DNA of 55,779 nt from contig JAABQX010000102.1 in NCBI GenBank assembly GCA_011391215.1, positions 1-55,779 on the forward strand, read 5' to 3'. Positions 1 through 55,779 of this stretch are shown here, in pieces (the stretch's first letter is position 1; every line of letters begins with the position of its first letter). A model generated the notes under the pieces. It saw only the letters and a list, made by a program, of their open reading frames with translations, was not told where the DNA came from and ran no database searches. This stretch comes from Rhodocyclaceae bacterium. GTDB taxonomy: Bacteria; Pseudomonadota; Gammaproteobacteria; Burkholderiales; Rhodocyclaceae. The translations under genes were made by a program, and so were the position numbers.

Positions 1-1241
1 GCGAGTTCGAGCTGATCCAGCTGCGCGGCGGCGGCGCTCAGCTGAGTATCTGCAGTGGCCAGTGCTTCGAGATGACGCGCACGGGCAAGCAGGGCGTCTT
101 CGCCATGGCCGCGCCAGCCGGCGACGCGCAGTAACTCGTCATGGAGCAGTTTCACGCCCTCACCACTTTTTGCTGAGAGGGTCAGATGTACCGTGCCATG
201 CACGACATGCCGGCCACTTTCCCGGTGGGCCAGATCGGCCTTGTTTTCGACTACCAGACGCTCGATGCCGTCCGGCAGGCGGGCGGCGACCACCTGGTCG
301 GCCGGCGTCACCCCGGCACGCGCATCGACTATTTGCAGGATTACGTCGGCCTGCCCGATCTCGCGCCAGCTGCGTTCGATGCCGAGCTTTTCGACAACAT
401 CCTCGGTCTCGCGCAGGCCGGCGGTGTCGATGATGTGCAGCGGGATGCCCTCGACCTGGATCGTCTCGCGCACCGCATCGCGCGTGGTGCCGGCGATCTC
501 GGTGACGATGGCACGCTCCTCCCCCGCCAGCCGGTTAAGAAGTGAAGACTTGCCTACATTGGGAAGACCGGCCAGTACGACGGTCAGGCCGGAACGTAGC
601 ACGCTGCCTTCGCCGGCGCGGGCGCGCAAGCGGGACAGATCAGCACGCAGCTTTTCCATGCGAGGAATGATGTCGGTATCAGCAAGCGGGTCGATTTCCT
701 CGTCGGGGAAATCCAGCGTCGCCTCGATCAGGCTGCGCAGCTCGGCGAGCGCGTCAGTAAGTGCATGCACCGCGCGCGAAAACTCACCCGTCAGCGAACG
801 CAGCGCGGCACGCGCCGCCTGTGCCGAGGCCGCCTCGATGAGGTCGGCGATGCCTTCGGCCTGGGCCAGATCGATCTTGTCGTTTTCAAAGGCGCGGCGC
901 GAAAACTCGCCCGGTTCCGCCAGTCGCGCGCCCAGTTCGACACAGCGCGCCAGCAAAGTGTGCATCACCACCGGGCCGCCGTGGCCGTGCAGTTCGAGCA
1001 CATCTTCCCCGGTAAAGGAGTGCGGCGCGGGGAAATGCAGAATCAGGCCTTGATCAAGCGGCGCACCGTCTGCGGCGAAAAAGTCGGCGATGGCGGCACG
1101 GCGCGGGACCGGTTGTTTTCCTGTCAGCGCCAGCACAAAGGGCAGCAGGTCACGGCCGGAGACACGCACCACGCCGATCCCGCCGCGCCCCGGTGGCGTG
1201 GCAATGGCGGCGATCGTGTCCGTAGTTCCGGCAGGTTTCAG
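1..1241 (-). CDS. mnmE: tRNA uridine-5-carboxymethylaminomethyl GTPase MnmE (3' part outside window)
   Basis: MnmE works with MnmG to modify U34 of tRNAs that read split codon boxes. About 413 codons are present and the C-terminal CxGK motif lies beyond the left edge. Translation of the minus strand shows the N-terminal folate-binding domain (TIAAIATPPGRGGIG near residue 8, FPAPHSFTGEDV near 64), a helical stretch, then the G domain with GLPNVGKSS near residue 222, TTRDAI and DTAGLRET. The gene follows yidC by 7 bases. The start is unusual: between an in-frame stop at about 1278-1280 and the conserved N-terminus there is no ATG, GTG or TTG. CTG at 1239-1241, with GAGG five bases upstream, is the best candidate. 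Identity is certain; the start is inferred. Confidence 0.93.
   Translation of the reverse strand, partial: MKPAGTTDTIAAIATPPGRGGIGVVRVSGRDLLPFVLALTGKQPVPRRAAIADFFAADGAPLDQGLILHFPAPHSFTGEDVLELHGHGGPVVMHTLLARCVELGARLAEPGEFSRRAFENDKIDLAQAEGIADLIEAASAQAARAALRSLTGEFSRAVHALTDALAELRSLIEATLDFPDEEIDPLADTDIIPRMEKLRADLSRLRARAGEGSVLRSGLTVVLAGLPNVGKSSLLNRLAGEERAIVTEIAGTTRDAVRETIQVEGIPLHIIDTAGLRETEDVVEKLGIERSWREIGQADVILQIVDARAGVTPADQVVAARLPDGIERLVVENKADLAHRESGRHVVHGTVHLTLSAKSGEGVKLLHDELLRVAGWRGHGEDALLARARHLEALATADTQLSAAAAQLDQLEL
1079..1102 (+). repeat. 24-bp dispersed element, copy inside mnmE
   Basis: It matches the consensus (halves AAAAGTCGGCGC and TGGCGGGACGGC) at 22 of 24 positions. It lies antisense within mnmE, where it encodes RAAIADFF. 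This copy could partly be chance because the surrounding protein is conserved. Confidence 0.5.
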
Positions 1242-1248
1242 AGCACCC

Positions 1249-2856
1249 TCAGTGCGCTTTGAGTCCGGCGCTTTCGATCATGCGATTGACCTGCCATTGC
1301 TGGGCGATCGACAGGAGGTTATTTACCGTCCAGTAAAGCACCAGGCCGGCCGGGAAGAAGAGGAACATCCCCGTGAAGATGACCGGCATCCAGAGCATCA
1401 GCTTGGCTTGCATCGGATCGGGTGGCGCGGGATTGAGCTTGGTCTGCACGAACATCGTCACGCCCATGATGAGTGGCATGACATAAAAGGGGTCCTTCGC
1501 CGACAGGTCGGTAATCCAGCCCAGCCAGGGTGCGCCACGCATTTCCACCGTGCCGAGCAGTACCCAATACAGCGCGATGAAAACGGGAATCTGCACCAGG
1601 ATGGGCAGGCAGCCACCGAGCGGATTGACCTTTTCGCGCTTGTACAACTCCATCATTTCCTGGTTCATGCGCGCACGGTCGTCGGCGTAGGTTTCCTTCA
1701 GCCGCGTCAGCTTGGGTGTCAGCAAACGCATCTTGGCCATCGACTTGTAGCTGGCGGCCGACAACGGGAAAAACGCCGCCTTGAGCATCACCGTCAGCAG
1801 GATGATCGACCAGCCCCAGTTGCCGATGAACTGGTACAACCACTCGAGCACCCAGAAAATCGGCGCGGCGATCATCGTCAGCCAGCCATAATCGACGACC
1901 AGGGCCAGCCCGGGAGCGATCTTTTCGAGCTTGTCCTGTTCCTGCGGGCCGGCATACAGCGGAACGCTCAGTTTGTCGGCCGTCAGGGGCATGATGACAC
2001 CGACCGAGTGCAGGTCATTCCCCAGCTGGCGGGTGAAATATTCACGTTCGCCGGCCGCTGGCAGCCAGGCCGAGAAGAAATAGTGCTGCACCAGCGCGAC
2101 CCAGCCGTTGTCGGCCTTGGTCGGATGCTTGTTCTTTGCCCCGAAATCACCGAAATCGACTTTCTTGAATTTTTCCAGTTCGGTATAGATCGCCGCACCG
2201 GTAAAGGTGGACATCATGGCATTCGCGCCTTCGGGCGCCTTGCCGTCGCGCGTCAGCTGGAAATAAGCATGCGCACCCACCGGTACGGGGGCGCCGACAA
2301 CCGCGTGTTCGACATCCACCAGATAACTGCCGCGTTTGAACACGTAGGTTTTGACAATCTTGCCACCCCCCTCGATGGCCGCCTCGAGCGGCACACGCAA
2401 CTCGCTCTCGCCATCCTTCAACAACAGCGCCTGCGCCGGCAACTGCCAGACGGACTTGTGATTCGGCAGCCCGGCGCCGATCAGCCCGGACTGTGCCGCA
2501 TAGGCATGCGCCGGATCGATCAGGACAAAGTTTTCGGCAGTTTTTTCGGTGGCACGATGGCGCAACAATTCGAGGCGCACCACATCGCCTCCCTGAGCGC
2601 TGATCTCGGCAGCAATCAGATCGGTCTTGATGCTGACCGTCGGGCTGGCAGTTACGGCGGCAGCAACACCCCCCGGAACCACGGCAGGAGTGCTTGAAGA
2701 AGTCGGCGCGGACGGGACGGCGGCATTGCCTGCCGCGCTAGAGGCAGGTTGCACAACACCCCCCGGCGGAGGCTGACCCTGTTTCTGCCAGGCATCCCAC
2801 AGCATCATCGAGGAAAAGAAAAAGACCAGTAGCAGAATAAGGCGTTGGTTGTCCAT
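1249..2856 (-). CDS. yidC: membrane protein insertase YidC
   Basis: YidC inserts proteins into the inner membrane, alone or with SecYEG. The 535-residue product has the usual layout for Gram-negative YidC: an N-terminal membrane anchor (MDNQRLILLLVFFFSS), a proline/alanine-rich linker, a large periplasmic beta domain (about 65-330), and the conserved C-terminal core (WSIILLTVMLKAAFFPLS, then MNQEMMELYKREKVNPLGG and LYWTVNNLLSI). The longer reading frame begins 11 codons upstream, but the family normally starts with MDxQR, so the ATG at 2854-2856 is chosen. It lies in the rpmH-rnpA-yidD-yidC-mnmE cluster. A chance-free identification. Confidence 0.97.
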   Translation of the reverse strand: MDNQRLILLLVFFFSSMMLWDAWQKQGQPPPGGVVQPASSAAGNAAVPSAPTSSSTPAVVPGGVAAAVTASPTVSIKTDLIAAEISAQGGDVVRLELLRHRATEKTAENFVLIDPAHAYAAQSGLIGAGLPNHKSVWQLPAQALLLKDGESELRVPLEAAIEGGGKIVKTYVFKRGSYLVDVEHAVVGAPVPVGAHAYFQLTRDGKAPEGANAMMSTFTGAAIYTELEKFKKVDFGDFGAKNKHPTKADNGWVALVQHYFFSAWLPAAGEREYFTRQLGNDLHSVGVIMPLTADKLSVPLYAGPQEQDKLEKIAPGLALVVDYGWLTMIAAPIFWVLEWLYQFIGNWGWSIILLTVMLKAAFFPLSAASYKSMAKMRLLTPKLTRLKETYADDRARMNQEMMELYKREKVNPLGGCLPILVQIPVFIALYWVLLGTVEMRGAPWLGWITDLSAKDPFYVMPLIMGVTMFVQTKLNPAPPDPMQAKLMLWMPVIFTGMFLFFPAGLVLYWTVNNLLSIAQQWQVNRMIESAGLKAH

Positions 2857-2918
2857 GGTCGATACGTCAGGAATGGGGTAAGGCGGCATACAATTGCATA
2901 GCCGGCGGAGGCACTATT

Positions 2919-3158
2919 CTACGGCACAGGATCATGGCCGCCCGGATGCCACGGATGACAACGCCCGACGCGGCGCACAGCCAGCCACAATCCCTTGCCG
3001 ACACCGTGGCGCTGCAAGGCCTCGATGGCATAGTGCGAACAACTTGGATGAAAGCGACAACTGGGCGGAAGAAAGGGGCTGATCGCTAGTTGATAGCCGC
3101 GCACCAGCCAGATTAATGGCTGGGCAAGCAAAGATTTCACGGCGCGGTTTTCAAGCAT
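2919..3158 (-). CDS. yidD: membrane protein insertion efficiency factor YidD
   Basis: A small (79 aa) protein that associates with the inner membrane and assists YidC-dependent insertion. It shows the family hallmark [20 protein letters not shown], with conserved cysteines. The start [10 protein letters not shown] at 3158 lies inside the end of rnpA (22-base overlap), a very common arrangement. A frame extending 12 codons further upstream is open, but its extra residues do not fit the family. It sits between rnpA and yidC in the canonical order. Confidence 0.93.
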
Positions 3159-3529
3159 AGTTGATCGAACAGTGCAGTGATCTCGGCACGCCAATTCGCC
3201 CTGGCCTGCTTGTCGATGACACGTTTGGGACGATCCAGCGGCTGGGCGAGGCGAAGTATCAAGTCAAACGCCGGCAGACTGGTACTCCGCCGGCGGAACA
3301 GTTCACGTGTCTGGCGTTTGACGGCATTACGCGATACGGCAGCGCGCGCCTGCTTCTTCGGTATCACCAAACCTAGCCGGGCATGCGGCAGGCTGTTGGG
3401 CCGGTAATGCAAAGTAAAGCAGGTTCCGCGTAATACCCGGCGCGCGGCGAATACCTCTGCATAATCCTTGGCAGCCAGCAGCCGCTGCTGCCGGCAAAAA
3501 CCTTCAAAGGATACGGTACTGCCGCTCAA
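3137..3529 (-). CDS. rnpA: ribonuclease P protein component
   Basis: This is the protein subunit of RNase P, which with the RNA subunit cleaves the 5' leader of pre-tRNAs. The 130-residue basic protein has the family core [20 protein letters not shown] and RELFR, corresponding to the RNR motif region that contacts RNA. It lies 9 bases downstream of rpmH, so the two are probably co-transcribed, and it overlaps yidD. The N-terminus [18 protein letters not shown] is normal for the family (FxxxxRLL near the start). Confidence 0.95.
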
Positions 3530-3538
3530 TCAGGCAGT

Positions 3539-3673
3539 TCAAACACCCAGACGAACACGGCCCTTGGCACGGCGGGCACGGATTACAGCACGACCGCCAC
3601 GGGTGCGCATGCGCACGAGAAAACCATGGGTACGCTTGCGGCGCACGACAGAAGGTTGGTAGGTACGTTTCAT
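3539..3673 (-). CDS. rpmH: 50S ribosomal protein L34
   Basis: A 44-residue, highly basic large-subunit protein with the near-invariant start [18 protein letters not shown]. An open frame extends 20 codons upstream, but the ATG at 3671-3673 is preceded by AAGGA and matches the family exactly. It is the first gene of the leftward rpmH-rnpA-yidD-yidC-mnmE cluster and is served by the promoter at 3704-3733. It ends in RVRLGV, slightly different from the common RLxV tail. Confidence 0.97.
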
Positions 3674-3703
3674 GACCGAGTTTCCTTGCAAGAAAAGCGC
3701 GCG

Positions 3704-3733
3704 ATTACAACCTGTTAGGCCAGTCTCTGTCAA
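3704..3733 (-). promoter_or_regulatory. rpmH promoter
   Basis: Minus-strand TTGACA (3728-3733) and TGTAAT (3704-3709) are separated by 18 bases. They lie about 30 bases upstream of the rpmH start. A strong sigma70-type match, as expected for a ribosomal protein gene. Confidence 0.7.
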
Positions 3734-3738
3734 GCATT

Positions 3739-3762
3739 ATTTCAGCACGCTGTAGCTGAAAT
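3739..3762. repeat. inverted repeat upstream of rpmH and dnaA
   Basis: ATTTCAGC (3739-3746) and GCTGAAAT (3755-3762) are perfect 8-base arms around an 8-base loop. It lies between the rpmH promoter and the DnaA box. It could be an operator or a stem-loop; its function is unknown. Confidence 0.5.
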
Positions 3763-3774
3763 GATGTCAAAGCT

Positions 3775-3805
3775 TGTGGATAACTTTGCGCAATTTCGCT
3801 AGAAT
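3775..3805 (+). promoter_or_regulatory. DnaA box with probable dnaA promoter
   Basis: A perfect consensus DnaA box (TTATCCACA) reads on the minus strand at 3775-3783. A good -10 hexamer TAGAAT is at 3800-3805 on the plus strand, which places the box over the -35 region. This arrangement suggests autoregulation of dnaA. The -35 itself is poor. It is also part of the possible origin region upstream of dnaA. Confidence 0.55.
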
Positions 3806-3840
3806 GCGCGACCCGCATGTTGTCATTAACTCGTTCCACA

Positions 3841-3862
3841 CTTGACTGGTAACTCAGTCAAG
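3841..3862. repeat. inverted repeat in the dnaA leader
   Basis: CTTGACTG and CAGTCAAG are perfect 8-base arms separated by GTAACT. It lies downstream of the TAGAAT hexamer and 66 bases before the dnaA start, so it would form a hairpin in the leader RNA or serve as an operator. No T-tract follows, so it is not an obvious terminator. Confidence 0.5.
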
Positions 3863-3928
3863 CGTTCAGCAAGGTTCTGTTGCTCGTGCGCACCGACGAA
3901 AATTAATTATAAAAATTCATCAAGTTAA

Positions 3929-5344
3929 ATGAGCCTATTCTGGACGGATTGTCTGGCCCGCTTCGAAAGCGAGTTACCGGCACAACAATTCAATGCCTGG
4001 ATCAAGTCGTTGCGCGTGGAATCCGACGAGGACGGCCGCCACCTGCGCCTGTTCGCCCCGAATGGCTTCATTCTCAAATGGGTACGCGAACGTTACCTCG
4101 ACCGCGTCGAAATATTGTCTAGGCAGTTTTTCAAAGAGCCAGTCACCATTGATCTGATACTCGATGAAACACCATCAAGTCTTGTTCAGGATACCGTCGT
4201 CGATGGTCCTGCCGGCCTCGGTGCTGCGAACATAATTACCGCCGGTAAATCGCCTGTTTTATCCGGGGAAGAAACTTTTTCCATTGAATCCTCAGGTCTT
4301 CCTGAAGACTCTCCCGACTATGATAAGACACGCCTTAACCCGGAATTCACATTCGATACCCTGGTCACGGGTCGCTCCAACGACTTGGCGCGCGCCGCTG
4401 CCCAACAGGTCGCCATCAACCCCGGATCTTCCTACAATCCGCTCTTTATTTATGGCGGTGTCGGTTTGGGCAAAACCCACCTGGTACATGCGCTTGGCAA
4501 CGAAGTACTGCGTCATGCTCCGGATAAGGTGATCCGCTATATCCATGCCGAAGATTATTATTCGGATGTAGTTCGCGCCTTCCAGCAAAAGTCCTTTGAT
4601 ATTTTCAAGCGAACTTATCGCACCATGGATGTATTGCTGGTTGACGACATCCAGTTTTTCAACGGGAAAGCGCGCACACAAGAAGAATTCTTTTATGTTT
4701 TCAACGCGTTGGTAGAAGCAAAAAAACAGATCGTCATTACCTGCGATACCTATCCGAAAGATATCCAGGGACTGGAAGAACGTTTGATTTCACGTTTCGA
4801 TTGGGGTTTGACGGTACAGATCGAACCTCCGGAACTTGAAATGCGCGTAGCAATTCTCAAGAAAAAAGCTGACAGCGAAGCAATTGCACTCGGAGATGAT
4901 GTAGCGTTTTTGATTGCCAAACACTTGCGCTCAAATGTACGTGAACTCGAAGGTGCGCTCAAAAAAGTTCTGGCGTTTTCCCGATTCCACAATCGTCCCA
5001 TTACACTCGAACTGGCCAAGGAAGCACTGAAAGACATCATCGGCGCGCATAACCGCCAGATCACACTCGAACTCATTCAGAAGACCGTTGCCGACTACTA
5101 CAAGATCAAAGTTGCCGACATGTTTTCACAACGCAGAACGCGCGCCGTTGCCCGACCGCGCCAGGTTGCGATGTGGCTGGCTCGCGATCTGACACCCCAT
5201 AGCCTTCCAGAAATTGGCGATGCCTTCGGTGGCCGTGACCACACAACCGTACTGCATGCGTGTCGCACCATTGTCGATTTACGCGCCAAAGATAATCATC
5301 TCAACAACGATGTTCTGGTGCTATCCCAGACCATCAAAGGATGA
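3929..5344 (+). CDS. dnaA: chromosomal replication initiator protein DnaA
   Basis: DnaA binds DnaA boxes at oriC and melts the origin to load DnaB. The 471-residue product shows domain I (MSLFWTDCLARFESELP), a variable linker (about 85-145), and the AAA+ domain with Walker A GGVGLGKT (176-183), Walker B VLLVDDIQF and sensor residues. The C-terminal domain IV signature includes RPRQVAMWLARDLT and GGRDHTTVLHA. The ATG at 3929 has no convincing Shine-Dalgarno sequence. It lies directly behind a strongly AT-rich stretch (about 3898-3928), which may help keep the start unstructured. Flanking DnaA boxes suggest autoregulation. Confidence 0.98.
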   Translation: MSLFWTDCLARFESELPAQQFNAWIKSLRVESDEDGRHLRLFAPNGFILKWVRERYLDRVEILSRQFFKEPVTIDLILDETPSSLVQDTVVDGPAGLGAANIITAGKSPVLSGEETFSIESSGLPEDSPDYDKTRLNPEFTFDTLVTGRSNDLARAAAQQVAINPGSSYNPLFIYGGVGLGKTHLVHALGNEVLRHAPDKVIRYIHAEDYYSDVVRAFQQKSFDIFKRTYRTMDVLLVDDIQFFNGKARTQEEFFYVFNALVEAKKQIVITCDTYPKDIQGLEERLISRFDWGLTVQIEPPELEMRVAILKKKADSEAIALGDDVAFLIAKHLRSNVRELEGALKKVLAFSRFHNRPITLELAKEALKDIIGAHNRQITLELIQKTVADYYKIKVADMFSQRRTRAVARPRQVAMWLARDLTPHSLPEIGDAFGGRDHTTVLHACRTIVDLRAKDNHLNNDVLVLSQTIKG

Positions 5345-5558
5345 AATCAAGCATGTATAAGCCTCTTAATATCGTCTGGATAAAATGTGGATAAGTTAAC
5401 CTTCAAGCTGAAAATCACTATCCATACACATTCATCCACAAGCCGTGAACAAGTTTTCCAGAGCCTTTAAGTGAATATAACACCTTGTATCTTATAAACA
5501 TAAACCAACTTTCCACAACTCGACGTGCCCTTCATCATCATCATAAGGAGTTTTAGAG
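5345..5558. other. candidate replication origin (oriC) between dnaA and dnaN
   Basis: This AT-rich 214-base gap holds a perfect DnaA box read on the minus strand at 5386-5394 (TGTGGATAA on plus). It also holds a one-mismatch box TCATCCACA at 5432-5440, and weaker two-mismatch matches such as 5509-5517. Sequence around 5465-5505 is particularly AT-rich and could be the unwinding element. The dnaA-dnaN gap is a common oriC location; a shared role with the gap upstream of dnaA is possible. Confidence 0.6.
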
Positions 5559-9168
<3,610 letters not shown>

Positions 9169-9192
9169 AAAAGTCGGTGCCGGCGGGATGGC
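9169..9192 (+). repeat. 24-bp dispersed element after gyrB
   Basis: 21 of 24 positions match the consensus. It begins at the base after the gyrB TGA stop, in gyrB orientation. Confidence 0.8.
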
Positions 9193-9193
9193 A

Positions 9194-9229
9194 TAAAAAA
9201 AGCAGCCTCGTCACAGGCTGCTTTTTTTC
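9194..9229. terminator. bidirectional hairpin terminator between gyrB and cytochrome c5 gene
   Basis: AGCAGCCT (9201-9208) pairs perfectly with AGGCTGCT (9215-9222) around a 6-base loop. An A-run precedes the stem and a T-run follows it, so it can terminate both convergent genes. Confidence 0.9.
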
Positions 9230-9245
9230 TGGGTTAAACGGCTGG

Positions 9246-9680
9246 TTACTTGAAATTGGCACCAGAGCCGTTTGCCATGAAGACGACGACGCGGGCGAGT
9301 TCCTCGTCAGTAGCGTCCGACCCGCCTTTGGGTGGCATGGCGTTCTTGCCCGCTTTAGCGGACTTCACTAGGACATCCAGGCCCACGCCAAGCCGTGGTG
9401 CCCAGGCTGCCTTATCACCCATTTTTGGCGCACCGGCCACACCGGTGGCATGACATGCAGCACAAACAGCCTTGTAGATCTCTTCACCAGAGCGGCTACC
9501 GGCAACCGCAGCGTTGGCCGATGAAGCCGGGGCCAGCTTGATTTTCGCTACCGGCTGGATGCGGGCATTGAGTGCCTCTTCATCAGTGTTGTTCGGTTTG
9601 CCGCCCATCGCCAAAGCCAACGTGGGTAGCACTGAAACCAGGCCGGCAATCACCAGCAAGCGCGAAAACTTTTTGCTCAT
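9246..9680 (-). CDS. cytochrome c5-type c-type cytochrome
   Basis: A small periplasmic electron carrier of the cytochrome c5 family. The 144-residue product has an N-terminal signal peptide (to about residue 24, ending ALA), one haem-binding site CAACH near residue 73, and the c5 signature MPPKGG, whose methionine is the likely sixth ligand. AAGGGGA lies just upstream of the ATG. It converges on gyrB across the shared terminator. It probably passes electrons to a terminal oxidase or reductase; the partner is not identifiable here. Confidence 0.88.
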   Translation of the reverse strand: MSKKFSRLLVIAGLVSVLPTLALAMGGKPNNTDEEALNARIQPVAKIKLAPASSANAAVAGSRSGEEIYKAVCAACHATGVAGAPKMGDKAAWAPRLGVGLDVLVKSAKAGKNAMPPKGGSDATDEELARVVVFMANGSGANFK

Positions 9681-9780
9681 TACATGTCCCCTTGTTACGT
9701 ATCAGTAAGCCGCTTTCTTGATCTTCCGGAAGTAAGTTGGAAATAACCGGAATACCTGTCACTCGGCCGTTATAAAACGA

Positions 9781-9857
9781 TGGCGCGCCCGATACGATTC
9801 GAACGTACGACCCCTGCCTTCGGAGGGCAGTACTCTATCCAGCTGAGCTACGGGCGC
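9781..9857 (-). tRNA. tRNA-Arg (anticodon CCG)
   Basis: The minus strand folds as a complete cloverleaf: acceptor arms GCGCCCG/CGGGCGC, a D-arm with AGCTCAGCTGGATAGAG, anticodon loop CTCCGAA closed by CTGCC/GGCAG, T-loop TTCGAAT and an encoded CCA at 9781-9783. Anticodon CCG reads the arginine codon CGG. It is 77 bases long. Confidence 0.96.
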
Positions 9858-9877
9858 GCGGAAACAACCGCCGGTGA

Positions 9878-10807
9878 TTATAACCCCCTGGCCCAGGCGG
9901 GGCGCAGGGGGGCGGCTTCGGGATGGGTGATTGCCGCACGGATCTGGCCGAGCAGGTGTTCCTTGTCTGCGCCCAAGGTGCCTTTGAGGATCAGCCAGTT
10001 CGAGGCGTGGTCGCTGCGGAAGACTGTGCGCTTGAGTTCCAGGCCGGACAGAAAATGTTCCATCTCGACGAACAGTTCGCGTTGTGACAACGCTTCCCAG
10101 CCGGGAAAGCCAGCGCGCAGGCGCACCTCGCCATGTGGCAGGCTGACCACCAGGGTCGCCAGATACTCGGGTTGAACTGCATTGACGAGGCGCGCCGAAT
10201 TTTCCGCATGCTGCTGCCAGAGCCTGCGACCGCCGAGGCCGTTGAGGATCATGACGGAACGGCTGATGCCTGCTTCGCCGAGCTTCAGTAATGCGTCGAG
10301 CGTGGTCGCAAAAGTTTCACCTTTGCTCACTCGAGCGAGTACTTCATCGTCTCCGGATTCGGCGCCGACATAAACAATCTTGAGCCCGGCAGCGGCCAAT
10401 GCCTTGAGTTCCCCGACAGGTTTCTTGCGCAGATTGCGCGGCAGGCAATAGCTAGAGATACGGCGCACACCGGGCAGGTGCGCACGGATGGCCGACAGAA
10501 TATTCAGCAGGCGGCGTGTCGGGAGCATCAGGGCATCACCATCGGCGAGAAAAACCCGGCGTATCTCCGACCCGAAATGCTCTCCGCAACGACGGATGCT
10601 TTCCAGTACCTCGGCCTCGGCACGCGCCCTGAATATTTTCTGTGGCGCGGTATACATCTCGCAGAATGTGCACTGGTTCCAAGAGCAACCGTCTGTCACG
10701 GGCAGGATCAGCGATTCAGCCTCGCTCGGGGGGCGGAACACGGGATCGACATAGCGGATGGGCAAGGCGGAATACATTTGAAATGGCGGCGGTTCAACAA
10801 GCGTCAT
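9878..10807 (-). CDS. radical SAM protein, COG1032-like, with CX4CX2C cluster motif
   Basis: The 309-residue protein has [13 protein letters not shown] near residue 40. Its cysteines are spaced C-4-C-2-C rather than the commonest C-3-C-2-C, a spacing found in a COG1032-type subgroup of radical SAM proteins. A glycine-rich ESGDDEVL segment and [10 protein letters not shown] fit the SAM-binding barrel. No B12-binding or accessory cysteine-rich domain is seen. It should therefore generate a 5'-deoxyadenosyl radical on an unknown substrate. It diverges from the AmpG-like permease gene with very little space between them. Function beyond the superfamily is unknown. Confidence 0.75.
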
Positions 10808-10877
10808 TATGAATCAGCCTCATCCCCTCGATGCTAGGATGTTCCGCACTGCTCATTTCCGCGTCTATTTTGCCTCC

Positions 10878-12149
10878 ATGCCCCCTTGGCTCGCCGCCCT
10901 GTTTACCCGCCGCATGCTGATCTGTGTCTTCACCGGATTTGCTTCAGGCATGCCGCTGTACCTGCTGCTGAACCTGTTGCCGGCCTGGTTGCGCACCGAG
11001 GGAATCAGCCTCAAGGCGATCGGTCTGTTCGCGCTGATCCAGTTTCCCTACACCTGGAAGTTTCTCTGGTCGCCGTTGCTGGATCGCTATGCTCTGCCGC
11101 TGGGCCGCCGGCGCGGCTGGGTGCTGCTGACACAAGTCGCCTTGATGGTCATCATCGCACTGCTGGGCCGTCTGTCGCCGGCCGATGATCTTGGCACCAT
11201 CGTCTGGCTGGCGGCCCTGCTGGCCTTTTTCTCGGCGACCGCCGACATTGCTCTGGATGCCTATCGGCGCGAACTGCTCGACGACCGGGAACTCGGCTTG
11301 GGCAATGCAGTGCATGTGAATGCCTACCGCATCGCCGGGCTGGTGCCGGGATCGCTGTCGCTGATTCTGGCCGACCGTTTGCCTTGGGATCAGGTGTTTC
11401 TCGTGACTGCCCTGTTCATGCTGCCGGGCATGGTCATGGCGCTGCTGGTCAAAGAGCCGGTCATTGCTGCGGGAGCACCGAAAACCCTGCGCGAGGCAGT
11501 GGTTGAACCCTTCCGTGAATTTATCGGGCGTGCCGGATTACGCCAGGCGTTCCTGATCCTCGCCTTCATCTTTCTTTACAAGTTGGGTGATTCAATGTGC
11601 ACAGCACTGGCAACGCCCTTCTACCTGGACATGGGTTACGCCAAGTCAGAGATCGGTCTGGTCGCCAAGAATGCGGGCTTATGGCCGGCGGTGATCGGCG
11701 GCTTGCTGGGCGGCTTGTGGATGGTCAATCTCGGCATCAACCGCGCCCTTTGGCTGTTCGGCGTGGTTCAGGTGCTCTCGATATTTGGCTTCGCCTGGCT
11801 GGCCTGGCTGGGGCCGCAGACCAGCATTGACGCGGCGGCGTTGGCGAGTCTGGCGCTGGTGATCGGTTTCGAGGCGCTGGGCGTCGGGCTGGGTACGGCA
11901 GCCTTCGTCGCCTTCATTGCCCGCACGACCCATCCGCTCTATACGGCCACGCAATATGCGCTGTTTTCGAGCCTGGCCGCCGTACCGCGTACCTTCATCA
12001 ATGCCACGACCGGTTGGCTGGTGGAATGGATGGGCTGGATGAGCTTCTTCCTGCTTTGCGTCGTCCTGGCGCTGCCCGGCATGGCCCTGCTGGTCAAGGT
12101 TGCGCCGTGGCGCGGCAACCATAGCGGCGAATTGCCACCCATTAAATAA
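10878..12149 (+). CDS. AmpG-like MFS permease
   Basis: A polytopic inner-membrane transporter related to AmpG, which imports anhydromuropeptides during cell-wall recycling. Family features are FTGFASGMPLYLLLN near the start, KFLWSPLLDRY, GRRRGWVLLTQ, LYKLGDSMC and about 12-14 membrane segments over 423 residues. The frame is open upstream to an ATG at 10809, but that start would almost touch the divergent radical SAM gene. The ATG at 10878 aligns with the family N-terminus. Neither has a clear Shine-Dalgarno site. The substrate is inferred only from the family. Confidence 0.78.
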   Translation: MPPWLAALFTRRMLICVFTGFASGMPLYLLLNLLPAWLRTEGISLKAIGLFALIQFPYTWKFLWSPLLDRYALPLGRRRGWVLLTQVALMVIIALLGRLSPADDLGTIVWLAALLAFFSATADIALDAYRRELLDDRELGLGNAVHVNAYRIAGLVPGSLSLILADRLPWDQVFLVTALFMLPGMVMALLVKEPVIAAGAPKTLREAVVEPFREFIGRAGLRQAFLILAFIFLYKLGDSMCTALATPFYLDMGYAKSEIGLVAKNAGLWPAVIGGLLGGLWMVNLGINRALWLFGVVQVLSIFGFAWLAWLGPQTSIDAAALASLALVIGFEALGVGLGTAAFVAFIARTTHPLYTATQYALFSSLAAVPRTFINATTGWLVEWMGWMSFFLLCVVLALPGMALLVKVAPWRGNHSGELPPIK

Positions 12150-12158
12150 GCTGCCGGC

Positions 12159-12173
12159 GCCGGTTATACCGGC
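12159..12173. repeat. small hairpin between the permease gene and the next gene
   Basis: GCCGG-TTATA-CCGGC is a perfect 5-base stem. No T-run follows, so termination is doubtful. Confidence 0.35.
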
Positions 12174-12214
12174 CTTCCATGTCCCTGCTAGAATCGCCGC
12201 AAAGGAGGGGTAAC

Positions 12215-13114
12215 GTGGCTGGCGCACCAACCGGAAACGGTCGATCTCAATTACTTGATGACATCGAGGAGTTTTCTCGCAACGGGCCGGTGCTGACGAA
12301 CGAACCGGTATTGCCCACGTTTACCCGTGACAAGATGTCCTTTCCGGATCTGAACGTGCCCGCCAGTGAGCGATCCGTGCGTACGCCGGCATCAGCAGGC
12401 AATTCGGCTGCGTCACCGACCCTGGAGTCTCCTTCCAGTCTGGGTGGTCCTGCAGCTGACAGTTTGTTGGCCAGGCTCAAGCAAAAAGCGCAAACCGTCC
12501 AGCAGGTTGCCGAGCAACGCGGCGTGGCACATGATGCCATCGCCCAGCGATTGAGTGCCAGCCTGGGTGCCGTCTTTCATTATCTCGATGACCTCATCAA
12601 GCAACTCAACATCATCAAGCCCGAAATTCCCAAGGAATTCGTTTTTCCAGGGAACATCGCTTTTGCTGGAATGCGCTGGGTGGAGGGTGCGGCAGATTTC
12701 CGCATGGTCCCGACCGCCACCGAAGATCGACTCTACGATAGCCTTACCGCCCGACTGCGGATTGCCTCGCCCAAAAAGATCGTCGTTGAACGCGACGCCA
12801 TCGGCGTCGAGCCGCTGCGCAAGCTGCTGCATGACTACAACATTGCCTTCCAGGTCGAAGAAAAACAGAACGCGCGCAAGATGATCGAGCGCGCCAGCTT
12901 TACTTTTCCCTGCGAAATCAAGGCCGGCTTTATCATTCGAGCCGACTATGGCGCCGGTAACCTGTTGCTGCGCACCCGCAACATCGACCGCTTCGGCATG
13001 ATGGAGTTCCGCCTGCAACCCGATGATCTCAACCAGGAAACCCTGGATGAACTGACCAAGCTCTTCCTTGGCGAAACGAGTAACTTCCTGCAAATGTACC
13101 GGCGTACCGCCTGA
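12215..13114 (+). CDS. conserved-looking protein of unknown function
   Basis: I do not recognise this 299-residue protein. The first 80 residues or so look disordered (rich in Ser, Pro, Ala). A predicted helical segment follows (LLARLKQKAQTVQQVAEQRG), then a folded region with alternating hydrophobic patterns from about 120 to the end (FVFPGNIAFAGMRWVEG, ERASFTFPCEIKAGFIIRAD). There is no signal peptide or membrane segment. The start is GTG at 12215, because AAAGGAGG at 12201-12208 sits at ideal spacing; an ATG 12 codons upstream is in frame but lies before that site. It converges on the methyltransferase gene. Confidence 0.72.
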   Translation: MAGAPTGNGRSQLLDDIEEFSRNGPVLTNEPVLPTFTRDKMSFPDLNVPASERSVRTPASAGNSAASPTLESPSSLGGPAADSLLARLKQKAQTVQQVAEQRGVAHDAIAQRLSASLGAVFHYLDDLIKQLNIIKPEIPKEFVFPGNIAFAGMRWVEGAADFRMVPTATEDRLYDSLTARLRIASPKKIVVERDAIGVEPLRKLLHDYNIAFQVEEKQNARKMIERASFTFPCEIKAGFIIRADYGAGNLLLRTRNIDRFGMMEFRLQPDDLNQETLDELTKLFLGETSNFLQMYRRTA

Positions 13115-13125
13115 CGGCGCAAAGA

Positions 13126-14295
13126 TTACAAAGCGTGGCGGCGGTCGCCGCGCGCGAAGCCCGACAAGGGTGTGTCGATGCCGCGTCCCAAAACAATCAC
13201 CTTGAACAGTTCGCCCATTTCGCCCGGCGCGAGCAGCAGTTGTACTGCGCCGTTCGCGCGCAAGGCCTGTTCGCCGCCCGCCCGCTGACGTTCGACCAGC
13301 AGTTCGCCGATGCCGCAATTGATCAGGAAGCTGGCCTGGCTGGTGTAACCCAACACATCGAGTCCGGCAGCAAATCCGGCTTCGGCCACCGCCGTGAAAT
13401 CGACATGGCTGGTGATGTCTGACAAACCCGGCCACCAGAAAGGATTTTCGTGGGCACGCTGGCGGTAATGGCAACGCAGCGTGCCGTGATTGCGTTGCGG
13501 GTGATACAGCTCGTGGCGCGGCAGGCCGTAGTCGATCAGCAACAACGCGCCGTGCGTCAGCCGGTGCCCCCACTCAGCCACCCAGGCATGGGCCGTCAGG
13601 CTGATTTCGCTTGCGTAGGGCGCAGTCACTGGCAGGGTGGTCATCACCTCGGCAAGTCTGCCTGTGGCCGGGCGTTCGGCCCAGGCGAATCCGTCTTGCG
13701 TCAGCACCACGCCGCGCTCCAGCAAGCCCGATTCACGCCAGGCCACGGCGTGCGTCGGCAAGGCATCGAGCAGTTCATTGGCGATGACGCAGCCCGAGGT
13801 CTGTTCCGGCAAGGCATCGAGCCAGGTCACAAGATTGATCAGATGCGGTGCCTCGGTTTGCAGCGTCACCTGCTGGCGTGCCCGCAACTCACCCGATAAT
13901 TCGAGGATGCAATAACGGTCCGGTAATGTGTTCAGTGTTTCCAGCGCCAACAGGATATCGGCCGCCAACCGTCCGCTGCCGGCACCGACTTCCAGAATAG
14001 TCGGCGCTGGCGAGACGGCAAGAATCTCCATAACCTGCCGTGCCAGCGTCTGGCCGAACAGGGGTGTGATCTCCGGTGCGGTGATGAAATCGCCCGCCGC
14101 ACCAAACTTCAGCGAACCGCCCGCGTAATAGCCCAGACCCGGCAGATGGAGCGCCATGTCCATGAAATCGACAAAGGGCAGCCAATCGCCGGTGTCGGCA
14201 ATGCGTCCGGCGATGCGGGATGAGAGTGCACGACTGGCGGCCTGGGCGTCGGCAGAGGGGTCAGGTAGGTTCGGGTCGGACGATGGCAGCGTCAC
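13126..14295 (-). CDS. SAM-dependent methyltransferase of the MidA/NDUFAF7 family (COG1565)
   Basis: The family methylates an arginine of a respiratory complex I subunit in mitochondria; bacterial members are uncharacterised homologues. Visible features are FVDFMDMALHLPGLGYYAGG, the SAM-binding ILEVGAGSGRLAADIL, NELLDALPTH and LLLIDYG followed by the tyrosine/histidine-rich loop. The product is about 389 residues. The start is uncertain: GTG at 14293-14295 gives an N-terminus like its relatives, while the open frame runs to 14349. It marks the left flank of the integron, whose last degenerate attC lies just upstream. Confidence 0.85.
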   Translation of the reverse strand: MTLPSSDPNLPDPSADAQAASRALSSRIAGRIADTGDWLPFVDFMDMALHLPGLGYYAGGSLKFGAAGDFITAPEITPLFGQTLARQVMEILAVSPAPTILEVGAGSGRLAADILLALETLNTLPDRYCILELSGELRARQQVTLQTEAPHLINLVTWLDALPEQTSGCVIANELLDALPTHAVAWRESGLLERGVVLTQDGFAWAERPATGRLAEVMTTLPVTAPYASEISLTAHAWVAEWGHRLTHGALLLIDYGLPRHELYHPQRNHGTLRCHYRQRAHENPFWWPGLSDITSHVDFTAVAEAGFAAGLDVLGYTSQASFLINCGIGELLVERQRAGGEQALRANGAVQLLLAPGEMGELFKVIVLGRGIDTPLSGFARGDRRHAL

Positions 14296-14393
14296 TGTTC
14301 GCCATTCAGTTCGATTCTGACGCGTGACCCTTCGCACTCTGAAACGCAACCACCGAGCGATTTGATAAGCGCTTCGATGTCAGCGAACACGAT

Positions 14394-14457
14394 GGACGCA
14401 GACGTCGGTCGAGCAAAGATTGCCGGCGAAGCGTCCCTCTGGAGCGGCGGGTTGGGC
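14394..14457 (-). other. degenerate attC-like site after the yefM-yoeB cassette
   Basis: On the minus strand, six bases after the yoeB stop, GCCCAAC (14451-14457) fits the RYYYAAC box. It is followed by CGCTCCAGAGGGACGC, typical of the 5' half of integron attC sites, and a matching GCGTCC arm at 14394-14399. No good GTTRRRY box closes it, so it is probably decayed or truncated at the array end. Confidence 0.45.
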
Positions 14458-14462
14458 CGTGC

Positions 14463-14726
14463 TCACTCGTAGTGCGTCCAAATGCGCAACACTCGAACCA
14501 CATGCTCTTTGGTGAAGACCTCATAAACCAGGCGATGTTGAATATTGATGCGTCTTGAATATGCTCCTGCCAAGTCGCCAACAAGTTTTTCGTATGAAAG
14601 AGGGTTCTGAAACGGATCGGTGGCAAGAATAGCCAACAGTTCTTGTGCCTTGGTCTTCAGACCGGCCGCAGCCAACCTCTTCGCATCCTTCTCGGCATGC
14701 TTCGAAAAGACTACCTGCCAGCTCAC
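14463..14726 (-). CDS. yoeB: Txe/YoeB family mRNA interferase toxin
   Basis: YoeB toxins bind the ribosome and cut mRNA at the A site. The 87-residue product carries the family core SRRINIQHRLVYEV and ends with IWTHYE, which supplies the catalytic arginine and the terminal histidine-tyrosine. It overlaps the antitoxin gene by 4 bases, so the two are translationally coupled. The pair forms a cassette of the integron array; toxin-antitoxin cassettes are known to stabilise such arrays. An attC-like site follows the stop. Confidence 0.88.
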   Translation of the reverse strand: MSWQVVFSKHAEKDAKRLAAAGLKTKAQELLAILATDPFQNPLSYEKLVGDLAGAYSRRINIQHRLVYEVFTKEHVVRVLRIWTHYE

Positions 14727-14965
14727 CAGCTAAGCTCCTTGGCACTTTTGCCAAGAGGTTTGGCCATGCCCTCCTTGATGGATTCGCGCATGCCCGGGAT
14801 CGAGAGCAGATAGAGTGTTTCTTGAATTGCCTGCCAATCCTCTGTGGCCAGAAGAACGGCGCTCGTTCGTTTGCCGGCAATGTGTATTGGCTGATGCGAC
14901 TCAGCGGCTTGGTCAATGAGGCGATACAGATTGGCGCGTGCTTCGCTTGCAGTGAGTGTGGCCAT
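14723..14965 (-). CDS. yefM: Phd/YefM family antitoxin
   Basis: An 80-residue antitoxin that binds and neutralises the adjacent YoeB-like toxin and represses its own promoter. The N-terminal DNA-binding part reads MATLTASEARANLYRLIDQA and the C-terminal toxin-binding part ends MAKPLGKSAKELSW. The start at 14965 has AGGAG seven bases upstream; a longer frame to 15010 would run through the promoter and is rejected. The promoter and palindromic operator lie at 14987-15015, so the cassette carries its own control. Confidence 0.88.
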   Translation of the reverse strand: MATLTASEARANLYRLIDQAAESHQPIHIAGKRTSAVLLATEDWQAIQETLYLLSIPGMRESIKEGMAKPLGKSAKELSW

Positions 14966-14986
14966 GGAAGGTCTCCTAAAAACATC

Positions 14987-15015
14987 ATGGTACGCATTAG
15001 CGTACGCCATGTCAA
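14987..15015 (-). promoter_or_regulatory. yefM-yoeB promoter with palindromic operator in the spacer
   Basis: The minus strand shows TTGACA (15010-15015), a 17-base spacer, then TACCAT (14987-14992). The spacer and -10 contain the palindrome GTACGC-ATTA-GCGTAC (14990-15005). Antitoxin or toxin-antitoxin complex binding here would block RNA polymerase, as in other yefM-yoeB loci. Confidence 0.72.
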
Positions 15016-15027
15016 TTCGCTCATTCG

Positions 15028-15249
15028 CTCAGGCGGTGTGGTGGTGGCAGACATAGGCACGAAGTTTGCGCCGAAGTTCATTTCGCCGAGCGCGTGAGAG
15101 GCAAAGGCGAGGGTTGTTGAACCGGACTCCAATTCGCCGTACTGGCCTGACTCGTGAAGGAAACGAGCCTGAAACCCGAATGCCTTCTCGTAGAAGGCCA
15201 AGGTGTCAGGGACAGAAGGGACGTAAACGATGGTGTAACCAAACTTCAT
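15028..15249 (-). pseudogene. truncated VOC (glyoxalase/bleomycin-resistance fold) gene
   Basis: The first 74 or so codons encode a typical VOC protein: MKFGYTIVYVPSVPDTLAFYEKAFG, HESGQYGELESG and TTLAFASHALGE. Family members continue for another 50-60 residues, with the second beta-alpha-beta-beta-beta half that completes the metal site. Here similarity stops near 15028, and the frame runs on through the yefM-yoeB module without meaning. The start overlaps the upstream Cdd1-like gene by 4 bases. The break coincides with the beginning of the toxin-antitoxin unit, so the gene was probably cut when that unit arrived or by deletion. Confidence 0.7.
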
Positions 15250-15542
15250 TTTGCATTTCCTCCAGTAGTGCTCTTCCGAATCTCGGTGAATTCCCACCAT
15301 GGGAGAGGCGGCTCGCCATTCAGGAAGTGTGTAATGGACATGAAAACATCAATGACGCAGGGATCGTGACGCTGACCGGTTTTTTGGCAAAGTCGTTCGT
15401 ACAATTCAAACGGGCATTCTCCAACAAGCTGCTCAGGCGAGTGGAAGCCGAGCAGGCGCAGATCTCCAGCGGTGGCCTTTCCGACATTCGGTAGGTCGGT
15501 GAAATGCTTCACTCGGGAGCGATCAACTTTGTGTGGGCTCAT
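15246..15542 (-). CDS. Cdd1-like helix-hairpin-helix protein
   Basis: A 98-residue protein resembling the pathogenicity-locus Cdd1 family (PF11731). Its N-terminal half has a helix-hairpin-helix pattern (FTDLPNVGKATAGDLRLLG) followed by ELYERLCQKTGQRHDPCVIDVFM and the tail PPLPWWEF. Helix-hairpin-helix units usually contact nucleic acid, but the role of this family is not established. It is part of the integron array, precedes the truncated VOC gene with a 4-base overlap, and follows the attC at 15624-15684. No Shine-Dalgarno is evident. Confidence 0.7.
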   Translation of the reverse strand: MSPHKVDRSRVKHFTDLPNVGKATAGDLRLLGFHSPEQLVGECPFELYERLCQKTGQRHDPCVIDVFMSITHFLNGEPPLPWWEFTEIRKSTTGGNAK

Positions 15543-15623
15543 GACGGCTAACGATCAAAGTTGAGCAGCAGTCACGCGCGTGAAGGCCATAATCCTTCCT
15601 CGATTTTTCTCGCGGACTGTCTG

Positions 15624-15684
15624 CTCTAACTTGCTAGCTCAGGGGCGCGAAGCCGGCTTGCCGGCGGAGCGTCCCGGGTTAAGC
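15624..15684 (-). other. integron attC site after the DUF4258/zinc-finger cassette
   Basis: On the minus strand the site begins with GCTTAAC (RYYYAAC box, containing the TAA stop of the zinc-finger gene). It continues as a hairpin with GGGACGC and GCGCCCC arms around GCCGGC-AA-GCCGGC, then CTGAGC, and ends with GTTAGAG at 15624-15630. It closely resembles attC sites of chromosomal integrons; the final box deviates from GTTRRRY at its last base. Confidence 0.65.
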
Positions 15685-15930
15685 AGCGGCCAACTGGAAA
15701 GATGCCACCGGGACCTGCCGTGCAACGGCAACGGACTTGCGCAATGCCTTGATGCGTTCGATTTCATGAAGCGTCTGGGCCGAAAAATAGGACTCGCCAC
15801 AATCGGGGCAGGAGAACATCGGAATGGCCTCGATGACCAATAAAGCGGAGGCCTTGCCGAAGCTGCGCGTGACGTGCTTGACCTGAACCGAAGAACTACC
15901 GCAGTGGGCGCAGAGATGATCAGAGGACAT
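15679..15930 (-). CDS. YgiT-type zinc-finger protein, probable antitoxin
   Basis: An 83-residue protein with two CxxC pairs (CAHC and CPDC) in the arrangement of the MqsA/YgiT N-terminal zinc-binding domain. It has GESYFSAQTLHEIERI after the second pair. It lacks the C-terminal helix-turn-helix of full MqsA. It overlaps the DUF4258 gene upstream by 11 bases, and this pair is a recurrent putative toxin-antitoxin combination, with the zinc-finger protein presumed to neutralise the toxin. Its stop codon lies inside the attC site, as is typical of gene cassettes. The longer upstream frame is rejected because it reads through the toxin gene. Confidence 0.75.
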   Translation of the reverse strand: MSSDHLCAHCGSSSVQVKHVTRSFGKASALLVIEAIPMFSCPDCGESYFSAQTLHEIERIKALRKSVAVARQVPVASFQLAAA

Positions 15931-16201
15931 AGGCTGTGATGACGATGAGTTTGCCGGTGAAGCCAATTTTGACGACGGCTTGCGCAGGCTTGCCGTCGAT
16001 AATGATGCCGGAGACGACGACTTTGCTTTCGCGGGTTTGGGTGTCGCGCTGACGTTCTGTGACTTGCCCCGTGAGGATGATGTTTTCGAGATCAAGGATG
16101 GAAAGGTCGTCATCTTCAAGCTCCTCGGCGGCGTGGGTGGAAACGACGTAATTCAGCGTGCGGATCAAGTGCCGAAGCTGGCTGATTGTCGGGTTCGGCA
16201 T
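15920..16201 (-). CDS. DUF4258 protein, probable toxin
   Basis: A 93-residue small protein of the DUF4258 family. It has the typical N-terminal helix with a histidine (LNYVVSTHAAEELEDDDLS), the ILDLENIILTGQV segment and a beta-rich C-terminus (VVVSGIIIDGKPAQAVVKIG). These proteins are usually encoded with YgiT-type zinc-finger partners and are predicted toxins, possibly RNases of the RelE/MqsR type; activity is not proven. The gene is first in its cassette and has its own promoter at 16210-16237. The toxin-first order resembles mqsRA. Confidence 0.72.
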   Translation of the reverse strand: MPNPTISQLRHLIRTLNYVVSTHAAEELEDDDLSILDLENIILTGQVTERQRDTQTRESKVVVSGIIIDGKPAQAVVKIGFTGKLIVITAYVL

Positions 16202-16209
16202 GGATCAAG

Positions 16210-16237
16210 TCTATAGAGCGGCTAGAGAAATGTCCAA
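16210..16237 (-). promoter_or_regulatory. promoter of the DUF4258/zinc-finger cassette
   Basis: The minus strand shows TTGGAC (16232-16237), a 16-base spacer and TATAGA (16210-16215). The -10 is only 8 bases from the ATG at 16199-16201, so transcripts would be leaderless or nearly so; no Shine-Dalgarno is visible. Confidence 0.6.
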
Positions 16238-16251
16238 TGGCCGGTATGGCA

Positions 16252-16275
16252 AAAAGTCGGCACCGGCACGACGGC
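16252..16275 (+). repeat. 24-bp dispersed element inside an integron cassette
   Basis: 20 of 24 positions match the consensus, the weakest copy accepted. It lies 14 bases upstream of the cassette promoter, in the untranslated leader part of the cassette. Confidence 0.65.
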
Positions 16276-16342
16276 GTAAATCGTGGTCTGTCTCCAATTT
16301 ACTGCAAGTGTGAAGCGAAGAGCTTTCGCCATGCTCAAAGAG

Positions 16343-16412
16343 ACCTAACGTGGAGCTAACCGGTGCTGCGCGGCTTTATCGCGCAGCGTCCGTGTTGATG
16401 GATGGGTTAGCC
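16343..16412 (-). other. integron attC site of the first cassette
   Basis: Read on the minus strand, the site starts with GGCTAAC (16406-16412). It contains a hairpin GCTGCGCG / CGCGCAGC around ATAAAGC, and a pair of inner boxes (TCAACACGG and CCGGTTAGCTC). It ends with a perfect GTTRRRY box, GTTAGGT (16343-16349). It is 70 bases long. The starting box is the exact complement of the junction box GTTAGCC at the other cassette end. Confidence 0.82.
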
Positions 16413-16873
16413 ATCTGGGGCGAAAAAGTCACACACGGCTCAAGACCCCTTGGCGAAAGAGAAAGATTCGCCTCATTCCGGGTAAGGCAAAAGCGGGAGC
16501 GAAAATCGAGGTGTACACCGGCGCTACCGCAGGAACCAACAGCAGAACGATAGGAACCGTCTTTGGCGATGAATATGAAACCCCATACACCATCTTCGGA
16601 AGGAGCCGCTGGCGGGTAAGTTTTGTTGTAACGCTTGAGATACTGAGGACCATCATAACTGTGACTGGTGCAAACAAGCTCCCAATCGCCGGGCATCAAT
16701 TCTTCCAGCTTTAGGCCAGAGGATCCGGCCGAAACACGAGATGAGAGCTTGTACAAAAATATGGCCTCATCAACCGATGTAGGGTAGCCGAAGAATCGCC
16801 AGGCTGTAGCGGCAAAGACAAATGCGCCTAATGCAATTAGCGGGAAGCGATAGCTGCTGGATGCCAGGGGCAT
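16376..16873 (-). CDS. membrane-anchored protein of unknown function, first integron cassette
   Basis: I do not recognise this 165-residue protein. It has one N-terminal hydrophobic segment (about residues 10-27, FPLIALGAFVFAATAWRFFG) that would anchor it in the inner membrane. A soluble domain follows with four cysteines and the segment PGDWELVCTSHSYDGPQYL. AAAGGT lies just upstream of the ATG. The last dozen residues are encoded within the attC site, so they are dictated by recombination-site sequence rather than protein function. It occupies the array position nearest the integrase. Confidence 0.65.
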   Translation of the reverse strand: MPLASSSYRFPLIALGAFVFAATAWRFFGYPTSVDEAIFLYKLSSRVSAGSSGLKLEELMPGDWELVCTSHSYDGPQYLKRYNKTYPPAAPSEDGVWGFIFIAKDGSYRSAVGSCGSAGVHLDFRSRFCLTRNEANLSLSPRGLEPCVTFSPQMANPSINTDAAR

Positions 16874-16888
16874 GGATACCTTTGAGAT

Positions 16889-17014
16889 GGCTAACTATTA
16901 AGTAAGCGTCCCATAGACGCAGGGTAAAAGCCTCGAATATTTAAAAAACTCTCTTTGAAACAGGTTGATAAGCTAACATTAGGCCTCCCAAATTTATTTG
17001 TGTTGCCTTTTATT
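16889..17014 (-). other. attI-side junction and control region of the integron
   Basis: The cassette boundary is GTTAGCC at 16889-16895 on the minus strand. Between it and the integrase start lie an AT-rich stretch, an inverted repeat GCGTC-CCATA-GACGC (16906-16920) and a second GTTAGC motif near 16972. This is where attI and the leftward cassette promoter should be, but I could not identify a convincing promoter in either direction. Confidence 0.6.
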
Positions 17015-17980
17015 ATGGCTGATCCGCCGAAGTTGCTGGACCGCGTGCGTGACAAGATTCGCTTGAAGCACTACAGCATACGCACCGAGCAATCGTATGT
17101 CCAATGGATACGTCGATACATCTTGCATCATGACAAACGCCACCCGGCGGAAATGGGCGCGGTGGAGGTGGAGGCGTTTTTGACCCACTTGGCGGTCGAG
17201 GGCAATGTCGCGGCGTCGACGCAGAACCAGGCACGCTCGGCCATATTGTTTCTTTACAAGGAGGTGCTGGGCACCGCCCTGCCGTGGCTCGACAATGTCG
17301 AGCAGGCGAAAAAGCCCAAACGCCTGCCGGTGGTGCTGACGCCGGACGAGGTGCGTACTTTGTTGGCGCAATTGTCGGGCATGCATTGGTTGGTGGCGGT
17401 GCTGCTGTATGGTGCCGGCCTGCGGCTGATGGAGGCGCTGCGCCTGCGCGTGCAGGACGTGGATTTCAAGCGGCGCGAGATTCTGGTACGCGAGGGCAAG
17501 GGCTTCAAGGATCGCGTGACGATGTTGCCGGAGTTGGTGGCGAAGCCGCTGCAACTGCATCTGGTGGCGGTGAAGACTTTGCAGCAGAAAGATCTGGCCG
17601 AGGGTTACGGCGAGGTTTTCCTGCCCTATGCGCTGGAGCGTAAGTATCCCAGTGCCGGCAAAAGCTGGGGCTGGCAGTATGTGTTTCCGGCGGGCAACCG
17701 TTCGGTCGATCCGCGCTCGGGCCAGACGCGGCGGCACCACGTCGACGAGCAGACCATTCAGCGCGCGGTGAAGCAGGCGGTGCGCAATGCCGGCATCGTG
17801 CGCCCGGCCACACCACACACGCTGCGCCATTCCTTCGCCACGCATCTGCTGCAAAACGGGCAAGACATCCGTACGGTGCAGGAACTGCTGGGCCACGAGG
17901 ATGTGCAGACGACGATGATTTACACCCATGTGCTTAACAAGGGCGGGCGCGGCGTGGTAAGCCCGCTGGACGGTTTGTGA
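17015..17980 (+). CDS. intI: integron integrase (IntI-type tyrosine recombinase)
   Basis: It catalyses attI x attC and attC x attC recombination of gene cassettes. The 321-residue protein has the N-terminal SAM-like domain ([18 protein letters not shown]) and the catalytic residues of tyrosine recombinases (R137 in [11 protein letters not shown]268 and R271 in [13 protein letters not shown]294 in LLGHEDV, Y303 in TMIYTHV). It also has the IntI-specific insertion [21 protein letters not shown] near 206-226 that separates integron integrases from XerC/XerD. The frame is open 20 codons upstream to a TTG, but the ATG at 17015 fits the family. It diverges from the cassette array. It looks intact. 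Its stop overlaps the tcdA start (TGATG). Confidence 0.93.
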
Positions 17981-18750
17981 TGAGTGAAACATTTTCCACC
18001 CGCCGCTTCGGCGGCATCGAACGGCTTTACGGCGCGGGGAGTCTGGCGCGGCTGACGGCGGCGCATGTTTGTGTGATCGGCATCGGCGGCGTGGGGTCGT
18101 GGGCGGTCGAGGCGCTGGCGCGCTCGGGAGTGGGGCGGCTGACGTTGATCGATCTCGATCATGTGGCGGAATCGAATATCAACCGGCAGGTGCAGGCCCT
18201 GGAATCGACCATCGGTCAGGCCAAGGTAGCGGCGATGCGCGAACGCGTCCGGCAGATCAATCCGGCTTGCATGGTCGATTGCATCGAGGAATTCATCACG
18301 CCGGAAAACGTCGCCACGTTGTTGCCTCTATCGTGCGCAGTTGATGTGGTGATCGACTGTATCGACCAGATGAAAGCGAAGGCCGCGCTGATCGTGCATT
18401 GCCGGCGCAACAAAATTCCTGTGCTGACCACTGGCGGTGCAGGCGGGCGCACCGACCCGACGTGTATCCGTATCGACGATTTATCGCGCACCACACAGGA
18501 TGCTTTGGCCAGCAAGCTGCGCGCGCATTTGCGCAAGGATTACGGATTTCCGCGCGAGCCGAAAAAGAAGTTCGGCGTGCCTTGCGTGTTTTCCGATGAG
18601 CCAATCCGGCGACCCGCAGCGGCGGCGTGCGATGTGGATGAGGCGGGATTGCATGGCCTGAATTGCGCCGGGTATGGTTCCTCAGTTGCGGTCACTGCCG
18701 GTTTTGGCTTTGCCGCAGCAGCGCATTGCCTCGGTATACTCACCCGATGA
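17980..18750 (+). CDS. tcdA: tRNA threonylcarbamoyladenosine dehydratase (TcdA/CsdL)
   Basis: An E1-like enzyme that uses ATP to cyclise t6A37 of tRNAs to ct6A. The 256-residue product starts with the family pattern RRFGGIERLYG. It has the nucleotide-binding GIGGVGSWAVEALARSG, DLDHVAESNINRQ, the DCIDQMKAKAALI segment and the GGAGGRTDPT loop. The ATG overlaps the intI stop; a GTG one codon earlier is also in frame. It is first in a chain of overlapping genes (tcdA, pteridine reductase, ttcA, aminotransferase), two of them tRNA-modification genes. Confidence 0.92.
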   Translation: MSETFSTRRFGGIERLYGAGSLARLTAAHVCVIGIGGVGSWAVEALARSGVGRLTLIDLDHVAESNINRQVQALESTIGQAKVAAMRERVRQINPACMVDCIEEFITPENVATLLPLSCAVDVVIDCIDQMKAKAALIVHCRRNKIPVLTTGGAGGRTDPTCIRIDDLSRTTQDALASKLRAHLRKDYGFPREPKKKFGVPCVFSDEPIRRPAAAACDVDEAGLHGLNCAGYGSSVAVTAGFGFAAAAHCLGILTR

Positions 18751-19487
18751 TTCCCCCTGTCGTTTTGATTACCGGCGCCGCGCGCCGAGTCGGCGCCGAA
18801 ATTGCCCGCACGCTGCACGCAGCAGGCGCCAGTGTGGTGTTGCACTATCGCGCTTCCGCAGCGGAGGCGGAAGCCTTGGCAGCCGAACTGAATGCCCGGC
18901 GCAAAAAGTCGGCGCTGGCAATACGGCATGATCTGGGCGAGAGCGCCGGCCTATCCGCTTTGATCGAGGGTATCTTGGGCCATTTCGGTCGGCTCGATGC
19001 GCTGGTCAATAATGCGTCGAGTTTTTACCCGACCCCTGTCGGTGCCATCGACCAAGCCGCCTGGGACGACCTGATCGGCAGTAATCTCAAAGGTCCGCTC
19101 TTTCTCAGCCAGGCGGCCGCGCCGCATCTGGTCAAGACGAACGGCTGCATCGTGAACATCACCGACATCCATGCCGAACGCCCGCTGAAAGGCTACCCGC
19201 TCTACTGTGCGGCCAAAGCCGGCCTGCTCGGCTTGACCCGCGCGCTGGCGCTGGAACTGGCACCGGCGGTGCGCGTGAATGCCGTCGCGCCGGGCGCCAT
19301 AGAATGGCCGGAAAACGATAGCGACTTTCCGGCGGCCGAGCAGGCAGCGATCATCGCTCACACTCTGCTCAAACGCGTCGGCTCCCCCACAGACATCGCC
19401 CGCACGGTGAAATTTCTTATCTTTGACGCGCCTTATATCACCGGCCAGGTGATCAACGTCGATGGCGGCAGGACAGCACATCTGTGA
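18747..19487 (+). CDS. pteridine reductase, short-chain dehydrogenase (FolM/PTR1-like)
   Basis: An NAD(P)H-dependent reductase of dihydropterins, which in bacteria may also reduce dihydrofolate or monapterin precursors. Its 246 residues carry TGAARRVG, the TGxxxRxG pattern that marks pteridine reductases within the SDR family. It also has NNASSF, the catalytic YCAAKAG and [12 protein letters not shown]. The ATG overlaps the tcdA stop by 4 bases. A 24-bp dispersed element lies within the gene at 18904-18927, encoding KKSALAIR in a variable surface region. Confidence 0.87.
18904..18927 (+). repeat. 24-bp dispersed element inside the pteridine reductase gene
   Basis: 21 of 24 positions match, in sense orientation. 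The first 16 positions are identical to the consensus. Confidence 0.75.
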
Positions 19488-20371
19488 CAACGTACAAGGT
19501 TGCCCACAAACAGGAGTTTGAACACAACAAGCTCGCCAAGCGCCTGCGCCGCGAGGTCGGCCAAGCGATTGCCGACTTCAACATGATCAAGGAAGGCGAC
19601 CGCGTGATGGTTTGCCTGTCGGGCGGCAAGGATTCCTTTGGCCTGCTCGACGTGCTGCTCTACCTGAAGGAAAAGGCGCCGATCAACTTCGAGATCATCG
19701 CCGTCAATCTCGACCAGAAGCAGCCGGGCTTTCCCGCCGAGGTGCTGCCGGCGTATCTCGATGGGCTGGGGATTCCCTACCGCATCGTCGAAGAAGACAC
19801 TTATTCGATCGTCAAGCGCGTGATTCCCGAGGGCAAGACCACGTGTTCGCTGTGTTCGCGGTTGCGGCGCGGCATCCTTTACCGCGTCGCCGATGAAGTG
19901 GGCGCGACCAAGATCGCGCTCGGCCACCACCGCGACGACATCCTCGCCACGCTCTTCCTCAACCTGTTCTTCGCCGCCAAGCTGAAGGCGATGCCGCCCA
20001 AGCTGGTGTCGGACGACGGCCGGCACATCGTCATCCGTCCGCTCGCCTATTGCCAGGAGAAGGACCTGATCGAATGGGCGAACGTGCGCGAGTTTCCGAT
20101 CATTCCCTGCAACCTCTGCGGTAGCCAGCCCAACCTGCAGCGCCAGCAGGTCGGCGCGATGCTGCGCGACTGGGACAAGCGCTTTCCCGGCCGCGTCGAA
20201 ACCTTGTTTCGCAGCTTGTCCAACGTCGTTCCCTCGCACCTGATGGACGCGCGGCTGTATGATTTTGCTGGCCTCAAGGCAACCGGCACACCCGATCCGG
20301 AAGGTGATACCGCCTTCGATCCTGCCGTCCTGCCAGCGCCGACTTTTCCTGTTCATATCGAGACATCATGA
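19484..20371 (+). CDS. ttcA: tRNA 2-thiocytidine(32) synthetase TtcA
   Basis: It thiolates C32 of some tRNAs using ATP and an iron-sulfur cluster. The 295-residue protein has the PP-loop [12 protein letters not shown] near residue 46, the two conserved CxxC pairs CSLC and CNLC, and [14 protein letters not shown]. It starts at GTG 19484, overlapping the previous stop by 4 bases, and its own stop overlaps the next ATG. The poorly conserved C-terminal tail ([10 protein letters not shown]) is encoded by an antisense copy of the 24-bp element. Confidence 0.94.
20324..20347 (-). repeat. 24-bp dispersed element at the 3' end of ttcA
   Basis: 23 of 24 positions match. It is antisense to ttcA and ends 24 bases before its stop. 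Confidence 0.85.
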
Positions 20372-21501
20372 CCTTTGCCACGTTCAATCCTCCCGAACGC
20401 ACCCTCATGGGCCCCGGCCCGTCCAACATCAACCCGCGAGTGCTAGCCGCGCTGTCGCGCCCGGTGATCGGCCACCTCGATCCGGCGTTTGTCGGCATGA
20501 TGGAAGAACTCAAGGTGATGCTGCGTTACGCCTTCCAGACCGAAAACGCGCTGACCTTTGCCGTTTCCGCGCCGGGCTCGGCGGGCATGGAAACCTGCTT
20601 CGTCAATCTTGTCGAACCTGGCGACAAGGTCATTGTTTGCCGCAACGGCGTGTTCGGTGGGCGCATGATCGAAAATGCCAACCGCTATGGCGCGCAGACC
20701 GTGATCGTCGAAGACGAATGGGGCAAGCCGGTCGATGCGCAGAAGCTGGAGGATGCGCTCAAAGCGAACCCCGACACGAAAGTCGTTGCCTTCGTGCAAG
20801 CCGAAACCTCGACCGGCGCCGAGTCGGATACCAAAACGCTCACTGAAATCGCCCATCGCCACGGTGCGCTGGTGATCGTCGATGCCGTTACCGCCGTCGG
20901 TGGTACGCCGGTAAAGGTGGATGAATGGGGCATCGATGCCATCTACTCCGGCAGCCAGAAATGCCTGTCCTGCGTGCCCGGCCTGTCGCCGGTGTCGTTC
21001 AACGAGCGTGCCATCGCCAAGCTGAAGTCACGCAAGACACCTGTGCCGAGCTGGTTCCTCGACCTCAATCTGGTGCTGTCCTACTGGAATTCGGATGGCG
21101 GCGGCAAGCGCACCTACCATCACACCGCGCCGGTGAACAGCCTCTACGCGCTGCATGAATCACTACTGTTGTTGCAGGAGGAAGGGCTTGAAGCCGCCTG
21201 GGCGCGCCATCGCACGCAACACGCGAAGCTGGCGGAGGGGCTGGCCAAACTGGGCCTAGATTTCGTCGTTCCCGAGGGATCGCGCCTGCCGCAACTCAAT
21301 GCCGTGAAGGTGCCGGCGGGGGTTGATGAAGCAGCTTTGCGGGCGCGGTTGCTGAACGAATACAACCTGGAAATCGGCGCCGGCCTTGGCCCGCTGGCCG
21401 GCAAGGTGTGGCGCATCGGCTTGATGGGCTATACCTGCCGCAGCGAGAACGTGCTGTTCTGTCTGGCGGCGCTCGGTGCCGTGTTGAACACGGCACCCTG
21501 A
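20368..21501 (+). CDS. class V aminotransferase (alanine/serine-glyoxylate aminotransferase type)
   Basis: A PLP enzyme of the group that moves amino groups from alanine or serine to glyoxylate. It has 377 residues, with the family start [29 protein letters not shown], the DAVTAVGG segment and the PLP lysine in SGSQKCLS (K198). The C-terminal [15 protein letters not shown] is typical. It overlaps ttcA by 4 bases and is last in the overlap chain. Substrate preference cannot be read from the sequence; photorespiratory-type glyoxylate handling or serine-cycle use are both possible. Confidence 0.85.
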
Positions 21502-21521
21502 GTCCGTCGCTTTACTTGCCT

Positions 21522-21974
21522 TTACTTACTGGCGGCGGCGTCCTTCTCGCACTTCTTGATAAAGGCGTCCTTGGCGGCGCCTACCAGCGGTTTGCCGCCC
21601 TTGCTGACGGCCTTTTCCGCACAGCCCGACGTAGCAGGGGCTCCGGCAGCGGCAGGTGCAGCGGTGGCAGCACCGGCATCAGCCGTGCACTTTTTCATGA
21701 AGGCTGTCTTGGCAGCACCAGCTAACGGCTTGCCGTTCTTGCCAATGGCCTTCGCTTCGCAGTCGGTAGTCCCGGCGGCGGCGGCAGGAGTAGCGGTAGC
21801 CGCGCCGGCATCGGCCATACATTTCTTCATGAAAGTTGTCTTCGCGGCACCGGCGAGCGGCTTGCCGGCTTTGCTGACGGCCTTGGCTTCGCAATCCCCT
21901 GCCGGGGCGGCGGCTTGGGCAAACGCAAACTGGCTGGCAAAGACGAGAGCGGCGGTAATGAGCAGTTTTTTCAT
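21522..21974 (-). CDS. PsiF-repeat periplasmic protein with three tandem repeats
   Basis: A 150-residue secreted protein. The signal peptide is MKKLLITAALVFASQFAFAQA, then three copies of a 28-29 residue unit. Each unit follows the pattern C-x2-K-A-x2-K-x-G-K-P-L-x-G-A-A-K-x2-F-x-K-K-C, separated by Ala/Pro/Thr linkers. This is the PsiF repeat known from a phosphate-starvation-inducible E. coli protein; its function is unknown. The paired cysteines suggest one disulfide per unit. AGGAG precedes the ATG at 21974. It lies 34 bases after the symporter gene, likely in one transcript. Confidence 0.82.
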   Translation of the reverse strand: MKKLLITAALVFASQFAFAQAAAPAGDCEAKAVSKAGKPLAGAAKTTFMKKCMADAGAATATPAAAAGTTDCEAKAIGKNGKPLAGAAKTAFMKKCTADAGAATAAPAAAGAPATSGCAEKAVSKGGKPLVGAAKDAFIKKCEKDAAASK

Positions 21975-22008
21975 ATTGACTCCTGGGTGGGTGGTGGTGC
22001 GTGGGACT

Positions 22009-23505
22009 TCAATGGTGATGCGGATGCTCTGCGACATGATGGGTTTCCATGGCAGCGAGGTGTTGTAATTCATGCATCGGCCGGCCGGGCGTTTTATGGC
22101 CGACCCACTGCGGTAGCAATGAGCCCGCCAGCATGCCCAGCGCCGAGACCAGCAGGCCGATCAGTTGCGGTGGCACGGGGCTGGCTGCGCCGATCAGGAG
22201 TTCGACCATAATCCACGCTACCAGGCCGCCGAACATGGCCGCCAATGCGCCCTGAGTGGTGGCACGCTTCCACAGGATACCCGCCACGAGCGGCATGAAG
22301 GCGCCGGCGAGGGTGATCTTGTAGGCGTTTTCGACCATCTTGTAGATCGAGGCTTCCGAGTTGAGTGCAAAGGCCAGCACGAGGGCGGAAAATCCCAACA
22401 ACACGATGCGCATCATCCAGAGGAAACGGTGATCGCCCATGTGGGGTGAAAAGCCTTTGAGGATGTTTTCCGCAAAGGTGACCGACGGCGCGAGCAGTGT
22501 CGCCGAGGCGGTGCTCATGATCGCCGAGAGCACCGCACCGTAAAAAAGTACTTGTGCGATCAGCGGCATGTGAGTGGTCACTAGCGTTGGGACGATCAGT
22601 TCGGCTTCGGTTTCGACCATGCTGCCCAGACCCGCCGGGTCGATCAGCGTGCCGGCGTAGGCGATGAACATCGGCACGAAGGTGAACACGAAATACAGGG
22701 ATGCACCGGCCACCGAACCCCACAGCGCGATTTTGGCGCTCTTGGCCGAGGTCACGCGCTGGAACACGTCCTGTTGCGGGATCGAGCCGAACATCATCGT
22801 CACCCCGGTGCCGATGAAGGTGAGCCACAGCCAGGGATCGGCATCAGGGAAGAACTGGAACTTGCCGGCCGCCGACGCATGATCGATGACCGCCGCCGCG
22901 CCGCCGTCCACCTGGCCGGCAACCATTATGGCGATGAACAGCAGGCCGCCGAGCATGACGATCATCTGCACGAAATCGAGGATCGCCACCGAGAACATGC
23001 CGCCGAACACGGTATAGGTCAGCACCAGCGCCATGCCGAGCATCATGCCGTCCACCTGGCCGATGCCGCCGTTGGTGACGGTAAAGAACAGCAGGCCGAG
23101 CGCCTTGATCTGGGCGGCGACCCAGCCGAGATAGGAAATAACGATGCAGAGCGTGGTGACGACTTCCACCGTGCGGTTGAAGCGCATGCGATAAAAATCG
23201 CCGAGCGTAAGGATGTTGAGCTTGTAGAGATAGCGTGAAAACAGGATGCCGGCGAGAATCAGGCAGATCGACGAGCCGAAGGGGTCGGCCACGATGCCGC
23301 CAAGTCCATCCTTGAGGAAGGTGGAGGAGATGCCGAAAATGGATTCGGCGCCAAACCAGGTAGCGAATACCGTCGCCATCACCACCGGAAACGGCAGCGA
23401 ACGTCCGGCCACCGCAAAGTCCTTGGCGTTGTGCACGCGCGTGGCGGCGAACAGGCCGATGCCTACCGAAACCATCAGATAGAGGATAACGAACCAGAGC
23501 AGCAT
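22009..23505 (-). CDS. sodium/solute symporter (SSS family) with histidine-rich C-terminus
   Basis: A 498-residue transporter with about 13 membrane segments. SSS features include GRSLPFPVVMATVFATWFGA, FGGMFSVAILDFVQ and SIPQQDVFQRVTSAKS. The substrate is unknown; the family spans sugars, amino acids, carboxylates and ions. It ends with a short histidine-rich tail (THHVAEHPHHH), possibly metal binding. The ATG at 23505 is preceded by AGGAGCG. The PsiF-like gene follows closely. Confidence 0.85.
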   Translation of the reverse strand: MLLWFVILYLMVSVGIGLFAATRVHNAKDFAVAGRSLPFPVVMATVFATWFGAESIFGISSTFLKDGLGGIVADPFGSSICLILAGILFSRYLYKLNILTLGDFYRMRFNRTVEVVTTLCIVISYLGWVAAQIKALGLLFFTVTNGGIGQVDGMMLGMALVLTYTVFGGMFSVAILDFVQMIVMLGGLLFIAIMVAGQVDGGAAAVIDHASAAGKFQFFPDADPWLWLTFIGTGVTMMFGSIPQQDVFQRVTSAKSAKIALWGSVAGASLYFVFTFVPMFIAYAGTLIDPAGLGSMVETEAELIVPTLVTTHMPLIAQVLFYGAVLSAIMSTASATLLAPSVTFAENILKGFSPHMGDHRFLWMMRIVLLGFSALVLAFALNSEASIYKMVENAYKITLAGAFMPLVAGILWKRATTQGALAAMFGGLVAWIMVELLIGAASPVPPQLIGLLVSALGMLAGSLLPQWVGHKTPGRPMHELQHLAAMETHHVAEHPHHH

Positions 23506-23554
23506 GATCGCTCCTGAAGCATTGCGCGAAAGGAATGTCGCGGATTATAGCTAT

Positions 23555-23568
23555 GCGTATTAATACGC
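23555..23568. repeat. perfect 14-bp palindrome upstream of the symporter gene
   Basis: GCGTATTAATACGC lies about 50 bases upstream of the symporter start and directly beside a 24-bp element. It could be an operator for the symporter gene. Confidence 0.45.
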
Positions 23569-23590
23569 TGTCCCGCCAGCGCCGACTTTT
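23567..23590 (-). repeat. 24-bp dispersed element after the V-ATPase operon
   Basis: 23 of 24 positions match. It starts 6 bases after the stop of the subunit D gene, in sense orientation. Confidence 0.88.
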
Positions 23591-23596
23591 CAGTGA

Positions 23597-24217
23597 TTAA
23601 GCATTGGTGTGCGCCCGCAGCACCTTGATCTGGAACAGCGTGTTGCGTTCATCCTCCTCCAGCGCGGCGCGGATGTGCTGCACGGTCGCCTGGTAGCGGG
23701 GGATGATGTTGTATTTCAGGGCGTTGACACGTTTCTGCGTCTTGCGGCTGGCCGCCAATAAACGCCACAGGGCGTTTTCCGCTTCGCCTAGGCGCGCCAG
23801 GGTGATGGTCAGGTCACGCAGGCGCAGGCGCGCTTCGTCAAAACTGACATCGGTCCACATCAGGCCCACTGGTTGCAGGGGCAAGGGTTCAGCCGAGACG
23901 CTCGGATATTCGACACCGACGCTGGAGCGGGCGATCACCTTTAATGCGACGGCCGGCTTGAGGCCGACTGCCGACTGGCGCAGCATCTGCCCGCCCATGC
24001 GCATCTGCACGATGCCCAGCCAGTGATACGCCTCGGCTAGTTCTGTCACGGTCTGGGCGCGCAACTCCCTGTACTGGGCGAGGCGCTCATAGACCAGGCG
24101 CGTTAGCAGGTCGCGCTTCTTCTCCAGCATTTCGCGCCCCTGCTCGAGAAAACGCACCTGGCGATCGACCTGTAACAGGGCGCTCTTGGTGGGCGGGACA
24201 GGGAGGCGTTTTTTCAT
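23597..24217 (-). CDS. ntpD: V/A-type ATPase subunit D
   Basis: The central-shaft subunit that transmits rotation between the A3B3 head and the ion-translocating ring. The 206-residue protein is mostly helical, with the family start PPTKSALLQVDRQVRFLEQGREML, a long first helix, and a C-terminal helix ending NTLFQIKVLRAH. It is the last gene of the nine-gene operon, 26 bases after subunit B. A 24-bp element follows its stop. Confidence 0.9.
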   Translation of the reverse strand: MKKRLPVPPTKSALLQVDRQVRFLEQGREMLEKKRDLLTRLVYERLAQYRELRAQTVTELAEAYHWLGIVQMRMGGQMLRQSAVGLKPAVALKVIARSSVGVEYPSVSAEPLPLQPVGLMWTDVSFDEARLRLRDLTITLARLGEAENALWRLLAASRKTQKRVNALKYNIIPRYQATVQHIRAALEEDERNTLFQIKVLRAHTNA

Positions 24218-24243
24218 GGCGGGGGAGTGGGCAAGCGGCGCAG

Positions 24244-25629
24244 CTAGATAACCGTCGCCTTGTGATACTTCACCAATTCCTCTTCCGAGACGCGGATCAG
24301 GGCTTCTGCCGGCAACATCGAGAGCAGTTCCCAGGCAAGGTCGAGGGTGTCGGCGATGCTGCGCTCTTCCTCTTCACCCTGGCCGATGAAGCGACGCTCG
24401 AAGGCTTCGGCGAATTGCAGGTAACGGCGGTCGGCGTCGCCCAGTTCCTCCGCGCCGATGATGGCTGCCAGGCCGCGCACTTCGAGCGCTTTGGCGTAGC
24501 TGGCGAATAGTTGGCTGGCGACGTGGGGGTGATCCTCGCGTGTGAAATTCTTGCCGATGCCATCCTTCATCAGTCGCGACAGCGACGGCAGCACGGTGAC
24601 CGGCGGATAGACGCCCTGGTTGGACAATTCGCGGCCGAGCACGATCTGGCCCTCGGTGATGTAACCGGTCAGGTCGGGAATCGGGTGGGTGATGTCGTCG
24701 GAGGGCATCGACAGCACGGGGATCATGGTGATGGAACCACGCCGGTTCTTGATGCGACCGGCACGCTCGTAGATTTCCGCCAGATCGGAATACAGATAGC
24801 CCGGGTAGCCCTTGCGCGCGGGCACGTCGCCGCGCAATACCGCCACTTCGCGGAGCGCTTCGGCGTAGGCGGTCATGTCGGTCATCACCACCAGCACGTG
24901 GTAGTCGAGATCGAAGGCGAGGTATTCGGCGGCGGTCAGCGCCGCGCGCGGGGTGAGCAGGCGCTCGATCACCGGCTCGTCGGCGAGATTGAGGAACATC
25001 ACCACCTTGTTGAGTACGCCGCTCTCTTCAAAGCTTTCCTGGAAGAAACGTGCGTCGGCATGTGAGGCGCCGAAGGCGGCGAACACCACCACGAAGCTGG
25101 ATGCCCCTTCGCCGAGCAGTTTGGCCTGGCGCACGATCTGGGCGGCGACGCGGTTGTGCGGCAGGCCGCCGCCGGAAAAGATCGGCAGCTTCTGGCCGCG
25201 CGTCAGCGAGTTCATGCCGTCGATGGCGGAAATTCCGGTCTGGATGAACTCGCGCGGATAGGCGCGTGCAGCCGGGTTGAGCGGTTCGCCATTGACGTTG
25301 CGGCGGTCGGCGGAAATGATCGGCGGCCGCCCGTCACGCGGCAAACCGGCGCCGTTGAAGACGCGACCGAGAATGTCGCGCGAGACCGGCAGCTTGAACG
25401 GCTCGTCGAGGAAGCGTACCCACGTGCGTTCCAGATCCAGTTCGTCGGTACCTTCGAAGACTTCGACCAGCACGGCATCGTCGGCCGAGCGGATCACCAG
25501 GCCGGAACGCAAGCGTCCGGCATGGTCGCGTATCTGTACGCGCGAACCGGCTGCCACGCCCGTCACTCCGCCCATGACGAGGAGGCCGCCCTGGGCGGAG
25601 GTGGCGGTACGGAATTCGATATTTTTCAT
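24244..25629 (-). CDS. ntpB: V/A-type ATPase subunit B
   Basis: The non-catalytic subunit of the hexameric head. Its 461 residues match the family in length and show GRVFNGAGLPRDGRPPI, NGEPLNPAARAYPREFIQTGISAIDGMNSLTRGQ (in two blocks) and the EIYERAGRIKNRRGS segment. As expected for B, the P-loop position reads SGGGLPHN rather than GxxxxGKT. The ATG overlaps the end of subunit A by 4 bases, which fits matched expression of the two head subunits. Confidence 0.93.
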   Translation of the reverse strand: MKNIEFRTATSAQGGLLVMGGVTGVAAGSRVQIRDHAGRLRSGLVIRSADDAVLVEVFEGTDELDLERTWVRFLDEPFKLPVSRDILGRVFNGAGLPRDGRPPIISADRRNVNGEPLNPAARAYPREFIQTGISAIDGMNSLTRGQKLPIFSGGGLPHNRVAAQIVRQAKLLGEGASSFVVVFAAFGASHADARFFQESFEESGVLNKVVMFLNLADEPVIERLLTPRAALTAAEYLAFDLDYHVLVVMTDMTAYAEALREVAVLRGDVPARKGYPGYLYSDLAEIYERAGRIKNRRGSITMIPVLSMPSDDITHPIPDLTGYITEGQIVLGRELSNQGVYPPVTVLPSLSRLMKDGIGKNFTREDHPHVASQLFASYAKALEVRGLAAIIGAEELGDADRRYLQFAEAFERRFIGQGEEEERSIADTLDLAWELLSMLPAEALIRVSEEELVKYHKATVI

Positions 25630-27422
25630 GGCGTTGCCTTGTCTTCACGCACGGGGGCCGTCGTTTCATAATCCACGGCAATTTGCTCGAACTCGACTGG
25701 AATCCTGGCAATCTTGGCCTGTAGTGCGACGAGGTCGTCCGATTTGTGCTGGCTCTTCCAGCGCCGTGCCTGCGACAGCAGGGGCATCTGGATCAGCCGC
25801 CGGGCCGGGGCGCCCAGCTTCACCAGCTTCATGCCATGGCGGTAAATTTCCAGCAGGGCGGCAAGCAGCGCGTATTGTTTTTCCGGGGACGAGAAGCTGT
25901 CGACCTCATCGGTGGCGGCCTGTTGCAGCAAGCCTTCCTTGAGCAGGCCGGAGGCTTCCAGCGTCCAGCGTTGCTCGCTCGACAGCGCTTCGACGCCGAC
26001 CAGGTTGACGATGCGCTGCAATTCTTCAGACGCGGCGAGCAGATCGAGGGCGGCGGCGCGGGCGGCCGCCCAGCCGGGATCGATGTTTTCCGCCCACCAT
26101 TTGGCGGCAGAGGGTACATAGCCGGAAAAGCTTTCCAGCCAATCCACCGCCGGGTAATGGCGCGCATCGGCCAGTTCCTTCGAGAGCGCCCAGAAAGTCT
26201 GGATGATTTCCTTGGTGTGGCTGGTGACGGGTTCGGAAAAGTCGCCGCCCGGCGGTGAAACGGCGCCGATCAGAGTCACGGAACCATGGTCGCCGGCGAG
26301 TGTTTCCACCCGTCCCGCCCGTTCGTAAAACGCCGCGAGGCGCGAGCCGAGATAGGCGGGGTAACCTTCTTCCACCGGCATCTGCCCGAGCCGTCCAGCC
26401 ACTTCACGCAGCGCCTCGGCCCAGCGGCTGGTCGAGTCGGCGACCATCACCACATCGTAGCCCTGGTCGCGGAAATACTCGGCGAGGGTGATGCCGACAT
26501 AAATCGACGCTTCGCGAGCTACCACCGGCATGTTGGAGGTATTGGCAATCAGCAGGGTGCGCTCCATCAGCGGGCGGCCGGTGTGCGGGTCCTTCAATTC
26601 AGGCATGAACTCCAGCACGTCGGTCAGCTCGTTACCGCGCTCGCCGCAGCCGACGTAGATCACGATCTCGGCGTTGCACCAGCGCGCGATCTGTTGTTGC
26701 AACATGGTCTTGCCCGCGCCGAACGGGCCGGGAATGGCCGCCTTGCCACCCTTGAGCAGGGGATAGAAGGTGTCCAGAATGCGCTGCCCGGTGATCAACG
26801 GCTTCACTGCGTGGTCGCGCCGCTTGAACGGGCGCGGCGTGCGCACCGGCCAGCGGTGGAATAGCTGCAATTTCTCGATGCGACCGTCGGGCAGCTGGAC
26901 CCGGCCGATGACCTCGTCAATCGTGTAATCACCCTCAGGCGCCAGTTCCATCAGTTCGCCATGGATCAGGGGCGGCGTCAGAATGCGATGGAGGATCGAG
27001 GCGGTTTCCTGAACCGTGCCCAGCACATCGCCACCGACGATATGCGGATTTTCGTGCCGGCGCGGGTCGGGAACGAAATGCCAGCGTTGCTCACGCGACA
27101 GGGCCGGCACGGCGACGCCCCGGGCGATGCGGTCGCCGCTCTTATCGCGCACCGCATTCAGGGGTCGCTGCACGCCGTCGAAGATCGCATTCAGCAAGCC
27201 GGGCCCAAGCTCCACCGAGAGCGACCAGCCCAGGCCTTCCGCCACTTCGCCGGGCCGCAGGCCGGCGGTGTCTTCATACAGTTGCGCCAGCGCGGTATCG
27301 CCTTCGCGGCCGATCACTTCGCCGATCAGGCCGATGCGGCCGACGCGCACCTGCTCGCCGAGCACGGTTTCCGGCAGTTGCAGTTTGACCAGGGGACCGT
27401 TGATTTCAATGATTTTTCCCAT
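25626..27422 (-). CDS. ntpA: V/A-type ATPase catalytic subunit A
   Basis: The catalytic subunit that hydrolyses or makes ATP. The 598-residue protein has IIEINGPLVK at the start, a non-homologous insert region, the Walker A motif GPFGAGKTML near residue 235 and VYVGCGERGNE-like IYVGCGERGNE. It also has ADSTSRWAEALREVAGRL and PPGGDFSEPVT. The usual GSGKT is GAGKT here, a conservative change. The start at 27422 has AGGAAAG upstream; the open frame to 27611 is discarded because it reads through subunit E. It lies 46 bases after E. Confidence 0.95.
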   Translation of the reverse strand: MGKIIEINGPLVKLQLPETVLGEQVRVGRIGLIGEVIGREGDTALAQLYEDTAGLRPGEVAEGLGWSLSVELGPGLLNAIFDGVQRPLNAVRDKSGDRIARGVAVPALSREQRWHFVPDPRRHENPHIVGGDVLGTVQETASILHRILTPPLIHGELMELAPEGDYTIDEVIGRVQLPDGRIEKLQLFHRWPVRTPRPFKRRDHAVKPLITGQRILDTFYPLLKGGKAAIPGPFGAGKTMLQQQIARWCNAEIVIYVGCGERGNELTDVLEFMPELKDPHTGRPLMERTLLIANTSNMPVVAREASIYVGITLAEYFRDQGYDVVMVADSTSRWAEALREVAGRLGQMPVEEGYPAYLGSRLAAFYERAGRVETLAGDHGSVTLIGAVSPPGGDFSEPVTSHTKEIIQTFWALSKELADARHYPAVDWLESFSGYVPSAAKWWAENIDPGWAAARAAALDLLAASEELQRIVNLVGVEALSSEQRWTLEASGLLKEGLLQQAATDEVDSFSSPEKQYALLAALLEIYRHGMKLVKLGAPARRLIQMPLLSQARRWKSQHKSDDLVALQAKIARIPVEFEQIAVDYETTAPVREDKATP

Positions 27423-27468
27423 TTGCTTTCCTGTGTTTATCGCGCCGTGCGTTGGGGTGCCGGGATTC

Positions 27469-28092
27469 TCATGTCCGGCGGAACAGACGTTCCATCGCCA
27501 CGCGGGCGAGTTCATCGGCCAGCCTGGACTGGCGCCCCTCGAAGGTATGATCAATTTGCGCGCGGTTGTCGGCCAGGCGTACGCGGACACCGCCTGCGCT
27601 GCTTTGGCCAAGCGTGTTCAATTCGATCGTGCGTCCGGGCGCGACGCGTGCAGTGATGTTTCCCCATTCTTTTGCCAGGCGTGACTGGTCTATCGGCCGC
27701 ACTTCAGCCACCAGATCGCCTGGCGGTAATGCCCGGGCGGCATCGGCGAGCCAGGCTTCCAGCACATCCGGATAACGTTTGTCGTCGCTCACCAGTTGCT
27801 GAAACGCCTCTCGCACACCCGCCAGGGCCGCCTCGGTGAGTGCCCAGCGCAGCCGGTCCACTTCCGCCGCCAGCCGGGCTTCCGCCGCCTGCACCTGCCG
27901 AAGCACCTTGCGTTCTGCTTCGGCCTTGGCCAAGGCCACCTCGCGTTCCTCGGCGACTCTCAATTCCTCGGTTGTCTCCTGGAGAATCCGCGCCCGGGCG
28001 GCCTCGGTATTCTGGCGTTGCTCGCGCACCAGGGTTTCGGCTTGGCGCAACAGCGCTGCTTCCAGTTGGCTTACTTGTGCATCTGCATCCAT
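27469..28092 (-). CDS. ntpE: V/A-type ATPase subunit E (peripheral stalk)
   Basis: A peripheral-stalk subunit pairing with the G/H-type subunit. The 207-residue product is a long charged coiled coil (about 10-95, rich in Ala, Glu, Arg) followed by a globular C-terminal domain. That domain has the family-like VRVRLADNRAQIDHTFEGRQSRLADELARVAMERLF (seen as several conserved blocks). The start MDADAQVSQLE at 28092 is chosen over a longer frame. It lies between F and A. Confidence 0.85.
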   Translation of the reverse strand: MDADAQVSQLEAALLRQAETLVREQRQNTEAARARILQETTEELRVAEEREVALAKAEAERKVLRQVQAAEARLAAEVDRLRWALTEAALAGVREAFQQLVSDDKRYPDVLEAWLADAARALPPGDLVAEVRPIDQSRLAKEWGNITARVAPGRTIELNTLGQSSAGGVRVRLADNRAQIDHTFEGRQSRLADELARVAMERLFRRT

Positions 28093-28114
28093 GGATTTCT
28101 CCGGAAACCGTGCT

Positions 28115-28456
28115 TCATTTGAGTGCCTCAGGCCCCAAAATCGCGTGTACGACCGCGTCGACCGCTGGCGCGTAGTCATGGGGTGCAGACAGGGGCGGCA
28201 GTTCGGTCACGACGATCCGACCCCCTTCATTGCGCAGGCGGTTGAGCCAGGTGCCGCCGGCGTGCGCCAGCCCGGTCTCAAGCAGAACCAGAGCCTGACT
28301 GCCCTCCTTCACGAGTTGCGCGAGGACTTCCTCGACCTTGGCTTGATCGGCATCGGGGTAAACCTCGGCGCCGATCAGGCTGAAGCCCTCGGTTAACCCG
28401 GCGCTGCCGAGCACGACCAGTCGCGCACCGACGCAAGGAGTTTCTGCCTCATGCAT
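28115..28456 (-). CDS. ntpF: V/A-type ATPase subunit F
   Basis: A small central-stalk subunit that regulates the motor. The 113-residue protein has a Rossmann-like start (LVVLGSAGLTEGFSLIGAEVY), which is the usual GDxxTxxGFxLxG pattern of subunit F in divergent form, and EEVLAQLVKEGSQALVLLE. Length and position between K and E support the call. The C-terminal part is less typical. Letters for small subunits differ between organisms. Confidence 0.78.
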   Translation of the reverse strand: MHEAETPCVGARLVVLGSAGLTEGFSLIGAEVYPDADQAKVEEVLAQLVKEGSQALVLLETGLAHAGGTWLNRLRNEGGRIVVTELPPLSAPHDYAPAVDAVVHAILGPEALK

Positions 28457-28468
28457 TGCGCTGTGCCC

Positions 28469-28921
28469 CTACAGCTTGCCCAGCATGAGGATGGACATCA
28501 CCAGGCCGTAAATCGCCACCCCTTCGGCCAGCCCCATGTAGATCAGGGTGCGGCCGAACATCTCTGGCTTCTCGGCGATCACCGCAAGTGCGGCGGAACC
28601 GACCGGGCCTAGCGCGATGCCGGCGCCGATAGCCGCCACGGCGGTCGGCAGGCCGATGCCGATCAAGGCCAGCCCCTTGCCCAGAGAAATTTCCGCTGCT
28701 GCTCCCGCTACACCTGCAGCTGCCGGTTCGGCGGCGAGCACTTCCTGCACGCCCAGCAGCAGCGTACCGGCCAAGGCCAGGCCAAAGACCACAAAATTCC
28801 CCAGCACGCCGGCCTTCAGCCAGCGCGGCTCAGGCAGCTGGCGCGGTTTCAGTTCCAGCCATACCCCGATGCCGATCATGGTAGCGACAGAACAACCCAT
28901 CAATGTGATCAACCAGCTCAT
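28469..28921 (-). CDS. ntpK: V/A-type ATPase ring subunit K (c-type proteolipid)
   Basis: The rotor-ring subunit that carries the ion. Its 150 residues give four predicted membrane helices. The C-terminal hairpin is canonical: GIGLPTAVAAIGAGIALG, AEKPEMFGRTLIYMG and the ion-carrying glutamate E133 in GLAEGVAIYGLV. The N-terminal pair (1-24 and about 37-62) has no second carboxylate and little likeness to the C-terminal hairpin, so there is one ion site per four helices. That geometry, as in eukaryotic and Enterococcus rings, tends to favour pumping. Na+ versus H+ is not settled. Confidence 0.88.
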   Translation of the reverse strand: MSWLITLMGCSVATMIGIGVWLELKPRQLPEPRWLKAGVLGNFVVFGLALAGTLLLGVQEVLAAEPAAAGVAGAAAEISLGKGLALIGIGLPTAVAAIGAGIALGPVGSAALAVIAEKPEMFGRTLIYMGLAEGVAIYGLVMSILMLGKL

Positions 28922-28953
28922 TTTTTTCTCCTAGAAACGGAACGTTCAGAACT

Positions 28954-30852
28954 TCACTTTGCCCCCGCCAGCTTCAGCGGGACAAACTCCGTGCCATCGC
29001 CACTGAAGAAACGGGAAAACCCTTCGAAATACATCAGACGCAACGCCTGAATGGCGACGATGCCACCTTCCAGCACGATGATGATCACGTTGCCCAGTAC
29101 GATCGTCAGCCAATGGCCGGTAGTGCCAAGACCGTTGGCAATCGTAAACACGGCCAGGGCGAGCGCCACATGGTTGAGACTGAACGCCGCCACACGCATG
29201 AAGGACAGGGTGTTGGCGAACAGGTTGATGCCGGTTTCCAGGGTTTCGATGGCGGTCACTAGCACACGCTCACCGAAGCTAGCGCGGGTTTCCACCCACT
29301 TGAAAATGGCCACCATACTGATGCCCAGCAAGGCCATGCCCCACGCCAACTGGCTGAAATCAGCGAGTCTATACAAGTTGGCCAAGCCGATGATGCTGGC
29401 CGTGGCGCCCAGATAAAACAGCAGGCCGGCCAGGCCGGTGGAATCGAACAAGGCTGCACCGATATGTCCGGCGTTGAACTGGTTGTAGCTGTTCGCCAGC
29501 AGGGTAAAGGTGATGAAACCGATGCCGAACAGAATGGCCACGGTGAGGATGCGTGTCGGTTCATGGAGGGGCGACAGCCAGACCGGCGTGATCAGGTCTT
29601 CGTAACCAAAGACGCTGCCGTACAGCAGACCGAAGCCCATCGATGCCACGCCCGCCGCGATGCCGACCCAGGCGGCGCGTCCGAGCTTGCGATAAAGCAG
29701 AACGGCCAGAAAGAGAATCACGCCGCCGTGGCCGACATCGCCGAACATTGCGCCGAACAGCAGCAGATAGGTTAGTGCAAAGAGCAGCGAGGGGTCAAAC
29801 TCGCCATAGCGCGGAATGCCGTAGCTCTTGACGAGTGGCACGAAGGGCAGCAGCCATTGCGGATAATTGACCAGCGACGGCACTTGCCGGGCTTCGCTGG
29901 CCTGCGGGTCTTCGAGGTTGAGCCAATATTGACCATGAAAGCGCGCCTCCAGGGCCGCCTTCAATTCTTTTTTGCAGCGCCGGGGTATCCAGCCGGATAG
30001 GCTGGCGAGGGCGCCGTGGCCGCGCACGCCGGCGATCGCCGCCTCGGCCAGCGGCCGGCCGAGCGCCACGCGCAGGCGCGCCTCTTCCAGGCCGGACCGG
30101 TAGGTTCCGCGCAAGTTGTCCATCGCGGTACACTCGGCGCTGGCACGTGACTCCACGCGTTTGCGCTCTTCGAGCAGACAGCTACGCGCCGCATGCGGAT
30201 GGGCGCACAATTCCTGCGGCACCGGCAACTCGCGCCAACCCGCCTGGGCCAGAAGTCCGACCACTTCCCGGTGACGTTCGCGCGGGCCGGCGATCACGGC
30301 ATAGGCCTGGTCGCCCACGGTGTCGAACATGTACAGCAGCGAGCCGGTCATGGACAGCGCCTCGCCCATGCGCTTGACGCTGGCGGCCGGCAGGCTGCCG
30401 ATATTGACCGCCAGCAGGCCGTTGGGGCGCAGCAGTTGCGTGAGATCGACATCAAGGCGCTCCAGCTTGTTCAGGGTATCCTGCAAGGCATCCAGATGGC
30501 GCACTTCTTCCTGAATGCTGGCTTCGCTCTCATGAGCCGCCAAACAGGCGTTCCACACCTCTTTCAGCCAGGTGTTGAGTTCCTCCAGATCGCTCAGGGT
30601 GGGCGCCGCCACGCCCTGAGGAATGCTCAGCTCAGGCAGGCCGCCGCAGCGCTCGGCGAGCTTGGCAACGCGCGATTCGGCTTCCAGCCAGGCTTCCCGA
30701 TAAGCTTCGGCAGGTTTTTCCGCAAGTGCCGCCGGAGCATGCTGGGCCGGGCTGTAGATGCCGAAGCGCGCCAACTCCAGTGCCGCGTCCGGCGCTTCGG
30801 AAGCCAGCAGGAGCAGGCGGATCTTGACCAGGGGTTCGGCGCGGAACATCAC
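28954..30852 (-). CDS. ntpI: V/A-type ATPase subunit I (a-type stator)
   Basis: The membrane stator that forms the two ion half-channels against the ring. Its 632 residues have a soluble N-terminal half (about 1-330, with helical hairpins) and a membrane half with seven or more segments. The membrane half begins near LLFALTYLLLFGAMFGDVGHGG, the family motif, and ends with NTLSFMRVAAFSLNHVALA and LRLMYFEGFSRFF. The ATG overlaps the end of subunit C by 4 bases. Confidence 0.92.
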   Translation of the reverse strand: MMFRAEPLVKIRLLLLASEAPDAALELARFGIYSPAQHAPAALAEKPAEAYREAWLEAESRVAKLAERCGGLPELSIPQGVAAPTLSDLEELNTWLKEVWNACLAAHESEASIQEEVRHLDALQDTLNKLERLDVDLTQLLRPNGLLAVNIGSLPAASVKRMGEALSMTGSLLYMFDTVGDQAYAVIAGPRERHREVVGLLAQAGWRELPVPQELCAHPHAARSCLLEERKRVESRASAECTAMDNLRGTYRSGLEEARLRVALGRPLAEAAIAGVRGHGALASLSGWIPRRCKKELKAALEARFHGQYWLNLEDPQASEARQVPSLVNYPQWLLPFVPLVKSYGIPRYGEFDPSLLFALTYLLLFGAMFGDVGHGGVILFLAVLLYRKLGRAAWVGIAAGVASMGFGLLYGSVFGYEDLITPVWLSPLHEPTRILTVAILFGIGFITFTLLANSYNQFNAGHIGAALFDSTGLAGLLFYLGATASIIGLANLYRLADFSQLAWGMALLGISMVAIFKWVETRASFGERVLVTAIETLETGINLFANTLSFMRVAAFSLNHVALALAVFTIANGLGTTGHWLTIVLGNVIIIVLEGGIVAIQALRLMYFEGFSRFFSGDGTEFVPLKLAGAK

Positions 30853-31904
30853 GCATTCCCTTCGAGCGTCTGATACATGGCCAGCCGGATGTCGGCCGTC
30901 GGAAGGCTCAGCAGTCTCCCGCGCAGCACCGCACGCACTGCGCGCAGATCACGCTCGCGCAGCAGGAGGTAGGCGAACGCACGTGCGATCGCCGGGGCAC
31001 TCGAGCGCAGCACCTGCTGGGCGCTCGCGGCGGCGGCGCGTTCCATGCGCGTGAAGACCTGCGGGATTTCCGTGACCCCTTCCATCGATGCACGCAGCGG
31101 CGTAGGCAGCGCGGCGAGAATGTCTTCCAGACGAGTTTGCGCTGCCAGTTCTCGCAAGCGCATGGAACCCAGGCTGTAATGGGAGTCCACCAGCAGAAAA
31201 TAGACTTGGGAAGGTGGCAGGTTGTAGTTGAAGCGGTAACGCAGCAGCCAAACCAGGTTGATACGGTCGATGAGCCCGCCCATCAAGCACCGGAACGATA
31301 GGCCGGCTGCCGTTTCCAGCGGCCGGGCGCGTTGCGCCAAGCCTTCGTAGTAGCTGCGATCGAGTGCGGCATCGAGAATGAACGGGTCGTGGCTTTCCTC
31401 GAAGGCGCGCCTGGCCTGGCGCACAATGGCCGCATAAGGGCCGGCTTCCAGGCGCCGCAACAGTTCATTCACGTCCTCGGCGTGCGCGAGATCGTTGATG
31501 TCTACACGGCCGAAGCTGCCCATCGGCGTCAGCCGGTTCAGCAGTGCTGCCGGGCGTTCGCCGGTCATCTTGCCGCGCAGCAGGGTTTTGAGGTTGCTCA
31601 CCTCGAAACGCTCGGTCCAGTACGTCAGGAAATCCCGTTCGACGCCGGAAAGCGGGCGGATCAGTACCGTCGTTTCTTCCAGCAACTGCGCAATGATGCG
31701 TTGTTCCAGCGACCGGTTATCCAGGCTGTCGAAACCGGCGGCCAGCTGCGGCAAATCGTGTGCGCCCAGCGTAGCGCCCATTTCCTCTGCGGGTGTTTCG
31801 ATTAGCTTGTTTAAGCTCTCCGCCGGCCAGAGTCGGCTGGAGAAGAGGGTGACGCGGGTGTTCAAATAAGCGGACACGGGGTTTGGTTTTCCGGTCAGGT
31901 TCAC
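30849..31904 (-). CDS. ntpC: V/A-type ATPase subunit C (AC39/d-type)
   Basis: The adaptor socket that couples the central shaft to the ring. The 351-residue, helix-rich protein has the typical start SAYLNTRVTLFSSRLW, then DFLTYWTERFEVSNLKTLLRGK and FILDAALDRSYYEGLA. A GTG at 31904 starts the longest frame. A second GTG at 31877 would give the start SAYLNTRV, closer to relatives; neither has a strong Shine-Dalgarno. It follows the G/H-type gene by 16 bases. Confidence 0.85.
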   Translation of the reverse strand: MNLTGKPNPVSAYLNTRVTLFSSRLWPAESLNKLIETPAEEMGATLGAHDLPQLAAGFDSLDNRSLEQRIIAQLLEETTVLIRPLSGVERDFLTYWTERFEVSNLKTLLRGKMTGERPAALLNRLTPMGSFGRVDINDLAHAEDVNELLRRLEAGPYAAIVRQARRAFEESHDPFILDAALDRSYYEGLAQRARPLETAAGLSFRCLMGGLIDRINLVWLLRYRFNYNLPPSQVYFLLVDSHYSLGSMRLRELAAQTRLEDILAALPTPLRASMEGVTEIPQVFTRMERAAAASAQQVLRSSAPAIARAFAYLLLRERDLRAVRAVLRGRLLSLPTADIRLAMYQTLEGNA

Positions 31905-31920
31905 GCCTGCCGATCCAGAC

Positions 31921-32238
31921 TCAGGACGTTGGATCGAGCAGTAGATTCAATGCGGCGTTGACCGCCTCCTGTTCATGACGTGCCGCCATCTCGCGCAAAT
32001 TACGCTGGCGCTCCTCGTATTTCCGGGTCAACTCAGCCACTGCCTGCTCGGCGCGGCTTTGCGCGTCTTTCAGGTAGGGGGCACGCAACGCGGTGCGCCC
32101 GGCGGCGAATCGCGCCTCGACTTCCCGTGCGGCGGAGAGCGTTTCGTTGAGCATGCGCTCACGTTCGGTGTTTGCCGCATCGATCAGGCTCTGCGCTCGG
32201 GCTTCTGCTTCCAGAAGGCGTTTGAGATGGTCTGCCAT
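31921..32238 (-). CDS. V/A-type ATPase subunit G/H-like (peripheral stalk)
   Basis: A 105-residue, almost fully helical charged protein (LKRLLEAEARAQSLIDAANTE, AEQAVAELTRKYEERQRNLREM) with heptad-like spacing, as expected for the partner of subunit E in the peripheral stalk. It is the first gene of the operon, so its promoter should lie in 32239-32400, where I see no strong hexamer pair. Identification rests on position, length and composition more than on motifs. Confidence 0.72.
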   Translation of the reverse strand: MADHLKRLLEAEARAQSLIDAANTERERMLNETLSAAREVEARFAAGRTALRAPYLKDAQSRAEQAVAELTRKYEERQRNLREMAARHEQEAVNAALNLLLDPTS

Positions 32239-32408
32239 CTTTTGTGCCTCGACGCGTCAATAAAATGGGCTTGCCCTAGACCGCTCAGCGTATTGACGCA
32301 CTACGCCAATTGATCAGTGGATACTTATATTCGTAATTATGGTACAGATTCTCCTGTTTTGCATCCCTGTTGAATATCGACGAAAATATTTCCCGAGGAG
32401 GGATGGCG

Positions 32409-32663
32409 ATGAGTTTAGGTGGTGGCGCAAGGATGGTCTTGGCAATTCTGCTCCTGACGGGTTGCGGCAGAAGCTCGGATGCCGATATGTGGGATTGCCA
32501 GCTTGGCGTGCAAAAGGGCAACTCCGGCAGATCGGCGGCGGATGTCGCCGAACGGGCGCGCGACATCGATGCCTGCATGACCGCCAGAGGTTACCGTCTG
32601 GATACCGGCAAACCCGCGTGCCGGCAGGGCACGGTTACCTCGAACTGCTACCTGCGGAAATAA
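32409..32663 (+). CDS. small lipoprotein of unknown function
   Basis: An 84-residue product with a lipoprotein signal: hydrophobic MVLAILLLTGCG, where LTGC is the lipobox. The mature part is about 65 residues with four more cysteines (WDCQLG, IDACMTARGYRLD, PACRQG, SNCYLRK), probably two disulfides. GAGGAGG lies six bases before the ATG at 32409; an ATG two codons earlier is too close to it. It stands alone between the divergent V-ATPase operon and the convergent ubiB gene. Function unknown. Confidence 0.68.
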   Translation: MSLGGGARMVLAILLLTGCGRSSDADMWDCQLGVQKGNSGRSAADVAERARDIDACMTARGYRLDTGKPACRQGTVTSNCYLRK

Positions 32664-32686
32664 CAGCGGGGCAGACGCGCCGTGTT

Positions 32687-32710
32687 GCCGTCCCGCCAGC
32701 GCCGACTTTT
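32687..32710 (-). repeat. 24-bp dispersed element after ubiB (perfect consensus copy)
   Basis: All 24 positions match the consensus, whose two halves are AAAAGTCGGCGC and TGGCGGGACGGC. It begins at the base after the ubiB TAA stop, in sense orientation. Confidence 0.9.
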
Positions 32711-34258
32711 TTACAGCAGGATTGCCACCAGGATTGCCGCTGTCGCCAGCACCATGGCGATCTGGGCCTGCCGGCGGCTCGCTTGCGCTGCTTCGCGCAG
32801 GCGTACCAGTTCTTCATCTGCTGTTGTACGTGCGTTGGCTTGCGTCAGCGCCTGATGGACGAGGCGTGGCAGTTGTGGCAGCAGGGTCGCCCATTGCGGT
32901 GCTTCGCGCTTCAAGTGGTTGATGAAACCGCGCGGCCCGAGTTGTTCGCTCATCCAGCGTTCGAGGAAGGGCTTGGCGGTCTGCCAGAGATCGAGGTCGG
33001 GGTCGAGCTGGCGGCCGAGGCCTTCGATGTTGAGCAGGGTTTTTTGCAGTAGTACAAGCTGCGGCTGGATCTCGACATTGAAGCGGCGCGAGGTCTGGAA
33101 CAGGCGCAGTAACACCTTGCCGAAGGAGATCTCCTTCAGTGGCCGGTCGAAAATCGGTTCGCAGACGGCGCGCACGGCTGCTTCCAGTTCATCGACGCGT
33201 GTCTCGCGCGGCGCCCAGCCGGATTCGATGTGCGCTTCGGCGACGCGCTTGTAGTCACGGCGGAAGAAGGCAAGGAAGTTGATCGCCAGGTAGTTCTTGT
33301 CCGTCTCGGTGAGCGTGCCGACAATGCCGAAGTCGAGAGCGATGTAGCGGTTGAAGGTAGCCGGCGCGTTGGCGACGAGGATGTTGCCTGGGTGCATGTC
33401 GGCATGGAAGAAGCCATCACGGAACACCTGGGTGAAAAATAGTTCGACCCCGGTGCGCGAGAGCAGCTTCAAGTCGATGCCGGCTGCGCGCAAGCGATCG
33501 GTCTGGCCAATGGGAATGCCGTGCATGCGCTCCATCGTCATCACTTCGTGGGTGCAGTAGTCCCAATGCACTTCGGGCACCAGCAGCAGCGTCGAGTCGG
33601 TGAAATTGCGCCGCAGTTGCGAACAGTTGGCCGCCTCGCGCATCAGGTCGAGTTCGTCGGCGAGGTGCTTGGAAAACTCGGCGACAACCTCGCGTGGCTT
33701 GAGGCGCTTCCCATCGCTCCAGAAGCGTTCGAGCAAGCCGGCAAAGGTGTCGAGCAGCGCCAGGTCGTGGGCAATCACCGGTGCGATGCCCGGCCGCAAC
33801 ACCTTGACGGCGACTTCGTGTCCATCGGGCAGGGTGGCAAAGTGGACTTGAGCAACAGAGGCCGAGGCGACGGGTACCGGCTCGAAGCTGCCGAAAATCT
33901 GGTCGAGCGGCCGGCCAAAACTCTTCTCGATTTCGGCGATGGCCTCTTCAGAGGGGTAAGGCGGTACGCGATCCTGTAACAGCGCCAGTTCGTCGGCCAG
34001 GTCGGCGGGCAGCAGGTCGCGGCGGGTCGATAGCACCTGGCCGAATTTGACGAAGATCGGCCCGAGCGCCTCGAGCGCCTCGCGCAGCCGCTGGCCGCGC
34101 GGCGCGGTGAGATCGGCGACATTGCGCCAGAAGCAAAGCCCGTTAAGCAGCTTGAGCGGCAGGGCGAGACGGCCCTCGGGGTCGTGCTCGAGAATCAGCT
34201 GGTCGAGGCCAAACTTGAGGCCGACGCGGGTAATTTTGGCGAGACGAAAGAGGCGCAC
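32711..34258 (-). CDS. ubiB: ubiquinone biosynthesis protein kinase-like UbiB
   Basis: A membrane-anchored atypical kinase/ATPase needed for ubiquinone synthesis, probably by extracting intermediates from the membrane. The 515-residue protein has the KxGQ motif in [16 protein letters not shown] and the modified A-rich loop [12 protein letters not shown]. It also has the catalytic HADMHPGN, the metal-binding ALDFG and a C-terminal membrane segment ([16 protein letters not shown]). It is monocistronic here and separate from ubiTVU at 48-50 kb. A perfect 24-bp element abuts the stop. Confidence 0.95.
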
Positions 34259-34479
34259 GGGATAGACGACGGGGAAAGTGCGCGCACTTTAGCATTGAAC
34301 CCCCGCTAATCCTGCAGCGCTTTCCGGTCTACCCGAATGCGCTGGAGGGTCGATGCGGGGTCGGTGCGGACAAGTTGCCGGAATTCGTGAATGCGTTCTC
34401 CGGCCCGAAATTGGCGATTGACTGCGTTGGCCAGAGTTCCTATCCTTTCCCATTTTTTCCGTCCCATGAGTCACTCATC

Positions 34480-35448
34480 ATGAACCGGCGTCACTTTCTT
34501 GCCCGATTCGGCTCGCTGCCGGCCCTCACCGCCGTTCCATGGCTAGCGGCCTGCGGTCCAGCGCGCCCTCTGGCCGTGGGCATCCATCCCTGGGTCGGTT
34601 ACGAAACGCTCTACCTCGCGCGCGAGTTCGGCTGGCTGCCGGCGAGCGTCGAACTCGCCGAGGGCAAGACGCTGGGCGACTCGCAGTCCGCCTTGAAGGC
34701 CGGAAAAGTCGATGCTGCCTGCCTGACGCTGGACGAAGTGCTGGTGGCGCGGGCTGCCGGCGTGCCCTTGGCCGTGGCGCTGGTCTTCGACGTCTCGGCC
34801 GGCGCCGATGTGGTGCTGGCGCGTTCGAACGTCCGCAGCCTCGCCGATCTTGCCGGCAAGCGCCTCGGCCTCGAACTGAATGCCCTCGGCGCCTTGATGC
34901 TTTCCCGCCTGCTGGCCGCCGCCGGGCTCCCCGCCACGGCGGTGACGTTGCTTGACCTGCCGCCGGACCGGCAACTGGAGGCCTGGCGCCAGGGCGAGGT
35001 TGATGCCGTGGTTACCTACGAGCCGACGGCCGCGCTGCTCTTGCGCGAGGGCGCGCGGCGCCTGTTCGACAGCCGGCAGATTCCTGACACGATCTTTGAT
35101 GTTCTGGCGTTGCGCACCGATCGGGCCCGTGACCAGAACGCCGCCGTCGAGTCGCTGGTGGCCGGCCATTTCCGCGCGCTGGGACACCTGCAGACCAACC
35201 GGCAGGACGCGATCTACCGCATTGCCGCCCGCCAGAAGATCACGCCCGAGGAAGTTCAGCTGTCGCTGGCCGGCGTCGTGCTGCCGTCGCTCGACGCGAA
35301 TCGCGGCTACCTTGGCGGCCAGGACCTGCGGCTGCCCCGGGCGGCGAAGACCCTGTCGGCGCTGATGGTCGAGCGACGCCTGCTGTCACGGGAAGATGAC
35401 CTCGCCGGCCTGCTTTCGTCGGCCTGGCTGCCGCGCGATGTCGTCTGA
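34480..35448 (+). CDS. ABC-type solute-binding lipoprotein (SsuA/NMT1-like)
   Basis: A 322-residue periplasmic binding protein. The N-terminus MNRRHFLARFGSLPALTAVPWLAACGP combines a paired arginine with a lipobox (LAAC). The mature protein shows the NMT1/SsuA pattern: GIHPWVGYETLYLAREFGW, AGKVDAACLTLDEVLVARAAG and YEPTAALLLREGARRLFDS. The ligand is unknown; relatives bind sulfonates, nitrate or pyrimidine precursors. No permease or ATPase gene is nearby. It is followed at once by a binding-protein/GGDEF fusion, so it may sense or deliver a ligand for signalling. Confidence 0.8.
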   Translation: MNRRHFLARFGSLPALTAVPWLAACGPARPLAVGIHPWVGYETLYLAREFGWLPASVELAEGKTLGDSQSALKAGKVDAACLTLDEVLVARAAGVPLAVALVFDVSAGADVVLARSNVRSLADLAGKRLGLELNALGALMLSRLLAAAGLPATAVTLLDLPPDRQLEAWRQGEVDAVVTYEPTAALLLREGARRLFDSRQIPDTIFDVLALRTDRARDQNAAVESLVAGHFRALGHLQTNRQDAIYRIAARQKITPEEVQLSLAGVVLPSLDANRGYLGGQDLRLPRAAKTLSALMVERRLLSREDDLAGLLSSAWLPRDVV

Positions 35449-35452
35449 GCGG

Positions 35453-37009
35453 ATGATGCGCGCCACCACCCTGATCCTTTGGCTGTGCGCCGCCGCGACC
35501 CAGGTCTGGGCGGTGGAGCCGCTCCGCCTCGGCGTGCTGGCGATTCGACCCCAGCCGTTGGCCATGGCGCAGTGGCAGCCCCTGGCCAATTATCTCGCGG
35601 CCTCGCTCGGGCGCCCGGTCGAGCTGGCGGTCCATGCCTTGGCGGAACTCGATGCGGCCATCGCGCAAAACCGGGTCGATGTGCTCCTCACCAATCCCGT
35701 TCACTATGTTCGCCTCCAGCACCAGAACGGTCTCGCCGGCCCGCTGGTAACCCTCGTCAACAAGGAGTCCGGGCACGAACTCCAAGCCTTCGGCGGCGTC
35801 ATCTTCACCCGTGCCGACGCGGCCGCCATCAATACCCTGAAGGACCTGGTCAACAAGCGTGTCGCAGCCATCGGCAACGACGACGCCTTCGGCGGCTACC
35901 AGATGCAGGCGCTGGAAATGGTCGAGGCCGGCCTGGCGCCGCCGCAGGGCGACCGCTTGCTCGTCACTGGCAAGGCGCATGACCAGGTCGTCGAGACGGT
36001 GCTGGCGGGGCGGGCCGATGCGGGTTTCGTCCGCAGCGGGGTGATCGAGGCGATGATGCGCGAGGGCCGGCTCGACGCGGAACGCATCAAGATCATCAAT
36101 CGCCAGAAGCTGCAGGCCTTCCCCTACGTCAGTTCGACCCGTCTTTACCCGGAGTGGCCGCTGGCAGTCATGCCGCATGTGAACGATCGCCTGGCTCGTC
36201 GCCTGACGATCGCACTGTTGTCCCTTTCGACTAACGGCGCCCCCGCACGTGCGGGCCTGCCGGGCTTCGCCAATCCCGCCAGCTATGCCGCCGTCGAGAA
36301 CCTGATGCGGCGCCTGCGGCAGCCGCCTTTCGATGCCGTGCCAGAATTCACCCTGACCGATCTCTGGGCGAAATACGCCCTGTGGATCACCGCGCTGGTG
36401 GTCCTGTTGCAGTTGCTGGCGCTGGCCGGGGTCGGCCTCGCCTGGCAGAACCGCCGGGTGCGCCAGGCGCGCGCGCGGTTGGAGCACATCGCCCACCACG
36501 ATACCCTCACCACCTTGCCGAACCGCCTGCTGCTCGGCGACCGCCTGCACCAGGCCATGGCGCAGATGCAGCGGCGCGGCCAGTCGCTCGCTGTGGTCTA
36601 TCTCGATCTCGACGGCTTCAAGGAAATCAACGACCACCATGGTCATGACGTCGGCGATGAGCTGCTGATCGCCGTGGCCCAGCGCCTGAAAGCGGCGTTG
36701 CGCGAAGGCGACTCGCTGGCGCGCATCGGCGGCGACGAATTCGTTGCGGTCTTGGTTGACCTCGAGCAGGCGGAAGACTGCGCGCCGGTGCTGGACCGCC
36801 TGCTGCTGGCAGCCTCCGATCCGGTCACGGCGGGGAGCGGGCAGGTGCTGCAGGTGTCGGCCAGCATCGGCGTGACCTTCTATCCGCAGGACGACGTCGA
36901 TGCCGACAAGCTGATGCGCCACGCCGACCATGCGATGTACCTTGCCAAGCAGTCGGGCAGGAATCGCTACCGCTTTTTTGACGCGGCGGAGGCTGTCGCT
37001 GCGGCGTAG
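35453..37009 (+). CDS. diguanylate cyclase with a PhnD-like periplasmic sensor domain
   Basis: A 518-residue inner-membrane protein that should make cyclic di-GMP in response to a bound solute. It has a signal peptide (RATTLILWLCAAATQVWA) and a PhnD-type phosphonate/phosphate-binding-like domain (about 22-310, with VDVLLTNPVHYVRL and FGGVIFTRADAAAINTLKDL). One membrane segment (about 325-350) and a GGDEF domain follow, with intact GGDEF near 426 and an RxxD inhibitory site (REGD) five residues before it. Start at 35453; upstream in-frame ATGs overlap the previous gene. It is probably co-transcribed with the preceding binding protein. Confidence 0.85.
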   Translation: MMRATTLILWLCAAATQVWAVEPLRLGVLAIRPQPLAMAQWQPLANYLAASLGRPVELAVHALAELDAAIAQNRVDVLLTNPVHYVRLQHQNGLAGPLVTLVNKESGHELQAFGGVIFTRADAAAINTLKDLVNKRVAAIGNDDAFGGYQMQALEMVEAGLAPPQGDRLLVTGKAHDQVVETVLAGRADAGFVRSGVIEAMMREGRLDAERIKIINRQKLQAFPYVSSTRLYPEWPLAVMPHVNDRLARRLTIALLSLSTNGAPARAGLPGFANPASYAAVENLMRRLRQPPFDAVPEFTLTDLWAKYALWITALVVLLQLLALAGVGLAWQNRRVRQARARLEHIAHHDTLTTLPNRLLLGDRLHQAMAQMQRRGQSLAVVYLDLDGFKEINDHHGHDVGDELLIAVAQRLKAALREGDSLARIGGDEFVAVLVDLEQAEDCAPVLDRLLLAASDPVTAGSGQVLQVSASIGVTFYPQDDVDADKLMRHADHAMYLAKQSGRNRYRFFDAAEAVAAA

Positions 37010-37028
37010 CTTGATCGCTACACAGCCA

Positions 37029-38018
37029 TCAAGGCGCGGCGCTGAATTGCGCGAGGATGCCGGCGAAGCGGTGTGGCCAGGATTTCAGCGCCGCGTCGTC
37101 GCCGGCGAAGACGCTGCTCAGGAACGCCGCCGACAGATCCTGCGTCGCCGCCTTTACCTGCCTGTTGAGGGTTGCACCGCCGGTGCTGGCACGGTCGGTG
37201 AACATGCTGTGCGAACCGCCTTCGAAGACCGCCAGCAGCTTGTGCCGGCTACCGGTGGCCTCGAAAACAGTCACGCGGTCGGCGGCGTCGCTGAAGTAGC
37301 CGGGAATCTGGATCACGTCGCCGGTGGCGGTGATATGCAGGCTCGGCACAGTAACGCTGCTGAGAACTCTTTGCGGCGCCGCTGCGCCGAAGAACGGCGG
37401 CGCCGAGATCACGATCGCGGCCTTGATGCGCGCATCGCCGAGATCGTTTGGGAAGCGATTACGCTCCACCCTTGCCCCGGCCACCAGCAGTGTCGTATTG
37501 GCGCCATAGGAATGGCCGGCGGCGACGATGCGGTCAGCGTCCAGGCGCGGCGCCAGATCGCTGGCGAGCAGCTGGTCGATGGCGAAGCGTAGATCCTGCG
37601 TGCGCGCAACGGCCTCGGCCTCCTTGAGTGCGTCACGCACCCGGCCGATCACCTCCAGCAAACTTGACTGGCCCTGCCAAAGGTAGCGGTCGCTGCCCAC
37701 GTGCTGTAGGTGCAGGCTCGCATACCCCTGGCTCGCCCAGTGCTTGCCAAGGTAGCTGTAGCCACGGCGCGTTCCGCCAATGCCGTGCGAGAACACAACC
37801 AGCGGCACCGGCCGCTGCGCCGTCGCCCCGCGTGGCAGGTACAGGCGCACCGGTACGCTACGCTGGCGCGCGACGTCGATCCAGTCGAACTCGAGGATGT
37901 CGAACGGGACGCCGAACGGAACATCGAAGGCCGTTTCTTCGGCCCGTCCGGCGAGAGGCCAGGCAGCGGCGGTTAGCAGGGCCGCGATGAATGCGCGGCG
38001 ATTCATCGTCGATGTCAT
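37029..38018 (-). CDS. secreted alpha/beta hydrolase (dienelactone-hydrolase or acetylhydrolase-like)
   Basis: A 329-residue protein with an export signal that contains paired arginines (MNRRAFIAALLTAAAWPLAG), hinting at Tat export. The hydrolase fold is visible: LYLPRGATAQRPVPLVVFSHGIGG (oxyanion strand, in two parts), the nucleophile elbow AAGHSYGANT, and a late histidine in GGSHSMFTDR. A lid-like helical region lies between. Substrate unknown; PAF-acetylhydrolase-like and dienelactone-hydrolase-like enzymes share this pattern. The start at 38018 replaces a far longer frame that runs through intergenic and antisense sequence. Confidence 0.78.
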   Translation of the reverse strand: MTSTMNRRAFIAALLTAAAWPLAGRAEETAFDVPFGVPFDILEFDWIDVARQRSVPVRLYLPRGATAQRPVPLVVFSHGIGGTRRGYSYLGKHWASQGYASLHLQHVGSDRYLWQGQSSLLEVIGRVRDALKEAEAVARTQDLRFAIDQLLASDLAPRLDADRIVAAGHSYGANTTLLVAGARVERNRFPNDLGDARIKAAIVISAPPFFGAAAPQRVLSSVTVPSLHITATGDVIQIPGYFSDAADRVTVFEATGSRHKLLAVFEGGSHSMFTDRASTGGATLNRQVKAATQDLSAAFLSSVFAGDDAALKSWPHRFAGILAQFSAAP

Positions 38019-38083
38019 GAAACCACCCCCGCAAGCCAGCCGCTTACTTTCATCTGACCCAATTACCTCAATTTCCCCGGTAT

Positions 38084-38107
38084 GCCGTCCCGCTGGCGCC
38101 GACTTTT
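38084..38107 (-). repeat. 24-bp dispersed element after the msrAB fusion
   Basis: 22 of 24 positions match. It begins directly after the stop codon in sense orientation. Confidence 0.86.
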
Positions 38108-39382
38108 TCAGTCGGGCACGAACTTCAGCACATTGCCGTTGATGCAATAGCGTTTGCCGCTGGGCTTCGGGCCGTCGTCGAAGACGTGACCAAGATGGAT
38201 GCCGGAACTGGCGCTCCTGACCTCGACACGGCGCATGCCGTGGGCGGAATCCACATGTTCGGTCAGGGCGCCCGGCAGCGGATTGAAGAAACTCGGCCAG
38301 CCGGTGCCGCTGTCGAACTTGGTATCGCTGCGAAACAGCGCCGCGCCGGTGATCGGATCGACGAAAGTGCCGGGACGCTTTTCGTCGAGATGCGAACCCG
38401 TACCAGGGCGCTCGGTGCCCTGCTCGAAAGCGATTTTCTGCTGCTCCGGCGTCAGCAGGTGAAAGCCCAGCCACTTCCAGAAGCGCGGCTGCTCGCCGTT
38501 ATAGCCCGTGTAGCGCGAAACCTCCTTGCCGTTTTCGAACAGCACGATGGTCGGCGTGGCGAACAAGGCTTTTTCCAGTTTCCAGCCGGCGGGCGGCGCG
38601 GTGTTGTAGGTGCGCGCAATTGGCACTGCGGACTTCCACTTGTCGAGCACCTCGGCCTTGAACTGCTTGCAGTAGGCGCAGTCGGTCGCCTCGAAGACGA
38701 TTAGTTGGCGCTTTAAGTTCAAGGTCTTGGCATCCAGCGGCGGGTTATCCGCCGGCGTGTCCGTCTTGGCGGCTACCGAACCGGGAAACTTGACGCCGGT
38801 GCCGCCGAGACCGCAGTAACCATTGGGATTCTTCTTCAGATAGTCCTGATGATAGGTTTCGGCGGCATAGTATTTTTTCAGCGGCGCGATGTCGGTGGTG
38901 ATCGTCTGGTGACCGGCCTTCGTCAAGGCGGCCTGGTAAATATCGCGCGTCTTCAGGGCGCTGGCCAGTTGCGCATCGTTGTTAGTGTAGATCGCACTGC
39001 GGTAGTTGGTGCCGACATCGTTGCCCTGGCGGTCGCCCTGTGTCGGATTGTGGCTTTCCCAGAAACGCGCCAGCACGGTTTCGAGGCTGACCTTGGCCGG
39101 ATCGAAGCTGACCTTGACGACTTCTGCATGATTGCGCTGGGTGGTCTTGCCGCGCTTCACGGCGTTTTCATGCGCCAGCACCGCCTCGTAATTGCCGGCG
39201 ATGTCGCCGTTGGCGTAGCCGCTTTCGACATCGGTGACACCGGCCAGTTCGCCCATGCGCTTTTCCGCGCCCCAGAAACATCCCATGCCAAGGACGATGG
39301 TTTCGGTTGCGGCAGCGAATGTCGGCATGGTCGGCATGGTCAGGATCCCCAAGGTAAGCAGTAGTCGAATAAATTTGGTCAT
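38108..39382 (-). CDS. msrAB: secreted MsrA-thioredoxin-MsrB methionine sulfoxide reductase fusion
   Basis: A 424-residue three-domain repair enzyme for oxidised methionine in exported proteins. After a signal peptide (to about residue 24) comes MsrA with the catalytic C35 in GMGCFWGAE and C190 in GYCGLGG. A thioredoxin-like domain (about 218-305) has C235 and C238 in CAYC. MsrB (about 308-424) has the catalytic C413 in RYCING but lacks the zinc-binding CxxC pairs. The thioredoxin-like domain sits between the two reductases, whereas in Neisseria PilB it is N-terminal. It diverges from chaN. Confidence 0.88.
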   Translation of the reverse strand: MTKFIRLLLTLGILTMPTMPTFAAATETIVLGMGCFWGAEKRMGELAGVTDVESGYANGDIAGNYEAVLAHENAVKRGKTTQRNHAEVVKVSFDPAKVSLETVLARFWESHNPTQGDRQGNDVGTNYRSAIYTNNDAQLASALKTRDIYQAALTKAGHQTITTDIAPLKKYYAAETYHQDYLKKNPNGYCGLGGTGVKFPGSVAAKTDTPADNPPLDAKTLNLKRQLIVFEATDCAYCKQFKAEVLDKWKSAVPIARTYNTAPPAGWKLEKALFATPTIVLFENGKEVSRYTGYNGEQPRFWKWLGFHLLTPEQQKIAFEQGTERPGTGSHLDEKRPGTFVDPITGAALFRSDTKFDSGTGWPSFFNPLPGALTEHVDSAHGMRRVEVRSASSGIHLGHVFDDGPKPSGKRYCINGNVLKFVPD

Positions 39383-39495
39383 GGCAGGTGTGTAGGCGTG
39401 GTGGCGAAACGCGGTGAAGGTAAAGTGGCTACAGTTTCACAGATTTCCACCCTTGTCGAATCAATAACACTTGACTCCCTGAAGGTCGACCACAG

Positions 39496-40665
39496 ATGGA
39501 CTCCATGAGACATCTCCTGCTGCTGGCAGTTCCCTTGTTTACCCTGGCGACCTCCTGCGCCGGCGAGTCGGCCAAGGCGGTTACCTGCGGCCAGCCCGGA
39601 CAATGGCGTCTGACGGATGCCGGACCCTCCGCGCCGCTGGAAGGCGGACCATTGCTGGAGCGCCTGGCGCGGCAGCAGGTTGTGCTGCTGGGCGAGGCGC
39701 ACGACAGCGCCGAAGATCATCGCTGGCAACTGCACACGCTGACGCAACTGTTTGCCCGCCAGCCGCGCATGGCCCTCGGTTTCGAGATGTTTCCGCGTCG
39801 CGTGCAACCGATCCTCGACCAATGGGTGGCTGGCACGCTGGCGGAGGATGAGTTTCTCAAGCGTGTCGAATGGAACAAGGTCTGGGGCTACGATGCACGC
39901 GACTATCTGCCGCTGTTTCACTTCGCGCGCATGAACCGCCTCCCGATGCTTGCTCTCAACGTCGAGCGCAGCCTGCCCGAAGCCGTCGGCAAGCTGGGTT
40001 GGAATGACGTACCCGACGCGCAGCGGGAAGGTGTGACCCGTCCGGCGCTGCCCGGCGCCGCCTATCGCAAGGAGCTGCAACGGGTGTTCGACCAACATCC
40101 GGCCAAGGAAAAGAAGGACAAGTCTGCGTTTCCGCGCTTTGTCGAAGCCCAGACCGTGTGGGATCGGGCCATGGCGCAAGTCATGGCGGATTACCTCAAA
40201 CAAGCACCCGGCGCACTTGTTGTCGGCATCATGGGCGCCGGCCATGTGCGCGATGGCCACGGCGTGGCGCATCAGCTGAAAGACCTGGGCATCGCCCAGA
40301 CTGGCGCGCTGATGACCTGGGATCACACCGAGAACTGCGCGAATCTCGGCAAGGGATTTGCCGACGCGCTCTATGTGATTCAGCCGCCGGCTGGCAATAC
40401 GCCGCGTCTGGGGGTGGCGACCGAACCGACGGCGGGTGAAAGCGGCGGGTTGCGAATTGTCGAGGTGACGGTGGGCAGCATCGCCGCCACATCGGACCTC
40501 AAGAAAGGCGATGTCATCCTCGAAATTGCTGGGCGTCCGGCAAAAAATTTCATGACCTTGCGCCAGGCCGTGCAGCGGCAAGCACCGGGTACGTGGCTAC
40601 CGCTGAAGATTCGCCGCGACGGCAGCGACAGCGAAATCATCGCGCGTTTTCCGCCAGCCCCATGA
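39496..40665 (+). CDS. ChaN-like lipoprotein with C-terminal PDZ domain
   Basis: A 389-residue exported protein. The N-terminus (LLLAVPLFTLATSCAGE) looks like a lipoprotein signal. The main domain is the ChaN/haem-binding uptake family (PF04187), with VVLLGEAHDSAEDHRWQL, ALGFEMFPRRVQPILDQW and GIMGAGHVRDGHG; relatives bind haem or have a TIKI-like metalloprotease fold. A PDZ domain follows (about 300-385, with LKKGDVILEIAGRPAKNF). GAAGG lies ten bases before the start. It overlaps the next gene by 4 bases, which suggests the two work together in the envelope. Confidence 0.83.
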   Translation: MDSMRHLLLLAVPLFTLATSCAGESAKAVTCGQPGQWRLTDAGPSAPLEGGPLLERLARQQVVLLGEAHDSAEDHRWQLHTLTQLFARQPRMALGFEMFPRRVQPILDQWVAGTLAEDEFLKRVEWNKVWGYDARDYLPLFHFARMNRLPMLALNVERSLPEAVGKLGWNDVPDAQREGVTRPALPGAAYRKELQRVFDQHPAKEKKDKSAFPRFVEAQTVWDRAMAQVMADYLKQAPGALVVGIMGAGHVRDGHGVAHQLKDLGIAQTGALMTWDHTENCANLGKGFADALYVIQPPAGNTPRLGVATEPTAGESGGLRIVEVTVGSIAATSDLKKGDVILEIAGRPAKNFMTLRQAVQRQAPGTWLPLKIRRDGSDSEIIARFPPAP

Positions 40666-42647
40666 AGCGTTGGCTATTCGTACTTCCCCTGTTGCTGGGG
40701 TGGTCGCTGGCGGCGCGGGCCTTGCCCGAGCTTGATATAGCGGTTGAGCTCAATCCCGCCACCCGGCAGTTCAATGCCACTGCGACCCTGAGCGACGCCG
40801 CAGGGCTGTCGGGTTTCCGGCTCGGGCCGGACTTCGAGATCACGGCAATGAAGGTCAATGGCCAGGCCAGCCAGGCTACGCGCCGCTCATTAAGCCGTCT
40901 CGCCAACGCCGACTTTTCCCTGCCGCGCGGCACGCGGCGCGTGGAAATCACTTACCGGGCGACGCTCAAGCCGCTGCAAGTGCTTGATCATCGTCAGGTG
41001 CTCGGCTACCGTGCGGGCGCCGCCGATCCCGAGGGCAGCTTCCTGCCCGGAGCGGCCGGCTGGTATCCGGATGCCGGCAAGCTCTTCAGTTACCGGCTCA
41101 CGTTCAAGCTGCCGGCTGGGCAAAAAGGTCTGGTGCCGGGCAATCTCATCGATGAAACCGATACGGCGGCCGGCTACCGCGCCCGCTTCGAGTTTCCTCA
41201 CCCCGTTGATGGCATCGACCTGATGGCCGGGCCTTACACAGTGAGCGAGCGCTCGCTCAAGCGGGCGAACGGTGAGGATATTCGCATCCGCACCTGGTTT
41301 CACGCCGAGCTCGCGCCGCTCGCGCAGGGCTATCTCGACGACTCGGCACGCTACATCGAACGCTACAGCCAGCTGATCGGTGCCTACCCGTTTGCCCTGT
41401 TCAGCGTGGTCTCAAGCCCGACGCCCACCGGCTTCGGCATGCCCAGCCTGACTTACCTCGGGCGCGACGTCATCAAACTACCCTTCATTCGCGCCACCTC
41501 GCTCGGCCACGAGGTGCTGCACAACTGGTGGGGCAACGGCGTCTATCCGGACTGGCAAAAAGGTAACTGGTCGGAGGGCTTGACCACTTTCCTCGCCGAC
41601 TATGCCTACAAGGAAGCCGAGAGCGCCGATGCCGCACGCGAAATGCGCCTCGCCTGGCTGCGCGACTACGCCGCCGTGCCGGCCGGTTCCGAGACGGCCC
41701 TGAAGGATTTCACTTCGCGCCATCACGGCATTTCCTCCATCGTCGGCTACAACAAGGCGGCGATGGTTTTCCTGATGCTGCGCGATGAAATCGGCGTCGC
41801 GGCATTCGAGCGCGGCCTGCGTCTGTTCTGGGAGAAGAAGCGCTTCCAGACGGCGGCTTGGTCCGATCTCGATGCAGCGTTTTCAGCGGCGGCGCAACGC
41901 TCGCTGAGCGGATTTTTCCGCCAGTGGGTGGAACGCCCCGGCGCGCCGGAATTACATCTGAAGGCCGCTGAACAGGCAGGCGACACGCTCACCCTCCACT
42001 TGAACCGGCCCGCTTATGCCCTCGAGCTTCCCCTGCGGCTGAACTTTGCCGACCGTAGCGAAATGCGCACGGCGCCGTTGCGCGGCGACAGCATGCGCCT
42101 GCCGCTCAAGGTCTCGGGCAGTGTGCAAAGTGTTGAACTCGACCCCGACTACCGGCTGTGGCGGCGCGTCGATAGCGCCCTCCTGCCGGCCATCCTGCGC
42201 GAGGTTTTCGTCGCGCCCACTGCCGCCGTGGTTGCCATTGATGCGGAGATGGGCAGTGCCGCGCAAGGTCTGGCGGCGCGCGTGCTCGATGCCAAAGCCG
42301 CCCCAGTGATGGCGGAGCGTCCTGCCGGCCGGCCCGTGCTGGTCATCGGCCGGCCATCCGCTATCGATGACTGGCTGAAAAAACAGGGCCTGCCGCCTCG
42401 CCCCGCCATTCTGACGCCTGAGTCGCATAAAGCCAGCGCCCAGGTCTGGGCCGGGCGTGATGGCAGCGGGATACCTTACGTCGTTGTTGCCGCGCGCGAT
42501 GCCGCCGCCATCACCGCGCTGGAACGCGGTCTGCCGCATTACGGCAAACAAAGCTGGCTGGTCTTCGACGGTGCGCGGGCGACCGCGAAGGGAGTTGGCG
42601 CGCCCCGCGCCGCGCCGGTGAAGGTCAGCGCGGCACCGGTACGCTAA
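40662..42647 (+). CDS. secreted M1-family zinc aminopeptidase-like protein
   Basis: A 661-residue exported metallopeptidase. It has a signal peptide (MKRWLFVLPLLLGWSLAARA), an N-terminal beta domain, and the exopeptidase-type GFGMPSLTYLG in place of GAMEN. The zinc site is HEVLHNWWGNG (HExxH) with the downstream glutamate in SEGLTTFLADY. The C-terminal 150 residues or so form an extra domain (APTAAVVAIDAEMG onward) not recognised. The start at 40662 overlaps the ChaN stop. One 24-bp element lies inside the gene and another overlaps its stop. Confidence 0.82.
   Translation: MKRWLFVLPLLLGWSLAARALPELDIAVELNPATRQFNATATLSDAAGLSGFRLGPDFEITAMKVNGQASQATRRSLSRLANADFSLPRGTRRVEITYRATLKPLQVLDHRQVLGYRAGAADPEGSFLPGAAGWYPDAGKLFSYRLTFKLPAGQKGLVPGNLIDETDTAAGYRARFEFPHPVDGIDLMAGPYTVSERSLKRANGEDIRIRTWFHAELAPLAQGYLDDSARYIERYSQLIGAYPFALFSVVSSPTPTGFGMPSLTYLGRDVIKLPFIRATSLGHEVLHNWWGNGVYPDWQKGNWSEGLTTFLADYAYKEAESADAAREMRLAWLRDYAAVPAGSETALKDFTSRHHGISSIVGYNKAAMVFLMLRDEIGVAAFERGLRLFWEKKRFQTAAWSDLDAAFSAAAQRSLSGFFRQWVERPGAPELHLKAAEQAGDTLTLHLNRPAYALELPLRLNFADRSEMRTAPLRGDSMRLPLKVSGSVQSVELDPDYRLWRRVDSALLPAILREVFVAPTAAVVAIDAEMGSAAQGLAARVLDAKAAPVMAERPAGRPVLVIGRPSAIDDWLKKQGLPPRPAILTPESHKASAQVWAGRDGSGIPYVVVAARDAAAITALERGLPHYGKQSWLVFDGARATAKGVGAPRAAPVKVSAAPVR
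40894..40917 (-). repeat. 24-bp dispersed element inside the peptidase gene
   Basis: 22 of 24 positions match. It is antisense to the gene, where it encodes RLANADFS. Confidence 0.78.
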
Positions 42648-42669
42648 AAGTCGGCTCTGGCGGTACGGC
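42646..42669 (+). repeat. 24-bp dispersed element overlapping the peptidase stop
   Basis: 22 of 24 positions match. Its first two bases are the last two of the TAA stop; sense orientation. Confidence 0.84.
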
Positions 42670-42674
42670 GCAGG

Positions 42675-43829
42675 CTAATTTTCCTGCCGGAATGGCAAGT
42701 GCGTCGCAGCATCATCCCGATAGCCGGCGACGGCGTCGCGCTGCATGTCGAGATGGCGGCCGATCAGCGTGCGCATGCGCTCGTCGGCGATCCAGTGTGC
42801 CGAATGGACGACGGTCGGCTGGAAGCCGCGCGCAATTTTGTGTTCGCCGCCCGCGCCCGGTTCGAAGCGCGTGAGACCTTCGCGCAGACAGTAGGCGATG
42901 CCCTGATAAAAACACAGCTCGAAATGCAGGCTGTCGATGGCGACGCGGGTACCCCAGTAACGGCCGTAGAGCGCCTCGTCATTGCGGAAACACAGCGACA
43001 GCGCGACGGGTGCGCCGCTAACGGTGTCGCGGGCGATAAAGAGCACCATGCGCCGCCCCAGCGCGGCCGCCAGATCGGCAAAGCAGTCGGCAGTGAAGAC
43101 CGCGTGATTGTCGAACTTTTCGAACGTCGCCGCATACAGGGCGTGCAGCGCCGGCCATTCGGCAGCAGCAATTTCATCGCCGTGGCGCACTTCGAGCTTG
43201 AGCCCGCTCTCGGCGACGCGTTTGCGTTCGGCGCGCACCTTGCGCCGGCGCGCCGAAGAGAAGGTGCCGAGATAGCCGTCGAAGTCGCCAACCCCGGCGT
43301 CGTGCCAGTGGAACTGTACGTCGTCGCTGATCAGCATGCCGGCGGCGCGCAGCGCCTCGAGGTCGGTGTTGTCGGGGAAGGCCACGTGCCATGAAGACAG
43401 GTCGTGGTCGACGGTGAGATTCTGCGCGGCGGCAATCAGGGCGGCGCGCACCGCCGCACCTTCTTCACCTGCCGCCACCAGCAGGCGCGGCCCGGTCGCC
43501 GGCGTATGGGGCAGGCCGGTGAGCAGGCGCGGGAAGTAGTCCTTGCCGGTCTGGCGATAGGCCCCCGCCCAGCTCCAGTCGCCGGTGAAATCCCCGTAAA
43601 CGTTGCTCTTCAGGTAAAGCGGCAGGATGCCGACCACCGCGCCGTCGTCCTGCCGTGCCACCAGATGGTGCGCTGCCCAGCCCCACTGTGGCCCGGCAGC
43701 GCCGTGGCGCTCGAGGATGGCGAAAAAATCGCCATTCAAAAATGGCTGGGCCGGCGGACACAGCCGATCCCATGCGGCGCGCGGAATGGCCTCGGCGGAG
43801 TGGATGATCTCGATGGAAAGCGGCGTCAT
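42675..43829 (-). CDS. FemAB/GNAT-fold acyltransferase-like protein (COG3146)
   Basis: A 384-residue cytoplasmic protein of the PF04339-type family. The pattern includes CPPAQPFLNGDFFAILER, the tandem GNAT-like halves, SSARRRKVRAERKRV, and VALSLCFRNDEALYGRYWG followed by FELCFYQGIAYCLREGL and FEPGAGGEHKIARGF. The FemAB-like fold implies transfer of an acyl or aminoacyl group, but the substrate is unknown. The start at 43829 gives the expected N-terminus. It is divergent from the small gene at 43967, with a palindromic operator between them. Confidence 0.82.
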   Translation of the reverse strand: MTPLSIEIIHSAEAIPRAAWDRLCPPAQPFLNGDFFAILERHGAAGPQWGWAAHHLVARQDDGAVVGILPLYLKSNVYGDFTGDWSWAGAYRQTGKDYFPRLLTGLPHTPATGPRLLVAAGEEGAAVRAALIAAAQNLTVDHDLSSWHVAFPDNTDLEALRAAGMLISDDVQFHWHDAGVGDFDGYLGTFSSARRRKVRAERKRVAESGLKLEVRHGDEIAAAEWPALHALYAATFEKFDNHAVFTADCFADLAAALGRRMVLFIARDTVSGAPVALSLCFRNDEALYGRYWGTRVAIDSLHFELCFYQGIAYCLREGLTRFEPGAGGEHKIARGFQPTVVHSAHWIADERMRTLIGRHLDMQRDAVAGYRDDAATHLPFRQEN

Positions 43830-43846
43830 GGCATTTCTTGGTCTAT

Positions 43847-43879
43847 TTGTCTTGGACAAATTAGGTGATCACCTATAGT
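43847..43879 (+). promoter_or_regulatory. promoter with palindromic operator for the small gene at 43967
   Basis: TTGGAC (43852-43857), a 16-base spacer and TATAGT (43874-43879) form a good promoter. The spacer and -10 hold the perfect palindrome TAGGTGATCACCTA (43862-43875). An overlapping inverted repeat TTGTC-TTG-GACAA (43847-43859) covers the -35. Repressor control is likely. Confidence 0.68.
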
Positions 43880-43966
43880 ATCCGAAGACGGCAGGAAAAC
43901 GTAAGTGGAGATTATCCGTCGCCTGTTCATGCCCTACTCATCTGCACTGTAAAGGATCTTTGCCGC

Positions 43967-44236
43967 ATGATTAATGCCACGCTCAAACTTACCCGCACCG
44001 CCGATGATGGCGCCGCGATGTTCCGCAAGTACTTTCTCATCGCCGACTTCGCAAAGGTGCGCGGCCAGGGAAACTCAAGCATCGTGCCGTTGTCGCTGGG
44101 TGCGCCGATGCCAAAGTCTGACCAGCTTACTGTGCGCGGTGGTGAAAACGAGGCGTTGCTGGCGGCCGTCGAAGTCGTCAAAGGTCTCGCCGGCAATGAA
44201 GGGTTTGCCGCGACAATCGATTTCGCGCCGGACTAG
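43967..44236 (+). CDS. small protein of unknown function
   Basis: An 89-residue soluble protein that I do not recognise. It is a compact mixed alpha/beta sequence (MINATLKLTRTADDG, FRKYFLIADFAKVRGQG, SIVPLSLGAPMPKSDQLTVRGGE, LLAAVEVVKGLAG). AAAGGA lies about ten bases before the ATG at 43967, and the strong controlled promoter 90 bases upstream supports expression. The longer frame to 43865 is rejected because it includes the promoter. It converges on the kinase gene with a 2-base gap. Confidence 0.68.
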   Translation: MINATLKLTRTADDGAAMFRKYFLIADFAKVRGQGNSSIVPLSLGAPMPKSDQLTVRGGENEALLAAVEVVKGLAGNEGFAATIDFAPD

Positions 44237-44238
44237 CG

Positions 44239-46668
44239 TTACGCTTGGCCGGCAAACAGGTCGAGCACCGACCTTAACTCCGCTTCGAGCGCCGCCAGTC
44301 TGGCGGTGAGCTCAGTCGGGTCGCTCCCTTCTTCGCGCAGCGCGTTCTCGAGTGCTCTGCTGGCCTCCTGCAGGGGCGTGGCGCCGAGGGATCCGGCCAA
44401 TCCCTTCAGTGTGTGTGCTGCGCGCCGGGCCGTCTCACGCTGGCTGTCGGTCAAGGCTTGGCGCAATTGCTCCATCACGCTCTGCTGTTCCTCGGTGAAG
44501 CCTGCCACGATGAGTTGATACAGCGCGATATCGCCACCGAGGCGGTTGAGCGCCGCGGTGTAATCCGGAACTTGCGGGGTGCCGTCCTCCAGTGAGGGCC
44601 TGCCTGGCAATACTGCCGACGCGTCTGCTGAAACCGGACTGGGCTCCCCGCGTACCGGCGGCGGCAATGTCGTCGGCTCCGCCTCCACCTCCGGCACGTG
44701 CGTCCGCCAGTGGGAAATCACGGCGAAAAACTGTTCGACGTCGATCGGCTTCGCGAGGAAGTCCTGCATGCCGACATCGGCGCAGCGCTGGCGGTCCTCG
44801 GCCATGGCGTTGGCCGTCATGGCGATCACCGGCAGGTGGTCGAAACGCGGGTCCCGGCGCAGCCTGCGCGTCGCTTCCAGGCCATCCAGCACCGGCATCT
44901 GCAGATCCATCAACACGATGTCGAAAGCGTTGGGATCGGCGTCGAGAAAATCTAGCGCTTCCTGCCCGTTGCCCGCTACGGTGACGCCAACGCCACGCCG
45001 CTGCAGCAGCGTGCGGGCAACCGTGACGTTGATGGCGTTGTCCTCGACCAGCAGGATGCGTAGGCCCTCCACTGCGTAAATCGGCAGTGTCGTGGCCGGC
45101 GGTTCCGCCACCGGGCCGAGGGATCGCGCGAAGGGCAGTGTCACCGAAAAAACGGAACCGGTGCCGGGTGTGCTGTCGAGCGCAATCCCGCCACCCATGA
45201 GTTCGACCAGGCGCTGGCTGATGACGAGTCCAAGCCCGGTGCCGCCGAAGCGCCGCGTGGTGGAACCGTCGGCCTGCTCGAAGGGCTGGAACAGGCGGGT
45301 CTGCTGCTCGGGTGTGACGCCGATGCCGGTGTCGCGCACGGCAAACACCAGCCGTACCGTGTTTGCCGTGTCGTCGCGAGCCAGAACGCTGACCGCCAGG
45401 CCGATCGCGCCGTGTTGCGTGAACTTGAGCGCATTGCTCAGCAGGTTGTTGAGCACTTGCCACAGGCGCAAGGGGTCACCGACAAGGCCGGTGGGCACAT
45501 TGCCATCCAGCGAAATCTCCAGCTTGATACCCTTGCCCGCAGCCAGCGGTGCGTAGAAGTCCTCGATGCGCGCAATGGTGCGGGGCAGGTCGAAAGGGAT
45601 GGTATCGATGTGCAGCTTGCCGGCCTCGATCTTCGATAAATCGAGGATGTCGTTGAGGATGATCAGCAGGCTGGCAGCCGAGTCGTGCGCCTTCTCGATG
45701 AGCTCCCGCTCGTGGGCTGGCAGCGGGCCCTCGAGGGCCAGCCGGGTGAGGCCGATGACGCCGTTCATCGGCGTGCGCACCTCATGGCTCATGGTCGAAA
45801 GAAAGGTTGACTTGGCTTCGTCCGCACGGCGGGCCGCGTCGCGCGCGGCAACCAGGTCGATAGTGCGTTCGGCCACCTTGTGTTCAAGGTCGGCGTGCGA
45901 TGCGGCGAGTTCCGCCTGGATGGCGCGCATCCGGCGGCTGGTCAGAACTGTCACGATGGCCAGCACGAGCAGCAGGGCGACGGCGGAAACGCGCCGTTGC
46001 CGCAAGGTGTCGTCCAGTCGCTGCTCGGAACGCTTCCCGGCATCTTCAATGCTCTGCTGTTGCAGGCTGATCATTTCCTGAAAGTGGGCGATCATGCGAT
46101 CCTGGCCTGGCAGCACCACGTCATTGAGCAGGCGCACCGCCTCTGCCTTGTCGCGCTGGCCCTCGGTCATGACCAACGTGACAGCCTGGCGCTGTGCCGG
46201 CAGGATGATCGGCACCTCTTTCTTGAGGTCTTCGATCTTCGTTAGCTCCTGCGGCGAAAGCGGCATTTCCTGCAGCAGGTGGAAGGTGGCGGCGTACTGC
46301 CCGGCCAGTTCGTCGAGGCGCTGATTGAGTTCGTCCTGCTCGAAAATGTCTTCCGAGTCGAGCAAGCGGCGCGTCAGGCGCGTGCGGGCGCGCGCGAACT
46401 CCATCAACTCGCTGGAAAAGCGCATCTTGCGTGCGACGATCTGACCCTCCTGGATGATGCCCTGCATCTGCTGCAACTGGGCATCGTCGAAGGCGAACAC
46501 CGAGAGCAGCATCGCTCCGATCACCGTCGCGGCAACGCCGACCACCGTGACTAGCCGGTTGGTCACGACATCGCCAGAAGGCGCGAGGCGGAGCAGGGTG
46601 CGCAGAATGTTCAAAGGGTGATCCGGGATGAGTCTGTTGCGAAGGCAAGGAGATAAGAGGAAATCCAA
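44239..46668 (-). CDS. hybrid sensor histidine kinase with receiver and Hpt domains
   Basis: An 809-residue inner-membrane phosphorelay protein. Two membrane segments (about 37-60 and 227-243) flank a helical periplasmic sensor resembling four-helix-bundle chemosensors. Next come a coiled coil, HisKA with H295 in [13 protein letters not shown], and HATPase boxes ([23 protein letters not shown]). A receiver domain has the phospho-acceptor aspartate in [13 protein letters not shown], and a C-terminal Hpt has [14 protein letters not shown]. No partner response regulator gene is adjacent, so output is unknown. The exact N-terminal start is uncertain. Confidence 0.9.
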
Positions 46669-46751
46669 ACGACCGCACAGGAGTATTGCTGACTCTTGCC
46701 GCTACAGTCAATCACCGAATGCAGCAAATGCACAGAGGAAAGCGGGGAGGC

Positions 46752-46774
46752 GCCGTCCCGCCGGCGCCGACTTT
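46752..46774 (-). repeat. 24-bp dispersed element overlapping the MazG-like stop
   Basis: 22 of 24 positions match, counting the neighbouring G at position 1 as a mismatch. It shares one base with the TGA stop; sense orientation. Confidence 0.84.
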
Positions 46775-47100
46775 CAGGGTGCCGGATATTTGAGTGCGTT
46801 CTTGACGATCTTGTCGCGGGCGGCGGCGATCAGATCGATATCGAGCACATCGGCCAGTTCGACCAGGTAGATCAGCGTATCGGCCACCTCGTCGCGGATT
46901 TCCGAGAGCTTTGCCGGCGACGGTGCAAGGCTTTCCTCTGGCGTCGCCCACTGGAAGTGTTCGACCAGTTCGGCGGCCTCGACGATCATCGCCATCGCGA
47001 GGTTCTTCGGGGTGTGGAAGGGCTTCCAGTCACGCGCAGCGGCGAAGTCGCGCAGGGAAAGCTTGAGGGAATCGAGGTCAGTAATGGTGGCGGGGACCAT
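46774..47100 (-). CDS. MazG-like nucleotide pyrophosphohydrolase
   Basis: A 108-residue house-cleaning pyrophosphatase of the MazG/RS21-C6 type that hydrolyses nucleoside triphosphates, possibly dCTP or modified nucleotides. The all-helical fold has the metal-binding pattern AEAAELVEHFQW (written here as EAAELVEHFQW) followed by EIRDEVADTLIYLVELAD, the ExxE and ExxD pairs of the family. HTPKNLAMAM precedes it. It starts 2 bases after the VanZ stop, so they are co-transcribed. Confidence 0.87.
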   Translation of the reverse strand: MVPATITDLDSLKLSLRDFAAARDWKPFHTPKNLAMAMIVEAAELVEHFQWATPEESLAPSPAKLSEIRDEVADTLIYLVELADVLDIDLIAAARDKIVKNALKYPAP

Positions 47101-47102
47101 AG

Positions 47103-48149
47103 TTATCTCCGGAAAAGCATCAGCCAGGGCAGCGCGAGGAAAGGCCAGAGCGACGAAGCCAGGCGGGTCAGGCCGTTGAAATTGAGGAAGTGGCCCTGCT
47201 GCCAGACGCTCAAGGTATTTTCGAGATAGGGATTGTCGGGCATCAGGTTGGCGAGCACGGTGGCGAGCATCAACATCATGGCCGCCAGCGCCTGTTGCTC
47301 ACCCGGCGTAAATCTGAGTGCGCCGGCCCACAGGATAATGCCCAGCGCCAGCCCGCCCAGCGTGCCGGGTGTCATCCAGGCGAAGCCCAGCACGCTTTGC
47401 ATCAGCACCATCATGGCAAAGCTTTTGATCAGCATGGCGGCACCGAGCATGGCCAGCGGCAACAGGACCGGATGGTTGGCGGCCAGCCGGCTGCCGATCA
47501 GCGCGATGGCCAAGGTCTGCGCGGCGACGGTGATCATTTCCAGTTCGATGAAGCGGCCAGCCTCGAAGTCGAGCGCGGCGGGCAAGTCCAGCAGGCCGCG
47601 CAGGTTGCCGTTGCCGAACAGGAAAGTTTCGGGATTGAGCTGGGTCAGCAGCCAGAGCGCCACCAGCAGCAAGCCACGATCGCCGGTCAGGCCGGTGAGA
47701 AAACGCCGTTCGCGCCAGGCATGCAGCCGGCCGCCGTCGAGCAGGTCGCGCCCCCAGCGCAGGCCGGCGGCCGCGCCAATGAATGCGCCCAGGGTATTGC
47801 TGGCGAAATCGAGGTTCGAGGGCACGCGGCTGGGCAGGAAGTTCTGCACGGTTTCCACATTCAGGGAAAGCAGGCCGCCCGCCAGCGTGGCGATGATGAA
47901 TGCGGCGCCTGGCTTCAGGCGAACCGATAGCACCGTCGCCCATAAAAACCCGAAGGGCAGGTAGGCGAACGCATTCATGACGAGATCGAACGCGGTGGTG
48001 TAACGCAGCCAGCCGGTAGTGAGAAAGGCCAGCGGGGCAACACCCGAATCGCGCCAGTCGCTGAAGGGGTAGAGGCTGCCGTAGAGCGCCAGCAGCGTAT
48101 AGGCGCTGGCGAGCTGGAGCGGCAGGTTGGCAGACGTGCGCGAACTCAC
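47103..48149 (-). CDS. VanZ family membrane protein
   Basis: A 348-residue polytopic protein with about ten membrane segments. The N-terminal third shows the VanZ-like pattern (FDLVMNAFAYLPFGFLWATV, then NVETVQNFLPSRVPSNLDFASNTLGAFIG in blocks). The C-terminal two thirds is an additional membrane domain. In enterococci VanZ raises teicoplanin resistance, but the bacterial family is broad and its role here is unknown. It precedes the MazG-like gene by 2 bases and follows ubiT by 24 bases. Confidence 0.78.
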   Translation of the reverse strand: MSSRTSANLPLQLASAYTLLALYGSLYPFSDWRDSGVAPLAFLTTGWLRYTTAFDLVMNAFAYLPFGFLWATVLSVRLKPGAAFIIATLAGGLLSLNVETVQNFLPSRVPSNLDFASNTLGAFIGAAAGLRWGRDLLDGGRLHAWRERRFLTGLTGDRGLLLVALWLLTQLNPETFLFGNGNLRGLLDLPAALDFEAGRFIELEMITVAAQTLAIALIGSRLAANHPVLLPLAMLGAAMLIKSFAMMVLMQSVLGFAWMTPGTLGGLALGIILWAGALRFTPGEQQALAAMMLMLATVLANLMPDNPYLENTLSVWQQGHFLNFNGLTRLASSLWPFLALPWLMLFRR

Positions 48150-48173
48150 CCGGGCTTACGCGGATGAAAACGT

Positions 48174-48665
48174 TCAGGCGCTGTGCGGTGTCGCCAGCCG
48201 GGCGCGCAGGCGATGGAGCAGTTCGGCTGGGCTCAGGCGCGCCGCGTCAAAGCGTGGCAGGTCGATGCCGTCGAGGGTGTTCTTCACCAGCAGGCCGAGA
48301 TCGGTGTCGCCTTCCATCAGCAGACGGCGGTTGAAGAACAGCGTGTCGGGATCTTCCTCGCGCATCAGCAGGGCAATGAAGTCGCGGGAACGCGCGGAGA
48401 TGGTCAGGTCGGGCGCGGTGGCAGCGAAGATTGGCCGGAAGCCGCGTGTGCCATAGGTGAAGCGCAGCGTCATGCCGGCATCCAGTACGCGGATGGAGAA
48501 GCGCTTGCCGATCAGCGGCTCCAATGGTTCGCGCGGCAACAGGCGGCCGAGCGCGAGGTTGAGGCCGGTGACCAGTGCGAGCGTCGGCGGCAGTTGCGGC
48601 AACTTGCTGCCCAGGCGCGCCAGGGCAGCTGGCAGGGTGAAGTCGGGCAATTTGAAGTTCGTCAT
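48174..48665 (-). CDS. ubiT: ubiquinone biosynthesis accessory factor UbiT (SCP2 domain)
   Basis: A 163-residue SCP2-type lipid-binding protein. With UbiU and UbiV it supports ubiquinone synthesis without oxygen. The sequence has the SCP2 pattern [45 protein letters not shown] and [19 protein letters not shown]. The start at 48665 overlaps the ubiV stop by 4 bases. Its place in ubiU-ubiV-ubiT makes the identification firm despite the short length. Confidence 0.9.
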
Positions 48666-49552
48666 GTTGTGACCCAATCGAGACCAGGTTTTTCATACCA
48701 GAAGCCGTTGCAATAATCGCCGGCCGGCAACTGCGCGGGAAGTTTGTCGAGCAGGTTACGATAGCCGGCAATCAGTGCGGGCATGGAGTCGGATTGTGGC
48801 GACAGACGTATCAGGCCGACGCCGCTGGTAACGAGTTCCGGCAGTTCGCGCTCCAGATGATAAACCTTCGCGGACATGGTCTGGATGCCGTTCAGCGTAA
48901 GGAAGGCCTCGCCCTCGCGCGTTTTCAGCGTCAGGCCGTCGGGGAATTCGATGCAGCGGAATTCGCAGGTGTCTTTCTGCAAGTGGTAACGCCGCGCAGT
49001 GAAACAGCGCGCCGAGTAGGCGAGCGGCAGGCGGCCATGCACGAACACTTCCGTCTCCATGTTGGCAGGCATTTCCTTCTGCTCATTTGCCAACATTGCC
49101 GCCAGCGCGGCACGGCCGATTTCCGGCGGCATCACCCAGCGTGTCGCGCCGCAGTCAGCCAGTAACTTGAGGGTATGGCTGTTGAAGATATTCAGTGTCG
49201 GCCCGGCGACGAAGGGCTGGCCGCGCTCGGCGAGTTGCCGTACCGCGCCCATTTCGTTGGCCTCTACAGTGAGGCGCGGATCGTCCTTTGCGGCGTCCAT
49301 CAACCGGCGCACCGCCTTCAGGTCAGATTCGGATTCGATGAGCGGCAGCGTCGAAAAGGCCACCGCCTTGCCGGCATCGGCCAGCACCGTGGCGACTTCC
49401 AGCCAGTCGTCGAGGCGCATTTCGTGGCGGCGCGAGCAGACAGCTTCGCCGAGGTAGATGACGTCGACCGGCTGCTCCGCCATCTCGGCGTAGAAATCCA
49501 TGGTCTGCTGGCGCGACCAGTAATAGAGCAAGGGGCCAAGAGAGAGCTTCAT
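48662..49552 (-). CDS. ubiV: oxygen-independent ubiquinone hydroxylation protein UbiV
   Basis: A U32-peptidase-like iron-sulfur protein that forms a complex with UbiU for anaerobic ring hydroxylation of ubiquinone. The 296-residue product starts [12 protein letters not shown], like known UbiV. It has the cluster cysteines C39, C183, C196 and C200 (spacing CX12CX3C), and [11 protein letters not shown]. The ATG at 49552 overlaps the ubiU stop (ATGA); an ATG two codons upstream is less likely. The oxygen-independent route matches a facultatively anaerobic respirer. Confidence 0.93.
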
Positions 49553-50556
49553 TTCCATGGTCGGTTGTAGGCGCCCAACGTCGCCGACTGGCCTTCCGAT
49601 ACCTTGTTGAGCTCGGCCATCCACGCCGCCTTCGCGACAAAATGCTCGGGGTCGCGCCGGCAGGAATCGATGGCCTCGCGCCACACCTTGGTGACTTGCG
49701 TGACGTAAGCCGGGCTGCGCTGGCGGCCCTCGATCTTGATGGCGCAGACGCCGATCTTCATCAGCTCTGGGAGTAGTTCCAGCGTATTCAGGCTGGCCGG
49801 CTCCTCGATGGCGTAATAGGTTTCCTCATCCACCTCGAAGCGCCCCTTGCACAGCGTCGGGTAGCCGGCGCGCTCATCTTTGCCAAAGCGGTCGATGAGG
49901 ATGCCGTTCAAGCGCGTTTCCATGCCGGCCGGCGTTTCTTCATAGCGCACTGCTTTGCCCGGTGAGCAGGCGCCGTTGCAGTTGGGCGAGGTGCCGGTGG
50001 CGTAGGCCGACAGCGCACAGCGCCCTTCAACCATCACGCACAGGCCGCCGAAACCGAACACCTCGATCTCGACCGGCGTGTTCTGCACCACCTGCTCGAC
50101 CTGCGCCATCGATAGCACGCGCGGCAACACGGCACGCTGGATGTTGAAGCGTTCGCGATAGAAATTTATCGCCTCGTAGTTGGTCGCCGAACCCTGCACG
50201 GACAAGTGCAGGCGCAGTTGCGGGTGGGTGCGGTGTGCATACTCCATCAGGCCGGGATCGGCGAGGATCACCGCATCGACACCGAAGGCCGCCGCCTTGT
50301 CCACCGCTGCCGTCCACTTCACCCAGTTGTCGCTCAACGGATAGGTGTTGAGGGCGACCAGCACCTTCACGCCGCGTTGGTGGGCGTAGGCGATGCCCGT
50401 TTTCAGGCTGGCATCGTCGAAATTCAGCCCGGTGAAATTGCGCGCGTTGGTCTCGTCGCGGAACCCGGTGTAAACGCAATTCGCCCCGTGATCGACAGCG
50501 GTTTTCAGCGCCGGCAAGCCGCCGGCAGGGCAGACGAGTTCGAAAGCTGAGCTCAT
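49549..50556 (-). CDS. ubiU: oxygen-independent ubiquinone hydroxylation protein UbiU
   Basis: A U32-peptidase-family iron-sulfur protein that partners UbiV. The 335-residue product has [19 protein letters not shown] near the start and [13 protein letters not shown]. Its cluster cysteines are C173, C180, C197 and one near 236, the first three in [15 protein letters not shown] and [23 protein letters not shown] follows. It is the first gene of ubiU-ubiV-ubiT, whose members overlap by 4 bases each. Confidence 0.93.
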
Positions 50557-50631
50557 GGCAAGGGTGAAAAAGGTGACGGCGGACTATAAGTGCGCCATGA
50601 TTTTCGTAGCTTGACTTGGGTCAACGGCGAT

Positions 50632-50655
50632 AAAAGTCGGCACTGGCGGGATGGC
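50632..50655 (+). repeat. 24-bp dispersed element between ubiU and the Cache-GGDEF gene
   Basis: 22 of 24 positions match. It lies 3 bases from the stop of the minus-strand cyclase gene but in the opposite orientation, unlike the other stop-proximal copies. Confidence 0.85.
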
Positions 50656-50658
50656 GCA

Positions 50659-52125
50659 TTACGCCATATTCGACTGCGTCGCCACCTTCACCCGGTTGCG
50701 CCCGGCGTTCTTCGCTTCGTACAAGGCGGCGTCGGCGCGATTCACCGTCAGGTCCGGTAACTCCGTGCCGTCGTATTGGCTGACGCCGATGCTGATTGTC
50801 ACGGGGATGGTTTGGCCATTCACCACGATGGCCGCCGCCTCGATTTTTTGCCGCAGGGTTTCGGCGATACGCTGTCCCTCGGTGAGGTCGCATCCCTTCA
50901 TGACCATCAGGAACTCCTCGCCGCCCCAGCGCGCGGCGATGTCGGAGGCGCGCAAGCCGGCCAGCAGCCGTTCCGCAATGAGCTGCAAAACCTGGTCGCC
51001 GGCCAGATGGCCATGACGGTCGTTGATTTCCTTGAAGTGGTCGACGTCAGCCAGCAGCACCGCGATCGGCTGTGGCGCGCGGCGGTATTCGGCCAGCAAC
51101 TTGTCGATGAGGATGGTGAAGGCATGACGATTGAGCAGACCGGTCAGCTTGTCGGTCGAGGCCATTTCCTCGATACGCAGCTGATAACGGGAAAACGCCA
51201 CATGGATGAGGATAACGACAAAGAGCGTCACCACCAGGCTGATGGCAAGGCTGGCGTACAGCGTCTGGCGGATGCCGGCCAGCGCGACCGACTCGTTTTG
51301 TTCGACAAACAGATACCACTTGATCTCCGGCAGATAGTTGACGTGAAGGATATGGTTGTCCCCGTCGGCCTCATACTGATAAGAGCCGTGCCGCTCCTGC
51401 AGGATGCGGTCGAGCAGCGGCCCGAGACCGGGCTGCTGGCGCAAGGCTGGCGCGGGCTGCGCCTGCTTGCCCAAACTCACCCGCTCCCCGCGCGAATTGG
51501 CGAAATAGATGGTGCGGTTGAAACGCGCCTGGTATTCACCGATCAGGCGTTGCACGGCATCGACCGTCAGGCCGATGCCCGTTGCGCCGATGTAGTCGCC
51601 GTTGTAGTCGAACACCCGGTAATTGATGAAGATGGTCAGGGCGTCGTCGTTGGCGAGGTCGGGATCGATATTGATCTCATAATCCTCGCTCATGCCGCGC
51701 ACGCGGGAATACCAGGCATCGCGCGGCTCGAAGGACGATATCCGTTTCAGCACGCCGTCGCCGGTATAGTAATTCGCCGTCTTTTCGGATATGAAGAAAC
51801 TGCTGAAGGCTCCATGACGTTCCTTGACCTCCTTGAGGTAACGCGCCATTTCGCCGGGCTCCTTCTCGCCCCGCAGCACCCAGTCACGCATGAAGGTATC
51901 GTGCGCCATGGTCGAGGAGATCAGCACCGGCCGCACGAGATCCTTCTGGATTTCGGAGTAGATGTTACTGGAAGTCAGCGGCAGGTCCTGATCGATGATC
52001 GCGGCGCGAATCGCCTGGCGCGACACTTGATAGCCGATCAGCGAAATGGCCATGAATCCCGTGGTCAGTAACACCCACAGGATCAATACGAACTGGCGGC
52101 GGTCGAAAATACGCAGATTCTTCAT
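50659..52125 (-). CDS. diguanylate cyclase with periplasmic Cache-type sensor
   Basis: A 488-residue membrane enzyme that makes cyclic di-GMP. Membrane segments at about 10-30 and 300-322 flank a large periplasmic domain with dCache features (YYTGDGVLKRISSFEPRDAWY, FINYRVFDYNGDYIGATGIGL). The GGDEF domain has KLTGLLNRHAF, DVDHFKEINDRHGH and GGEEF near 401. An RxxD product-inhibition site (RASD) lies five residues before it. The start at 52125 is preferred over a longer frame. Second cyclase of the window. Confidence 0.88.
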   Translation of the reverse strand: MKNLRIFDRRQFVLILWVLLTTGFMAISLIGYQVSRQAIRAAIIDQDLPLTSSNIYSEIQKDLVRPVLISSTMAHDTFMRDWVLRGEKEPGEMARYLKEVKERHGAFSSFFISEKTANYYTGDGVLKRISSFEPRDAWYSRVRGMSEDYEINIDPDLANDDALTIFINYRVFDYNGDYIGATGIGLTVDAVQRLIGEYQARFNRTIYFANSRGERVSLGKQAQPAPALRQQPGLGPLLDRILQERHGSYQYEADGDNHILHVNYLPEIKWYLFVEQNESVALAGIRQTLYASLAISLVVTLFVVILIHVAFSRYQLRIEEMASTDKLTGLLNRHAFTILIDKLLAEYRRAPQPIAVLLADVDHFKEINDRHGHLAGDQVLQLIAERLLAGLRASDIAARWGGEEFLMVMKGCDLTEGQRIAETLRQKIEAAAIVVNGQTIPVTISIGVSQYDGTELPDLTVNRADAALYEAKNAGRNRVKVATQSNMA

Positions 52126-52135
52126 GGCCCGAATT

Positions 52136-52906
52136 TTAGCCCGAGCCGCGTGGCTTGCGTCCCGCACGGGCAAACAAGGCATCGAACAGCGGCCGTGGCA
52201 GCACTTTCAGCAATTGCGCTACCACGCCCATCTGCCAGGGCATCACGGCAAAGCGCGTGCCCCGCTCGATATGCCGTGCCATGCTGAGTACCGCGCGGTC
52301 AACTGGCATCAGGAAGGGCATGGGATACGGATTCTTTTCGGTCATTGGCGTATCGATATAGCCGGGTACCAGTGTCACGACTCTCACGCCGCTGCCGCGC
52401 AACTCGACCCGCAGGCTTTCCAGGTAGGCAATAGCGGCGGCCTTCGAGGCAGAGTAAGCGCCGGCTCCGGGCAAGCCACGGATGCCCGCCACCGAGGCGA
52501 CACCGACCAAACGACCCGCCCCCGCCTGCTTCATCGCTGCAAAGAAGGGCTGGAAGGCATGCACCATGCCCATCACGTTGGTCGCGAACACGCGCTGGAA
52601 GGCCGGCAGGTCTTCGAGTTCTTCGGTGAGCGTGCCGACGGAGATGCCGGCGTTGGCGATGACGATGTCGGGCACACCGCAGCGGGCGATGAAGTCCGTG
52701 CCGGCCGCCGCGAGCGCCGGGGCATCCGTGACATCCAGGGGATACAGATGGCAAGGCGTACCAGCCTCTGCGGCCAGGGCTTGCAAGGCATCACCGCGCC
52801 GCGCCGTCAGGCCGAGGGTGGCGCCTTGACTGGCGTAGTAGCGGACCAGCGCAGCGCCGATGCCCGACGAGGCACCGGTGATAAATACGCGCAGCGGTGG
52901 TTTCAG
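52136..52906 (-). CDS. short-chain dehydrogenase/reductase with apparent CTG start
   Basis: A 256-residue NAD(P)-dependent oxidoreductase. It shows the Rossmann motif FITGASSGIGAALV, NAGIS, the catalytic serine and YSASKAA, and VPGYIDTPMTEKN. Substrate unknown. The N-terminus needed for the cofactor motif extends upstream of the first ATG. In frame, back to the dsbA stop (52925-52927), there is no ATG, GTG or TTG. CTG at 52904-52906 gives the natural-looking start (M)KPPLRVFITGA. The CTG lies in the second unit of a short tandem duplication. Confidence 0.83.
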   Translation of the reverse strand: MKPPLRVFITGASSGIGAALVRYYASQGATLGLTARRGDALQALAAEAGTPCHLYPLDVTDAPALAAAGTDFIARCGVPDIVIANAGISVGTLTEELEDLPAFQRVFATNVMGMVHAFQPFFAAMKQAGAGRLVGVASVAGIRGLPGAGAYSASKAAAIAYLESLRVELRGSGVRVVTLVPGYIDTPMTEKNPYPMPFLMPVDRAVLSMARHIERGTRFAVMPWQMGVVAQLLKVLPRPLFDALFARAGRKPRGSG

Positions 52907-52927
52907 GGGCCTATTTCCAGGGGCCTA
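52901..52927. repeat. tandem duplication at the dsbA/SDR junction
   Basis: On the minus strand TAGGCCCCTGGAAA is followed directly by TAGGCCCCTGAAA. The first unit starts with the dsbA stop codon; the second supplies the apparent CTG start of the SDR gene. Confidence 0.75.
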
Positions 52928-53560
52928 CTTCTTGATTTCGGCGCGATTCTTGACGATCAGGTTATCGACGACGCGCAGCATGTCGGGGAAGCTGCCGACA
53001 TCGGGGGCGGGCATGTACTTGCCACCGACGATCAATACCGGCACACCACCGAAGCCATATTCCTGGGTCATCTCGGTGGCCTGCCTGACCTTGCCTTCGA
53101 CGGAAAAGGATTTGTACATGTCGGTAAACTTCTTGGTATCGACACCCTGTTTGGCCATCCAGTCGAGCAGGATTTTCTCGTCGCCGAGGTTGATGCGCTG
53201 CTTCACCATGGCGTCGAACACGGCGACGTGCAGTTTCCCGAGCAGATCCATGGCTTCTAGCGTGTAATAAATGCGTGCACCCTGTGCCCATTTTTCATTG
53301 AAAACCGCCGGGACCTTCTTGAACGAAACATCTGCGGGGAGCTTTTTCACCCACGCCTGGAGCGCGGGCTCGAAATCGGCACAGTGCGGGCAGCCATACC
53401 AGAAAAATTCCACCACCTCGACTTTGCCGTTCTTCTCGGTCGGCTGCGGCGTCTGCAGGCGCATGTATTGTTTACCCTCGATAGGCTCGGCGGCGAACAC
53501 CGGCAGGGCAACGAAAATTCCGGCGACCAACATCGTCAGCAAGGTGCGCAGCAGCTTCAT
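52925..53560 (-). CDS. dsbA: periplasmic thiol:disulfide oxidoreductase DsbA
   Basis: It introduces disulfides into exported proteins. The 211-residue product has a signal peptide (to about residue 23, VFA-AEP). The thioredoxin-fold active site is C57-P-H-C60 in FFWYGCPHCADF, with the cis-proline loop in FGGVPVLIVGGKY. The length is standard. Exported substrates in this window with paired cysteines include the PsiF-repeat protein, cytochrome c5 and the small lipoprotein. It follows the SPOR gene by 11 bases. Confidence 0.93.
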   Translation of the reverse strand: MKLLRTLLTMLVAGIFVALPVFAAEPIEGKQYMRLQTPQPTEKNGKVEVVEFFWYGCPHCADFEPALQAWVKKLPADVSFKKVPAVFNEKWAQGARIYYTLEAMDLLGKLHVAVFDAMVKQRINLGDEKILLDWMAKQGVDTKKFTDMYKSFSVEGKVRQATEMTQEYGFGGVPVLIVGGKYMPAPDVGSFPDMLRVVDNLIVKNRAEIKK

Positions 53561-53571
53561 GGGATTCCTTT

Positions 53572-54192
53572 CTAGTCTTTGCCCCGAACCACGGTGGCCG
53601 GGATGCTACTTTGAGACAACTGGTTACGCGCCCGGTTCATTTCTTCGACGCTGGCATAGGGGCCGATGCGCACGCGGTGCATCACGCCCTTGTCCGGCAC
53701 GGTGACCTCGACCACGTTCGCCTCGAAACCAAGCATCGCCAGGCGGGCTTTCAAATTATCCGCATCGGCGCTTTTCTGGAAAGCGCCGACCTGCAGGAAC
53801 TGGCTGCCTGATGTGGGGGTCGCCGCCGGTGTCGCAGCGGCTGTCGCCGGCGCCGGGTTCTTGGTCGTTGGCGTACCTGACGCACCCGGCGTACCGCCAG
53901 GCGTCGCCTGTTTCTTGCCCTCAAGGATGTCGTAGAAATCGAACTTGCGCTCGAGCGGCTTGTCGCCCGGCTTGCCCGGCAGGGCCACGGGCGCCTTGTC
54001 AGCCTCACCGTTGAGTTTTGCCTCCGGCTTCGCTCCCTTGTCGACAAAGGGCAACGGCGTCTTGTTGAGTAACCAGACCACCCCGAAAGAAATCAACACG
54101 CCGACCACCAGGCCGAGGGCCAGGCCAATCAGGGTGCCGCCAGCCTGGTATTGGCCGTCCCGCCAGCGCCGACTTTTGAGAATTTTCTTCAT
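53572..54192 (-). CDS. SPOR-domain membrane protein
   Basis: A 206-residue inner-membrane protein. It has a basic cytoplasmic start, one membrane segment (about 19-40, GLALGLVVGVLISFGVVWLL), a Pro/Ala/Thr-rich linker and a C-terminal SPOR domain (about 128-204). That domain has FLQVGAFQKSADADNLKARL and HRVRIGPYASVEEMNRARNQL, which binds denuded peptidoglycan at division sites. This is the FtsN-like architecture that usually follows argS in betaproteobacteria. The start at 54192 overlaps the argS stop (TGATG). The cytoplasmic segment KSRRWRDG is encoded by a perfect 24-bp element. Confidence 0.88.
   Translation of the reverse strand: MKKILKSRRWRDGQYQAGGTLIGLALGLVVGVLISFGVVWLLNKTPLPFVDKGAKPEAKLNGEADKAPVALPGKPGDKPLERKFDFYDILEGKKQATPGGTPGASGTPTTKNPAPATAAATPAATPTSGSQFLQVGAFQKSADADNLKARLAMLGFEANVVEVTVPDKGVMHRVRIGPYASVEEMNRARNQLSQSSIPATVVRGKD
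54154..54177 (-). repeat. 24-bp dispersed element inside the SPOR gene (perfect consensus copy)
   Basis: All 24 positions match. It is in sense orientation, five codons into the gene. Confidence 0.9.
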
Positions 54193-55779
54193 CACATCGC
54201 ATCGGGGGCGGAAACCCCGAGCAGGCGCAGACCGGTGCAAATCACCTGACGCACCGCGACAGCGAGCGCGAGGCGGGCGAGTTTTTGCGCTTCGTCGTCC
54301 ACCAGCAGACGCTCGGCGTTGTACCAGGCATGGAATTCCGCCGCCAGTTCGCGCAGCCAGAAGGCCACGGCATGCGGTGCGTGGTCGCGCGCGGTGCTTT
54401 CAATGAGTTCCGGAAATGCCGCCAGCTTGGCGGCCAGCGCCAGCTCACGCTCGCTGCCCAAGGCACCGAGATCGGCGTTATTCAGCGTCTGCACATCGCC
54501 GCCCCATTGTTGCAAGACCGAACAGACGCGCGCGTGGGCATATTGCACGTAATAGACCGGATTGTCGGTCGACTGGCTCTTGGCCAGGTCGAGGTCGAAA
54601 TCGAGCGACTGGTCCTGCTTGCGCAACAAGTAGAAGAAACGGCAGGCATCGTTGCCGACTTCTTCGCGCAGTTCGCGCAGCGTGACGTAGGAGCCGGCGC
54701 GTGTCGACATCGAGACCTTCTCGGTGCCACGGAACAGGCTGACGAACTGCACGAGCGCGACTTCGAGCGCCTGCTCGTCCAGTTCCAGCGCCTGCAAGGC
54801 ACCGCGCACGCGCGGGATGTAGCCGTGGTGGTCGGCACCCCAGATATCGACGATGCGCGTAAAGCCGCGCTCGAGCTTGTTCCAGTGATAGGCGATGTCG
54901 GAGGCGAAATAGGTAAACAGGCCGTTATCGCGCTGCACGACGCGATCCTTCTCATCACCGAAGCTCGACGAGCGGAACCACTTGGCGCCATCCTGCACAT
55001 AAATATGACCGCGCTTTTCGAGCTCGGCGACGGCCTTCGCCACCATGCCGGTATCGTAGAGCGAGCGTTCCGAGAACCAGCAGTCGAAATGCACGCCGTA
55101 GGCTTCGAGATCTTCGCGGCAATCAGCCAGCTGCTCGGAGAGCACATGCTGGTGAATGTAATGCCATTCCTCGCCGAGCAGATCCTTGGCGGCGGCGATC
55201 AGTCCGTCGAGATGCGCCTCGACATCGGGTTCAATAGGCGGCGCACACGCCAGCACGGCGGCGGCGGGATGCACATAACGGTCACCGTGCGCCTCCTTCA
55301 CCTGCGCGGCCATTTCGCCCACGTAAGCGCCCTGGTAGGCGTTCGGCGGGAAAGGCACATGCTCGCTGAAGCTTTCCAGATAGCGCAGCCAGGTCGACAG
55401 CGCGAGGATGTCCATCTGGCGGCCGGCGTCATTCACATAGTATTCGCGACAGACATCGTGGCCGGCGAAAGCCAGCACGTTGGCCAGGCTCGCGCCGAAC
55501 GCCGCACCCCGTCCGTGGCCGACATGCAGCGGGCCGGTCGGGTTGGCCGAAACGAACTCGACCTGCAGCTTGCCGGGCTTTTTCGCACCGCGCCCGTAGT
55601 TGTCGCCCTGCGCCAGCACGGCGGCTACCACGGCGGTCTTTGCACCGGGCGCGACGGTGAAATTGATGAAGCCGGCACCTGCCACCTCGGACTTGATGAT
55701 CCAGGGCGAAACGGGCATTTCATGCACCAGTCGTTCGGCGATCTTGCGCGGATTTTCTTTCAGCGCACGCGCCAGTTGC
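54192..55779 (-). CDS. argS: arginyl-tRNA synthetase (5' part outside window)
   Basis: It charges tRNA-Arg. About 528 codons of the C-terminal part are present; the N-terminal add-1 domain is beyond the right edge. The frame is open to the end of the window. Class I motifs are visible: the HIGH equivalent in FVSANPTGPLHVGHGRG, DIWGADHHGYIPRV, the KMSKS equivalent KVSMSTRAG, and the anticodon-binding helical domain with YVQYAHARVCSVLQQWG. The tail AVRQVICTGLRLLGVSAPDAM is typical. It is followed at once by the SPOR gene. Confidence 0.95.
   Translation of the reverse strand, partial: QLARALKENPRKIAERLVHEMPVSPWIIKSEVAGAGFINFTVAPGAKTAVVAAVLAQGDNYGRGAKKPGKLQVEFVSANPTGPLHVGHGRGAAFGASLANVLAFAGHDVCREYYVNDAGRQMDILALSTWLRYLESFSEHVPFPPNAYQGAYVGEMAAQVKEAHGDRYVHPAAAVLACAPPIEPDVEAHLDGLIAAAKDLLGEEWHYIHQHVLSEQLADCREDLEAYGVHFDCWFSERSLYDTGMVAKAVAELEKRGHIYVQDGAKWFRSSSFGDEKDRVVQRDNGLFTYFASDIAYHWNKLERGFTRIVDIWGADHHGYIPRVRGALQALELDEQALEVALVQFVSLFRGTEKVSMSTRAGSYVTLRELREEVGNDACRFFYLLRKQDQSLDFDLDLAKSQSTDNPVYYVQYAHARVCSVLQQWGGDVQTLNNADLGALGSERELALAAKLAAFPELIESTARDHAPHAVAFWLRELAAEFHAWYNAERLLVDDEAQKLARLALAVAVRQVICTGLRLLGVSAPDAM

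Follow-up and report, generated by a model that had tools for sequence, protein, structure and literature searches.

Why does a non-palindromic 24-bp element recur throughout the DNA of a Rhodocyclaceae bacterium, both inside and between genes? The first-pass annotation of the window (the whole stretch analysed here, 55,779 nucleotides) listed 13 copies, which it likened to a DNA-uptake sequence, a protein-recognition sequence or a spreading short element. All 13 exist at the coordinates and on the strands that it gave, 12 with at most three mismatches and the one at 16252(+) with four; two, at 32687 and 54154, are perfect. It had overlooked two others, at 2698(+) (three mismatches) and 13996(+) (two mismatches), so that the window holds 15 copies with at most four mismatches (Table 1). 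The claim that the nine leading positions are invariant save position 1 holds for the 13, but the overlooked pair differs at positions 2 and 3; the denial of any inverted-repeat structure was correct. The 24-mer with at most three mismatches has an expected mean of 0.00 in 100 dinucleotide shuffles of the window, and the ten leading bases of the motif occur 11 times, against 0.13 by chance. The largest copy-free gap corresponds to an A/V-type ATPase operon, the remaining large gaps to ordinary genes.

Table 1. Copies of the 24-bp element in the window and their gene context
Feature	Positions	Strand	Context
Copy, 2 mismatches	1079..1102	+	within called gene 3-1172(-)
Copy overlooked earlier, 3 mismatches	2698..2721	+	within yidC 1249-2856(-)
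Copy, 3 mismatches	9169..9192	+	immediately 3' of gyrB stop codon, gyrB 6685-9168(+)
Copy overlooked earlier, 2 mismatches	13996..14019	+	within called gene 13126-14295(-)
Copy, 4 mismatches	16252..16275	+	intergenic
Copy, 3 mismatches	18904..18927	+	within pteridine reductase gene 18747-19487(+)
Copy, 1 mismatch	20324..20347	-	within ttcA 19484-20371(+)
Copy, 1 mismatch	23567..23590	-	intergenic, 6 bases past last ATPase gene 23597-24217(-)
Perfect copy	32687..32710	-	immediately 3' of stop codon, ABC1-kinase gene 32711-34258(-)
Copy, 2 mismatches	38084..38107	-	immediately 3' of stop codon, msrA/msrB-type gene 38108-39328(-)
Copy, 2 mismatches	40894..40917	-	within called gene 40662-42647(+)
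Copy, 2 mismatches	42646..42669	+	overlaps stop codon of 40662-42647(+)
Copy, 2 mismatches	46752..46775	-	overlaps end of called gene 46774-47100(-)
Copy, 2 mismatches	50632..50655	+	intergenic
Perfect copy	54154..54177	-	in short called ORF 53572-54192(-), just downstream of argS 54192-55778(-)

The element is also present outside the window, where its absence had been proposed as a refutation: in the assembly of 2.33 Mb a strict pattern has 122 + 140 matches, and the reversed control has 0. We counted 131 copies in a 443-kb sample of the assembly. This sample, drawn from contigs with known copies, is enriched: its strict sites number 1.58 per 10 kb, those of the remaining assembly 1.02. We therefore state about 490 copies per 2.33-Mb assembly rather than a direct extrapolation. 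The motif spans 24-25 bp and carries about 35 bits, with sharp edges, uninformative flanks and spaced invariant modules, and its copies are found in both orientations. Their spacing is more even than chance (CV 0.645 versus 0.928 +/- 0.075, reached in 0 of 2000 simulations), and by crude gene calls they are about five-fold rarer in coding than in non-coding DNA (0.18 versus 0.84 per kb).

Across the family, 38 of 297 Rhodocyclaceae genomes contain between 10 and 476 copies; these carriers fall into six genera. A further genome has 13 copies, and the remaining 258 have 0-8. One species of the source genus (G006) is without the motif, as are most genera of the family. When we looked through 60 kb of each of two motif-free genomes for other abundant 10-mers, nothing comparable emerged. 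Among the carriers we observed species-specific motif 'dialects' at similar densities of about 2-4.5 per 10 kb. Sites turn over between species, the total staying similar, and dialect changes are concerted across hundreds of sites. In contigs called viral, a site within three mismatches of the 23-bp core occurs in 94 of the 120 stretches listed, some of which may be host contamination.

Are individual sites conserved? The site at 18904 is found, with at most four mismatches and at the same length, in 11 of 15 relatives. Of the comEC sites, one occurs in five species and is absent without length change in ten, and another is kept in 16 of 17 comparable species; at invariant amino acids of this gene, third-position identity is 0.95 inside the motif and 0.59 outside. 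Conservation at orthologous sites thus exceeds protein constraint, as judged from few loci, with two of the three gene tests partly circular.

A 2025 paper (PMC12616744), in the passages drawn on here, describes uptake sequences as known only in Neisseriaceae and Pasteurellaceae. Judged by its sequence patterns, our element is probably a DNA uptake sequence and would form the third such system; in open-licence PMC text we found no published report of the motif for Rhodocyclaceae, Nitrosomonadales, Azoarcus or the core 13-mer. Abundance, edges, occurrence in both orientations, even spacing, coding depletion, synonymous conservation, lineage restriction and dialects are genomic hallmarks of uptake sequences. 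Of the traits of the DUS/USS class, those found here are an above-chance motif in two orientations, an even spread with coding depletion, orthologous conservation beyond protein constraint, and dialects. Among the three explanations offered by the first-pass annotation, uptake has the strongest support, which comes from the distribution, the dialects, the evenly spaced copies and the conserved sites; a generic protein-recognition site stays its main rival.

Uptake, a receptor and a drive by biased uptake are what we infer from this pattern. The 24-mer would mark extracellular double-stranded DNA as 'self', and a receptor in an uptake machine resembling a type IV pilus would recognise it. Fragments that match well would be preferentially taken up and then recombined into the genome; good matches would consequently build up, persist at orthologous places and become evenly spread, being kept mostly where genes are least disturbed, and lineage dialects may arise by drift together with the receptor. 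More tentatively, environmental Rhodocyclaceae could have evolved a third such system independently. Its 'self' motif would be contiguous over 24-25 bp and come in five or more dialects, one or more species of the genus would lack it, and the receptor and periplasmic DNA binding would operate without a standard ComEA. If true, sequence-selective uptake would extend to a third family, one of environmental bacteria, and would not be bound to animal mucosa. The motif would also provide a fresh dialect set for mapping receptor specificity, and the question of one shared ancestral pilin receptor versus several origins would become testable.

Of the genes of a competence machinery, comEC, dprA and those for GspH-type pilins were each found in 18 of 19 source-genus genomes. 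ComEA gave no match above the cut-off in these 19 genomes, which counts against uptake; the HHH_3 matches lie in frames of 620-1723 amino acids, save two weak ones (G002:C2 and G010:C9). Nor does ComEA serve as a marker of the motif: outside the genus it exceeds the cut-off in two of ten carriers and in seven of the 20 remaining genomes. A further point against uptake is the motif-free G006, which has both comEC and dprA; possession of these genes is therefore no predictor of the motif. As a receptor candidate, we dropped the weaker GspH match in G017 because it adjoins other pilin-like genes and a gene for a 1166-aa protein, a neighbourhood that we take to be an MSHA-type cluster. Also counting against uptake, no close inverted pairs were seen: of 117 neighbour distances a single one falls below 100 bp, and it separates two copies in direct orientation. 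In the DUS/USS class such inverted pairs commonly serve as terminators, although the trait is not a defining one. Further points against are that the motif is longer and sparser than the DUS, that some orthologous comparisons are gapped and one comEC site lies at an indel (see below), and that contigs called viral have copies too.

Could the motif instead be the recognition site of a chromosomal DNA-binding protein (for nucleoid organisation, repair or segregation), with selection acting on each site and a need of the protein for regular spacing accounting for the even spread? We consider this main rival rather unlikely. In its favour are the sharp edges, high information content and spaced invariant modules of the motif, the even spacing, the synonymous-site conservation and the failure to find ComEA. 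Against it speak turnover of sites between species at similar totals, concerted dialect shifts over hundreds of sites, and the absence of the motif from most genera of the family and from one species of the source genus. Chi- and KOPS-type motifs show strand or replichore polarity. In the complete genome G211 (63 strict sites) we detected no strand polarity, the best two-arc split being no better than shuffles (P=0.78), which counts for uptake and against this rival. On the lack of an origin/terminus strand switch in this one genome we rejected a replichore-oriented motif of the Chi or KOPS kind.

That the copies stem from a tiny repeat, mobile or spread by recombination, which some enzyme would place anew and which would be comparable to cyanobacterial small dispersed repeats, seems improbable to us. 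Near-identity of the motif across genera, together with patchy copy number, would fit such spread, and 27 of 67 pairwise orthologous comparisons are gapped, intergenic copies often lying opposite gaps; an indel also falls at one comEC site. However, precise empty sites one element shorter were not seen at 18904 or at comEC columns 648 and 1723, which are empty at equal length; spacing is even, with few close neighbours, and the dialects are concerted. The spreading element suggested earlier is disfavoured because genic sites are mostly present or absent without insertion, despite the gapped comparisons and the comEC indel. Least probable of all, and by our estimate very unlikely, is a transcription or mRNA 3'-end signal, an idea raised by the several copies that abut stop codons (of 25 intergenic copies that lie 3' of a gene and on its strand, 6 begin there). 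Against it, 69 of 131 copies are genic, 35 sense and 34 antisense, the motif has no dyad, and a separate hairpin and T run follow the gyrB copy. An Rfam scan of the window yields a tRNA alone, on which we also rejected an RNA element.

How does the putative uptake sequence compare with known systems? The DUS of Neisseriaceae, as described in the parts of PMC3630211 and PMC2397512 used here, has at least hundreds of copies in both orientations and lineage dialects, and is conserved above its flanks and denser outside genes, with absent sites opposite unrelated or gapped sequence. Copy number, orientations, dialects, conservation, non-coding enrichment and the look of absent sites are common to the Rhodocyclaceae motif. 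The DUS is a contiguous motif of at most about 13 nt (excerpts of PMC12616744) with a density of about 9 per 10 kb (Table 1 of PMC2397512), whereas ours is longer, sparser and of different sequence, with no inverted-pair terminators seen. The USS of Pasteurellaceae is portrayed, in the relevant portions of PMC12616744 and PMC7811141, as a long, discontinuous motif in which weaker parts accompany a strong core, with a relatively even distribution and types that differ by clade. These features are shared, and by eye the USS core AAGTGCGGT bears a vague likeness to the Rhodocyclaceae core AAAAGTCGGC; our motif, however, is G+C-rich rather than A+T-rich downstream, belongs to another bacterial order and has a lower density. 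Cyanobacterial small dispersed repeats are about 20-30 bp long with many dispersed copies, and REP/REPIN elements are likewise short, abundant and dispersed. Unlike the former, the Rhodocyclaceae element has evenly spaced copies and concerted dialects, its genic sites being mostly without insertion; unlike the latter, it is non-palindromic, frequently genic and mostly without empty-site structure.

The dispersed, non-palindromic 24-bp element, AAAAGTCGGCGCTGGCGGGACGGC, has 14 matches with up to three mismatches in the window, versus none in 100 dinucleotide shuffles, a chance background of the kind suggested by the first-pass annotation. All 13 copies described there were recovered (that at 16252 with four mismatches), and two overlooked ones (see table) bring the window total to 15. 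Nor is the element confined to the window, which the annotation had named as a refuting outcome: in the 2.33-Mb assembly (76% complete), a strict pattern with 18 fixed bases matches at 122 places in forward and 140 in reverse orientation, and its reversed control at none. We collected 131 copies with up to four mismatches (20, 44, 39, 18 and 10 with zero to four, respectively) from 443,304 bases of the source genome, in which the reversed control had no match with up to five mismatches. This sample, the window plus 20 stretches from contigs already known to carry copies, is copy-rich (1.58 strict sites per 10 kb versus 1.02 in the rest of the assembly); scaled by the strict count, the estimate for the whole assembly is about 490 copies.

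Among the 131 copies, information is limited to positions 1-24 and a purine at 25, about 35 bits in total, and is strongest at 2-4 (A), 6-10 (TCGGC), 14-16 (GGC) and 20-24 (ACGGC), with looser positions at 11-13 and 17-19. By a crude gene caller written for this analysis (366 genes, 87% coding), 69 copies lie within genes, 47 are intergenic and 15 span gene ends, with densities of 0.84 per kb in non-coding versus 0.18 in coding DNA. Intragenic copies divide into 35 sense and 34 antisense, next to which an RNA signal is an unlikely reading, and neighbouring copies occur in all orientations (++ 26, +- 28, -+ 27, -- 36). Spacing is more even than under random placement disregarding gene structure (CV 0.645 versus 0.928 +/- 0.075; as low in 0 of 2000 simulations), and four of 117 gaps are shorter than 500 bp, versus 16.7 expected.

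As the first-pass annotation had proposed, we compared orthologous loci (19 source-genome loci, 67 pairwise comparisons); intragenic sites in relatives are mostly kept, and better than their flanks. Leaving aside G006, a motif-free member of the genus, the 36 ungapped intragenic comparisons have up to five mismatches in 32 cases, six to nine in three and ten in one; the element itself averages 0.85 identity versus 0.66 for 80 flanking bases, and exceeds its flanks in 33 of the 36. The four ungapped gene-edge or intergenic comparisons each have at most five mismatches. The 27 gapped ones (13 intragenic, three intragenic against G006, eight gene-edge, three intergenic) fit insertion or alignment trouble alike and do not decide. 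A mobile repeat, the annotation's spreading element, is an unlikely reading.

We compared comEC as a codon alignment of 18 genomes. Where the amino acid is invariant, third codon positions inside the column-648 site have an identity of 0.95, versus 0.59 in the rest of the gene (14 species; a value reached by 0 of 20,000 random codon sets). Column 1723 gives 1.00 versus 0.58 (five carriers, P=0.0005) and the pteridine reductase gene 0.88 versus 0.62 (12 carriers, P=0.0019), two tests that are partly circular since carriers were selected by their match. Because these positions are more conserved inside the element than elsewhere, the DNA word itself is under maintenance, beyond protein constraint.

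Strict counts range from 0 to 407 across the 19 genomes of the genus, a spread to which dialects contribute. A loosened pattern gives 129-476 sites in 11 of 12 genus genomes and 0 in G006; among 297 genomes inferred to belong to Rhodocyclaceae, 38 from six genera (g1, g2, g9, g38, g46, g112) have 10-476, G040 has 13, and 258, G006 included, have 0-8. The exact 24-mer occurs in 114 stretches; among the 80 matches listed, most are Rhodocyclaceae, other titles being Sulfuritalea, Sulfurisoma, Propionivibrio and a few more. Carriers with at least four sites have 2.0-4.5 per 10 kb of fetched stretches, except G001 (1.3), several samples being small and fetched via matches to element-bearing DNA. 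Sampled DNA of G006 (98 kb), G036 (60 kb) and G192 (60 kb) has no sites. G016 favours C5 (20 of 35 sites) and G20 (28 of 35), G026 favours T10 (12 of 21), and G005 has T24 (11 sites), hence its low strict count; the consensus has A25 in G002, G004, G013 and G017. Low counts elsewhere are at times bunched on one contig, as expected if the DNA of such clusters was acquired from carrier species or was assigned to the wrong genome bin.

Passages in the literature describe the uptake sequences of Neisseriaceae (DUS) and Pasteurellaceae (USS) as abundant, with lineage dialects, better conserved than their flanks, fairly evenly spread and scarcer in coding and newly acquired DNA (PMC3630211, PMC2397512, PMC12616744, PMC7811141), with unrelated or gapped sequence opposite where absent (PMC3630211, PMC2397512). 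Our element resembles them in abundance, dialects, conservation above flanks, unrelated or gapped empty sites, evenness and coding depletion. It differs in length, is sparser than the Neisseria sequence (about 9 per 10 kb by calculation from Table 1 of PMC2397512), and shows none of the inverted-pair terminators of known uptake sequences (117 neighbour distances). It is most likely a new uptake-sequence system, the first of the annotation's readings, whose copies would be kept in the genome by biased uptake plus recombination; searches of open PMC text turned up no report of an uptake sequence in Rhodocyclaceae or of this motif. As to newly acquired DNA, the largest copy-free part of the window is an A/V-type ATPase operon that may have been imported, but other large copy-free gaps hold ordinary genes, and contigs called viral also bear copies.

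The competence genes to which the annotation pointed were found in part. Both comEC and dprA are present in 18 of the 19 genus genomes, motif-free G006 included, as are GspH-type pilins in all but the incomplete G000; pilin-like N-termini occur in stretches of G017, G016, G003 and G006 and in source-genome stretch L139. ComEA was above cut-off in none of the 19, and HHH_3 matches lie in frames of 620-1723 aa, which we take to be Tex, save two weak ones in G002 and G010. Among genomes from elsewhere than this genus, 2 of 10 carriers have ComEA above the cut-off, as do 7 of 20 other genomes. Core translocation genes therefore exist in the genus, these 19 genomes yielded no match above cut-off to the usual DNA-binding protein of the periplasm, and none of comEC, dprA, GspH-type pilins and ComEA predicts the motif. 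The main alternative is a protein-binding site on the chromosome that is selected directly, the annotation's protein-recognition sequence, which maintenance of the DNA word would also suit. In the complete genome G211, from another carrier genus (63 strict sites), the best two-arc split by strand does not improve on shuffles (P=0.78).

Locations of element copies and neighbouring features
Feature	Location	Observation
Additional copies	2698; 13996	
Pteridine reductase gene site	18904	15 relatives align at equal length: up to 4 mismatches in 11, 6 in G002, 9 in G008 and G010; missing from G006
Largest copy-free part	23.6-32.7 kb	
A/V-type ATPase operon	23597-31877	complete-looking (subunits D, B, A, E, F, C, I, AC39; Pfam); no 24-mer; between copies at 23567 and 32687
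Region that looks like a dnaA-dnaN-gyrB origin	3929-9168	called genes 3929-5344 and 5610-6662 (putative dnaA, dnaN) between yidC and gyrB
comEC site	column 648	17 species can be compared: present in 16 (alignment-shifted in two), missing from G006
comEC site	column 1723	five species carry it with 1-4 mismatches; ten have sequence of equal length with 9-15 mismatches and no site; three align poorly, among them G005 (4-mismatch copy, similar context, column 1253)
comEC site	column 3098	additional; two species
comEC site	near column 3649	nine species; coincides with indel
comEC site	column 4403	four species; opposite unrelated, doubtfully aligned sequence
Small clusters of near-perfect copies	G195:C148 (three sites within ~4 kb); G121:C104; G147:C1 1.46-1.50 Mb	genomes otherwise nearly motif-free
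Tandem array including the motif	L243:883-2238	viral contig; five pattern matches, first four at constant 316-bp spacing

In G002, 100 kb of sequence (stretches L163-L167) contains 7-8 copies of a separate word, TGGACAATCTGGGTT-like and bearing no relation to the 24-mer.
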